From NCBI GenBank assembly GCA_023230825.1, contig JALNWO010000003.1:1-42190 (forward strand): a DNA stretch of 42,190 nt. The letters are read 5' to 3'. The DNA comes from Acholeplasmataceae bacterium (lineage in GTDB: Bacteria > Bacillota_I > Bacilli_A > Acholeplasmatales > Acholeplasmataceae). The position numbers and the translations under genes were made by a program. The notes under the pieces are model-generated. The model saw nothing but the letters and a program-made list of their open reading frames with translations. It had not been told where the DNA came from and did not search any database. This document shows positions 1-42,190 of this stretch, one piece after another (position 1 is the first letter of the stretch; the number at the start of each line of letters is the position of its first letter).

Positions 1-1308
1 GTCTGTGCTGCCGGGCGATGCCGATATTTCTACGTATGCAGAGCCACCCCATCGCCACGTTTTGTTGTCGTTGAGTGTGACGTAAATCTTGCCCGTTTCG
101 CCTGCGCCGGGGAGTGCGCCGAAGTTTGCGTATTCAAGTACATCGTCTACGTAGCTCGGCAGGTTGATAGCGGGCACATGACCACTAGCATCAAGTGGAG
201 CTACGCCAAGTGCTGCACCCTTCTCAGCAGCGTCGATCTTGTTGCCCAGCGCTGCGAGAGTCGCTGAGCTGACCGGCTTATTTGCATCGCTCGTATTGTC
301 TACGTTGTCGAGCCCTACGTCGCCCTTGACTAAAGCCACATTCCCGGAGCCATCCGGACCTTTGCCGGCAACTGTCTTGACTTGTCCTGCATTATCAAGA
401 GCGTCTTCGAGGCCGGGTATATCCGCAATACCGAGCGCCACATTGCCGCTGCCGTCTGGGTCTATCTCGTTGACGCTCGACACCGATCCAGAACCTGGGG
501 CGCCGCGAATATCTAGCGCGTCCCCGACATTGGCAACGACCCCGAGCGGGCCAAGGTATCCTGTAGCAGGCTTCGTACCTTGTCCACCAGTCCAGTCGTC
601 GATGCGTAGGATACTGCGCTCCCCGTCCGCGACCGCTGTGTAAACGGGTGTCCACGCGGTGTTTCCGGTATCACCTTTTTCAAGTACAAAATTCAGTACC
701 TGCTGCGGTGACTCACCCGTTATCGTAACGCTTGGGGTCGCACCAGACTCAACCGTCCCAATCGTAAGTTCATTCGCAGGGCCAGTATCCCCGGTATCCC
801 CTTTACCGCCCCGAATATTGCTAGCATCGGCAATATTGGAAACTAGACCGGATACCCCTATATACCCAGTTGCAGGTTTCGATCCCTGACCACCAGTCCA
901 ATCATACAGCTCTTGGACAACTCGTTCACCGTCGATGGTGGTGCGAATTTGAGGCGACCACCCATGGTTGCCAGTATTACCTTTATCCCCTTGATCACCT
1001 TTTAGACCTTGGGTTCCACGAATATCTACAGCCGCCCCTGCAGTAGGAACAATACCTGATGGGCCAATATATCCAGTAATGGAAGGTTTGGCCCCAGCCC
1101 CACCGACCCAATCAACAATTTGAAGAACTCGGCGATCCCCATTTGTGGTTACTCCAAATACGGGTGACCAACCTTGAGGTCCAACCGCTTCCTCTAGGGC
1201 CAGCAGCCACGCATCGTACATGGAGTTAAGATTGGCCCGATGGCGAGCACCCGGCATCTTATTCCAAAACGCTTCACCATTCTTAGTAACCACAGTAGAG
1301 CTAGCCAT
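1..1308 (-). CDS. Tail fibre protein, collagen-like (partial, C-terminus beyond left edge)
   Basis: Open reading frame of 436 codons with no stop before the window edge; the start ATG follows directly after the stop of the upstream gene. Sequence shows three imperfect units, each with a WxGGxGxKP.xGYIG-type core, joined by collagen-like Gly-X-Y runs (for example KGDQGDKGNTGN and KGDTGDTG). A later part, around residues 335-350, has a GDVGLDNVDNTSDANKPVS motif that is common in phage tail fibres just before the receptor-binding region. The end visible at the window edge has a GKIYVTLNDNKTWRW stretch, a frequent fibre motif. The role would be host recognition at the tail tip. The receptor-binding C-terminus is not in the window. 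Base composition of the left 700 bases looks richer in CG steps than the neighbouring tail genes, which fits fibre exchange between phages. Confidence 0.85.
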   Translation of the reverse strand, partial: MASSTVVTKNGEAFWNKMPGARHRANLNSMYDAWLLALEEAVGPQGWSPVFGVTTNGDRRVLQIVDWVGGAGAKPSITGYIGPSGIVPTAGAAVDIRGTQGLKGDQGDKGNTGNHGWSPQIRTTIDGERVVQELYDWTGGQGSKPATGYIGVSGLVSNIADASNIRGGKGDTGDTGPANELTIGTVESGATPSVTITGESPQQVLNFVLEKGDTGNTAWTPVYTAVADGERSILRIDDWTGGQGTKPATGYLGPLGVVANVGDALDIRGAPGSGSVSSVNEIDPDGSGNVALGIADIPGLEDALDNAGQVKTVAGKGPDGSGNVALVKGDVGLDNVDNTSDANKPVSSATLAALGNKIDAAEKGAALGVAPLDASGHVPAINLPSYVDDVLEYANFGALPGAGETGKIYVTLNDNKTWRWGGSAYVEISASPGSTD

Positions 1309-2127
1309 TTACCATTCCTCAAAGGGAAGCCGAACGTTATCCCAGTCAAACATTTCGTGCGTTATAGTGGGAATGCTTGTCAGCCGACCATACATCATCA
1401 GCTCTTGGGTTAAGGTCAAATCACCTTCGCGGGAATAACCAGATACGAAGTGGCGCTTACCCAACCCTTTCGACATAAGATAGGTTATTTTAGACCGATC
1501 TTCGGGCCGGGTACCCTCTAAATTCAATTCCATGGCCCGAGAAATAGTACCTTGATCGACTCGAAGTTCCCCGGCCGCAGTTCTAACCACATTGCTGGTG
1601 TCATTCGTCCCGGCACTAGTCCCATAAGCAGCTCCTTGAAAGTCCAGTGTTGCCCCAACGATTACCTTGGAAATGTCAAGGAAAGTGGCTTCAGGGTCGC
1701 GCAACTGAATGATTACCCGCCTTGCGGCTATATTTGGAACCCATAGGCAGGATACGGTCGCCCCATACGCGAAGGTGTTTACATTCAGGGCTTGGGAAAA
1801 GTCATAATGTTCAAGCTCTGGTCCTGAAGCCACGTAATGCCAACCGCTATCGTATATGGGTGATCCCCCTGACGCCGTTTCAAATACTTGAACCCGCATT
1901 TCTGAGTCAGACGAGCCATTCCATGCCGGTATTGCTGCGCCATCAACTGTGATATCAATGGGCCATACGAGGGTGATTTGGCCCTCATTAGCTTGGATTC
2001 GGCAGACTTCACCTTTAACGTCAGTTTTGAGCCATTCGGAGCCAAGATCAGCTGCCGTATTGGCGACAGTAATTTCAGCCAAGTTGGCCATATTTTCGCT
2101 GATAATACGAACGTCATGTTCTTTCAT
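1309..2127 (-). CDS. Minor tail protein, probable
   Basis: 272-residue protein between the tip proteins and the fibre in the leftward late operon. Its start ATG lies in an ATGA overlap with the end of a short frame read from the 2.1-2.3 kb interval. Residues 5-32 (RIISENMANLAEITVANTAA) match the tiny upstream gene at 2179-2271, which suggests a shared N-terminal module or a partial duplication. The C-terminus ends in acidic and aromatic residues (LPFEEW). Tail location and length suggest a structural part of the distal tail or a fibre adaptor. No enzymatic motif is visible and I do not recognise a named family. Confidence 0.7.
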   Translation of the reverse strand: MKEHDVRIISENMANLAEITVANTAADLGSEWLKTDVKGEVCRIQANEGQITLVWPIDITVDGAAIPAWNGSSDSEMRVQVFETASGGSPIYDSGWHYVASGPELEHYDFSQALNVNTFAYGATVSCLWVPNIAARRVIIQLRDPEATFLDISKVIVGATLDFQGAAYGTSAGTNDTSNVVRTAAGELRVDQGTISRAMELNLEGTRPEDRSKITYLMSKGLGKRHFVSGYSREGDLTLTQELMMYGRLTSIPTITHEMFDWDNVRLPFEEW

Positions 2128-2178
2128 ACTATTTGCTCTTTAAATAGGCAATACCAACGGGTGCCGTCAATAACTTGT

Positions 2179-2271
2179 TCAAGGAATTGCCAGACCAGAT
2201 GCCGTGTTCGGCGCAGTGATCGTGGCGTGGTCAGCGGCGTTCTCGCTGACGATGCGCAGATTTCTTTGCAT
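2179..2271 (-). CDS. Short 30-residue ORF, truncated or frameshifted tail gene
   Basis: Begins with ATG in a TAATG overlap with the upstream gene and is preceded by GGAGG. It encodes 30 residues starting MQRNLRIVSENAADHATIT and stops with TGA. These residues resemble the first 30 of the downstream tail protein (RIVSENAAD/RIISENMAN, TAPNTASGL/TVANTAADL). A second frame, shifted by +1 relative to this one, reads LVWQFLEQVIDGTRWYCLFK and ends in an ATGA overlap with the downstream gene at 2127. The pair may be one small gene broken by an indel, or one that uses recoding. It may also be a remnant of a duplicated tail gene. Confidence 0.5.
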   Translation of the reverse strand: MQRNLRIVSENAADHATITAPNTASGLAIP

Positions 2272-2522
2272 TATTCCTCCGCGATGGGGACGAGCTTGTA
2301 GCCGACCGATGCAAGGCTTCCGTTCAGCGCGGTCACAAGATCGGACGTCATATCACTGGGGATCAAATACTGCTGCCGTTGGTATGGGTAACCAACTTGT
2401 TGACCATCAGGAGTAGTAATAATGTCTGCGGCAGTTAAGACTACAGACAGTCCATTAATCGGCTGTACAGAGTTGGGGATCTGAACAATCATATTGATGA
2501 TTTGGGTTTCTCGCGTGTACAT
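2271..2522 (-). CDS. Small tail-region protein, unknown
   Basis: 83-residue protein, MYTRETQIINMIVQIPN..., lying between the tip protein gene and the short ORF at 2179. The stop TAA shares its last base with the next ATG, so translation is probably coupled. The sequence is mixed polar and hydrophobic with no signal peptide or membrane segment. Its place in the tail cluster suggests a structural or assembly role. No family is recognised. Confidence 0.65.
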   Translation of the reverse strand: MYTRETQIINMIVQIPNSVQPINGLSVVLTAADIITTPDGQQVGYPYQRQQYLIPSDMTSDLVTALNGSLASVGYKLVPIAEE

Positions 2523-2530
2523 ATTTGTCC

Positions 2531-3664
2531 TTATGTAAGTTGGGTGCCGTCAGAGCGGTACCAATGTGATCCGTTTGCAAAACATAACCAGCCGGCGTAA
2601 AAACAGACCCCACCAGCCGCACGGCTGGCTGGTAGGTTTGGAACTTGGTTGAGTCTTAATGCCGCGTCGCCAGCAGAGATTTGAATACCCACGTTGCCGG
2701 GTGATGCAACGGTTATTCCGGGCGAACTAAAGCTGTTAGCAGAAACGCTGAGGTTGGACCCGCTTGACGACGTACTGATGGTGAGACCGCCACCAGGCAC
2801 AGAGGCTATAATCGATCTACCGCCGCTGGCCGGATAAAACGAAATGTCGTCAGAGTCGATTACGGTCCGCCTACCAGTTGCTTGGGAAGTAAACGTCCCA
2901 CCCGTAAACGTCCCACCCGTAAACGTCTTTCCAACAAACGAGCCGCTGTTAACCTGAGTAGCATTAATCCCCCCCGCATAAACAATCCCAACGGCAAGCG
3001 TGCCCGCCCCAATCTGATTCGCAGCAAGGGCATTTACGTATGCGAGGTTGCCTAGGTTATTGACTTGTGTGAGACCATTTAGTGCCCCTGTTGTTTGCGT
3101 ATTGAGATCAACGGCATTTAGCAGAGCCAGCGCGCCCAGACCGGAAACATTGCTATTTGCAAGTTGCCCCGTAATTTGACTTGTCAGGCTCACCAAGTCA
3201 GATCGTGCAATTGCCCCTAATCTTGTCAGCGTCACGTATGCGTCGTGAACTTGTCCGCCGATTGTCAAGCGCGCCCGAATCGTGACGCTATTGCCCGTAA
3301 CGGTAGACCCGGTAACGACACAGTTGTTGCCTACGGTAGGGCTTATGGATGCAGCCCCTCCGAAGACAGACCAGGCCACCGTGCCCCCCACAAGCCCGTC
3401 CCCTCTATGCGCCGTCAGCGTAATGATGGGCGGTGTGGTTGCGCCGCTGGCCGTCGTAAATGTGAGCGCAGATGCGGAAATAGAGAAACTTGATGATGTG
3501 TTCATCAAGTGCTCAATATCCTCGCCAAGCGTACCGAGGGCATCATTTACGTCGCCCATCCAGCCGTCCAGGCCGTCAACTTGACTGGTTGGGATGGTGG
3601 GAAGGATGAAGCGTATCGGTGCGGCCTGCAGCAGCTTGTCGCGCTCGTTTTGTATCGTTGCCAT
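2531..3664 (-). CDS. Tail tip or fibre-like protein with Ig-like domain
   Basis: 377-residue protein in a TAATG overlap with the hub gene upstream. Residues 1-55 are a helical N-terminus. Residues 57-150 look like a beta-sandwich of the Ig type (FSISASALTFTTASG... VTLTRLGA). Residues 155-230 are a low-complexity Asn/Leu/Ala/Gly-rich stretch (LANSNVSGLGALALLNAVDL) like the C-terminal part of lambda GpJ-type tip proteins. Next comes a GTFTGGTFTGGTF repeat, then a glycine- and serine-rich end finishing with HWYRSDGTQL. It is likely part of the tail tip that holds or forms fibres. Composition is richer in CG steps than the tape measure gene and it holds no copy of the dispersed TRACCACA motif, which suggests a separate origin. 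Confidence 0.75.
   Translation of the reverse strand: MATIQNERDKLLQAAPIRFILPTIPTSQVDGLDGWMGDVNDALGTLGEDIEHLMNTSSSFSISASALTFTTASGATTPPIITLTAHRGDGLVGGTVAWSVFGGAASISPTVGNNCVVTGSTVTGNSVTIRARLTIGGQVHDAYVTLTRLGAIARSDLVSLTSQITGQLANSNVSGLGALALLNAVDLNTQTTGALNGLTQVNNLGNLAYVNALAANQIGAGTLAVGIVYAGGINATQVNSGSFVGKTFTGGTFTGGTFTSQATGRRTVIDSDDISFYPASGGRSIIASVPGGGLTISTSSSGSNLSVSANSFSSPGITVASPGNVGIQISAGDAALRLNQVPNLPASRAAGGVCFYAGWLCFANGSHWYRSDGTQLT
2889..2926. repeat. 15-bp tandem repeat within the tip protein gene
   Basis: The unit GTAAACGTCCCACCC occurs twice in tandem, followed by half a third copy. On the coding strand it encodes the GGTFTGGTFT repeat of the tip protein. Slippage here would change the protein by multiples of five residues without a frameshift. 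Confidence 0.85.
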
Positions 3665-5109
3665 TAGATCAATACCTCAACGTCGCATCGACCTGACACC
3701 CAATCCACATCAAGGCCAATAATTTGTCCGATCCGTCCCAATTCTAAGCCAAACCGATCACCATAGATATTTGCAGTTTGACCCAATTCCAAATCCAATA
3801 ACTGGGCCATCCCCCTAACTCGCACTATGAACCGGGGAGTTGACCACAGGGATAGCCGGCGGGATGCTTCAAGCTGGGCGTCTACTTTGCGAAGCATCAG
3901 GGTATTAATTTGCTCAGTTTCAGTGCTTATGCGATACTCGGTTGCAACCGCAGAAGCCTTTGCGGTAACCGTCAACCATTCTTGAGCATATAAATCCTGA
4001 TGTTCACTCGGAACTCCTTCGGCAATATTTTGCCTTGGGGTCCATTGCCTACAATACCCCAATCTGACGCCGGCAATGACTTCGGTGGTTCCAGCCAAAT
4101 CTAGGGAACCTTCCTCATAGTCGTTGGGGGTAATGGTGACCGGCACCCCTGGGGCGGGCAGATCAATCTTCAGCAAACGCAACTGACCTGTCCGTGACAT
4201 TACCGCCTGGGCGCCGATGGAACTCGCCAATTCGACGATGCAAGATAGAACAGTATTATGTTCTTCCAAATATAGGCCCACGGGTTGCTGGTTGGCCGCA
4301 TCAAAAGACGCCAAGTTGTCCAAGTCCAAATCGGCCGTAGTGAATCTGCCGGAAACTGGGCCATAACTTGTGGCCAACCTCCGAACAAGCGTCGCCACCG
4401 TATTTTCATATCCACCTGTGGCATCCCCTTGAATGCTGGCGGTCACTATCCCATCAGGTTCAGCGGTAAGTCTAAACCCGCCGGGAACCTGGGTAAACTC
4501 AACAGGTACTCCTCGGTCCCGAACTTCAATGATGCGTTCAAAGGCCGTGGCTGAAAAACGATATTCGTGCACCGCCGCATTGTAAAGCCGCGGAGTAATG
4601 TTATGATTTTCGCCCAAGGGGACTGGGATGAGTCGGTCAGCTTCTTGCCCAGGCCCACCCAATAACTGTTCGGTGACCGCATTATCTAAACGCTCCAATG
4701 GATCAACAAGGGTGACCACAAAAGTATCTCGGCTTTGCTGGGCGCGATCAACTACCCCCTTAGCCACCAACCGGTAATCGTCCCGCGACCAAGTCACATC
4801 GCCGTAGTAGATGCGAATCTCGCGATTCTTCCACACATCCCCATGCCAGCTATCCAAGGAACCATCTTCGTTATGCAATTCAATCGAAGCATGGCTAGCC
4901 ACCGAATACCCGGTCGGGTTTAAGGATTCCCGATATCTGACCCCACCTTTGATCATGGCGTCATACCTGATATTGGGGGTTGGGTCAGTGGGTAGCGTGG
5001 TATACGGTACCACGGATAGCCTACGGATTGGGGAAGTTTCTATTTCCAACAATACCGTTCGCCGGGCTTCGTCACTCCGCAACCATTGGCGATATTCTGC
5101 ATCAGTCAT
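3664..5109 (-). CDS. Tail hub or baseplate-like protein
   Basis: 481-residue protein directly downstream of the tape measure gene (8-base overlap) and upstream of the tip protein (TAATG overlap). In siphoviruses this slot holds the distal tail or tail-hub proteins. The sequence is mainly beta-rich with an N-terminal region (residues 1-160) rich in EL/DG/IYYGD motifs typical of hub folds, and a C-terminal region ending WVSGRCDVEVLI, similar in style to the end of phage hub domains. No peptidase motif is visible. The call rests on gene order and size. A dedicated receptor-binding role is possible but not shown. Confidence 0.7.
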   Translation of the reverse strand: MTDAEYRQWLRSDEARRTVLLEIETSPIRRLSVVPYTTLPTDPTPNIRYDAMIKGGVRYRESLNPTGYSVASHASIELHNEDGSLDSWHGDVWKNREIRIYYGDVTWSRDDYRLVAKGVVDRAQQSRDTFVVTLVDPLERLDNAVTEQLLGGPGQEADRLIPVPLGENHNITPRLYNAAVHEYRFSATAFERIIEVRDRGVPVEFTQVPGGFRLTAEPDGIVTASIQGDATGGYENTVATLVRRLATSYGPVSGRFTTADLDLDNLASFDAANQQPVGLYLEEHNTVLSCIVELASSIGAQAVMSRTGQLRLLKIDLPAPGVPVTITPNDYEEGSLDLAGTTEVIAGVRLGYCRQWTPRQNIAEGVPSEHQDLYAQEWLTVTAKASAVATEYRISTETEQINTLMLRKVDAQLEASRRLSLWSTPRFIVRVRGMAQLLDLELGQTANIYGDRFGLELGRIGQIIGLDVDWVSGRCDVEVLI

Positions 5110-8100
5110 TATACTTTACCCCTTTGCGACCATAAGCCACTTGATTGTTCCTATCACGAGCATTTCGTTGGGTGGATTCGTCCATACCTTTAACCACAAG
5201 GTTTGCGTTCAATTCAGCCGACCGCTTCGTTTCAACAACCTGGGCTTGGCCTTGGATTCGGACTTGTTGGGTCAATTCATCCAACTTGGCCACCACTGCT
5301 TGCATTTCACCATCAGAACGAGTTCCAACCCCATATGTCCCCGCATCAATGGCCCTGGCTTGGGCCGCCGTGTATACGCGCTCGCCAGCATGCAATTTCG
5401 CATGATAATTATCATAGGGGACCCGGGATATTCCGAGCGCGTGGGAGCCGTCTACGATGGGGATGAAGGGCATCAAATGGGAAGCGATCATAGCCGGAAG
5501 GGCATTCAAGGTGGTCGCGATATCGTGAAGCCGGATTGTATCAAGCCCCATGCTTTCCAGCAAGGATACTTGACGCCCCATTGTGGTTACTTCATGCTGA
5601 TATTGGGCGTCTAAAGCCGCTTGAGCCTGCATTGCGAAGTTATGAAGTTCTTGCAACTGTTCAAGCTGAGACTGGCTTATATTGGTGGCTTTTTCCAACT
5701 GGACAATTTGTCGCTCAGAATCACTTAAAGTACTCCCGGCCAAGTCACCAACCATGGCTGTCAAACGGTGATAGGCCGAACGATAATCTTCGCCAGATGC
5801 ACCGTATTCCCTCCACAAGGTCAAAGCATTTTGCAACGAGTTTTGAACTCGACCAAGAGCCGCCTCGTCTCCACCCCTAGCCGCCGAAACCAACTGGTAT
5901 AGTTCTTGCTCAGCATTCGTTACCTTTTGACCCAGGGTATATGGGGCCAAATCACTCGATTCCAAAGACCTAAGATAATATTGCAATGAGTTAGCGATAT
6001 CCCGCAAGCGAACCGCGTTGATTAGTTCTTCGCGGGCGGCTTCCTGTTCGGTGACAATTCGCTGGGTTACAATTTCAGTCAGCTGCTCCGCTAAAGTGAG
6101 TTGCTTGGCGTAATCTGGACCAAAATATCTACCTTCCTCAGCTCCAAACTCATTGTAGTGCCTACGGGCAAACCCCTCAAGGTCCATACCCCAATTATCT
6201 TGGCGAAACGCTAGCATCAAGTCACCATAGGCCTGCATATAATTTTGCTCGGCCGAGGCACTACTTATACCTCTCAATGCTGACCACAATTCTTGTTCTC
6301 GCTGAGGTGCAAAAGTTTGATCTAACCCCAGTTGTTGGGCGAGCTGATCTGCCAAAGACCCCGCCGAATTTCGAGCTTGCAGGGTGTTTTGCACGCCGGT
6401 ACTAACTTCTCGCAGGCGATCCAGGGCCAAACCGAAGTGATCCACTACTTCTTCAATGATATCGCCGGTATCTTCAACAACTTCATTCAACCTAACCCAT
6501 TCGGTTGCGACCGCATGGAACTCGCCCGATATGTTAATCATTTGCGCGTAGAGCCTGGCCCCGGCTTCAGTTGTCGGGTCTATGCTTTCCAACAGCTCGC
6601 GGAAAGACAACACCGACTGATCCAACCCTTTGGTCATATCAGGCATCAGTTGCCCAATGTTTTCAAAAGATTTGTTTAAGTTGCCAATCCGCCATTCAAA
6701 TTGCTCTTGCTCAGTATGGAAGTTTTGGAAGTAGCCGCTCAAAGTAGCCGTAAAGGCGTCCAGACCGCCCCCGGCGTCCAGCATGGCAGCCGCCGCATCA
6801 AAAGACAGACCTTTGAGCCGCTCAAAGGGCATCACATCCAATGCCGAAATAAGCCCATTGACTTCCAGTATGATCATTTCAAACGTGGATATCAGGTTCA
6901 GAGCCGCTTCAGCACTTAGGCTGCGAATATCTACATCCCGAATCAAAGCCGCCAACATGGGAGGTAGTTGATCAACTTGAAGCTGCAACGCTTGCAAGAT
7001 GGACATTTGAATATCCGTCTGCAACCGAGTAAACATATCTTCTTCGGACCAACCACCGAAGCCTCGAATGGTCATATCCGAAGCGTGACCAATGCCAAAA
7101 TCTAAGCTTTGGTTGCCAACTCTAAGAGTTCCACCTGATGCCACGCCTTGCCGGTCGCCTTTGATGGACGATTCCATTATCGCGTAGAACGAATCAATGG
7201 CCGCATCTACTCCGACTTGGCTAAATAAGCGATTGGCAGCAGTTACACTTGCTTCAGCCAATTGGCGGGCAGCCTCTTGGGACTCGTCCGATTGACGGTC
7301 ATCAAAAGCAGTTCTATCCCACACCCCGCCAACCAACTCAGCAGTAGACCGCTGACCGCGGCGGGTAGTAGGCTCCCGGTCAAAAAACCCATCAACCAGA
7401 CCGCCAACCATACCGCCGACCATGGTGCCGATTCCAGGCAAAATATAAGTACCAATTGCCGAGCCGATGGCCGAACCGTATTGGCCTTGGACCGCCGACA
7501 ATATGGCACCACCATACCCTAAGATAGAGCCCATGTTCCCAGCCGCCCAGGTGCCGGCCTTCCCTGCCGTTGAAGATAAGGCCGAACTATGGGAATTGAT
7601 CATAGCCCCAATAGCATCCCCACCCGAAGCCGCGGCCATATTCCCGGCATTGACCGCCGCTGATCCCATGGTATTGGTAAGGCCGGATGAGAAATTCTGC
7701 AAGGCTCGGGAACCGATGTGGTCACCAACCCAATCCAACGCGTTACCCATCGTTTGGGTTCCACCCGCGCGGGTTATGCCGCTTCCTGGGGCACCCCTAA
7801 TAGAGCTGGTCCTACCTTGCTCATCAACTTGGAACCCCAATACCTCACCAAGCATGTTGGCCATCGGCAGGGTTACATTTTGACGAATAACTAATCGAGC
7901 CAGATCATCCAGTATGGAATCCACCATATTTTTGAATGAAAGCTCGCCCGTTCTCGCAAACTTAACAAAAGCATCTTCGGCCTCTCGAATACCATTGACC
8001 ACAAGGTTTTCGGACAGATCGCTGAGGTTTGAAAATTCCTCTTGGACTTTTAGCAAGCCCCGCAAGAACCCACCTTGGATGGTTTGGTCAGTTTCCAATA

Positions 8101-9808
8101 TTTCAATCTTAAACTCTCGGAGCTTTTGATTGTATTGGTCAACATTTATATCTCCAAGCATGAACTCTTCGTTCAAAGCCTGAAGGTTGAGTCGGTAGTT
8201 TTCTTGAGGGCCGAATATTTCATCCCATATTTGACCTTGGCGCTCCAAGACTTGCTGGTATTCAAGAAGCGCGTAAAGGCTCTCACCTTCTTCCAATGTG
8301 AGTTCACGCTTCATATCTGCTTCATATCCGAGCAACTTAGCGTGTCGTTCGCGAGCCATACCCATTACATGAAGTAGGTTTATTTCGGCAATTAGCTCAC
8401 TCTCAATTTGGGCGAAAGTTTTGCGCTTACCACCCTTCCCATCCGCACTTTCGGGGGTGAAAGTTGATGGGCCACTAGGTAGCAGGTCACCAATGAGTTT
8501 CGCCCTGTCCATGAGGCTTTGGGAATAACCTTGCACAAAAGCCATCGCAGCCCGTTCACCAGCTTTTTTTGGTGCTTCCAACTCATCAACCCGGCCTAAA
8601 CTAAAATTGGTTGGAAACAGTTCCCTGCCGGCAATATCGTTGATGATCGAATTTAACTTTTTTGCCCAACCTTCCAAACTAGATAACGAGAGATTGATAC
8701 CTTTAATGGTTAAATTGGCAAACCAGGCGGGAAAGTCGTTCCAGGCCTCCTTAATATAAGCCTTGGCCCCATCCCAGGTGGCCATAAACTTATCAATGAA
8801 GGTCACATATTTATTGGCTTCCCTTAGAGCTTCATCCATCTTAGTCGACATTTGGCCAAGAGTGACGATGGCCCCAGCGGCCGCGGTCGCAATGGCGGTG
8901 ATTGGATTCCGCATCAAGGCGATTCGTAAGAGATTCAATCCGCTTATTACGGCCCCAATAGCCGCCCGCCCAGCCAGGACCGCCAATAGGGGAATTAAAG
9001 CCGCTACGCCGGTCGTGAAGTGATTCAAGTTGTCGACCGCGAAAGCCAAAGTTAGGCCCAACCCTTTTCCTATTTGTTCACTAATTGGGCCAAGGGTACG
9101 CATGGCTTGATCACGAAGAACAGTCCAGAATTGTGAAAAGGTCGGGTTTAGCTTGGAAAACAGAGTAGTCAGTTTACCTTCCATTTCTTGGAAGGCTTCC
9201 ACAATGACTTTGGGGGTCAGCTTACCTTCCTTACCCCATTCTTTCATTTCAAACCGATTAATTTGCAACTTCTCGGCAATTACGTCCGCGATGAACGGTA
9301 GCTGCTCAAGGACAGAACGCAATTCATCCCCGTCTAGCCGACCTTTGGCCAAACCTTGGGAAAATTGAATCAAGCCGGCATGGGCTTCTTGAGCAGTCAC
9401 ACCTGAAAGCTGAACTGCCTGATTGACCCCTTTGACAAAGTTTATCAGCTCTCGTTGGGAATAACCTAATTCCTTAGAGGAAAGCGCCACTCGCGCATAT
9501 AAGGTAGCCGTCGCCTCAAATGAAGTTCGAGTATCTCTGGCCACATTAAACATTTCTTGTGTGAGCCGAGTCAAGTTTGCAGTATCACCCGCCACCAATT
9601 TGAGCCGATTGCTCATATTGGTATAAACGTCATTCATCCGCATGAACTCGCGGGCGCTCAATACTCCAACTAGTCCCCTGAAAGCATTTGCCAACAAATC
9701 AACCTGGCCCTGAGCGCGGACCGCCCCCCGACCAATATCATTTATCCCCCGTTGGACTACCTGTCCACCGCGTTCGGTGATTACAATGTCAATGCGTTCT
9801 GTGGTCAT
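5102..9808 (-). CDS. Tape measure protein
   Basis: 1568 residues, the longest gene in the window, placed after the tail chaperones as in most siphoviruses. Residues about 55-190 match the tape-measure N-terminal domain in style (FMRMNDVYTNMSNRLKLVAG, then GLAKGRLDGDELRSVLEQLP). Hydrophobic segments lie near residues 268-318 (IPLLAVLAGRAAIGAVISG). A glycine/alanine-rich region spans roughly 730-820 (GSAIGTYILPGIGTMVGGMV). Long coiled-coil stretches fill the rest. By the usual rule of about 1.5 angstrom per residue the tail would be near 235 nm long, which is an inference. The protein would be ejected with the DNA and the hydrophobic parts may insert into the host membrane. The start ATG overlaps the end of the upstream gene by four bases. 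Confidence 0.95.
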   Translation of the reverse strand: MTTERIDIVITERGGQVVQRGINDIGRGAVRAQGQVDLLANAFRGLVGVLSAREFMRMNDVYTNMSNRLKLVAGDTANLTRLTQEMFNVARDTRTSFEATATLYARVALSSKELGYSQRELINFVKGVNQAVQLSGVTAQEAHAGLIQFSQGLAKGRLDGDELRSVLEQLPFIADVIAEKLQINRFEMKEWGKEGKLTPKVIVEAFQEMEGKLTTLFSKLNPTFSQFWTVLRDQAMRTLGPISEQIGKGLGLTLAFAVDNLNHFTTGVAALIPLLAVLAGRAAIGAVISGLNLLRIALMRNPITAIATAAAGAIVTLGQMSTKMDEALREANKYVTFIDKFMATWDGAKAYIKEAWNDFPAWFANLTIKGINLSLSSLEGWAKKLNSIINDIAGRELFPTNFSLGRVDELEAPKKAGERAAMAFVQGYSQSLMDRAKLIGDLLPSGPSTFTPESADGKGGKRKTFAQIESELIAEINLLHVMGMARERHAKLLGYEADMKRELTLEEGESLYALLEYQQVLERQGQIWDEIFGPQENYRLNLQALNEEFMLGDINVDQYNQKLREFKIEILETDQTIQGGFLRGLLKVQEEFSNLSDLSENLVVNGIREAEDAFVKFARTGELSFKNMVDSILDDLARLVIRQNVTLPMANMLGEVLGFQVDEQGRTSSIRGAPGSGITRAGGTQTMGNALDWVGDHIGSRALQNFSSGLTNTMGSAAVNAGNMAAASGGDAIGAMINSHSSALSSTAGKAGTWAAGNMGSILGYGGAILSAVQGQYGSAIGSAIGTYILPGIGTMVGGMVGGLVDGFFDREPTTRRGQRSTAELVGGVWDRTAFDDRQSDESQEAARQLAEASVTAANRLFSQVGVDAAIDSFYAIMESSIKGDRQGVASGGTLRVGNQSLDFGIGHASDMTIRGFGGWSEEDMFTRLQTDIQMSILQALQLQVDQLPPMLAALIRDVDIRSLSAEAALNLISTFEMIILEVNGLISALDVMPFERLKGLSFDAAAAMLDAGGGLDAFTATLSGYFQNFHTEQEQFEWRIGNLNKSFENIGQLMPDMTKGLDQSVLSFRELLESIDPTTEAGARLYAQMINISGEFHAVATEWVRLNEVVEDTGDIIEEVVDHFGLALDRLREVSTGVQNTLQARNSAGSLADQLAQQLGLDQTFAPQREQELWSALRGISSASAEQNYMQAYGDLMLAFRQDNWGMDLEGFARRHYNEFGAEEGRYFGPDYAKQLTLAEQLTEIVTQRIVTEQEAAREELINAVRLRDIANSLQYYLRSLESSDLAPYTLGQKVTNAEQELYQLVSAARGGDEAALGRVQNSLQNALTLWREYGASGEDYRSAYHRLTAMVGDLAGSTLSDSERQIVQLEKATNISQSQLEQLQELHNFAMQAQAALDAQYQHEVTTMGRQVSLLESMGLDTIRLHDIATTLNALPAMIASHLMPFIPIVDGSHALGISRVPYDNYHAKLHAGERVYTAAQARAIDAGTYGVGTRSDGEMQAVVAKLDELTQQVRIQGQAQVVETKRSAELNANLVVKGMDESTQRNARDRNNQVAYGRKGVKYND

Positions 9809-10236
9809 CTTAGAACCCTTATACCGCTAACCGATCCGATCCCCACCATAATTGCCGATTGCACAAATCCGCTCGGAGCCTGGGCAGAACTACCTAGGTT
9901 CAACAAACCGATATAATGGAGGGGGTTGCTTATCCAAATAACTTGGCCGGGTTTGCGATCACCGATGGCGTACATGGCCTGACTGTATGCCGCCCCAATA
10001 TTCAACTGACGAGTTGAACCATGTTCACCTGGGGCGTATGGGGAATAGACTCCGGTTGTTGGGGAACCCAACGTCAAAGTCCAGTTTGAAATTGCTTGAC
10101 CGGTATCAACCGGAGTGGTCATTACTAATTCGCGTTGAACAGCCAGGGCAAGCTTATTTGTTCGCTTTGCTATCCGTTCAGGAATTTGCCGAGAAAGCCG
10201 GTTCATCCTACGCGCAAATTCATTTGCCCTGGCCAT
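9805..10236 (-). CDS. HK97 gp10-like / tail completion-type protein
   Basis: 143-residue basic protein starting MARANEFARRMNRLSRQIPERIAKRTNK. The TPVDTGQAISNWTLTLG stretch near residues 41-56 is the hallmark of the HK97 gp10-like and minor tail Z-like families, which join head and tail or finish the tail. Its place between the chaperones and the tape measure is slightly unusual, because such genes more often sit with the connectors. The start overlaps the end of the frameshifted chaperone frame by 17 bases and its stop overlaps the tape measure start by four. Confidence 0.7.
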   Translation of the reverse strand: MARANEFARRMNRLSRQIPERIAKRTNKLALAVQRELVMTTPVDTGQAISNWTLTLGSPTTGVYSPYAPGEHGSTRQLNIGAAYSQAMYAIGDRKPGQVIWISNPLHYIGLLNLGSSAQAPSGFVQSAIMVGIGSVSGIRVLR

Positions 10237-11001
10237 CTTTTTTGTCCCTCACGTCTTGAGCTGCAACATCCATTGCCCGCAAGTGGTGGACCAGAGCTTC
10301 ATATTGGTCAGGTTCCAATTCATAGTGATGCGCATAATCTTTTATCGCAACCCAAGAAATGGGCCCACCCATCCCGCCCCGGTCCCCGCTCAAGTCCCAA
10401 TAGGCGTTGTAATAAAGCTCTAACCCCGGTAGAAGTTCAGGTGCATTTTTAATAAATTCCGGAAATGGGGTTCGTTCCCGTATGCACTGCTGTATTACTC
10501 GCTGTTCGCTTTCACCATGCTTCAGCGTGTAAATCAGAACTTCTTTTAGTTTTTTGCCTCGTCTTCCAGTTCAGCTTTGCGGTATAGCTGAATATCGTTG
10601 GCATCAGAAATGATTTGAAGAAGCAAATCAGGCAAGCGCGTGAACAAATTGGTCAATTCTTCCTTGTTCGCTTGAACTTCGTCACCGCTTTCCAACACAA
10701 TGACGTTTTTCCAATTTGGCACTTCCTCAGTTCCAACATTGGTTTCAAACTTGAGAATGACCGAATCCAAATATACTTTGGCGATCACATCACGTTGAAC
10801 CTTATCTGACAGGCCGCCCGGAATTTTCGCAGCCTGTCGATGCGGACGCATGTGAATTTCGTGATATTTGGCATATCGTTCATTTCGGCCACCGGCCCTG
10901 GCCAGCAAAACCCGGATACCACCGGGATATTCGACATAGACCCCATGGATTTCTTTATGGGAATCTGTGCCAAATACTGACCACATTGTATTACGCTGCA
11001 T
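10220..11001 (-). CDS. Tail assembly chaperone, long form made by -1 frameshift (G-T type)
   Basis: The 151-residue upstream frame ends ...GAG GCA AAA AAC TAA. A -1 slip on A AAA AAC (10549-10555) continues with CTA AAA GAA and reads another 109 residues (LKEVLIYTLKHGESEQRVI...) to TGA at 10220, giving a fusion of about 260 residues. The extension has no good start of its own and fills what would otherwise be a 309-base gap. This arrangement just before the tape measure gene is the conserved lambda G/G-T organisation. The long form is expected to bind both tape measure and tube subunits during tail assembly and not to be part of the virion. Confidence 0.88.
10546..11001 (-). CDS. Tail assembly chaperone, short form (G type)
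   Basis: 151-residue protein, starting MQRNTMWSVFGTDSHKEIHG and ending ELEDEAKN, directly downstream of the tail tube gene. It is the unshifted product of the chaperone pair. The residues before the stop are acidic and the last two codons form the slippery site. The start region contains the sequence TGGTCA, one copy of the dispersed motif, encoding Trp-Ser. Confidence 0.85.
   Translation of the reverse strand: MQRNTMWSVFGTDSHKEIHGVYVEYPGGIRVLLARAGGRNERYAKYHEIHMRPHRQAAKIPGGLSDKVQRDVIAKVYLDSVILKFETNVGTEEVPNWKNVIVLESGDEVQANKEELTNLFTRLPDLLLQIISDANDIQLYRKAELEDEAKN
10549..10555 (-). promoter_or_regulatory. -1 ribosomal frameshift slippery heptamer
   Basis: On the coding strand the sequence is A AAA AAC with zero-frame codons AAA AAC, followed at once by the zero-frame stop TAA. 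It is one of the most efficient -1 heptamers in Gram-negative bacteria. The ratio of short to long chaperone would be set here. Confidence 0.88.
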
Positions 11002-11012
11002 GGTTGTCGTCC

Positions 11013-12677
11013 TTAGATAATGGTGGTAGCGCGTTCAGGTAGATCGTTGAAAAATACCCACATCGCCGTATAGTCAAAGTCTGGCCCAAGCTTGGCCGCA
11101 GTAGCAGCTTCCATTGTCAGGGGCAATGTGATCGGTTCATCAATGACCACATTCGGCCTTCCATCCCCCAAAGCGATCATGGGCATATCGAACACGACAC
11201 CCGCCCCGTTCTTGACCATGATCATATCCATCGTGATATCGGCGTTTTCACGAACCGCTTTAACCGAATCAACGTCGGAAAAGTAGGCTGTAACTGAACC
11301 GCTTACTGCAAAGTTACCAGCCGAAGCATCAATGGCCCCGAATACCCCAATCGCTTTGTTTGGAGTAATGCCATTGTTAATGCTGATAGTTCCTTCTTGG
11401 ATGAAGGTAAACATCGGATATGGGGCCGCATCATCGCCCACTACACGAGACAGCTTAATTCGTGCAATATCAGACGAAGTATTAAACATATCGGCTTCAA
11501 TTTGAGGTGGTCGGGCACCGGGCTTCAGTCCCTCACCCTGGGTGCGTTGCTCAGAATCCATTGCAACGAAACCCAGGTCAGCGGTTACCTTATCCTCAAT
11601 GGCCAAATTGATCGACAACTCGTTTGGAACCGCACCAGTCAAATATTCAGACTGAGGTGGGTCCATACCATCCAAGGAACCCAAGGTCCGCTCAATCTGG
11701 TAAGTACGGCGCTTGATCAAGGATCGAGTATTTTCATTCTTGAGTACATCGCCGAAGTACAACTTAACCGTTAGACCGGCTCCCAACTCAGATACCATTG
11801 GGGCCACGGATTTGTCAAAAGTAATGGCGTTTGCGGTGATAGACCGGATTCGCTTGAAGCCATTGTTTTCATCTTCAGCAAAGGACTCACCGGCCTCATC
11901 ACCACCTACGTAAATCCACTCACCGGGAATCAGGCCCAGGGTGGTAAAATCCAAAGCAGTTGAAGTCAATTGGGGAAACGCATTGTTAGTGACCACAATA
12001 GCCAGGTCACCCACCGCCGCCACAGTATCATAGTTGACCTTTGTCCGAGTATCAGCAAACATGAACCCTTGCATAACCTTCTGCAAGTTGGTCTGCGTGA
12101 AGTCCGTATTGAACCCACCAGCCGCTTCAATCCCAACCGGGGCACCTTTTTTACGCTGGCGACCTTCATTGATTGGGTTACGGGCCACAAGGGTGAGCTG
12201 TCCGCCAAAGTCGGCATAGCTATTGGGTTCAAGGGGCTCCCATACGGGACCGTCACCTTCAACCCCACCTGTCAGGGTAGAAGTCGCAAAAGTAGTATTA
12301 CTGCCGGAAGCGGCCACGCTGATCATATTGCCCGCAACCCCCGCGACTTGGGCGGTTAGGACGACTACCGACCCGCCCTGGGTCGCAGAGGTCACGAGCT
12401 CCGACTCGGCGTCGACGACCATCACGAAACTAGCACGGGTTTCGGTTGCATCGGCACCAATTTCGATATCCGTATCAAGTACGGGGGTATCAGTGAAGGT
12501 ATATTCTTCAGGACCAATTTGAATAGTATCACCTTCGACCGGGTTATCGACGAAAGTTAGTTCCACAGTGGCCGCAGTCCCACCGGTGCTGGGGGGCAAT
12601 TGTTTTGGGCACTCTTCTTCGGCAAACCGCAAGCCGGAAGTGTTCGAGTCGATTTTTACATTAATACAAGTAGCCAT
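11013..12677 (-). CDS. Major tail tube protein with an inserted N-terminal domain
   Basis: 554 residues, between the tail terminator and the chaperones, the usual place of the tube subunit. Residues about 36-140 form an insertion with the pattern ELTFVDNPVEGDTIQIGPEEYTFTD, then VVVLTAQVAGVAGNMISVAAS. This module recurs in other phage tail and sheath proteins as an extra surface domain. The remainder has tube-type features: WEPLEPNSYADFGGQ, IERTLGSLDG and a C-terminal half rich in beta strands. At 554 residues it is much longer than lambda V (246). The inserted domain probably decorates the tail surface. Confidence 0.8.
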   Translation of the reverse strand: MATCINVKIDSNTSGLRFAEEECPKQLPPSTGGTAATVELTFVDNPVEGDTIQIGPEEYTFTDTPVLDTDIEIGADATETRASFVMVVDAESELVTSATQGGSVVVLTAQVAGVAGNMISVAASGSNTTFATSTLTGGVEGDGPVWEPLEPNSYADFGGQLTLVARNPINEGRQRKKGAPVGIEAAGGFNTDFTQTNLQKVMQGFMFADTRTKVNYDTVAAVGDLAIVVTNNAFPQLTSTALDFTTLGLIPGEWIYVGGDEAGESFAEDENNGFKRIRSITANAITFDKSVAPMVSELGAGLTVKLYFGDVLKNENTRSLIKRRTYQIERTLGSLDGMDPPQSEYLTGAVPNELSINLAIEDKVTADLGFVAMDSEQRTQGEGLKPGARPPQIEADMFNTSSDIARIKLSRVVGDDAAPYPMFTFIQEGTISINNGITPNKAIGVFGAIDASAGNFAVSGSVTAYFSDVDSVKAVRENADITMDMIMVKNGAGVVFDMPMIALGDGRPNVVIDEPITLPLTMEAATAAKLGPDFDYTAMWVFFNDLPERATTII

Positions 12678-12680
12678 GGT

Positions 12681-13127
12681 TTACCTCGTTTCGTGATATT
12701 CGTAATCGACCAGAACGTTAATTTGTTCCAGCCCGTCGCGGAGTCCAGCGTCTACGATCCGGGCGTTGCGGTACCAAACACATTCACCTTCATTCGGTCG
12801 CCGGTACGCATTTTTCGCAATCATACCCTGAAATTCCGCAATTTCCAACCCCTTACCGGAACTTTGTGGCCCAAAACACAGTATCCATAATGTACCTCGG
12901 TCCTGGTACGGGGTTTTACGGCCATCACCGAAGGCCGCTTGCTCGCCATATGCACTACGGCGATAAATATGAGTATAGGGGGTATCAGGAGCCGGTGGAG
13001 CAACTTTATCCCGCCCCTGATAAAGCAGAACTGGTTTACTAGCGAACATATCAGCCGGCCATTGGGTTGCATCCCAAGCATCTTGCAACACTTGGAACAT
13101 TTCCTCACGAGCCATAGTTATGTTCAT
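12681..13127 (-). CDS. Tail terminator-like protein
   Basis: About 148 residues, starting MNITMAREEMFQVLQDAWDATQWP. I chose the ATG at 13127 because it forms an ATGA overlap with the preceding gene; a TTG seven codons earlier is a weaker choice. The order connector, this gene, tail tube fits a tail terminator, which caps the tube and meets the head. The fold pattern of a helix followed by strands (PVLLYQGRD, GTLWILCFG, QINVLVDYEY) agrees with that family. No other motif is visible. Confidence 0.7.
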   Translation of the reverse strand: MNITMAREEMFQVLQDAWDATQWPADMFASKPVLLYQGRDKVAPPAPDTPYTHIYRRSAYGEQAAFGDGRKTPYQDRGTLWILCFGPQSSGKGLEIAEFQGMIAKNAYRRPNEGECVWYRNARIVDAGLRDGLEQINVLVDYEYHETR

Positions 13128-13486
13128 TGTCGCACCTGTAATTTCCAAATCATACCGACTGGCCCAGGCTTGAGCCGTTCAACGTGAATGATTTTCCAAA
13201 CTTCGCTGCCCCGTTCGATATACCCCTGCATTTGAACATCGCTTATCGACGAAGGTAACAAAACCCGCTGGTCGGCCCGCAAGATATTCACCCCATCAAT
13301 ATCTTGTACGCGATAACGCAAAAATACCCCACGAGTACTAGTCGGCATTTTTGTTCGAGTTGGGGGTTTAATCGGATTAGGATCGGGCACATCGGTATAG
13401 GTAACCACATTACACTTGTCCCCAAACTTAGCGATTAACCAATCAGCATTTTTGGACAGGCTAATGTAGTTAAACAGATCATTCAT
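13124..13486 (-). CDS. Head-tail joining / head closure-like protein
   Basis: 120 residues, MNDLFNYISLSKNADWLIAKFG..., with coupled overlaps on both sides. The middle (VFLRYRVQDIDGVNILRADQRVLLP) and the end (GSEVWKIIHVERLKPGPVGMIWKLQVR) give a small beta-barrel pattern like head-closure proteins. The context between the DnaT-like adaptor and the tail terminator supports this. Confidence 0.65.
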   Translation of the reverse strand: MNDLFNYISLSKNADWLIAKFGDKCNVVTYTDVPDPNPIKPPTRTKMPTSTRGVFLRYRVQDIDGVNILRADQRVLLPSSISDVQMQGYIERGSEVWKIIHVERLKPGPVGMIWKLQVRQ

Positions 13487-14001
13487 GACCGATACGCCCG
13501 CAAAATCTCGGATGGCCTAAACAAGGGGTCTAAGCTACTCATAATAGCCGGAAACTTGGGGGTCATTTCTTCCGTGGCTGTATTATTTTGGCCACCACCA
13601 GTAGCATATTCCACTTCAATAACATCGACTTTCTCACGGCGAACCGCAAAGCTGGTAATGTTAGGGAGTAGCGAAGTCCCTTGAAGAACGGTTAGGGCGG
13701 CCTGCAATTGGGCAACTTTGAGTTGGGGAGGTATTTTGTCATCAGGGAAGTCCGCGCCGAAAATCTTCACCCTCTTGCGGGGCCAACTCATTTCCTGACC
13801 CAAGGGATTTACCCTCTCACCCTTATATCTAGGCTCGTAAGCATTGATATAATCAGCCGCCTCAAAGATCATCGGCGCCAATTCGTCTTCAGAAGTAGGA
13901 GGCTCAACGCCCCTATCTTCAGCAAAAGCGCGGAACTCATCAAGGGTTATATACGAGTTGGCCCCCGCTACGATGGAACCATCTTCAATAACAAGGGCCA
14001 T
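13483..14001 (-). CDS. Head-tail adaptor of the DnaT-like type
   Basis: 172 residues when started at the ATG at 14001 (MALVIEDGSIVAGANSYITLDEF), five bases after the upstream stop. An earlier in-frame start would add 35 residues overlapping the neighbouring gene and reading as unlikely protein. The motif GANSYITLDEFRAFAEDRG followed by FEAADYINAYEPRYKGER and WPRKR is typical of the family often labelled DnaT-like single-stranded DNA-binding protein, whose real role in phages is a head completion adaptor under the portal. Confidence 0.78.
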   Translation of the reverse strand: MALVIEDGSIVAGANSYITLDEFRAFAEDRGVEPPTSEDELAPMIFEAADYINAYEPRYKGERVNPLGQEMSWPRKRVKIFGADFPDDKIPPQLKVAQLQAALTVLQGTSLLPNITSFAVRREKVDVIEVEYATGGGQNNTATEEMTPKFPAIMSSLDPLFRPSEILRAYRS

Positions 14002-14005
14002 AGTC

Positions 14006-14209
14006 TTACTCGCTTTCTTCCATGAGTCCGGCCGCTTGAAGCGCGGCCAGCAAAGCATTGTGGTCACTAACCAGGGTTGGTAGATCTTCAGCAGCCGAAT
14101 CAGCAATATGTGGCATCGGATCGAAGGTAGCGCCCGCAGCGGCGTTCTTCAGAGCCTCAGTCGAATCGGCGGCGTCCTTTTTAGTCTTAGGTGGGATGCG
14201 AATAGTCAT
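14006..14209 (-). CDS. Small head-region protein, unknown
   Basis: 67 residues, MTIRIPPKTKKDAADSTEALKNAAAG..., with coupled start overlap to the upstream gene. It is alanine-rich, probably helical, with an acidic end (LMEESE). It lies among connector genes but shows no known motif. Confidence 0.6.
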   Translation of the reverse strand: MTIRIPPKTKKDAADSTEALKNAAAGATFDPMPHIADSAAEDLPTLVSDHNALLAALQAAGLMEESE

Positions 14210-14505
14210 TGTGTATTACCCCATGGTTGCACGGGTGGAATACCACCGCTGGGTTGTTCGACCGCGGCCGTGGGTTCAGATTGAACACCGTCAGCTACTT
14301 CCAGCACGGCGATATAGTCTGCTTTCTTGGTGCCGTCGGAATCAAGGCCGCGCTCGTTGACCAGGGCTTTCAGTTCGGGAACCGTCAGCTCATTATAGTC
14401 AACTTTGTCTTGGGGCTTGAGTTCTTGCGGAGCCGGGGAGTACTCACGGCGAGCGAGTTGGTTGCGACGCTCGCGGTCAGCCCGGCGTTCTTGCAGTGAT
14501 TTCAT
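14206..14505 (-). CDS. SAP/HeH-like domain protein, head region
   Basis: 99 residues. An N-terminal basic stretch (LQERRADRERRNQLARREY) is followed at residues 38-70 by YNELTVPELKALVNERGLDSDGTKKADYIAVLE, the pattern of SAP, HeH or Rho-N helix-extension-helix domains. Such short proteins are common just downstream of capsid genes. The domain suggests nucleic acid binding, but a structural role in the head is equally possible. Confidence 0.65.
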   Translation of the reverse strand: MKSLQERRADRERRNQLARREYSPAPQELKPQDKVDYNELTVPELKALVNERGLDSDGTKKADYIAVLEVADGVQSEPTAAVEQPSGGIPPVQPWGNTQ

Positions 14506-14527
14506 GTCTAGGTACTCCGAATGTTGA

Positions 14528-14557
14528 CCCCGGTAACCACATCATATGGCACCGGGG
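14528..14557. terminator. Stem-loop downstream of the capsid gene
   Basis: CCCCGGT and ACCGGGG form a 7-base-pair stem around a 16-base loop that carries one TRACCACA copy. No T-run follows on the minus strand, so it is more likely a partial terminator or an mRNA-end hairpin that raises capsid expression than a full stop. Confidence 0.4.
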
Positions 14558-14563
14558 CAGGGC

Positions 14564-15592
14564 TTAGGCCAGCGAGGTGATGAAGGCCATCGGCACTTGC
14601 TTGCGATTCACGACCCGATCCCATACATCGGCGCGGCGTAGGTCGGCCAGGGTGGGTGACATTTCCACCAGAGCAGTGCCACCGGAAGGTTCGACCCAAG
14701 TGAAGCCGAGTGGGTGGATTGCCCAGGTCTTACGCGTCCAAAGCGTTTCCATACCACCACCAGCACCGGCAGCGGCAACTCGTTCCATTTCCACCGGAGT
14801 CTTGGGGATACCTTCGCCGAATGCAAAACTGTGACCTTCGACACCACCAAAGCCAAATGCACCACCACCGTACAGAACGGAAAGGTAAACGGAAGTTGTA
14901 CCGCTACCTGAAATGATGGGCATAGAATCGTCAACAATAACCCGCAGACCTTTGTAGGTAGCAATAGTCAGACGGCCTTGGGAATCCGGAACCCATACGA
15001 TTTCGTCGTTCTTCAGCATGCGATCACGAATGCGAGAGTGAACCGCGATCGCGCGAAGGCCACCCGAAGCATCGCCCAGGGTACCAGACGCGTCAATGAC
15101 CAAGTCAGCGTTGAATTGTTCAGTCGGTGCCTGAATGGCCATATCGCCCGAGTCATTGGCGATGTTGTCGTTGAATACTCCGACCGTAGTAGCGATCAGA
15201 CGCCGTTGCAACTGGCGGAGCCAGTAGGTGTCAACACGAGAAGCGATGTGTCGCATGGGGTCGGAGCCGGAAAGCTCGACCACCAGGTCCATATCGGACC
15301 AACCTTGGTTCAGGAAGGACTTGCGGGCAGTCATCTGACCAGTGCCGACCTTTTGAGGGGTGGCCATGTCATCAGGATCGTCGTTCGAGTAGTTGGGCTC
15401 GATCGTCGGGTCAAGGTCTTGCCAGAAAGGCATCGTGAACATTTGACCACCATTCTTGGCGGCGCCGTTCAGGGTACCATTGGTGGCAAGAATGCCGGCC
15501 TGCAAGAACTCAGTGAGTTCGGGCAGGTTGAGAGAAGTGTACGACAAGAACACTTCTGGAATAACTACATCAGACAGGCGTACGGTTGCCAT
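14564..15592 (-). CDS. Major capsid protein
   Basis: 342 residues, MATVRLSDVVIPEVFLSYTS..., placed after the scaffold and before the connectors. The N-terminal VIPEVFLSY/LTEFLQAGI pattern, the middle VDTYWLRQLQRRLIATTVGVFNDN and the later GLRVIVDDSMP stretch (a P-domain strand) match HK97-fold coat proteins that use a separate scaffold rather than a long delta domain. There is no sign of a protease motif. A ribosome-binding sequence GAGGTAAATC lies just before the start. Confidence 0.9.
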   Translation of the reverse strand: MATVRLSDVVIPEVFLSYTSLNLPELTEFLQAGILATNGTLNGAAKNGGQMFTMPFWQDLDPTIEPNYSNDDPDDMATPQKVGTGQMTARKSFLNQGWSDMDLVVELSGSDPMRHIASRVDTYWLRQLQRRLIATTVGVFNDNIANDSGDMAIQAPTEQFNADLVIDASGTLGDASGGLRAIAVHSRIRDRMLKNDEIVWVPDSQGRLTIATYKGLRVIVDDSMPIISGSGTTSVYLSVLYGGGAFGFGGVEGHSFAFGEGIPKTPVEMERVAAAGAGGGMETLWTRKTWAIHPLGFTWVEPSGGTALVEMSPTLADLRRADVWDRVVNRKQVPMAFITSLA

Positions 15593-15611
15593 GATTTACC
15601 TCTTGTGGTGA

Positions 15612-16322
15612 TTAGAGTTGTATACCCGCTGCCTTTCTGAACCCATCAGGATCACGCTTGTAAAACTCGGTGCGTTCTGCATCGGTCAAATCGGCAAATT
15701 TCTTCCCACCGGAAGAGTTTGGGGATTGCGTACCGTTAGCACCGCCGCCGGAACCTTTCGACCCGATCAAGATCGGGGCATATTCTTCAATACTGCGAAT
15801 TTCAGTTTTCAGCTCATCAAGAGTCAAAGCGGAAGGTTTGCCGGCAGCATCTTTGACGCGCACCTTGATATCCCCACCCTCAACTTCTTCAATCGCCAAA
15901 CGCTTTGCAATGGTTGGGGCTAGCAAACTAGGAACCTGGGATAATTCACTCGCAATGCGAGCAGCAGTATCCTCAATCAAAACTTTATTAAGTTGACCCT
16001 TCAACCGTTTTGCGGTAGTTCCGCCTTCTTCCACAGCCTTATCAAGCTTTTCCTGCCACGACTTTTCAAGAGCCGTGAGGTCATCTTTGGGAATGGCTCC
16101 ACGACGTAAGTTGTCGAGTTCTTCCTGCAATTCGCCCAAACGTTTTTCAGCCTTAGTGCGGTGTTCTTCAGCGATACTCTTTTTCTGCGTCAAATGCGCG
16201 ATAGTACTTTCACTATCGTCACCTTCAATATCCAGAATGAACTTACCGTCCTTTTCCTTGTATTCCTTGGCGACGTCTTCAGGAAGGCCGTCGATTGAGT
16301 CAAGAATCTTTTTCAGAGCCAT
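15612..16322 (-). CDS. Capsid scaffolding protein
   Basis: About 236 residues from the ATG at 16322; a GTG three codons earlier is an alternative. The protein is highly charged. A coiled coil runs from about residue 45 to 110 (HRTKAEKRLGELQEELDNLRR...). The tail has a GSGGGANGTQSPNSSGGKK linker and a short helical end (ADLTDAERTEFYKRDPDGFRKAAG), the usual capsid-binding tail of scaffolds. It sits between portal and major capsid protein as expected. It should be absent from mature particles. Confidence 0.8.
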   Translation of the reverse strand: MALKKILDSIDGLPEDVAKEYKEKDGKFILDIEGDDSESTIAHLTQKKSIAEEHRTKAEKRLGELQEELDNLRRGAIPKDDLTALEKSWQEKLDKAVEEGGTTAKRLKGQLNKVLIEDTAARIASELSQVPSLLAPTIAKRLAIEEVEGGDIKVRVKDAAGKPSALTLDELKTEIRSIEEYAPILIGSKGSGGGANGTQSPNSSGGKKFADLTDAERTEFYKRDPDGFRKAAGIQL

Positions 16323-16394
16323 TGTGATCACCGATCAATTAAGAATGTGGTTATTTTACGACAAAGGTTGAAATCAGGAACAGAAAAATTGTAC

Positions 16395-17993
16395 CTATTG
16401 GCCAGCCTGATTCCCACCGCTGGGGGCATTGGATGGTTGGTTTTTCTTTTCCTCGGCCGCCTTGGCCTCTCGTTCAGCTTTTTCCAACTCAAGTTTCATT
16501 TTTGGGGATGGGTTGGCTTCAATCTCTCGCTGTGCAACTTCGGTTTCCTCCGTAGCAATACCACCACGGCGTAACCCATCACGCATTTCGCCAAAGGTGA
16601 TAGCACCATCTTGCCATTCCTTGACCAATTGCGCGCGATCATTCGGCGTCAGGCGAGCTGCTGGGAAATCAGTATTCAAGTCATAAACTACTTCATTCTT
16701 ACCCTGTTCAACAAACTCAGACGCGTATCCAAGGACTTCGGTAAACGCCCGCGAAACGTTCTTAGTAGCAGTGGCAAGAATAGAATTAGCACTAGACTCT
16801 TCAATTTGGGCTTCACCCAAGGTACGAGAAACGTTCGCCTGTGTGATGAGTTTGGCACCGAGCGCCGTCATTTGGCGTTCTTTTTGGTCCATTGCTTCCT
16901 TTGGCATGGAGTTGGGATCAACTTGAAGTAATCCTGCAACCCCGCCTACTGGAAGGGGGATGGCCGCCCTAGACCCTAGAAACACCTTACCTTTGAACAC
17001 GTCCTCAACCCAATCTTGGGTGAGTCCGGAAAACCAAGCCGTCGGCTGACCGGCAATAAAGCAAGATTCCTCGTAATCGGCCGAATTACGATAATGAGCC
17101 ACGTTCAATACGGCCATATCGTACATAGGTGGATCATCGACCGTTTCATTGTTGTTGATGACTCCAACAAAAGTGAACGGTATCCGATCAAAAGGTTCCC
17201 CATCGGCCTTCAGCGGAATGTATTCTTCATAATCGTAAATTTCTTGTTCACTACCTTGGCCTGGCTCAGGTTCTCGTTTTCGCCAAATCTGAATTTGGTA
17301 TATACGTCTACCTTCAACTTCTATAAGCCTGAGCACCCGCCATTGTTCAACCCGGTTCAACTCAAATGGATCATCCTCAGTGATGATATTTTCATTTATG
17401 ACCACAAGGGTTAATAGGCGTCTAGAACCGTAAACCTTACTTCGCCAGTTGATCAGGGTGTGGGGCGGGTATAGGATCACTGTTGGTTTTATATCACCGC
17501 TTTTCAAGTCGGCTATTGTTGCCGGCCTTCCATCTGTCTTTGGATAATCAGCCAACAACCCGGAGCGACCATATCCCATGGTATAAGATAGGCACATTTT
17601 AGACTGCTGGTCCAAAGCTATCCCGCTCCCGTCCGCATCATCACCCAAGTGCTTTAGACTTTCAGGTAGCTCCACGATCGGATCACGGCTAAACACTTCG
17701 CCAACCAAACCATCCAAGGTGCGCCGAGTCACATTGTAGAATACGGCCCGCTGAATATATCCGGCATATCGTTCTTGATTGGCCCTTTCATCGTCATCGA
17801 CCCTGGGAATGGGTAGGTATAACTCCTTTCGACTTTTGATGGCCAGCTCGCCGGCTAGACAATCATCCATCAAAGACCATTTCGCTTCCATATCAACCAT
17901 TGACGGGTGGCGAAACGCAAAATTGGGAACCGAAGGTACATCCGGCATGGACTTCCCCTGCGGCAATTGAGGGGCTATGAGTTTAGTGACCAT
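16395..17993 (-). CDS. Portal protein (DUF4055 type)
   Basis: 532 residues downstream of the large terminase gene. It opens with WSLMDDCLAGELAIKSRKELYLPIP followed by RRTLDGLVGEVFSRDP near residue 90-106, a typical DUF4055 portal pattern. The core includes RIPFTFVGVINN. The crown region contains SSANSILATATKNVSRAFTEVLGY, the long helix region of portals. The C-terminus is a charged helix (LELEKAEREAKAAEEKK). It forms the twelve-fold ring through which DNA is packaged and ejected. Confidence 0.9.
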   Translation of the reverse strand: MVTKLIAPQLPQGKSMPDVPSVPNFAFRHPSMVDMEAKWSLMDDCLAGELAIKSRKELYLPIPRVDDDERANQERYAGYIQRAVFYNVTRRTLDGLVGEVFSRDPIVELPESLKHLGDDADGSGIALDQQSKMCLSYTMGYGRSGLLADYPKTDGRPATIADLKSGDIKPTVILYPPHTLINWRSKVYGSRRLLTLVVINENIITEDDPFELNRVEQWRVLRLIEVEGRRIYQIQIWRKREPEPGQGSEQEIYDYEEYIPLKADGEPFDRIPFTFVGVINNNETVDDPPMYDMAVLNVAHYRNSADYEESCFIAGQPTAWFSGLTQDWVEDVFKGKVFLGSRAAIPLPVGGVAGLLQVDPNSMPKEAMDQKERQMTALGAKLITQANVSRTLGEAQIEESSANSILATATKNVSRAFTEVLGYASEFVEQGKNEVVYDLNTDFPAARLTPNDRAQLVKEWQDGAITFGEMRDGLRRGGIATEETEVAQREIEANPSPKMKLELEKAEREAKAAEEKKNQPSNAPSGGNQAGQ

Positions 17994-17995
17994 AA

Positions 17996-19519
17996 TTATC
18001 CTGCAAAGCGAAGGGGAATAACTGTAGCATAACGATTTGATCCTTTAAGCACCCTATATCGGGTACCATCCCACACGTGATCCTCGGAGTCAGTATCAAC
18101 ATCATCCAAATTATCCTCGTCGCGTGGTAAGGTCGGAAGCAATGAAATATGGGCTCTACAATGATCCATAAAATAGAGGCCTGGCCCTTCCCCGCGGATA
18201 GCATTTTCAAGCATGCCACGAGCCAATTCGAGGCCGTTAATTCGGGAACCTGGGGACTTATCCGCTGGAATCCATCGGACTCCGTAATCTTCCATCTTTT
18301 TCGCAATAGTATCAACATCTTTTTCACGGACCTGATAAATTTGCGAATCTGCTGGACCCGGACGAATGCGGCCCTGGGGTACCCAATGATTGACCACAAG
18401 TTCTGATTCACGTTTTCTAATACCTTGGGCGATATCCTTTGCTGACATTAGAATACCTTGGTTCATCCCAATTTGTTTGGAACCATACCATTCGTGTAAC
18501 AATATTAGGGAGCCGGCAGGGGGTGACCATCTTGACCCATCGGGCATGGTTGCATACTCACCGTTGGACTCGGCCCACCAAGCCACAGAAAACGGATGGG
18601 AAGAACCCCAGTCAAAGGACCGATCAATCTTCCAACCTGACGGAATCTTGAACCGCTTCTTGATATGTATAGATTCATCCCAAACACCGTCAAAGGCACC
18701 ACCGGCTACAACGTCCCAATCACCCCACAGCCACGCTTTGTGTTTGTTTGGATCAGTGATACTTTCTAACTCGGCTATATACTCGGGCGACAGGTAAATG
18801 TTTTCCTTGTATGATCCGAAAATTCGGACCTGAGTCTTGGTAATATCTTCGCGCTGCTGGGTTCGAGGATTAAACACGTTTGTGGTTATTCGCACCACTT
18901 TGCCAGGGGGAGCCGGGTCAATAAACCGAAGTTTGACCCAGTTATGCCCTGGACCATATGGGTTGGTGGTAGAAAACACCATCAAAGGTATTTCCGGCAA
19001 TAGGTACTGTTCGTTGGTTTCCTGATCAGTTTGGGGGTGATCCTGGGGGCGGAATGATGACCGATTTGTACTCATCATGGCATCAAACAGCTCAGGAGTA
19101 GGGTACTTCGTCAGTTCGTTCCAACCAATAAATGGAAACTCTTGCCCATGATAATTGTAGTAGTCGGATGGCTTCTTGGCCTGGCGAAACAGTAATTCCT
19201 CACCAGTGGGCCAGACCCATTTGTAATCCGACCTAGATGAAAGCCACCTGGCCCCATCAAAGAACTCGGGGTACCATCGCAAAGACTTAGACACCAAGTC
19301 ATCCAAGTTTTTGTATTCGCGGTCAAAAATGATCCCGCGCCAAAACCGACCATATCCCATCCCAACGTAGCGTCGGAATTTCATAAGCTGGGAGTCGGTT
19401 TTACCTGGACCCCGGGTACCTTCAAACAAAATAAAATTACATGGGCAAGTCATGGCCAGAGTTTGTGATCCGGCCAAAGGCTTCCATACAACCCGCGGCT
19501 CTTGAGGTACGGCGCTCAT
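17996..19519 (-). CDS. terL: Terminase large subunit
   Basis: 507 residues. Walker A is EGTRGPGKT (33-41) and the Walker B region is FPFIGWNEL (128-136). The motif VFSTTNPYGPGHNWVK near residue 180 is the coupling motif region. The C-terminal nuclease starts with a catalytic-type aspartate in DRSFDWGSSHPFSVAWW. It is the ATP-driven packaging motor and genome cutter. The start is in an ATGA overlap with the small subunit. Confidence 0.95.
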   Translation of the reverse strand: MSAVPQEPRVVWKPLAGSQTLAMTCPCNFILFEGTRGPGKTDSQLMKFRRYVGMGYGRFWRGIIFDREYKNLDDLVSKSLRWYPEFFDGARWLSSRSDYKWVWPTGEELLFRQAKKPSDYYNYHGQEFPFIGWNELTKYPTPELFDAMMSTNRSSFRPQDHPQTDQETNEQYLLPEIPLMVFSTTNPYGPGHNWVKLRFIDPAPPGKVVRITTNVFNPRTQQREDITKTQVRIFGSYKENIYLSPEYIAELESITDPNKHKAWLWGDWDVVAGGAFDGVWDESIHIKKRFKIPSGWKIDRSFDWGSSHPFSVAWWAESNGEYATMPDGSRWSPPAGSLILLHEWYGSKQIGMNQGILMSAKDIAQGIRKRESELVVNHWVPQGRIRPGPADSQIYQVREKDVDTIAKKMEDYGVRWIPADKSPGSRINGLELARGMLENAIRGEGPGLYFMDHCRAHISLLPTLPRDEDNLDDVDTDSEDHVWDGTRYRVLKGSNRYATVIPLRFAG

Positions 19520-20214
19520 TTACGAACTTCCTCTTTCAAGTCGAGCTGCTGGGCTTCCGATGATTTTTCCCAGGCTTCCACGTCAATGATTTGGCCATCG
19601 GGGGTACCGGGAATGACCATCACCCCTCCACGCACAGTAACATTCGATTCGGTCACTTGGATATCCATCTTTTTGATTCGAGCCAGACCCATCCAGGCCC
19701 GAATGCGCCCACCATGTGTAGCGTCCCCACTATAGTGATTGGCTTCTTTGAGCAGACCCATAATGACCCCCTTGCGGGTCAGTAATTTTTCCTCGTCCAT
19801 AGAGTCAACAACAGCCTGCAGCCGCCGTTGAACCGCTGGGGATTGCAACAAATCCATTCCGGCCTTAGTGGCTGAAGTTATGGATTTGTCATATTTGGGA
19901 TTGGACAATAAGAATGCCTGGCCCGGTGACCAAGTCTGAAGGTAGGCGTCAATGAAGCCATGAATCATTTCTAACTGGCGATGGGTGATGTTCTCATCTT
20001 CCAAATAGTATAATGGGCCATGAATAGGTTGCGTCTCGGCTAACTCCGTTTTCGCTTTCTTATTGGCGCGCCGTTCTTTACGGTTTCCCTCGCGATCCAA
20101 ATCCCGCTTGGCTTTCGCACTGATTCTACCCGCATCAGCACGAAGCTTGCGTATCGCATCAGGGTCAGCTCGTTCCGGAGCCTTATAACCGGGTTCCCAT
20201 GGGAATACAGACAT
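19516..20214 (-). CDS. terS: Terminase small subunit
   Basis: 232 residues from the ATG at 20214, which has AGGTGG about five bases upstream. A GTG three codons before is less well placed. The N-terminal part is highly basic (RKLRADAGRISAKAKRDLDREGNRKERRANKKAK). The middle, from THRQLEMIHGFIDAYLQTWSPGQAFLLSNPKYDKS, resembles terminase small subunits with an HTH. The later GVIMGLLKEANHYSGDATHGGRIRAWMGLARI part is typical of the family. It would recognise the packaging start site, for which the 18-bp palindrome just upstream is a candidate. Confidence 0.85.
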   Translation of the reverse strand: MSVFPWEPGYKAPERADPDAIRKLRADAGRISAKAKRDLDREGNRKERRANKKAKTELAETQPIHGPLYYLEDENITHRQLEMIHGFIDAYLQTWSPGQAFLLSNPKYDKSITSATKAGMDLLQSPAVQRRLQAVVDSMDEEKLLTRKGVIMGLLKEANHYSGDATHGGRIRAWMGLARIKKMDIQVTESNVTVRGGVMVIPGTPDGQIIDVEAWEKSSEAQQLDLKEEVRK

Positions 20215-20264
20215 AGGTACCACCTATCAAGTAAAATTTTCGATAGGATAACCCCAAAAGCAAC

Positions 20265-20282
20265 TGTCGACACGTGTCGACA
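20265..20282. promoter_or_regulatory. Perfect 18-bp palindrome upstream of terS
   Basis: TGTCGACACGTGTCGACA is a perfect palindrome built from two GTCGACAC-type halves, lying in the 82-base gap between Rz and terS. Nearby GATAGG/CCTATC elements flank the terS start. It could be a terminase-binding site (pac or cos region) or an operator for a dimeric regulator. Position favours packaging, but no test is possible from sequence alone. Confidence 0.6.
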
Positions 20283-20296
20283 CGCCTAGAATGTAC

Positions 20297-20779
20297 CTAT
20301 CTGGATCGGTTTAAATGCTCTTGAACAATTTCGACATATTCCTGCAACCCACCTACCTTGTCAGCAAGTCTTGCAGCTTCCCTTCCCATATCTGAGTATT
20401 CTCCGTAACACGATGCAAATAATCCGATCCAGTCGGTTCCGTCTCCATCAATTCCGGCAAGGGGGTCGGAACTCGGGGTTTGCTTGGTACGGAGTTGGTT
20501 GAGCAGGCCTGCAATCCGACTATCACGAGCAATGATAGTAGCTTCCGCAGCTTCCCTGGCCAATACGGCCCCGCGATAATTGGCGTCAGCACGATCTTTC
20601 TCCAATTGCATGGCTTCAGTTAAACGAGCGTTTTCAGCCTCTACTTCGACTCTAAACGATTCCCGACCGGCTTCGTATTTGGATTCGCCCCACCACTTGA
20701 CTCCAAATACTATACCAATGAGGATGACCAGGCCCAGGATATATGGAGCGGCAACTTTAATGGCAGATGACCACATCAT
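20297..20779 (-). CDS. Rz: i-spanin (Rz-like)
   Basis: 160 residues. A single N-terminal membrane segment (ILGLVILIGIVFGVKWW, residues 14-30) is followed by a long charged coiled coil (ESFRVEVEAENARLTEAMQLEKDRAD), the class II membrane topology of Rz. The o-spanin gene is nested inside in another frame. The start ATG forms an ATGA overlap with the upstream membrane protein gene. It would join inner and outer membranes at lysis. Confidence 0.88.
   Translation of the reverse strand: MMWSSAIKVAAPYILGLVILIGIVFGVKWWGESKYEAGRESFRVEVEAENARLTEAMQLEKDRADANYRGAVLAREAAEATIIARDSRIAGLLNQLRTKQTPSSDPLAGIDGDGTDWIGLFASCYGEYSDMGREAARLADKVGGLQEYVEIVQEHLNRSR
20353..20592 (-). CDS. Rz1: o-spanin lipoprotein (Rz1-like), nested in Rz
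   Basis: 79 residues in a different frame inside Rz. A signal sequence LRKLLSLLVIVGLQAC ends in a lipobox (LQAC) with cysteine near residue 30, followed by a proline-rich stretch (SKPRVPTPLPELMETEP). This is the normal Rz1 architecture. The start is a GTG; a TTG nearer the signal sequence is also possible. The lipoprotein would sit in the outer membrane and bind the C-terminus of Rz. Confidence 0.85.
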   Translation of the reverse strand: MLTPIIAGPYWPGKLRKLLSLLVIVGLQACSTNSVPSKPRVPTPLPELMETEPTGSDYLHRVTENTQIWEGKLQDLLTR

Positions 20780-21075
20780 TTGGATGCCTCAATGGTTTCG
20801 GCGGCCCGCTCAACCCGCTGGGCGTTAGATTCCAGGTGATCTGTAATATCTTCCAGATACTTCCGGTTAATGGATCGTTCAAAATCCACGTCACTGGTCA
20901 AATGAATGATTTGGTTAGTGAAAGCCGTGTACTGGTTTTCCAATCGGAAGTGAAAATAAACCATAGCCACCGTCCAAGACAGCAATGCGCCGGACATAAA
21001 CAATAGAAAAGCCGCAAGCAGCACTCGATACCGGTCCCAGCTCAAACTAATCAAGTTAAGTGCGTGACGCATCAT
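20776..21075 (-). CDS. Small membrane protein of the lysis cassette
   Basis: About 99 residues from the ATG at 21075, which follows AAGGGGACG. One strong membrane segment (VLLAAFLLFMSGALLSWTVAMVYF) follows a short basic N-terminus, and a charged helical C-terminus follows it. It lies between a second membrane protein and the spanins. It may be a holin or antiholin. The 5-prime end overlaps the upstream gene by 20 bases. Confidence 0.65.
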   Translation of the reverse strand: MMRHALNLISLSWDRYRVLLAAFLLFMSGALLSWTVAMVYFHFRLENQYTAFTNQIIHLTSDVDFERSINRKYLEDITDHLESNAQRVERAAETIEASK

Positions 21076-21553
21076 CGTCCCCTTGATCGTAAGGTAAAAC
21101 AGGAACATCATTGCGACCTCTCAGACTATGGTGTTCCCGGCATTGGTCTAACTGATACCGCAAGCTATCATTTTCCCGTTTTTGGGATTCAATTTCGAGC
21201 AACGTCACTTCCAGCTTGGCTTTCAGTGTGACCAACTCGGAAAAGAACTCTTCCCGTTCACGCTCGGCCTTGATCCGAATCTGGCGTTCATCTTCGGCCC
21301 GCTGAATGGCATCGGCCAAAACGCGCGACAGTTGTTCCAGGGTACCCGACTCCGTCCGACCTGAGGTGGTTTGATTCTGCACGAACGTCGACAGGAGGGG
21401 CCACAGGACTTTCCATGCAAAGGCCAAGGCACCAAACCCGAGAATCGTAGTGGTGGCGGGGTGACGTATGAGTTCTTCCAAGATGGATATTTCCGCCGGT
21501 GACCCAGTCGGGTGTGGAATCGGGTGAGGTATAACCGGTTGCCCGTCAGACAT
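21056..21553 (-). CDS. Membrane protein with coiled coil, holin candidate
   Basis: 165 residues. A Pro/His-rich start is followed by a membrane segment near residues 35-57 (TTILGFGALAFAWKVLWPLLSTFV), then a long coiled coil (RAEDERQIRIKAEREREEFFSELVTLKAKLE). It overlaps the endolysin gene by eight bases, the classic holin position. The large cytoplasmic coiled coil is not typical of holins, so the call is tentative. Confidence 0.55.
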   Translation of the reverse strand: MSDGQPVIPHPIPHPTGSPAEISILEELIRHPATTTILGFGALAFAWKVLWPLLSTFVQNQTTSGRTESGTLEQLSRVLADAIQRAEDERQIRIKAEREREEFFSELVTLKAKLEVTLLEIESQKRENDSLRYQLDQCREHHSLRGRNDVPVLPYDQGDDDASRT

Positions 21554-22127
21554 ATCGGCCGCCCTTCATGATGTACACAGCCTTCATTTCCTCCATACTA
21601 TACGTATGTTGGCCATACGGGGATAGGGGAAGGGAGGCCCATATATTGTTACAAGCCAGCACGGCTTTTTCAAACTCACCGGCAATGATACGCCCATACG
21701 CCCGCTGTTCTTTGAGCTGCTGAATGGCATACCGGTCTTGGGATAGAGGGCTGAAGTCAGGTAAGCCCAGTTGCTTTTGATAATGTTTCCAATAGCGGTA
21801 CAGAATCTGATAACGGCCCGCGGCAGTGGAACTGAGTTTGGGGTTGAGACGAATCAGCCTGTTCGGGTGGCGAGAATAATCGGTGACCACAATATTGGGG
21901 TTATTTGGATCAGGATAGGCTGGCATCAGCGAGCCACCGACGATCACATCATAGCCGTAGTGAGGCTTGGAGCCCGAAGGGTATCCGTTTCCGTAGTGGG
22001 GGTTGGATGGGTCATTGGGAATGTAGTATGGATTTGACGGCTGACGGTTGTTGTCGGTCCCTTCAGTGTACGCAATGGCGTCTAGGAAAGCCACGATGTT
22101 ATCGGGTTCGGATTGGATGACGGCCAT
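21546..22127 (-). CDS. Endolysin, lambda R-like lytic transglycosylase
   Basis: About 193 residues from the ATG at 22127 (GGGGGA six bases upstream). An in-frame GTG at 22202 would add 25 residues that do not look like the family. The sequence follows lambda R: FLDAIAYTEGTDNNRQ (catalytic glutamate in YTEGT), HYGYDVIVGGSLM, LNPKLSSTAAGRYQIL, KQLGLPDFSPLSQDRYAIQQ and NNIWASLP. An insertion of about 20 residues rich in Asn, Pro and Tyr lies after NRQ. It has no signal sequence and therefore depends on a holin. It cleaves the glycan strands of peptidoglycan. Confidence 0.92.
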   Translation of the reverse strand: MAVIQSEPDNIVAFLDAIAYTEGTDNNRQPSNPYYIPNDPSNPHYGNGYPSGSKPHYGYDVIVGGSLMPAYPDPNNPNIVVTDYSRHPNRLIRLNPKLSSTAAGRYQILYRYWKHYQKQLGLPDFSPLSQDRYAIQQLKEQRAYGRIIAGEFEKAVLACNNIWASLPLSPYGQHTYSMEEMKAVYIMKGGRYV

Positions 22128-22202
22128 GGGAGTCCCCCAAAAGACGAAGGTTGGGTGGGTACATTGATTGGCTTGATTATAGGCGATATTTATGGTAGCC
22201 AC

Positions 22203-22534
22203 ACGGGGGAACCGGTACCCCAGCTGAGTCTATGATAGATAGGGATAGGGGAACTTATGTTGAAGTCAAAACATGGGGGGATATTTTGGGGTGGGAACCC
22301 CCCTGCGCCTCGATGTTCCTATCGGGGGTATGGGGGGGTCAAATAAAAATCGTTCTCATCCTCATGTTCTTTTTCAATCAGGTTAGGGAATGATTCTCAT
22401 CTTGGGGATGGAAGATCGAATCAAAATCAAAATCGGAACGAGAACGAGAGTAGTTCTTATTCGCATACTCATTCCATGATCGAATTGATAATCAAAATCA
22501 GAACGAGAAGTATTACTATTGATAGACGAAAGAA
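22203..22534. other. Non-coding region left of the lysis genes, G-rich and repeat-bearing
   Basis: The left part (22257-22345) holds clustered G-tracts on the plus strand, ending GGGGGTATGGGGGGGTC, with quadruplex potential. A 29-codon frame (22257-22346) preceded by AGGGGAACTT runs through it, but the G-runs give a biased protein and I do not call it a gene. The right part holds a direct repeat (22415-22509) and several GTTCTC/GAACGA elements. A TTGACT on the minus strand near 22276 could be part of the late promoter, but no matching -10 is seen. Confidence 0.5.
22415..22509. repeat. Direct repeat of about 30 bp, iteron-like
   Basis: Two copies, 22415-22444 and 22479-22509, share ATCGAAT...AATCAAAATC.GAACGAGAA and are 64 bp apart. 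A related AATCAGAACGA core appears again near 22920 and a weaker ATTAGAACGA near 23040. The spacing and AT-rich setting fit binding sites for a replication initiator or a regulator. Confidence 0.6.
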
Positions 22535-22553
22535 GGGGCTCATGTCGAGCCCC
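22535..22553 (-). terminator. Rho-independent terminator of the 22564-22839 gene
   Basis: GGGGCTC and GAGCCCC form a 7-bp stem with a 5-base loop, located 10 bases downstream of the stop of the leftward gene and followed on that strand by TTCTTTC. The T-run is imperfect. Confidence 0.6.
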
Positions 22554-22563
22554 AATTAATGGA

Positions 22564-22839
22564 TCAATAGCCCTGATAAATCATATCATCCATCATTCCA
22601 ATGCGCAGCCCTAATTCGAGATTTCCAATCATTTCTTCCGTGAACTCTATATCCTCCGATTCCAACATCATCAGCACGTGATGCAGAACGCGAATCTGGC
22701 GATGGCGCTGTGAAGGGGCGCTATCTGGATCGCCATAATCGGCCCGCTGAATGAAGGTGTCCAATAGGTCATGGTACCCCAATTCATCGCAGAGCCTGCC
22801 GATATCCCTCTGGATGGCGCGGATCTGATTCTGATTCAT
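22564..22839 (-). CDS. Small leftward early protein, unknown
   Basis: 91 residues, MNQNQIRAIQRDIGRLCDELG..., with a good AAGGGGAATCAA ribosome site. It is acidic, mostly helical, with a DDMIYQGY end. It stands alone between a promoter (22875-22903) and a terminator. Early single-gene units of this sort often encode host-takeover or anti-defence proteins, but nothing in the sequence shows that. Confidence 0.75.
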   Translation of the reverse strand: MNQNQIRAIQRDIGRLCDELGYHDLLDTFIQRADYGDPDSAPSQRHRQIRVLHHVLMMLESEDIEFTEEMIGNLELGLRIGMMDDMIYQGY

Positions 22840-22874
22840 TTGATTCCCCTTAATGATTTCTGATTCGATGATTC

Positions 22875-22903
22875 ATTATAGGAAATCAAGATCATCCTGG
22901 CAA
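22875..22903 (-). promoter_or_regulatory. Sigma70-type promoter, leftward
   Basis: On the minus strand, TTGCCA, a 17-base spacer and TATAAT. It lies about 35 bases upstream of the 22839 start. The 17 bases TCTTGATTTCCTATAAT are shared exactly with the rightward promoter at 23099-23127, so the spacer and the -10 are conserved beyond need. Confidence 0.75.
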
Positions 22904-22972
22904 CGAAATTATATCTATCAATCAGAACGAATCAATAGAATAAATCAATTGGATAATTCCACGAGGGGCGTC

Positions 22973-23029
22973 TATAATATTGGCCCCTTGGGCCACGGGC
23001 TAAGGCTCGATTCTAGGGCCAATATTATA
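22973..23029. repeat. 14-bp perfect inverted repeat with divergent -10 like boxes
   Basis: TATAATATTGGCCC (22973-22986) and its exact reverse complement (23016-23029) are separated by 29 bases. Each arm carries a TATAAT, pointing in opposite directions. On the plus strand a TTGGAT lies 18 bases before the first. It could be an operator or a divergent promoter pair. Confidence 0.7.
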
Positions 23030-23057
23030 TCATGAATTAGAACGAATTAGGAATTAA

Positions 23058-23093
23058 ATTTATCTATCAAAATTCGAGCATCGATAGATAAAT
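23058..23093. repeat. 11-bp inverted repeat ATTTATCTATC
   Basis: ATTTATCTATC and GATAGATAAAT flank a 14-base loop between the two divergent promoters. The arms are AT-rich and symmetric, suitable for a dimeric regulator or an initiator. GATAGATA-like words recur in the surrounding 300 bases. Confidence 0.65.
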
Positions 23094-23098
23094 ATATG

Positions 23099-23127
23099 TT
23101 GATGAACCACTCTTGATTTCCTATAAT
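23099..23127 (+). promoter_or_regulatory. Sigma70-type promoter, rightward
   Basis: TTGATG, 17 bases and TATAAT, ending 41 bases before the start of the 23168 gene. The spacer contains the same TCTTGATTTCCTATAAT string as the leftward promoter at 22875-22903, which suggests a shared regulator acting on both. Confidence 0.75.
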
Positions 23128-23167
23128 TAAATCATCCAATCACGAATCAATAGATAAGGAATGAGAA

Positions 23168-23377
23168 ATGCGAATATTCGACAATGATCCAGATGAATAC
23201 GGGAATCAGATCATCCTGGCCCGACCCCTAACGGCATCTGAAGAAAAGCAAATAGAACGATTCTCATGCGATTATGAATGCGAATATTATCAGGGCGCAT
23301 TTGAAAGGGCGTGGATAAACGTCGATCTTAAAGATGCCGAGCCCTTGATGAATTATCTAATCGCTCTGCCAAATTAA
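23168..23377 (+). CDS. Small rightward early protein, unknown
   Basis: 69 residues, MRIFDNDPDEYGNQIILARPL..., very acidic, with AAGGAATGAG before the start. It is divergent from the 22564-22839 gene and shares a mirrored promoter with it. Net negative charge is typical of small phage inhibitors and DNA mimics, but no family is recognised. Confidence 0.75.
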   Translation: MRIFDNDPDEYGNQIILARPLTASEEKQIERFSCDYECEYYQGAFERAWINVDLKDAEPLMNYLIALPN

Positions 23378-23402
23378 CCCGAGCCGCCCGCCTCGCGCGG
23401 GC

Positions 23403-23463
23403 CAATAGGAAAAATCTACTGCTGCTGCCGTTCCCGTAGATAAATAGTTGATTTTTCCTATTG
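23403..23463. repeat. 14-bp inverted repeat overlapping a promoter
   Basis: CAATAGGAAAAATC (23403-23416) and its exact reverse complement (23450-23463). The right arm overlaps the -35 box of the promoter at 23461, so it looks like an operator. The intervening bases contain a further short pairing, TCTAC with GTAGA. A GC-rich hairpin (GCCCGC...GCGGGC near 23388) lies just upstream after the 23377 stop. Confidence 0.7.
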
Positions 23464-23489
23464 ACTTATCAAGCCGCTGTTCTTATAAT
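23461..23489 (+). promoter_or_regulatory. Strong sigma70-type promoter
   Basis: TTGACT, 17 bases and TATAAT, about 52 bases upstream of the 23541 start. This is the closest match to consensus in the window. The -35 lies in one arm of a 14-bp inverted repeat, so repression is likely. Confidence 0.85.
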
Positions 23490-23540
23490 ATAGACATGGC
23501 TCAAGATCAGAGCCGCCTACTTCCATAAGGGGAAAACGCC

Positions 23541-24149
23541 ATGAAATCCATTTTCGAGAAAAAATACATCAACGAGACCCAGGCGCGCAAAGCCGCCGAG
23601 AAAGCCGGCATCAATGAAATTAAAAAGGTCGACAGGTTCTGGATGCTGGTTGAAAACGAAGAGCCAGCCGCCCCCCGCAGCGAACTGGAAGCGTGGATTT
23701 TAGAATTTCAGGCTAACATCGAAGCCTGCCAAAGCCTAAACGCCATTCCAGCCATGTACGAATTACTGAATCAGAAAAAGGGTCTGACCGAAACCGTCCG
23801 CGCGGCTCTGGATGAGGAAATCGGCATCCGTACTGAAGAGCTGGAAGCGACCCAAGCCGTCACAGGCAAGCCGTCTAAACCCAAGGCTGAGCCTAAAGAA
23901 TGGGTTCGCCAATCATCCATCTTAAAGCCAACCAAAGCCGTCTGGTTTATCGCCGACGAATTGTACGCCAAGGCTGAAGCCGAGGGCCAGCCGTACCCAA
24001 CCCGCAGCCAGGTACAAGACGAATGCGTGCGCCGTGGGATCGCTTCAGGAACAGCCCGCACCCAGTTCCAACACTGGTTCAAATGCCGCAAGGAAATGGA
24101 ACAAGCCACCCGCGCGCGAATTGAAGACGGCCAGATCATAGCCGCTTAA
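23541..24149 (+). CDS. Protein with C-terminal WxIAD domain, putative regulator
   Basis: 202 residues with AAGGGGAAAACGCC before the start. Residues 1-45 form a charged helical part (NETQARKAAEKAGINEIKKVDRFW). Residues about 130-190 (KAVWFIADELY... QVQDECVRRGIASGTARTQFQHWFK) match the C-terminal domain of the proteins at 35068-35673 and 37445-37936. The repeated pattern is W-x-IAD, a helix, then a GI/TA/TQ/W motif, which looks like a small helix-turn-helix. Transcribed from the strong promoter at 23461. A DNA-binding role is inferred. Confidence 0.75.
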   Translation: MKSIFEKKYINETQARKAAEKAGINEIKKVDRFWMLVENEEPAAPRSELEAWILEFQANIEACQSLNAIPAMYELLNQKKGLTETVRAALDEEIGIRTEELEATQAVTGKPSKPKAEPKEWVRQSSILKPTKAVWFIADELYAKAEAEGQPYPTRSQVQDECVRRGIASGTARTQFQHWFKCRKEMEQATRARIEDGQIIAA

Positions 24150-24160
24150 TGACCACAATG

Positions 24161-24174
24161 GGGGCTACGGCCCC
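24161..24174 (+). other. UNCG tetraloop hairpin between genes
   Basis: GGGGC, loop TACG, GCCCC. The C(UACG)G tetraloop is very stable in RNA. No T-run follows, and a ribosome site (AAAGGA) comes directly after, so it may act in mRNA stability or as a weak attenuator. Confidence 0.5.
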
Positions 24175-24187
24175 TAAAGGAACCACT

Positions 24188-24421
24188 ATGACGTCCATTA
24201 CCGAACGAATCGCGCTAATTGAAGCCCTCACCGCCGAACTCAAGAGCCACCCGGCTTGCGCCCAATTCAAAGACACCGGGACTCGTTACCAGATCATGCT
24301 ACCGCCAGGCCTGCACCCCTATCTGGACGGCATACAAGCCAGCTATATTACCGGTAAGGCCAAAGCCCTTGGCAGGCTGATAGCCAAAGCCGAGCAGGTG
24401 TGGAACGAATCCAGACTATGA
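24188..24421 (+). CDS. Small protein, unknown
   Basis: 77 residues, MTSITERIALIEALTAELKSHPACAQ.... I chose the ATG at 24188 because it follows AAAGGAACC; an in-frame ATG at 24149 lies across the motif and hairpin before it. The protein is mostly helical with no motif. A 23-codon membrane ORF overlaps its end. Confidence 0.7.
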   Translation: MTSITERIALIEALTAELKSHPACAQFKDTGTRYQIMLPPGLHPYLDGIQASYITGKAKALGRLIAKAEQVWNESRL

Positions 24422-24489
24422 GCCTTTATACTTTATCCCTGGCCGCAGGGGTGACCATCCTAATTGGCCTCATCCTTACAAGCCCGTAG
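24418..24489 (+). CDS. 23-residue membrane peptide
   Basis: The ATG is in an ATGA overlap with the upstream stop. It encodes MSLYTLSLAAGVTILIGLIL followed by TSP, a single hydrophobic segment. Such tiny coupled membrane peptides are frequent in phage early regions. The call rests on coupling and composition alone. Confidence 0.4.
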   Translation: MSLYTLSLAAGVTILIGLILTSP

Positions 24490-24538
24490 AGCGATTAAAG
24501 CCCCGACCCCTGCCCATTCCCTACCCTTACCCCCATTC

Positions 24539-24570
24539 GGCCCGCCACGATCGCGTGAGACGGGCCATTT
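24539..24570. terminator. Terminator between convergent genes
   Basis: GGCCCG and CGGGCC enclose an inner CACG/CGTG stem and are followed by ATTTT on the plus strand. It lies between the end of the rightward small genes and the end of the leftward VRR-NUC gene, and may serve both directions. Confidence 0.65.
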
Positions 24571-24576
24571 TCGATT

Positions 24577-25026
24577 CTAAGGGGCTGGAGCCGGCTCGGA
24601 AAGGTATTGAATCAGGGTTTCGCGGGCCTCTTTCCAGCCCTGAGCCAACGCCCAGCCGTAACCACAATCAATAAGGGCGTCCCGCCACTCAAGCTGCACG
24701 GCCGAGGCCTTGCCGCCGCCAAACTTCCAATCTTTCTTCAGTTCGATGTACAAGCCGTGGACGCCATGCCGAGCTACCGGCAAGAATAAGTCAGGGACGC
24801 CAGGCTTTGTACCCATCGCCTTTAACTTGGTGGCCACAACGACTGAACGCTCGCCGCCGTTAGGTATATGGTGCAGCAGTTTGAGCTCCGGCCATTTGCC
24901 ATGGTACATAGCCCGCGCCGCCCATGCCATCAAAGCCATCTGTTCAGCATCTTCTGAGCCCTTGCACCGGGCATCGAATTCGGCATCATCGTCGTATGGG
25001 TGCCAGTTTGGATTCGGTTCTATCAT
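24577..25026 (-). CDS. VRR-NUC domain nuclease
   Basis: 149 residues. The core pattern is KLLHHIPNGGERS (residues 49-61), GTKPGVPDLFLPV (72-84) with the catalytic aspartate in PDL, and LYIELKK (92-98) with the Glu-x-Lys pair, followed by Q..W. This is the PD-(D/E)XK VRR-NUC fold, found in phage junction or flap nucleases. It lies downstream of the primase-helicase, separated by the candidate origin. Likely role in resolving replication or recombination intermediates. Confidence 0.85.
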   Translation of the reverse strand: MIEPNPNWHPYDDDAEFDARCKGSEDAEQMALMAWAARAMYHGKWPELKLLHHIPNGGERSVVVATKLKAMGTKPGVPDLFLPVARHGVHGLYIELKKDWKFGGGKASAVQLEWRDALIDCGYGWALAQGWKEARETLIQYLSEPAPAP

Positions 25027-25171
25027 GTTTATCTTATCCTATTACTGATAAATCATTAAAAAGGGGAAAACGATCAAAAAATGGGCCACAACCTTCAAAA
25101 ACGCCCCTTTTTTCGCATACATTTCCCATTTTGGCCCTCGTAACAAGCAAAAAATGGGATTCCGAACTTCT

Positions 25172-25204
25172 ACGCCTGTTACTGAGGCAGAGCGTTTTTT
25201 TTTT
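25172..25204 (+). terminator. Possible rho-independent terminator
   Basis: ACGCCTG pairs with CAG-A-GCGT around a 9-base loop and runs into ten T on the plus strand. No plus-strand gene ends nearby, so it may block rightward transcripts from entering the primase region, or act as a barrier near an origin. Confidence 0.5.
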
Positions 25205-25305
25205 CCTCTTTTCCCTACCCCCCATTTATCCCTTATAAATCAATCATTTATCTTAAAGTGAGATTAAAGAGATAATGAGATTATATAAATATATATATTA
25301 TTAAA

Positions 25306-25369
25306 GGGGTATAGGGGGGGGGTCTGGGGGGATATACCCCCGCCCCCGCACCACCCCTGCCCCCGCCCC
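25306..25369. repeat. Back-to-back G-tract and C-tract block
   Basis: The plus strand has three long G-runs (4, 9 and 6). The following C-runs (5, 5, 4, 5, 4) make the minus strand G-rich. Both strands could form quadruplexes. The element GGGGTATA-G-run-TC resembles the G-run block at 22324-22340 (GGGGGTATGGGGGGGTC). Confidence 0.7.
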
Positions 25370-25506
25370 TAATCGCTCTGCCTCGCTGCCTCTTTGCGCT
25401 AACCCCATGATATTAAAGGGAAAAGGTTGAGATATAGCCCTGCCTAACGCCCTTCCCTCTTTCCTCTTTCCCCATTTCCCCCAGTCCGCCGCCCTATACA
25501 TTGTGG

Positions 25507-27897
25507 TCAGCTCAACTTCATGTAAGCGCCAGGGATATACCCCAGTCCCGTCAGGCCGTACTGCCCTTTCATCTGAACCTTACTCACTTCCTCAAGCATT
25601 CCCGATTCCACCATTTCGTTGATCGTTTCCCGCATGGCTCGGGTGGAGCCCCTCGGGTCTGATCGGAATGGCTGCCGCCCTTTCAAGTATTGCGTTAGGA
25701 AGTTTCGCGGAATGATCGGGGTGCCTTCGAGTTTGGCCGGGAAGCGGTAGGCGTTTCGCAGCAGCCTGGCTTCTTCCCGGTCGGCCGATAGGACGCGTTG
25801 TATAGCCTCGGTTACTACTTCGGCCCCGCGGTTCTCGCCCGAATTAAGGTTCTCGCCGACCTCGCCTGACCGGAACTTGGAAGCCATAGCGTCGACTTCG
25901 GTTTTGACAAAATTGATAGCCCATTGGGCCAGCTCTTTGGTGACCACAGGTTCGTAGTAATTCACCCCGACCGCCAGCAGCCCTGCCAGCTTCAAAGCCT
26001 TTAGGTGAGCTCGGTTGAGAATCTGCCGTAACGGGCCATCGGGCATACCATGAAACATGTGGTCAATATCATCATTGAACCCGCGTAAAAGTTTGGCCCC
26101 TTCAGCGTCTTGCTTAACGCCTATGGCTTTGACGGCCCCCTGGACTCCGTGCATGGTTGCCATGTTCAGTAGATCGGCCAGTTTGCGAATAAGGGCTTCA
26201 GGGGGCGCGAAACCGGCGTTCTCGTTTAGGGTCGGGCGATCACCCTTATATTCAATTAGCATCAATCGCGGTATGAACCCGTCCATAATCGAATCCTCGT
26301 CTAACGCCCGGTAGAACTCCTCGGGTGTTGATTCGCCTATGAATGTCAGGTTAGGGGCTTGAACGATTCCCGTGTTCTTTTCCTTGTCCGCGTAGACCGA
26401 AGGCTTCAGGACAGAGGTGATGCCCGACTTGTTGTAGATATCCAGCAGTACCCGTTTGAGGGTATGCTGCGCATCGCCTGGCTTGGCTTTAGTCATGGCT
26501 TGCAGGGTTAGGCCGAACTCACCCCATACCGACACGAAGCAGGGTTTATCGGGTAGCATGCGTAAGAGTGCTTGACCTGATGCGATGACGGCTGGCCCCT
26601 GAAAATCAAATGCGTTCGGGCATTGGTGGGCTGCCGCGCTGAACAGGGCGTCTATACCCTTACTGACCTGTTCCTTCCCGGTTCCAGTCTTGGCCGTGAG
26701 TACCACGTATTGGTTTAGCCCAACTCCGCTAATATTGAACGCCCGGCCAGCGATGCCCGCCATCATTCCCACGGCTGCTGCTAGGGCGATTTCTGCTGCG
26801 GGCCGGTTGGCTGATGAATAAATGTACTCCGCAATATCACCGATCAAGCCAGGGACGCGCGGCATGCCGGCGACCTTTTCTGGTAGGTGCGGGGCGGCCG
26901 TTTCATCCGGGGCCGGGGCCATTGAATGATCGACCGTAAAATTAAAAGGGAATGAAGCCCCATTCCCGGCCGCTGGGGATTCATTGGCAGAAAGTGAGCG
27001 CGGGCCAGGAATTGGCATTATGGAAGCCCTCAATTCGTCCAGGCTCGGTATCTCAACCAGGGGGAGTTGCTTGGCTCTTATCCCTAGCAAGGTCTCGTTG
27101 AGTAGATACTTGTCGTTCTTAACGGCCTTTTCACGTTTACCTAAGCCCGACTTTCTAAACAGGCGTAAGCATTGCACATCTGAGTCAGAGTAGAACGCAA
27201 TCATACTCATAAGGGCAAGGTCGGCTTCAGACTGGGAAGGGTACCCCATTTCCTGCCATTTTCCTGACCACAAGGCTTGGAACTTATCACCGTTGTCGGC
27301 CCACCAGGCCATTTCCATAACCTGATCGTCGGTTAGGCGTTCGGGCTGATCTACACGTACAAAGCCAGAGGCCGGTTTTACCGCATCATTGGTTTCGAGT
27401 TGTTCCCACAACCACGTGGTCAATTCTTGCCTGGGGTGAATGACGGTATATGGTTCGATTACCTGCCCGGTCATAATCATGAACCGATCTTGGCAGTATA
27501 TTTCAACCCCTTCACGCCTACGACCTTGGCCTTCAGGTAAGGTACCCTTAACCACAATATGCACCCCACGCCCTGAAACCGAAACTTCGGCGTATGAGTT
27601 GGCTTCTTCAGTTAGGCGCTTGTACCATTCCAAAGTTGCCGCGCTGGCGGGACGTTCGGGTTTATTATCAAGATCGATGATCGTATACGGATCGTCGGGG
27701 GATAGCATGTACCCTATCGATAGACCCGAAGCCACCGCTTCTTCAAAGGTACCCCATGTTTTAGGATCAGACGGGTCGGCCCAGTAGCCCTTAGTGGGGT
27801 TCATCGGGCGCTTATTGTCTGGGTCATCCTTAGTTGTTACTCGACAGACGCACCACTGGCGTCGAACACGTAGTTCTTTTGGAATGCGTGAGTACAT
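25507..27897 (-). CDS. Primase-helicase (prim-pol plus DUF3987-like helicase)
   Basis: 796 residues. The N-terminal prim-pol has IDLDN (catalytic aspartates at 75 and 77), VSGRGVHIVVKG (107-118) and VEIYCQDRFMIMTGQ. Residues about 205-255 (FQALWSGKW...YPSQSEADLALMSMIAFY...LFRKSGLGKREK) match the module found in NrS-1-type primases. The C-terminal helicase has a Walker A TAKTGTGKEQ near 401-410 and SVWGEFG/FIGESTPEEF. It would start and unwind at replication forks. It is three bases from the Cro-like gene upstream and both are read leftward. TGTGGTCA overlaps its stop codon. Confidence 0.88.
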   Translation of the reverse strand: MYSRIPKELRVRRQWCVCRVTTKDDPDNKRPMNPTKGYWADPSDPKTWGTFEEAVASGLSIGYMLSPDDPYTIIDLDNKPERPASAATLEWYKRLTEEANSYAEVSVSGRGVHIVVKGTLPEGQGRRREGVEIYCQDRFMIMTGQVIEPYTVIHPRQELTTWLWEQLETNDAVKPASGFVRVDQPERLTDDQVMEMAWWADNGDKFQALWSGKWQEMGYPSQSEADLALMSMIAFYSDSDVQCLRLFRKSGLGKREKAVKNDKYLLNETLLGIRAKQLPLVEIPSLDELRASIMPIPGPRSLSANESPAAGNGASFPFNFTVDHSMAPAPDETAAPHLPEKVAGMPRVPGLIGDIAEYIYSSANRPAAEIALAAAVGMMAGIAGRAFNISGVGLNQYVVLTAKTGTGKEQVSKGIDALFSAAAHQCPNAFDFQGPAVIASGQALLRMLPDKPCFVSVWGEFGLTLQAMTKAKPGDAQHTLKRVLLDIYNKSGITSVLKPSVYADKEKNTGIVQAPNLTFIGESTPEEFYRALDEDSIMDGFIPRLMLIEYKGDRPTLNENAGFAPPEALIRKLADLLNMATMHGVQGAVKAIGVKQDAEGAKLLRGFNDDIDHMFHGMPDGPLRQILNRAHLKALKLAGLLAVGVNYYEPVVTKELAQWAINFVKTEVDAMASKFRSGEVGENLNSGENRGAEVVTEAIQRVLSADREEARLLRNAYRFPAKLEGTPIIPRNFLTQYLKGRQPFRSDPRGSTRAMRETINEMVESGMLEEVSKVQMKGQYGLTGLGYIPGAYMKLS

Positions 27898-27900
27898 AAG

Positions 27901-28110
27901 TTAAATATCCAGTTGCTTACCCGATAAAAATTCGTAAAGGCGTTCGACCTTATCTACCGAGGGATTACGAATATGTCCGCGTTTACCCAGGCCATATTTA
28001 ATGGACATTAGCCAACTGTGGTTAACATGAGCCCCTACGCATATTTCTGGAATGGTTTTGTCGGTCTGCTCAAGCAGCTCAAGAGTTCGGTTCCATAACT
28101 TCGAAGACAT
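27901..28110 (-). CDS. Cro/CI-like helix-turn-helix regulator
   Basis: 69 residues. The order TIPEICVGAHVNHSWLMSIKYG gives a compact helix-turn-helix (residues about 19-40), followed by a NPSVDKVERLYEFLSG helix typical of Cro-like repressors. It is the first gene of the leftward unit with the primase and is divergent from the rightward early genes at 28256. It probably controls the divergent promoters between them. No integrase accompanies it, so a lysogeny role is not implied. Confidence 0.8.
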   Translation of the reverse strand: MSSKLWNRTLELLEQTDKTIPEICVGAHVNHSWLMSIKYGLGKRGHIRNPSVDKVERLYEFLSGKQLDI

Positions 28111-28145
28111 GATAAGCCCTTATACATTGAGACGATGAAGGCCTC

Positions 28146-28173
28146 ATTATAATAGAAATAATCAATCGATCAA
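28146..28173 (-). promoter_or_regulatory. Leftward promoter for the Cro-like gene
   Basis: On the minus strand, TTGATC, 16 bases and TATAAT. It faces the rightward promoter at 28188, and the sequence between contains ATCAATCGATCAAT, an imperfect palindrome that may be the operator. Confidence 0.6.
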
Positions 28174-28187
28174 TATAAAAATTACTC

Positions 28188-28216
28188 TTGACTTCTCACT
28201 AGGCCTGGGTTAATAT
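28188..28216 (+). promoter_or_regulatory. Rightward early promoter
   Basis: TTGACT, 17 bases and TAATAT, about 40 bases upstream of the 28256 start. The same TTGACT-17-TAATAT form occurs at 37179-37207. Confidence 0.7.
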
Positions 28217-28255
28217 TGAGTCATGGATAACGAAACACCGAAAGGGGCTAACTGA

Positions 28256-28414
28256 ATGGAACAAACCTACCGCGTTGGAATTCATATCGATGGGCAGTTA
28301 GAAGTTTTCTACGTCCTGGCTGAAAACCAACGCGATGCAAAAGAAAAAGTGATCGAATATTGCAAAGATCATCGACTGGACTACGGTAAGATTAACTTCG
28401 TACAACAAAAGTAA
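28256..28414 (+). CDS. Small protein, unknown
   Basis: 52 residues, MEQTYRVGIHIDGQLEVFYV... ending KINFVQQK, too short for many gene finders. It has a good AAAGGGGC ribosome site and lies directly behind a promoter. Ten bases separate it from the DUF2786 gene. A short alpha-beta fold is likely. Confidence 0.75.
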   Translation: MEQTYRVGIHIDGQLEVFYVLAENQRDAKEKVIEYCKDHRLDYGKINFVQQK

Positions 28415-28424
28415 GGGGAATGAA

Positions 28425-29141
28425 ATGACTGAAGAAAAAATCGTCAATCGGATTCGCAAAATGCTGGCCTTGGCGAGCGACAATGCAGCCAGTGAGGGTG
28501 AGCGGGATAACGCCCTGCGGATGGCCTATAACCTCATGGCCAAATACAATATCGACCAGTCCAAAGTTGAATCGGTCGAGGAACAAGAACGTCGAGTAAA
28601 TTACGATATCACTGGATGGTCGATGTTATGGGCGGTCCACATTCATAACGTCATCGCTCCGCTATTCTTCTGCAAGTACTACCGAGGCCGTAAGATCAAC
28701 GGGACGAAGCTGGAACATCATTTCGTTGGAAAAGAATCGAACGCCGTAACGGCTTCATATATGGCCACATTTATCGTCACATCGGTTCTGAAGGAAGGCC
28801 GGGCCAACGGTTGGCATAACCTGTCCGCTGAAATGCGTTCATTCGGCCTGGGAGTGGTTCACAAGCTGCAGGAACGAGTAACGGAAATTAGGAAAGCCGC
28901 CGAGCAAGATAGCGCCGGCGAACCTGGAACCGCTATAGTTCTAGCCTCGCTCTACAAAACAGAACTTGAAGCCAATTTGGCTTTCCTCAACAATGAGGGC
29001 ATTGGTCTTAAAAAGGCCGGCCATCGCGGACGAGCGGCTAACAATATCGGAGCTTATCAAGCCGGACAAGAGTTCGGGGGTTCTATTAACCTTAATCGAC
29101 AAGTATCGGCCTCAGGCGGTCACCTTCAAATCGGAAATTAA
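28425..29141 (+). CDS. DUF2786 protein
   Basis: 238 residues. Residues 4-43 (EKIVNRIRKMLALASDNAASEGERDNALRMAYNLMAKYNID) are the DUF2786 signature. The rest includes HIHNVIAPLFFCKYYRGR and SYMATFIVTSVLKEGRANGW. The family is widespread in phages and mobile elements but has no assigned biochemical role. It sits at the head of the early rightward operon. The stop codon overlaps a TAACCACA motif copy. Confidence 0.85.
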   Translation: MTEEKIVNRIRKMLALASDNAASEGERDNALRMAYNLMAKYNIDQSKVESVEEQERRVNYDITGWSMLWAVHIHNVIAPLFFCKYYRGRKINGTKLEHHFVGKESNAVTASYMATFIVTSVLKEGRANGWHNLSAEMRSFGLGVVHKLQERVTEIRKAAEQDSAGEPGTAIVLASLYKTELEANLAFLNNEGIGLKKAGHRGRAANNIGAYQAGQEFGGSINLNRQVSASGGHLQIGN

Positions 29142-29184
29142 CCACAATTTGGGCTGGCTCCGGCCGGCCCTATAGGGGAACATT

Positions 29185-29328
29185 ATGGAAATTCTACTTC
29201 TTATCGTCGGAATCCTCCTGGCCATCGTTTTATCGGTTCTATGGATTGTGCTCCCAATTGTGGTTATTAGCATGAACCGCAAGCTAGATCGAATGATAGA
29301 CTTATTAAGCCTGGCGGTCCGCAAATGA
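29185..29328 (+). CDS. Small membrane protein
   Basis: 47 residues, MEILLLIVGILLAIVLSVLW..., with one or two hydrophobic segments and a basic end. The ribosome site is TAGGGGAACATT. It forms an ATGA overlap with the next gene. Function unknown. Confidence 0.7.
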   Translation: MEILLLIVGILLAIVLSVLWIVLPIVVISMNRKLDRMIDLLSLAVRK

Positions 29329-29474
29329 GTCGGCGTAAAATAAAGGCTGGCCCAATGAGAGTTCTAACCCAATTATCTAATTATCAATGGGCCTGGATCA
29401 CATTAGAACAATTTACGGATCAGGAAATTGTCATATTGAAGGAAGACGGGTACTATGTACCGGTCAAATTTTAA
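29325..29474 (+). CDS. Small protein, unknown
   Basis: 49 residues, MSRRKIKAGPMRVLTQLSNYQ... ending YYVPVKF, in an ATGA overlap with the upstream membrane protein and followed within ten bases by the next start. Basic N-terminus, mixed remainder. Confidence 0.65.
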   Translation: MSRRKIKAGPMRVLTQLSNYQWAWITLEQFTDQEIVILKEDGYYVPVKF

Positions 29475-29484
29475 GGGGATAGGT

Positions 29485-29733
29485 ATGAGTCCACATGAAT
29501 ATAGCAGCCAAGTATGGCGCGAACATTGCGAAAAAGTGCGCCAAATTGAACAAGCTCGACGGCGAGCCGAGCGCGGGACGACTAAAATTGGCGCCCACTA
29601 TGTTCCACCACCCAGCCCAGTTCATCCAGTAATAGAGGTCTACGGGGCTGGAAAGCGCCCCTCACGTTTAAATCAGATTGGCCTTGGCATCCTTATGGCC
29701 TTGGCATTCCTTAGCCTGGGGTGGGTGTTATGA
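29485..29733 (+). CDS. Small protein with C-terminal membrane segment
   Basis: 82 residues from the ATG at 29485 behind AAGGGGATAGGT. The first part is basic and charged (REHCEKVRQIEQARRRAERG), the middle proline-rich, and the end a membrane segment (IGLGILMALAFLSLGWVL). It is likely anchored in the inner membrane with its N-terminus in the cytoplasm. Confidence 0.7.
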   Translation: MSPHEYSSQVWREHCEKVRQIEQARRRAERGTTKIGAHYVPPPSPVHPVIEVYGAGKRPSRLNQIGLGILMALAFLSLGWVL

Positions 29734-30029
29734 CAGATGCTCTTGAAATGGTACTCAGGATTAAAAAGGAACATGGTCCGGAAGTGGCTCAGGCCGTGGG
29801 GCTAGGCGCTAGTTGGGCGACTTTATTCTTGGTTCTGGTTGAACATATGCCAGATGATGAATTTAAAGTTGACGTCTTAACCGCCCTGGAAAAAGAAATA
29901 GACACTACTATGGGGCTGATTGTCAAAATATTAGGGGCAAATCCTGGCGTTTTTACTGAGTTAGTGTCTCTATTGATGGCAGCCAACGAAGCCGACATGA
30001 TAAGAAAACGAGGTGATACAAAACATTAA
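29730..30029 (+). CDS. Small helical protein, unknown
   Basis: 99 residues from the ATG in an ATGA overlap with the previous gene; an upstream GTG is less likely. MTDALEMVLRIKKEHGPEVAQ... with mostly helical segments. No motif found. Confidence 0.7.
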   Translation: MTDALEMVLRIKKEHGPEVAQAVGLGASWATLFLVLVEHMPDDEFKVDVLTALEKEIDTTMGLIVKILGANPGVFTELVSLLMAANEADMIRKRGDTKH

Positions 30030-30030
30030 C

Positions 30031-30059
30031 TTGATATTTCATCTTGATTATTGTAAAAT
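30031..30059 (+). promoter_or_regulatory. Sigma70-type promoter
   Basis: TTGATA, 17 bases and TAAAAT, 33 bases upstream of the 30092 start, directly after the previous stop. Confidence 0.65.
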
Positions 30060-30091
30060 ATTCACATACGCCAATTTTAAGGGGAATCAAA

Positions 30092-30550
30092 ATGAGCAAC
30101 ATTAAACGAAATTTCACTCCTGACGCCGAGTTCAACCGGGATAGCGCCGAGTGGATGGAATTGACCGCCAAAATGGCTGCCGATAAGGCGCGTGAAATTG
30201 AACTGCGAAATCGCCTCATTTCCAAAGTCTATAAGAATGGGGTTGTACCGGTGGGCACAAACAATGTCTTGCTGCCGGAAGGGTGGGTGCTGAAGGTGAA
30301 TGGCAAAGTCAATTATAGGGTAGAGGAAGATGCGGTAGAGGCTACCAAAGGATTGATTGCGGAAAAGGTGGCGGCTGGTGAAATAACCGAATTTTCATTC
30401 GACGATATTGTGAAATATAAGCCTGACCTATCCCTGTCGGGATGGAATGGGCTTACCGAAGAACAGAAACATTTGATCCGAAATTGCGTCACCGAACGCC
30501 CAGGGCAAGCGTCTATCGAAATTACTAAACCTAAGCGGGCCATCCGTTAA
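30092..30550 (+). CDS. Early protein, unknown
   Basis: 152 residues from the ATG at 30092 after AAGGGGAATCAAA. MSNIKRNFTPDAEFNRDSAEWMEL... includes a possible small beta domain (GVVPVGTNNVLLPEGWVLKVNGKVNYRV). It precedes the recombination genes in the operon and may belong to replication, but no family is recognised. Confidence 0.7.
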   Translation: MSNIKRNFTPDAEFNRDSAEWMELTAKMAADKAREIELRNRLISKVYKNGVVPVGTNNVLLPEGWVLKVNGKVNYRVEEDAVEATKGLIAEKVAAGEITEFSFDDIVKYKPDLSLSGWNGLTEEQKHLIRNCVTERPGQASIEITKPKRAIR

Positions 30551-30567
30551 TCTCAGGAGGAATAGGC

Positions 30568-30825
30568 ATGGCGACGACACGTGATATTCTTAACCGTGAC
30601 AATTGGGAAATGTTCCGATTGTTTCTTATCGCCCATGGTTGGGTAAACGACCATGTTGATGATCAAATGAATCCATATGTTATCTTGCGTATGAGGCATC
30701 CCCAATGGGATGATCCGATCATCCTGCATCGCAACGACCGTGATGACCGAGTGACAGCTCATGGAGTAGGGTACCATTGGGCGATGCTTTTTAAAACAAA
30801 GATACACCTTAATGCCCGACGCTGA
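30568..30825 (+). CDS. Small protein, unknown
   Basis: 85 residues, MATTRDILNRDNWEMFRLFL..., with an AGGAGG ribosome site. It contains many His, Trp and Asp residues. No motif found. Confidence 0.65.
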   Translation: MATTRDILNRDNWEMFRLFLIAHGWVNDHVDDQMNPYVILRMRHPQWDDPIILHRNDRDDRVTAHGVGYHWAMLFKTKIHLNARR

Positions 30826-30867
30826 CGCAAATTGGGATAAAATAGAGGTTTCATCGTAAGGATAGAT

Positions 30868-31551
30868 ATGTCTGTTCAATGGAGCAACACCAATAAGGCC
30901 GACCTAGATGGTCTGAATATAATGGTCTATGGGCCACCAGGGGTTGGAAAAACCCGTCTTATTTCCACTCTACCTGCTCCATTGATCATCAGTTCTGAGC
31001 GGGGAAACCTCACCTTAAAAGGATTTGATATTCCGGTAGCCTATATTCAAAACGGCCAAGACCTGAAAACAGTATATGACTTTTTGAAAAGCGACGGTGG
31101 TAAAACAATAAAGTCAGTGGCTCTGGATTCGGTATCTGATATCGCTGAAACAATGTTGGGTATTGCCAAGCGATCCAATAATGATGTTCGTCAGGCCTAT
31201 GGGCAGATTGCCGAACTGATCATAGATTGGATGAAGAAGTTTCGCGATTTACCCCACGTACATAAATACTTCGTGGCACAGATGGCCCCGTTCAAGGACG
31301 AAGTAACCGGCCAAATTAAATGGGGGCCGGACTTTCCAGGGAAACAAATTGGTAAATCGGCCCCATATATATTTGACCTACTCTTGAGGGCCGGAGTGCA
31401 CGTTGATGAAAAAGGTGAGCGGACATATTATCTTCAAACCAAGGCCGATCAATTTTATGACGCCAAGGACCGGTCAGACGCACTCGACGCTTACGAACAG
31501 TCTGATTTTAACATCATCCTCAACAAAGTAGCAGGAGTTAAGCAACCATGA
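30868..31551 (+). CDS. Sak4-like RecA-type recombinase (AAA_24)
   Basis: 227 residues. Walker A is YGPPGVGKTR (21-30) and the Walker B-like strand is SVALDSVSDI near 86-95. Later comes KYFVAQMAPFKDEVTGQIKWGPDFPGK. This is the pattern of Sak4 and related phage RecA-fold proteins, which anneal single strands. It is coupled to a DUF669 gene in an ATGA overlap; in phage HK620 the cognate SSB stimulates the Sak4 annealing activity, so the pairing is meaningful. Confidence 0.85.
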   Translation: MSVQWSNTNKADLDGLNIMVYGPPGVGKTRLISTLPAPLIISSERGNLTLKGFDIPVAYIQNGQDLKTVYDFLKSDGGKTIKSVALDSVSDIAETMLGIAKRSNNDVRQAYGQIAELIIDWMKKFRDLPHVHKYFVAQMAPFKDEVTGQIKWGPDFPGKQIGKSAPYIFDLLLRAGVHVDEKGERTYYLQTKADQFYDAKDRSDALDAYEQSDFNIILNKVAGVKQP

Positions 31552-32216
31552 GTACATTTTCCCTACCAATGACTTGGACCGCCAACCCGGATCAGGTGTT
31601 GGGTGATTTCACACCTATTCCAGCGGGGTGGTACCCCGGGTCCATCGTTGAAATGGAATACAAACCGAAGAAGGATAAACCTGACGAAGGTTACCTTCAA
31701 CTGACTGTGGAAATTGACGAAGGTGACCACAAGGGTCGCCAGCTTTTTGACAACCTGAATATGTGGGACCAAAGCGAAAAGGCCCAACAATACGTTCAGC
31801 GAAAGGTCAATACTCTTTGCATGTCGACTGGTCAACACCAGATCACGGACTTGAATCAGCTGATGAATAACCGGCTCTTGATCCAAGTGAAACTGCGGGA
31901 AGCCCGCGAAGTGGTGGATGAAAACACCGGGGAAACCAAGAAATACGACGCCCAAAATCAAATTAGCAACTACAAAGCCATCCCCACAGGTGGCGCTGCG
32001 ACTCCACCTGCTACCCAAGCTCAACCGACCCAACCGCCTCAGACTCAATCGGCCCCGGCCCAATCCGGGCCTCCTGCAACACCGACTCCACCCCCGGCCC
32101 AGCAAACCGCGCCGGCCCAGCCGCCGGCACAGACTCAGGCCCAAGCTGCACCCGCTCAAACTCCACCCCCAGCCGCCGCGACCGGATCAGTCCCACCTTG
32201 GCTCCAAGGTAAGTAA
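31548..32216 (+). CDS. DUF669-type single-strand DNA-binding protein
   Basis: 222 residues. Residues 1-145 match the DUF669 form (FTPIPAGWYPGSIVEMEYKPKKD, GDHKGRQLFDNLNMWDQSEKAQQYVQRK). The C-terminal 70 residues are a Pro/Gln/Ala low-complexity tail ending VPPWLQGK. This tail lacks the acidic tip normal in bacterial SSB. Partner of the Sak4-like protein upstream. Confidence 0.82.
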   Translation: MSTFSLPMTWTANPDQVLGDFTPIPAGWYPGSIVEMEYKPKKDKPDEGYLQLTVEIDEGDHKGRQLFDNLNMWDQSEKAQQYVQRKVNTLCMSTGQHQITDLNQLMNNRLLIQVKLREAREVVDENTGETKKYDAQNQISNYKAIPTGGAATPPATQAQPTQPPQTQSAPAQSGPPATPTPPPAQQTAPAQPPAQTQAQAAPAQTPPPAAATGSVPPWLQGK

Positions 32217-32239
32217 GTAGTAAAGCGTTCCCCTTTTTG

Positions 32240-32263
32240 CGGCCCTACGGGGCCGTCTTTTTT
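32240..32263 (+). terminator. Rho-independent terminator
   Basis: CGGCCC, tetraloop TACG and GGGCCG, followed by TCTTTTTT. The loop is a UNCG type. It lies 24 bases after the DUF669 stop and close before the next gene, so that gene may depend on read-through or on a promoter further up. Confidence 0.85.
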
Positions 32264-32280
32264 CCACGGATAACCATAGT

Positions 32281-33186
32281 ATGATCTATTTGGCAACAAA
32301 GACTCTGGATGCCATGGCGGCTGCAATTGAGGTAGACCAAGGGGCGTTATATCGGCGATACTTGGGGGAGGCAATTCACGATGTTACAGATGCCTATGAC
32401 GATAAGCCACCTGGGTTCCGTTCCCACTTCGGTATCTCAACATCGGGCAAACCTTGTTCGCGGGCGCTCTGGTATGACTGGCGGTGGGTTGAGCTAAAGC
32501 GATTTGGTGACCGGATGTTGCGATTATTCAATCGGGGTCACCTGGAAGAAGCCCGATTTGTAGCAATGATTCGCGCGGCAGGAATGACAATCTACCAAGC
32601 CGACGATCAAAAGAAGCAATACAGGGTCAGCCTGCTAGGTGGACATTATGGATCGGCCCTTGATGGTGTGGTCATTGGTGTCCCTGACCTACCTGATCCC
32701 CAAATGCCATGTTTGACGGAGTTCAAGACCCATAATGAAAAGTCATTCAATTATTTGGTAGCCCATGGGTTATTCAAAGCCAAGCATCAACATTATGTCC
32801 AAATGCAACAATGTATGGGATATTATAAGTTGGATGCTGGATTATATTTGGCGGTATGTAAGAATACTGACAGGCTCTACGGTGAACTAATTGGATATGA
32901 TCAGTCCACGGACGAATATTATCAGGACCGGTCTAAACGTATCATTTTCACCCAATCTATACCTGAAAAATTCAGCGAATATCCGGATACATTTGAATGC
33001 AAATTTTGTGACCACAAGATGCGGTGCCACTATGGGCAGGGTGAGGTGGCTCGCAATTGCCGAACGTGCCACCATGGGCGCCCCCTACCGACCGGCGAAT
33101 GGGTTTGTGACCAAACCGGTGAAGTCCTAGATAAATCGGCCCAGGAGGCCGGATGTAATCATTACGTAAAACATCGCGACCTATGA
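32281..33186 (+). CDS. Cas4/RecB-like PD-(D/E)XK nuclease with iron-sulfur cysteines
   Basis: 301 residues. Catalytic residues are D128 (SALDGVV) and E147-x-K149 (CLTEFKTH), with H87 and E89 upstream (NRGHLEEARF). Cysteines C59, C240, C243 and C249 (FECKFCDHKMRC) fit a 4Fe-4S cluster. A further C260, C263, C276 group near the end suggests a second metal site. It is coupled to the helicase. Like phage Cas4-type nucleases it probably resects DNA ends for the annealing recombinase. Confidence 0.85.
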   Translation: MIYLATKTLDAMAAAIEVDQGALYRRYLGEAIHDVTDAYDDKPPGFRSHFGISTSGKPCSRALWYDWRWVELKRFGDRMLRLFNRGHLEEARFVAMIRAAGMTIYQADDQKKQYRVSLLGGHYGSALDGVVIGVPDLPDPQMPCLTEFKTHNEKSFNYLVAHGLFKAKHQHYVQMQQCMGYYKLDAGLYLAVCKNTDRLYGELIGYDQSTDEYYQDRSKRIIFTQSIPEKFSEYPDTFECKFCDHKMRCHYGQGEVARNCRTCHHGRPLPTGEWVCDQTGEVLDKSAQEAGCNHYVKHRDL

Positions 33187-34868
33187 TCGTTCCACGTGAC
33201 TACCAATCCTTTGCTCTGGATGCCTGGCTTAATTACGTGGCCGATGGTAAGACCGCCCCACTCTTATTGTATCCGACCGGAGTAGGTAAGTCGGTTATTC
33301 TGGCCCTGATAATCGCCCATTGCTTGAAATCCTGGCCCGGCTTACGAGCTATGATCCTGACTCACAGTAAAGAGTTGATACAGCAGGATTATGATAAGTT
33401 GATGGACTATTGGCCAGAAGCGGTTGCCGGTATTTATTGTGCAGGGTTGAAGCGTCAGGAATACTATAAGCCGATCACCGTGGGTTCGATTCAGACGGTT
33501 TATAATGTACCTGAGTTATTCGCCCACGTTGACCTACTGTTCATTGATGAAGCCCACTTGATCAGCCTGAAAGAACAGTCAATGTATCGGTCATTCATAG
33601 AGAAGTTGAAAGAGCGCAACCCAAATCTTGTGGTTACTGGCTTGACTGCGACTGGTTGGCGTTCGGGGCAAGGTATGTTGCATTGGGGTGAAAATGCCCT
33701 GTTTGACGGAATTGCAGTGGATGCCTGTAGTCTGGAAGCCTTCAATTGGTTTATTGATGAGGGGTATCTTGTACCCCCAGTGGCCCAACGCACCAAGTTT
33801 CAATATGATGTTTCCAAAGTAAAAACTACGGCGGGGGAGTTCAACCAAAAAGAACTGGATGCGGCTGTAAATATAACCACAGTTAATGAACAAGTAGTTT
33901 TGTTGGCCTGCGAGGCGTTTGAGGACCGGAACCATGGGCTCACTTTCTGCACCGGAACTAGTCACGTAGAGAACATTGCGGCGATATATAATCATTATGG
34001 GGTTAGAACTACTTTTGTACATACCAAAGTTCCTGGTAAAGAACGAGATAGGCGTATTGAAGCCTATCTAGCCGGCGATTACCAAATGATGGTAAACAAT
34101 GGTATTTTGACTACGGGGTTTGACTTCCCTGCATTGGATTATATCGCCATGATGAAAGCAACGCGGTCATCAAGCCTATGGGTCCAAATGCTAGGGCGCG
34201 GTACCCGCCCACTATATCACCCGGGGTTTGATCTGTCCACCCGGGATGGCCGATTAGCCGCCATTATGGCGGGCAGCAAACCCGACTGCTTAGTTTCTGA
34301 CTTTGCAAAAAACACCGAACGACTTGGTCCGGTCAATGATCCGGTTATCCCAGTACCGCGAGGTATGAAAAAGCCAGGGGAAGCCCCTATCCGGATATGT
34401 GATCAGTGTGGCACCTACAATCATGCCTCGGCCCCATTATGTATAGCCTGCGGCTTTGAATTTCCCAGGCGAGAAAAGCTTCAAGCGATGACCACAGGTA
34501 AAGCGTTGGTCAAGCGTAAAAAGATTCCAGACCCCGTTATAATTGAAGAACCCCAAATCCTTGACTTCCCGGTGGATCACGTGACTTACAAGTACTACCG
34601 GAAAAGCGAAGAACATATTCCATCCGTTCGGGTTTCATACAAATGCGGAATACGTACATTTGATGAATGGGTGTTTCTGGATAAAGGGTCACCGTTTCAA
34701 GGGAAAGGGCGTAATTGGTGGATTCAACGGGCTGAATGCTCGCCGGCCGAGATACCAGAAACCGCTAGTCAAGCCTTGACCCAAACTGATATACTTCGTA
34801 TACCGACTTCACTCAAAGTCCAAGTGAATACCAAACATCCCAGGATAACCGAATATGTCTACAAATGA
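33183..34868 (+). CDS. SF2 DEAH helicase with C-terminal zinc finger
   Basis: 561 residues. Motif I is PTGVGKS (31-37), motif II DEAH (122-125), motif III-like TAT (in GLTATGW), and motif VI MLGRGTR near residue 338-344. CDQCGTYNHASAPLCIACGF around 404-423 is a four-cysteine zinc ribbon. The remaining C-terminal part (TYKYYRKSEE... WVFLDKGSPF) may bind DNA. Coupled to the nuclease, it likely unwinds or migrates branched DNA. Confidence 0.88.
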   Translation: MIVPRDYQSFALDAWLNYVADGKTAPLLLYPTGVGKSVILALIIAHCLKSWPGLRAMILTHSKELIQQDYDKLMDYWPEAVAGIYCAGLKRQEYYKPITVGSIQTVYNVPELFAHVDLLFIDEAHLISLKEQSMYRSFIEKLKERNPNLVVTGLTATGWRSGQGMLHWGENALFDGIAVDACSLEAFNWFIDEGYLVPPVAQRTKFQYDVSKVKTTAGEFNQKELDAAVNITTVNEQVVLLACEAFEDRNHGLTFCTGTSHVENIAAIYNHYGVRTTFVHTKVPGKERDRRIEAYLAGDYQMMVNNGILTTGFDFPALDYIAMMKATRSSSLWVQMLGRGTRPLYHPGFDLSTRDGRLAAIMAGSKPDCLVSDFAKNTERLGPVNDPVIPVPRGMKKPGEAPIRICDQCGTYNHASAPLCIACGFEFPRREKLQAMTTGKALVKRKKIPDPVIIEEPQILDFPVDHVTYKYYRKSEEHIPSVRVSYKCGIRTFDEWVFLDKGSPFQGKGRNWWIQRAECSPAEIPETASQALTQTDILRIPTSLKVQVNTKHPRITEYVYK

Positions 34869-35058
34869 TAAAGACATGATAGCGTTTCAAGAACGCCTGA
34901 TCCGCACCGGCCAATGGCGCACATGTATCAATTGTGAGTATTGGACGGAAATACCAAATAGTAACCGAACCATGATTTGTGGTAAATGGGGTCAGACCCC
35001 ACCGTTGGAAGTCATCGTGGTCGGTTGCCCCGAGTGGATAGACCGTATCCCATTCTAA
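34855..35058 (+). CDS. Small cysteine-containing protein, unknown
   Basis: 67 residues, MSTNDKDMIAFQERLIRTGQ... with cysteines in TCINCEYW, MICGKWG and VVGCPEW, which suggests a metal-bound knuckle. It overlaps the helicase gene by 14 bases, so it is probably translated with it. Confidence 0.65.
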   Translation: MSTNDKDMIAFQERLIRTGQWRTCINCEYWTEIPNSNRTMICGKWGQTPPLEVIVVGCPEWIDRIPF

Positions 35059-35067
35059 GGAACAGAT

Positions 35068-35673
35068 ATGTATGCAATTATTGACATGGATAACTTGGTT
35101 TTCCTAGGTAGGACTGAGGCGTACCACGACGTTCGGATAATTGAAGAAACTATTTGTGCTGGTAGGAAGGAACCATTGCTGGTTCCAGTTTTAGACCGCA
35201 AGTCAGATTGGACGGCTTTAACCGAACTCGAAGCCATGATGCTAGGGGAAAAGTATTCGCTACCTGTGGTAATAAGTGATTATCCGGGTAATTTGAAGCT
35301 ACTTCAGCAATACGCCGAAGATTTACCCATGGTTATAATTAACCAAGACCAGATTGACTTATTCAATGCTCCGACTGAAGCCCTGAAGAATAAATATGGC
35401 CATCAAGAAACCCGCCCAGCGGCCCCCAGGGCCATCGTAGAGAGGCCAAAATCTAAGCCGCAGGGGGAATTAAGGGCTCCATCCCCAAAAGGGGCCACGG
35501 GGCGGGTATGGGAAATTGCTGATAATGAAGTCCGGCTGCTGGAAGAACAGGGTGACCCGGTGGATGTGAAAAAACTCCGAGGCCGGGTGATTGAAATCTG
35601 CGTCGAGAACGGAATCCACCCGGCGACTGCAGCAACCCAATGGTCAAAATGGAAACGGAGCAAAGACTTATGA
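35068..35673 (+). CDS. Protein with C-terminal WxIAD domain, putative regulator
   Basis: 201 residues, N-terminal alpha-beta part (MYAIIDMDNLVFLGR... VVISDYPGN), a basic proline-rich linker (KSKPQGELRAPSPKGATG), then GRVWEIADNEVRLLEE... ENGIHPATAATQWSKWKR. The C-terminal 55 residues match those of the 23541 and 37445 genes. Similar isolated domains occur in uncharacterised bacterial and phage proteins. Function not known. Confidence 0.72.
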   Translation: MYAIIDMDNLVFLGRTEAYHDVRIIEETICAGRKEPLLVPVLDRKSDWTALTELEAMMLGEKYSLPVVISDYPGNLKLLQQYAEDLPMVIINQDQIDLFNAPTEALKNKYGHQETRPAAPRAIVERPKSKPQGELRAPSPKGATGRVWEIADNEVRLLEEQGDPVDVKKLRGRVIEICVENGIHPATAATQWSKWKRSKDL

Positions 35674-35813
35674 ATGGTATCACCTTTTTGAAATATGGGC
35701 TTTTGGGACTTGGTGGCTGGTTTATAGGCAACCTGGGGGAACCTCAAAATTTGATATATACCGTGATAGGTATGGTTTTATTCGGAATAGGGGTACAATT
35801 GCGTGAAAAGTGA
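35670..35813 (+). CDS. Small membrane protein
   Basis: 47 residues in an ATGA overlap with the previous gene. MNGITFLKYGLLGLGGWFIG and LIYTVIGMVLFGIGVQL give two membrane segments. It ends REK. Function unknown. Confidence 0.65.
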   Translation: MNGITFLKYGLLGLGGWFIGNLGEPQNLIYTVIGMVLFGIGVQLREK

Positions 35814-36177
35814 TGACCACATTGTTGAGTTGAATGTTGATTTGCTTCGGCAGCGGAGTCGAGTTGGTATTAAGAAATATGGGGTTACATTGGAGCAGTC
35901 GGGGTTAAGTCAAAAACAGTTCATGCGGCACGCCCTAGAAGAAGTCCTTGATCTGGCCAATTATCTGCAAGGCGCCCTACAATCGCAGGATCGCGAGGAT
36001 GCTGAGCGGTTGGACTGGCTGGCTGAGCAAGAAGCGCAAATTCAGAGCCTTGCCCTGGCGAATGGCACAAGATACCGACTCGGTTGGCCAGATGACGGGG
36101 AGGCACAATCAGAGTGGTTCAAGAGCCCGCGAGAAGCCGTCGACCACGCTCGCAGCATTGAGGGGGGTGGGGAATGA
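35803..36177 (+). CDS. MazG-like / nucleotide pyrophosphohydrolase-type protein
   Basis: 124 residues with a GTG start overlapping the previous stop by eleven bases. Residues 16-57 (RQRSRVGIKKYGVTLEQSGL... RHALEEVLDLANYLQGAL) have the MazG-like helix pattern seen in phage dNTP-handling proteins, with E46, E47 and D50 as possible metal ligands. The C-terminal RLDWLAEQ part is also common in phages. It may clear or tune nucleotides. Confidence 0.7.
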   Translation: MKSDDHIVELNVDLLRQRSRVGIKKYGVTLEQSGLSQKQFMRHALEEVLDLANYLQGALQSQDREDAERLDWLAEQEAQIQSLALANGTRYRLGWPDDGEAQSEWFKSPREAVDHARSIEGGGE

Positions 36178-36440
36178 TAGTCACACTCTACAAACAACCA
36201 GATGGTAGGACGCAGGAAATCGACATAAAAAATGTCCTGCCTGACGACGAAGCATACTTCGCTCGGAATCGCATTGATATCAGCATGGAAGACGTGGGCG
36301 GCATGTTCGCCATCTACGCCGACATCGGACGGATGGACGAGGATGGAGAACCTAAAGAGTTGATCGAACTGTCACAAGGTCGCTCATGTGAAGACACCCT
36401 GAGCGCACTGCGTAAGCTTTGCGAGGAAGAATTGCAATGA
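36174..36440 (+). CDS. Small acidic protein, unknown
   Basis: 88 residues, MIVTLYKQPDGRTQEIDIKN..., ATGA overlap with both neighbours. The word IDISMEDVGGMFAIYADIG looks like a beta-hairpin core. Base usage from here to 37174 has more CG steps than the flanks. Confidence 0.65.
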   Translation: MIVTLYKQPDGRTQEIDIKNVLPDDEAYFARNRIDISMEDVGGMFAIYADIGRMDEDGEPKELIELSQGRSCEDTLSALRKLCEEELQ

Positions 36441-37174
36441 ACACCCACGACATTGAACTGCCGCCGCTTCCTGAGTGGGTGGACTGGCCTGTAACGGTAT
36501 CTGAAATGTCCGCTTCGGAGATTAAAGAGGCCATGCAAGCCTACGCCCGCGCCGCGATCGAAGCCGACCGCAAGCGCAGGAAGCCACAGCATATTGACCC
36601 CGAATTAAAAGCCGCAATCGAAGATGCCGCTGCAACGCGAAGCCCCGTAGCGACCACGAAATACGGTCGCGGCGTGATGCTGAATTACGGGGATGAAGAG
36701 GATCGCATGGCCGAGCATGAGGATAACGCTTGCCCGTATTGCGGCGGCAGCGGTCATAAGGATGATGTGTCCGAACGCAAGCGCAGGGGTGAGCCGGTGG
36801 GCATTACTTCGATAGTGGATATGTGCCGAATCCTTAAAGAGCACTACATTGAAGAAGTCAGGCGCACCGACTGCGCTATTCTTTACACAGTCACTTTCGA
36901 CCAGCTTCGAGCTATCTATGATCGTGGTCGCAGGGAAGCCCCACAACCCGCCGAGCCGGTGAAACAAGAGACCATGACAGCACGAGAGCTTGCTGACCGA
37001 GTGGCTAGAGGCGAGAAATGGAAGATTGCCGAGCCGGTGAAGGTGCCAAGCACGATCGACCTGATCGCTGACGACGCATACGCCGCGACGTTTCAATCCG
37101 TCGGCCAGTATAGAAAAGCCCTACTCGCCAGCCTACATGGCGCTACCGGGGACGGTACTAAAGAAACAAAATAG
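36437..37174 (+). CDS. Protein with CPYCGGSG knuckle, unknown
   Basis: 245 residues from the ATG in an ATGA overlap. The middle contains CPYCGGSGHKDD, a zinc-knuckle-like pair of cysteines, with a further C in DMCRIL. The C-terminal part (ELADRVARGEKWKIAEPVKV) is helical. Codon choice and lack of the dispersed TRACCACA motif suggest recent acquisition. No family is recognised. Confidence 0.68.
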   Translation: MNTHDIELPPLPEWVDWPVTVSEMSASEIKEAMQAYARAAIEADRKRRKPQHIDPELKAAIEDAAATRSPVATTKYGRGVMLNYGDEEDRMAEHEDNACPYCGGSGHKDDVSERKRRGEPVGITSIVDMCRILKEHYIEEVRRTDCAILYTVTFDQLRAIYDRGRREAPQPAEPVKQETMTARELADRVARGEKWKIAEPVKVPSTIDLIADDAYAATFQSVGQYRKALLASLHGATGDGTKETK

Positions 37175-37178
37175 GGTC

Positions 37179-37207
37179 TTGACTCTAACCGAACGCTGAA
37201 GTAATAT
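37179..37207 (+). promoter_or_regulatory. Sigma70-type promoter
   Basis: TTGACT, 17 bases and TAATAT, about 52 bases upstream of the 37259 start and just after the stop at 37174. It may drive the genes up to the terminator at 37974. Confidence 0.7.
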
Positions 37208-37258
37208 AACCATACGTTCTGACGAATTAAGTTTTCCCCAAATTAACCGAGGAATACC

Positions 37259-37402
37259 ATGGAAGAAAAAATCACACTCGAAGTCACTTCAACCGAACTT
37301 CAAGTGATCATCAACGCCCTGCGAAATGAACTTGACTTGGACGACCAAGACATGGTCGCCTTCGCAGAAAATCTGGCTGAAGAACTCGAATCAGAATCGT
37401 AA
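37259..37402 (+). CDS. Small acidic protein, unknown
   Basis: 47 residues, MEEKITLEVTSTELQVIINALRNELD... ending EELESES, with GAGGAATACC before the start. Strongly acidic and helical. Followed by a TAACCACA motif copy and then the next gene. Confidence 0.7.
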   Translation: MEEKITLEVTSTELQVIINALRNELDLDDQDMVAFAENLAEELESES

Positions 37403-37444
37403 CCAGTCCATAACCACAATTTCAATTCTCAGGAGTATATGAAA

Positions 37445-37936
37445 ATGGCAAAAGCCGATAAGACTGCCGCAGAAACCCAAACCGCTACCGAAAAGCCGGC
37501 ACCTGCACCCAAAGATGAACGTAACGGTGTGACTCGTCCCGCAGGTGGAGTGACCCGCCTGGTATGGGAAATCGCTGACGAAATCAGTGCGAAAAAAGGC
37601 GCCCCGGCCGAACGCAAAGAAGTTACCGAAATCGCAGAAGCCCAAAGTATCAACATTGGTACGATCCACACCCAATTTGGTCGCTGGCGTAAGTACTACG
37701 GTTTGGTGACCCCTAAGGAAGAACGGGCGAAACTCCAAGCTGAAGCCAAGGCCGAACGGGAAGCCAAAAAGGCCGAAGAAAAGGCCGCCAAGGAAGCCGA
37801 AAAAGCTGCCAAAGCCGAAGAAAAGGCCAAGGCCAAAGCGGAAAAGGAAGCCGCGGCCGCTGCCAAGGCTCAGGCCAAGGCCGATGCGGACGCTGCGAAG
37901 GCTGCCGCTGCCCAATCCGAACCCACTGACGAATAA
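37445..37936 (+). CDS. WxIAD-domain protein with Ala/Lys/Glu-rich tail
   Basis: 163 residues from the ATG at 37445, nine bases after AGGAG; an ATG two codons before is too close. Residues about 34-85 (RLVWEIADEISAKKGAPAERK... NIGTIHTQFGRWRKYYGL) are the same domain as in the 23541 and 35068 proteins. The last 70 residues are a long A/K/E-rich helix (KAEREAKKAEEKAAKEAEKA), like TolA or histone H1-like tails. A DNA-associated role is plausible. It is placed just before the queE operon. Confidence 0.75.
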   Translation: MAKADKTAAETQTATEKPAPAPKDERNGVTRPAGGVTRLVWEIADEISAKKGAPAERKEVTEIAEAQSINIGTIHTQFGRWRKYYGLVTPKEERAKLQAEAKAEREAKKAEEKAAKEAEKAAKAEEKAKAKAEKEAAAAAKAQAKADADAAKAAAAQSEPTDE

Positions 37937-37973
37937 CCCGTCATCCAAGTAGTTTCATCTGTACACCAAGATT

Positions 37974-37992
37974 AGGGGTCTCGGCCCCTTTT
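37974..37992 (+). terminator. Terminator hairpin
   Basis: AGGGG, loop of six and CCCCT followed by TTTTC, 37 bases after the stop at 37936. It separates the small-gene unit from the queE operon. Confidence 0.7.
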
Positions 37993-38020
37993 CTTGACCC
38001 CTTAGTACGGAGTAGTCTTA

Positions 38021-38743
38021 ATGTCAATCAATAATCAACCTATATCAAAGCGTGAGCTGTGCGACGATGGTTCGTTGGTCGTACACTCCATGTTTTATAC
38101 CATCCAGGGTGAAGGCCCATTTGCCGGGGACCCCGCCTTATTCGTACGTCTGGCTGGTTGCAATCTGCAATGCCCCATGTGCGATACCGAATACACCCAA
38201 GGGGCCGAACGCCATAGTATCAACGATCTTATGCGCATGACCATCGCGCATCTGACCCGGGCCGGCGTATACGACCAAGGCCGACCAAGGGAACCCCTTG
38301 TGGTTATCACTGGGGGCGAACCTTTCCGTCAGAATATCAGTGAGTATGTGCGCCGACTATTACAAGGTGGTTGCCGAGTTCAAATCGAAACCAATGGAAC
38401 TCTATACATTGATGAGTTTCCATGGGGCCATCCACGATTGACCACGGTATGCTCACCCAAGGCCGGGAAGGTCAACCCCCATTTACAGCCCCATATAAAC
38501 GCCTACAAGTATGTGGTCAGCAGCCTGAATACCGACCCCGAAGATGGGTTGCCAACTAGTGCGTTGGGGCTTCCGGGAAAACCGGCCCGACCCCATAACG
38601 ATCGTGTTCTGGTCTACGTTAATCCGCTGGACTCTCAAGACCCGGAAAGCAATCGCCGAAATCTTGAAACTACCGCCCAAGTGGCTATCAGGTATGGTTA
38701 TCGCATGGGCGTTCAACTCCATAAACAAATTGGGTATGAATAA
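38021..38743 (+). CDS. queE: 7-carboxy-7-deazaguanine synthase
   Basis: 240 residues. C47-x3-C51-x2-C54 (GCNLQCPMCDT) is the radical SAM 4Fe-4S motif, preceded by FYTIQGEGPFAG and followed by ITGGEPF (97-102), both QueE hallmarks. It converts 6-carboxytetrahydropterin to 7-carboxy-7-deazaguanine using S-adenosylmethionine. The stop shares a base with the next ATG. First gene of the deazaguanine operon. Confidence 0.93.
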   Translation: MSINNQPISKRELCDDGSLVVHSMFYTIQGEGPFAGDPALFVRLAGCNLQCPMCDTEYTQGAERHSINDLMRMTIAHLTRAGVYDQGRPREPLVVITGGEPFRQNISEYVRRLLQGGCRVQIETNGTLYIDEFPWGHPRLTTVCSPKAGKVNPHLQPHINAYKYVVSSLNTDPEDGLPTSALGLPGKPARPHNDRVLVYVNPLDSQDPESNRRNLETTAQVAIRYGYRMGVQLHKQIGYE

Positions 38744-38940
38744 TGAAAATTATCGAAGTTCCAGACTATGTCGAGTTGGATGATCGGCAGTTGAAAATAT
38801 TGATAGCCGAAACTGTGGAAGCAAAAACTAACCGTTCGGTTCATAGTGTCGAGATATTTCAATCCTCGGGCCGACACGGCAACCATGCACATTGTAAAGT
38901 CTATCTGTCAAAGGGAGCCCCTGAATGTCAAAAGCTCTAG
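38743..38940 (+). CDS. Unknown 65-residue protein inside the deazaguanine operon
   Basis: MKIIEVPDYVELDDRQLKIL... ending YLSKGAPECQKL. It starts in a TAATG overlap with queE and runs 16 bases into queC, so it is tightly bound to both. Features are acidic first half and a GRHGNHAHCKV stretch with three His and one Cys near residues 43-52, which could bind metal. No match to a known pathway protein. Confidence 0.72.
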   Translation: MKIIEVPDYVELDDRQLKILIAETVEAKTNRSVHSVEIFQSSGRHGNHAHCKVYLSKGAPECQKL

Positions 38941-39743
38941 TAGTGTTGTCGGGCGGTCAGGATTCGACCACTTGCCTTTATCTCGCCAAGCGACGTTATG
39001 ATGAAATACATGCGGTCACCTTCGACTACGGTCAGCGCCATAAAATCGAATTGGAAGCGGCTAAGAAAATTGCACACATGGCCGGGGTCGCTTCGCACGA
39101 ATTTATTAAGATTGGTGACCACATTCTTGAATCAACCTCGCCGCTGGTAACCTCGAATCGGCTCGAACAATATGTGGATGCCGACTCACTCCCCGGTGGG
39201 ATTGAAAAGACGTTCGTTCCGATGCGCAACCAGTTATTCCTGACGATCGCCGCCAATCGAGCGGTAGCCCGAGGTTGCAATGATATCTATACCGGGGTGA
39301 GTCAGGCGGATTATGGGGGATACCCTGACTGCCGCAATAAGTTCATCTTGGCATTGGAAGAAGCTACTAACCTTGGAACCTTCGACGATGCTACTGGCGG
39401 GGGAATCATTGTTCAGACCCCACTGATGAATATGTCTAAAGCGCAAACCGTTCAAATGGCCCTTAAATTGCCCGGATGCTATTCAGCCTTGGCCCATTCC
39501 CATACGGCCTATGATGGCCAATATCCGCCTCGTGGCAAGGATCATGCGAGCATCCTAAGAGCTAAGGGTTTCGAAGAAGCCGGGGTTCCTGATCCGCTCG
39601 TACTGCGGGCAGTTTATGGGGACGAAGTGATGCATCCAGATGAAATACCGGATACGGATAACTACTCAGAAGAAGTAGTCAAATTTTACTGGATGACCCT
39701 AGTGGATGATATGGAGCACAATGATGCCTTACCAATCAACTAA
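38925..39743 (+). CDS. queC: 7-cyano-7-deazaguanine (preQ0) synthase
   Basis: 272 residues. PP-loop SGGQDS is at 9-14. Other QueC words are DYGQRH, VPMRNQ, GVSQADYGGYPDCR and LRAKGFEEAGVPDP. It converts 7-carboxy-7-deazaguanine to preQ0 with ATP and ammonia. The usual C-terminal zinc cluster (C, then CGxCxxC before the LRAKGF segment) is broken: C185 is kept, but the CGxCxxC site reads RGKDHAS (203-209). H191, H193 and H207 are nearby. No amidotransferase domain is fused to it. Confidence 0.93.
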   Translation: MSKALVVLSGGQDSTTCLYLAKRRYDEIHAVTFDYGQRHKIELEAAKKIAHMAGVASHEFIKIGDHILESTSPLVTSNRLEQYVDADSLPGGIEKTFVPMRNQLFLTIAANRAVARGCNDIYTGVSQADYGGYPDCRNKFILALEEATNLGTFDDATGGGIIVQTPLMNMSKAQTVQMALKLPGCYSALAHSHTAYDGQYPPRGKDHASILRAKGFEEAGVPDPLVLRAVYGDEVMHPDEIPDTDNYSEEVVKFYWMTLVDDMEHNDALPIN

Positions 39744-40197
39744 GCAATACGGGTTCGACCTAGGGCTCTCTTGCGCCTTTCGCCAGTGGCGGGCTGATTC
39801 GCATTGCAAGTATATTCATGGGTATGCGCTGGCCTTCAAATTCACATTTGAGGCATCCAAACTTGACGAACGCAACTGGGTCGTAGACTTTGGCGGGTTG
39901 AAATCACTCAAGGCCATTCTTGAAGAAAACTTTGACCACAAGTTATTGGTGGCCGGGGATGATCCGAATCTCGACCTATATATGAAGCTGCATGAAGCGG
40001 GCGTTGCTCAGGTAGTCATGTTCCCAGATGGTGTCGGTTGTGAGAAGATGGCCGAATATGTTTTTCACGTAGCCGACCAATGGCTTTGGGATGCCGGTTT
40101 CGCCCCTCGCTGCCGCCTGGTATCGGTTGAGGTGAAAGAGCACGGGGCCAATAGCGCTATTTATGCAAACCCATTGAATGTATTGAGCAACCTATGA
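39721..40197 (+). CDS. queD: 6-carboxytetrahydropterin synthase-like protein
   Basis: 158 residues from the ATG at 39721 after GGAG; the next ATG is equally possible. FRQWRADSHCKYIHGYALAFKF is the active-site region with Cys29 as in QueD. The usual zinc set (one His plus HGH) is changed: HGH reads HGY, and the first His position in the FxAAH word is not obvious, while H28 is nearby. DFGGLKSLKAILEENFDHKLL is conserved. It should make 6-carboxytetrahydropterin from dihydroneopterin triphosphate. It overlaps queC by 23 bases. Confidence 0.88.
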   Translation: MMPYQSTKQYGFDLGLSCAFRQWRADSHCKYIHGYALAFKFTFEASKLDERNWVVDFGGLKSLKAILEENFDHKLLVAGDDPNLDLYMKLHEAGVAQVVMFPDGVGCEKMAEYVFHVADQWLWDAGFAPRCRLVSVEVKEHGANSAIYANPLNVLSNL

Positions 40198-40799
40198 AAC
40201 AGAAACAACTAAGCCTGGCTGAATGTTTTGATTCCCGCCGCGACAAAGGGTTGACCCTTGACTTTACAGTGGCCCAGATGCTTGAACAGCTTGATCCGGC
40301 CCCTAGCCGAGAAGGGTTGCACGAGACACCCGCCCGAGTAGCGAAGGCTTGGAAATTCTGGACCAAGGGGTACGATGAAGACCCGGCCGAAATTCTAAAA
40401 GTGTTCGAAGATGGAGCTTCAGACTATGATGAAATGGTATCTGTTGTTAACATTCCAGTTTATAGTCATTGTGAGCATCATCTTGCACCTATATTTGGAA
40501 CTGCGACGGTTGCTTACATTCCGAACGGCCGTATTGTGGGGCTCTCTAAACTTAGTCGTCTCGTTGATTGCTTTGCTCGCCGCCTACAAGTTCAAGAACG
40601 GTTGACGGTTCAAATCGCCGACGCCCTCGACCGGGAGTTAGAACCAAGAGGGGTGGGCGTATGGATCAAGGCTCGCCACATGTGCATGGAAAGTAGGGGA
40701 ATCTGCCAGCAAGGGCACTACACGGTGACCACAGCTTTGCGCGGGGCTATTAAAGAGGATAGTCGGGCAAGGGCTGAATTTTTAGCCCTGACGAAGTAA
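40194..40799 (+). CDS. folE: GTP cyclohydrolase I
   Basis: 201 residues. Zinc ligands C93, H96 (SHCEHHLAPI) and C164 (ARHMCMESRG) are in place. Other family words are HETPARVAKAW, GRIVGLSKLSRLVD and FARRLQVQERLT. It makes dihydroneopterin triphosphate, the first step of deazaguanine synthesis. ATGA overlap with queD. The enzyme could raise flux beyond what host FolE gives. Confidence 0.95.
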   Translation: MKQKQLSLAECFDSRRDKGLTLDFTVAQMLEQLDPAPSREGLHETPARVAKAWKFWTKGYDEDPAEILKVFEDGASDYDEMVSVVNIPVYSHCEHHLAPIFGTATVAYIPNGRIVGLSKLSRLVDCFARRLQVQERLTVQIADALDRELEPRGVGVWIKARHMCMESRGICQQGHYTVTTALRGAIKEDSRARAEFLALTK

Positions 40800-40807
40800 A
40801 ATAGGCG

Positions 40808-40826
40808 AGGGGCTTCGGCCCCTTTT
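40808..40826 (+). terminator. Terminator of the queE-folE operon
   Basis: AGGGGC, tetraloop TTCG and GCCCCT followed by TTT. A UUCG tetraloop, nine bases after the folE stop. Confidence 0.85.
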
Positions 40827-40846
40827 CTAACGGGGATATTTAGTCT

Positions 40847-41764
40847 ATGAAAGTGTACATCGCCGGGTTATATACGTCTAATTTCATAAAAGGGGGAACC
40901 TATTATGGGAAACTCGACGACCGGGAACGTGAAGGACATGATTCGAGCGTGGATAGACTTGAATCGTACCACTATATCTGGCGTCAATCCTACCTCGATA
41001 AAATCAGGACAAACGGCGACACCGTCTTTCTTGACTCCGGAGCTTTTTCAGCGTTTAGTTTGGGCGCAGAAATCAATCTTGTCGAATATTGTGAATGGAT
41101 CAAACGGAATGAGGATATCATCAGACGGGACGATGGAATCCTTATGGCGTCGGTCCTTGACTCTATCGGCTCCGACTTGGGTACCTGGCAGAATCAGCAA
41201 GCGATGGAAGCAAGCGGTGTGGTACCTTTGCCGTGCTTTCACTATGGGGAAGATGAACGCTACTTGGAGTGGTATCTTGACCGATACGAATATATCACCC
41301 TGGGTGGCATGGTTCCAATTTCTACCCCGCAATTATTCCATTGGCTTGACCGGATATGGGACAAATATCTTACTGATGGGAGCGGTCGACCGCGCATTAA
41401 GGTTCACGGATTCGGGCTTACGAGTGTACCGCTCATGGAACGCTACCCGTGGTATTCCGTAGACTCGTCATCATGGGTTCAACTTGCCGCGTTCGGTAAC
41501 GTATTTATTCCAGGGGTCGGTCAAACTTGCTTTTCAAATAGATCGCCAGCCGCTAAAGTGGAAGGCCGGCATATCAATACAATGACCGCAATTGAGCGGG
41601 AAACCTTGGAACAATTGATCCGAGAGCAGGGCTACGATCCGAGCCGTTTTTATGATCTAAACTATCCTCGTTGGGCTTATAATGTTTGGGCTTATTCCGA
41701 ATTGGGAAGAATCCTGACCAATGAAAGGAAGACTTTCAAACATAATCAGCAGGAGTTATTCTGA
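40847..41764 (+). CDS. dpdA: DNA 7-deazaguanine transglycosylase, DpdA-like
   Basis: 305 residues, related to tRNA-guanine transglycosylase. The two expected aspartates are D63 in FLDSGAFSAF and D206 in YSVDSSSW. TLGGMVP (151-157) takes the place of the TGT base-pocket loop, and VHGFGLTS (187-194) leads to the second aspartate. The TGT C-terminal zinc site is not seen. The enzyme would swap guanine in phage DNA for preQ0. Its setting, right behind folE, queD, queC and queE, fits. Confidence 0.9.
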   Translation: MKVYIAGLYTSNFIKGGTYYGKLDDREREGHDSSVDRLESYHYIWRQSYLDKIRTNGDTVFLDSGAFSAFSLGAEINLVEYCEWIKRNEDIIRRDDGILMASVLDSIGSDLGTWQNQQAMEASGVVPLPCFHYGEDERYLEWYLDRYEYITLGGMVPISTPQLFHWLDRIWDKYLTDGSGRPRIKVHGFGLTSVPLMERYPWYSVDSSSWVQLAAFGNVFIPGVGQTCFSNRSPAAKVEGRHINTMTAIERETLEQLIREQGYDPSRFYDLNYPRWAYNVWAYSELGRILTNERKTFKHNQQELF

Positions 41765-41862
41765 TGAACAATCCGTATGATCATGAACCGCCTGGCGGGT
41801 TCCTATTGGGGTGTGCCATACTTGTAGTCATAATTGCTTTTCTATTAGGGGCAATCCTATGA
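41764..41862 (+). CDS. 32-residue membrane peptide
   Basis: Starts in a TGATG overlap with the dpdA stop and ends in an ATGA overlap with the next gene. MNNPYDHEPPGGFLLGCAIL then VVIIAFLLGAIL has one hydrophobic segment. Coupling on both sides supports it as real. Confidence 0.55.
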   Translation: MNNPYDHEPPGGFLLGCAILVVIIAFLLGAIL

Positions 41863-42044
41863 CCCAAATACCGATTCTGAAACTACGAGCCAAAGAAATC
41901 GCAGAACTTGTGGCCATCACCCCCATTGAAGAACGCGCCGAACTCTACCGGGAAGTCAGCAAGCAACTCGGTCAACAACACCAGTTCTTCACGGCCACAT
42001 TGTTCGGATTTATTGCTGACTTCGACGAAAGGATAACCGCATGA
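41859..42044 (+). CDS. Small protein, unknown
   Basis: 61 residues from the ATG at 41859, MTQIPILKLRAKEIAELVAI..., helical with ITPIEERAELYREVSKQLG. It is coupled on both sides by ATGA overlaps and has no motif. Confidence 0.65.
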   Translation: MTQIPILKLRAKEIAELVAITPIEERAELYREVSKQLGQQHQFFTATLFGFIADFDERITA

Positions 42045-42190
42045 ATGAACAAATTCAACCGCGGGCACTCTTTATTGATGACCTCGACCACTTATACGAA
42101 GTCATCGGCCAACCGTTTATCGCGGAATATCGAGAAAGGCCAGAAATGACTGAGGTAACCGGCGACGAAATATGCGAAGAACTTTGCCAA
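42041..42190 (+). CDS. Small protein, partial at right edge
   Basis: 50 codons visible, MNEQIQPRALFIDDLDHLYE..., acidic, in an ATGA overlap with the upstream gene. The stop is beyond the window. No family recognised. Confidence 0.55.
   Translation, partial: MNEQIQPRALFIDDLDHLYEVIGQPFIAEYRERPEMTEVTGDEICEELCQ

Follow-up and report, generated by a model that had tools for sequence, protein, structure and literature searches.

TRACCACA, a dispersed word on both strands of a phage genome, probably marks start points of the phage's own PrimPol

Phage T7 gp4 is a primase-helicase with sequence-specific lagging-strand priming, a property that the enzyme described below would share; however, its sites (5'-GTC / (T/G)GGTC-3') are short and frequent, and it is a primase of another type. 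The recombination signal Chi of E. coli is GCTGGTGG. For the primase-polymerase (PrimPol) ORF904 of pRN1 we know of no genome-wide ladder of sites. ORF904 resembles the system described here in its PrimPol fold, template-reading helix-bundle domain (HBD) and GTG core but, in the available text, its site 5'-GTG-3' is only three bases long (as cited in PMC8718748). The closest described enzyme is the PrimPol of phage NrS-1, which is presented in the available parts of the sources as the replicative polymerase of its phage and as reading the template sites 5'-TTTGGTTA-3' and GTG(G/A), with GTGG the more efficient in vitro (PMC8718748, PMC7102993). Dispersed motifs of another kind, WACTRTGAC and TACTRTGMC, are the sites of experimentally demonstrated localized nicks in phage tf and LUZ24-like phages and, in the text available, lie on one strand only (PMC3517423, PMC11780129).

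The whole 42,190-nt stretch analysed here (the window) contains 46 copies of TRACCACA when both strands are counted (31 plus, 15 minus). Its opposite-strand reading is 5'-TGTGGTYA-3'. In the following list the strand is that bearing TRACCACA, with the template TGTGGTYA on the other.

1144..1151, minus, TRACCACA site
1287..1294, plus, TRACCACA site
1584..1591, plus, TRACCACA site
3841..3848, plus, TRACCACA site
4713..4720, plus, TRACCACA site
5191..5198, plus, TRACCACA site
5582..5589, minus, TRACCACA site
6281..6288, plus, TRACCACA site
7717..7724, minus, TRACCACA site
7996..8003, plus, TRACCACA site
9800..9807, minus, TRACCACA site
10978..10985, plus, TRACCACA site
11144..11151, plus, TRACCACA site
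11990..11997, plus, TRACCACA site
13402..13409, plus, TRACCACA site
14059..14066, minus, TRACCACA site
14534..14541, plus, TRACCACA site
16346..16353, minus, TRACCACA site
17399..17406, plus, TRACCACA site
18391..18398, plus, TRACCACA site
18881..18888, minus, TRACCACA site
20768..20775, plus, TRACCACA site
21884..21891, plus, TRACCACA site
24150..24157, plus, TRACCACA site
24659..24666, plus, TRACCACA site
25502..25509, minus, TRACCACA site
25941..25948, plus, TRACCACA site
26058..26065, minus, TRACCACA site
27265..27272, plus, TRACCACA site
27549..27556, plus, TRACCACA site
28017..28024, minus, TRACCACA site
29139..29146, plus, TRACCACA site
29259..29266, minus, TRACCACA site
31724..31731, plus, TRACCACA site
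32667..32674, minus, TRACCACA site
33009..33016, plus, TRACCACA site
33629..33636, minus, TRACCACA site
33874..33881, plus, TRACCACA site
34489..34496, plus, TRACCACA site
35814..35821, plus, TRACCACA site
37411..37418, plus, TRACCACA site
38299..38306, minus, TRACCACA site
38512..38519, minus, TRACCACA site
39116..39123, plus, TRACCACA site
39933..39940, plus, TRACCACA site
40726..40733, plus, TRACCACA site

The enrichment claimed in an initial annotation was confirmed, with a mean of only 2.13 copies in 100 dinucleotide shuffles (sd 1.38, max 6); its strand excess also holds, although the 42 copies (30 and 12) counted there fell short. An order-3 Markov model predicts 2.2 copies (1.45 + 0.78), far below the roughly 40 at issue. 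Under Markov orders 1-3, TGACCACA (n=28) and TAACCACA (n=18) head the window's 8-mers in enrichment, and all 28 occurrences of GACCACA fall inside TGACCACA. Variants with one mismatch were near their expected counts, the largest excesses being TAACCCCA (6 vs 1.7 expected) and TGGCCACA (5 vs 2.05 expected). The following base is A in 25 cases, T in 12, G in 8 and C in one (site 32667), so that the earlier statement that C never follows is nearly right. Two of the gaps listed earlier, at 8.0-11.0 and 14.5-17.4 kb, hold minus-orientation sites (9800 and 16346). The plus orientation is in excess in both gene blocks (16:7 below 22.3 kb, 10:5 above 28.1 kb), as had been claimed with minus counts that were too low (16 to 5 and 10 to 4), and the proposal of a DNA-level site that follows the DNA strand rather than transcription is supported. 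Thirty-five of the 46 sites lie wholly within the 35 ORFs taken as genes (78% of the window), where synonymous-codon shuffling (n=1000) left a mean of 3.3 sites (max 10); protein coding therefore does not explain the word, as the annotation had argued. Under a maximal-order Markov model neither TGACCACA nor TAACCACA was among the 12 highest 8-mers listed, which might be taken to favour an origin by chance, from codon usage or from base composition. However, such a model takes its expectation from the 7-mers of the motif itself and is no test of enrichment; such a reading is refuted by the shuffles and retains virtually no probability.

The window encodes a putative reader of the word, together with a replication and recombination neighbourhood:

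25507..27897, minus strand, PrimPol primase-helicase of 796 aa, proposed reader of the motif
27901..28110, minus strand, 69-aa ORF, HTH-like by eye, directly upstream of the primase, rival reader
30868..31551, plus strand, Sak4-like annealing protein, context, not the reader
31548..32216, plus strand, ssDNA-binding protein, context
32281..33186, plus strand, Cas4-domain exonuclease, context, not the reader
33183..34868, plus strand, SF2 DNA helicase, context, not the reader

The primase-helicase comprises a catalytic domain (residues ~1-165), a helix-bundle domain (~175-282) and a C-terminal helicase region. Judged by sequence (E 3e-20) and by predicted fold, its N-terminus is homologous to the NrS-1 primase-polymerase, an enzyme whose published site is nearly identical to the word. 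The AEP catalytic motifs (DxD, sxH and an acidic third motif) are present; D75, D77 and H113 were invariant in alignments of 19 and 26 sequences, and E132 was invariant or nearly so. No TOPRIM Pfam match was found in the window primase. Like NrS-1-type PrimPols the enzyme possesses the helix-bundle domain, which would bind the template. TGTGGTTA, a form of the word found in relatives, matches TTTGGTTA at 7/8 bases and contains GTGG, going by the available text on the NrS-1 sites; the earlier remark that no phage system with this motif was known overlooks this recognition sequence. The NrS-1 word itself occurs once in the window and 0-1 times in each of six relatives. In contrast to the window's relatives, which encode a separate polymerase and clamp and carry tens of sites as strand ladders, NrS-1 carries TTTGGTTA once in a genome of 37 kb, at 147 bp beyond its primase gene, and offers no precedent for a ladder. 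The window phage's own contig stops short of the polymerase end. No description of the motif was recognised among the matches listed from open-licence papers, in such text as these provided, and the matches listed for the exact word were primer sequences or came from work on topics other than phage priming.

In 134 genomes or contigs with the full-length enzyme, the generalised word TGTGGNYA occurred 1985 times against 476 expected (4.2-fold), and 4.1-fold enrichment remained after removal of near-identical genomes (1790 vs 441 expected, 118 clusters), which likewise speaks against an artefact. Five of the 134 loci were not enriched. Phage records with a primase match of any kind numbered 434. 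Loci with an N-terminal PrimPol match only were little enriched (227 vs 148.8 expected; clearly so in 3 of 42), thus superfamily membership alone does not imply a ladder; 12 loci with a weak, distant match were intermediate (54 vs 30.5). The NrS-1 genome shows a modest excess (21 vs 7.2 expected) and Lactobacillus phage A2 little or none. The annotation had named relatives lacking the enrichment at diverged loci as a refutation, but phage ART, whose related part averages 58% protein identity across the aligned genes, has 48 copies of TRACCACA in that part; alignable codons hold 25 of the window sites, and only 8 of these coincide in position with a site in ART. BcepNazgul was rejected as a relative, being classed in Casjensviridae and carrying another word.

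An asymmetric, over-represented 8-mer at about one per kb, in a window encoding a recombination module, could also be a Chi-like signal read during recombination by the phage Cas4-domain exonuclease/SF2 helicase or by host RecBCD/AddAB. However, no excess of TGTGGNYA was found in 15 pieces that have the module helicase without a PrimPol match (64 vs 56.6), although Mcat25 is the sole whole record among them and, the rest being pieces of at most 21 kb, a primase may lie elsewhere. Furthermore, Chi is set by the host, whereas letters 6 and 7 of the word differ between phages of one host species. Among phages of E. coli K-12/MG1655, CAjan carries TGTGGTTA, JenK1 TGTGGTCA/TTA and FtMidnight TGTGGGCA, and the words of P. 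aeruginosa phages 73 and Pa-X also differ, which contradicts host Chi; those of Achromobacter phages ART and Axy18 differ too, but so do their host species. The Cas4 tree does fit the letter-6 class well (11 changes over 80 taxa), but so, about equally, do those of Sak4 (16), the helicase (14) and the primase (13), so phylogeny cannot single out the primase and gene trees were set aside as a pointer to it. Since Chi has no need of the regular per-strand spacing described below either, we regard a Chi-like signal as quite improbable. Within the HBD, the residue at R274 matches letter 6 in 121/123 loci, being Phe where that letter is G; it may be a specificity residue, but is treated as a lead because only two supported independent contrasts underlie it. 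G is rare immediately 5' to the site in the window (1/46) and in ART (0/48). Over 22 genomes, however, that base was A 223, T 204, C 139 and G 104 times; a pyrimidine there is not general, which argues against a simple purine-start rule, and this was dropped.

A further candidate is a phage dsDNA-binding protein, such as the small HTH-like protein upstream of the primase, acting in regulation, DNA organisation or replication loading. The 69-aa ORF adjoins the primase, and an HMM of ten upstream ORFs finds a match beside the primase in 109/134 full-length loci, a generous count because the ten seeds are a mixed set. However, the 69-aa ORF is not conserved in every motif-bearing relative, and by eye and HMM the upstream ORFs are not one family: that of JenK1 is not HTH-like, those of CAjan and MiCath are unlike the window's, and EC151 has no HMM match, yet all four phages carry TGTGGTTA and/or TGTGGTCA. 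A dsDNA binder would, moreover, need neither an asymmetric word nor per-strand regular spacing, and we consider it unlikely. A 7-deazaguanine modification target, a variant of the modification candidate raised initially, was rejected because phages 73, KL1, FtMidnight and AB_SZL7 carry the motif without annotated Que genes.

Sites were found on both strands in 22/22 genomes. In strand-label shuffles, same-strand spacing was over-regular (p<0.05) in 15/19 genomes, compared with 2.5% of 1140 control words; the exceptions were Pa-X, EC151, KL1 and PaMx42. With both strands pooled, spacing was not over-regular (p>=0.05) in 7/22 genomes. Regular intervals along each of two occupied strands are the pattern that dispersed lagging-strand priming sites would show. 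The terminase strand was richer in sites in 22/22 genomes, although this polarity was individually significant in only two (CAjan is 24:23). The nick motifs of phages tf and Rembedalsseter are likewise short asymmetric words, scattered along the genome with a strand bias, and a signal for site-specific single-strand interruptions was therefore weighed. However, those motifs are different words confined to one strand in the available descriptions, against 31:15 in the window, and the present word tracks the presence of PrimPol; a nicking signal is very unlikely. The GC skew of the window roughly tracks gene direction, and no origin was obtained from it.

TRACCACA most likely marks start points of the phage's own PrimPol, that is, hard-wired lagging-strand priming sites, and of the candidates listed initially the primase site is supported; the evidence above speaks against host Chi, nicking and 7-deazaguanine modification. 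TGTGGTYA would be the template recognition sequence and TRACCACA its complement. The fork would expose TGTGGTYA single-stranded, the helix-bundle domain would bind it, and PrimPol would begin primer synthesis immediately 5' to the word. With the intervals seen in the window, a start point would be offered every ~1.3 kb on the terminase strand and every ~2.7 kb on the other, so that the starts of lagging-strand pieces would be written into both strands. We infer binding, priming and lagging-strand use from the pattern of the word and the homology of the enzyme.

More broadly, we lean towards the view that a large group of tailed phages encodes its Okazaki starts as a two-strand, evenly spaced ladder of sparse 8-base PrimPol sites, in which single sites come and go but selection maintains their spacing, letters 6 and 7 co-evolve with the helix-bundle domain, and the constant surplus of sites on the terminase (late-gene) strand reports the strand more often copied discontinuously. 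The word recurs, in spellings particular to each lineage, across many related phages. Primase sites are usually too short for a genome-scale layout to be visible. This word is long enough that every predicted start point can be tabulated beforehand in many phages, among them some that infect laboratory E. coli, and direct tests of Okazaki start positions, length limits, primase-site co-evolution and fork direction are therefore feasible. Primase specificity and replication layout may thus become readable from phage sequence alone.

The window is probably an incomplete siphophage contig, with the following genes.

Leftward: head, packaging and tail genes
23541-24149: protein matching phrog_7864 (unknown family)
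25507-27897, minus strand: primase-helicase (PrimPol)
Rightward: recombination module of Sak4, SSB, Cas4-domain exonuclease and SF2 helicase
35068-35673: second protein matching phrog_7864
37439-37936: third protein matching phrog_7864
After the rightward recombination block: Que-type genes

No recurrence of the window's first and last 20-50 bases was found, and the window ORFs searched included neither the polymerase nor the clamp encoded after the Que genes in ART. The Que-type (7-deazaguanine) cluster (38021-41764) comprises radical SAM, QueC, QueD-like (PTPS) and GTP cyclohydrolase I genes; its last ORF holds the position of a TGT-like gene but is without a Pfam match. The three phrog_7864 proteins are possibly a mobile or repeated domain. 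Among named phages, the closest primase match (57% identical) comes from Achromobacter phage ART, in the part of its record that resembles BcepGomr.

The 8-mer TRACCACA occurs 46 times in the window (31 on the plus strand, 15 on the minus), against a mean of 2.13 and a maximum of 6 in 100 dinucleotide shuffles. The enrichment reported in the initial annotation was confirmed, although its count of 42 was slightly off, as was its statement that the next base is never C, which follows the word once. One-mismatch neighbours are near expectation in the window, indicating a sharp word. Protein coding, which had also been discounted from the sequence, is ruled out as the cause: the 35 ORFs taken as genes contain 35 of the sites, whereas 1000 synonymous-codon shuffles gave a mean of 3.3 and a maximum of 10. 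Under a maximal-order Markov model, which draws on TRACCACA's own 7-mers, the word fell outside the 12 highest 8-mers listed for the window.

In the related part of ART, TRACCACA is the top 8-mer (48 copies); in the rest of the record it is not enriched (2 copies). The record (MH746817.1) carries two terminases and two capsid genes, with the motif confined to 43850-95343, and seems to hold two phages. Other phages that carry a homologous primase have, as their top or a leading 8-mer, a word of the form TGTGG-N-Y-A, with different letters at positions 6 and 7. These words are TGTGGTTA in CAjan, Pa-X and PSTCR7 (41, 39 and 32 copies), TGTGGCCA and TGTGGTCA in VpKK5 (19 and 18), TGTGGTCA and TGTGGCTA in BcepGomr (14 and 13), TGTGGACA in Me-ZS1 (13) and TGTGGGCA in 73, KL1, PaMx42, Axy18, FtMidnight and Eidolon; JenK1, EC151, MiCath and AB_SZL7 also have such words. 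The BcepGomr primase aligns in the N-terminal PrimPol and helix-bundle domains only, yet the word is kept. The signal is weaker in VPv64 and ply2008005c and looser in RHEph04 (CTGTGG), and none was found when an 8-mer signal was sought in Lactobacillus phage A2. SE4, whose primase is diverged, has TTGTGGGT in place of the usual word (31 copies, 1.4 expected); this diverged PrimPol with its shifted word offers a second specificity class for comparison.

Several other signals were seen. Me-ZS1 contains TTATGAAC and TATGAACA (11 copies apiece), and RHEph04 contains CCCAGGT (38 copies, 5.3 expected), with one orientation predominating (27:11). GTGG is strikingly rare in Septimatrevirus-like phages: the two strands of phage 73 (43 kb) together hold 62 copies, 39 of them inside TGTGG, compared with 360 copies in the window. 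BcepNazgul, whose annotation includes a ParB-like protein, has a different dispersed word, AGTAACTT/AAGTAACT (16 and 15 copies, 0.26 expected). The most enriched 9-mer of NrS-1 is a repeated GTTACACTT (11 copies); a single TTTGGTTA at 17198, 147 bp past the primase gene, is possibly an origin.

The word is not determined by the host. Three versions occur among phages recorded on E. coli K-12/MG1655 (CAjan, JenK1, FtMidnight), the P. aeruginosa phages 73 and Pa-X have differing words, and so do Axy18 and ART, from two Achromobacter species. Sites shift position while their density is maintained, a pattern expected where any suitably spaced position will serve: 8 of 25 window sites in ART-alignable codons are in the same place in ART.

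Loci were gathered by viral-contig searches with primase alignments, reference genomes were counted in, and ten duplicates and loci below 8 kb were removed. At 134 loci with a full-length primase (profile span above 500 positions), a set that still counts some phages twice, TGTGGNYA occurred 1985 times against 476.5 expected; it exceeded expectation in 129, and at least threefold with a log-likelihood ratio of at least 4 in 100. Taking one locus per near-identical cluster left 118, with 1790 copies against 441.1 (113 above expectation, 86 clearly). Three loci of intermediate span had 25 against 6.7, and 42 with an N-terminal match only had 227 against 148.8, 3 being clearly enriched. Searching with the helicase of Mcat25, a record with the module helicase and no PrimPol match, gave 15 loci, each 8 kb or longer, that matched the helicase but not PrimPol; these showed no excess (64 against 56.6), though all except Mcat25 are pieces and a primase may sit elsewhere on the contig. 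The complete four-gene module is present in 8 of the 15. Twelve further loci found this way, with a weak PrimPol match, had 54 against 30.5 (our sums). However, trees of Cas4, the helicase and Sak4 match the letter-6 class roughly as well as the primase tree does, which counts against singling out the primase.

Layout was analysed with each genome's own words (at least 5 copies and a threefold excess; SE4 with its own word). The genomes are related, VPv64 and ply nearly identical, so the p-values are not independent. With both strands pooled, sites were more even than random in 15 of 22 genomes (p<0.05). When strand labels were shuffled with positions fixed, omitting Me-ZS1, Axy18 and RHEph04 (few sites), per-strand evenness gave p<0.05 in 15 of 19 genomes, with Pa-X, EC151, KL1 and PaMx42 falling short; the same test on 1140 control 6-mers from these genomes gave p<0.05 for 2.5% of them. 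The window gave p=0.0067, and none of 4000 shuffles was as even as VpKK5 (CV 0.26 and 0.29). Mean same-strand spacing was 1.3-4.5 kb on the terminase strand (inferred from structural genes in JenK1) and 2.1-7.7 kb on the other. The terminase strand was richer in sites in all 22 genomes (412:258 in total), individually at p<0.05 in the window and MiCath only; composition accounts for part of this excess (null 0.54, observed 0.61, 21 genomes, p=1.4e-4).

The most likely function, and one we consider highly probable, is that of genome-wide PrimPol template recognition sites setting lagging-strand starts on both strands, at which PrimPol would bind and prime. Primase recognition sites are already known as a class; no description of a strand-specific ladder of sparse, evenly spaced 8-base sites common to a phage group was found among the matches listed from open-licence papers. 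Should lagging-strand priming occur at these sites, the dominant fork would move in the same direction as late transcription.
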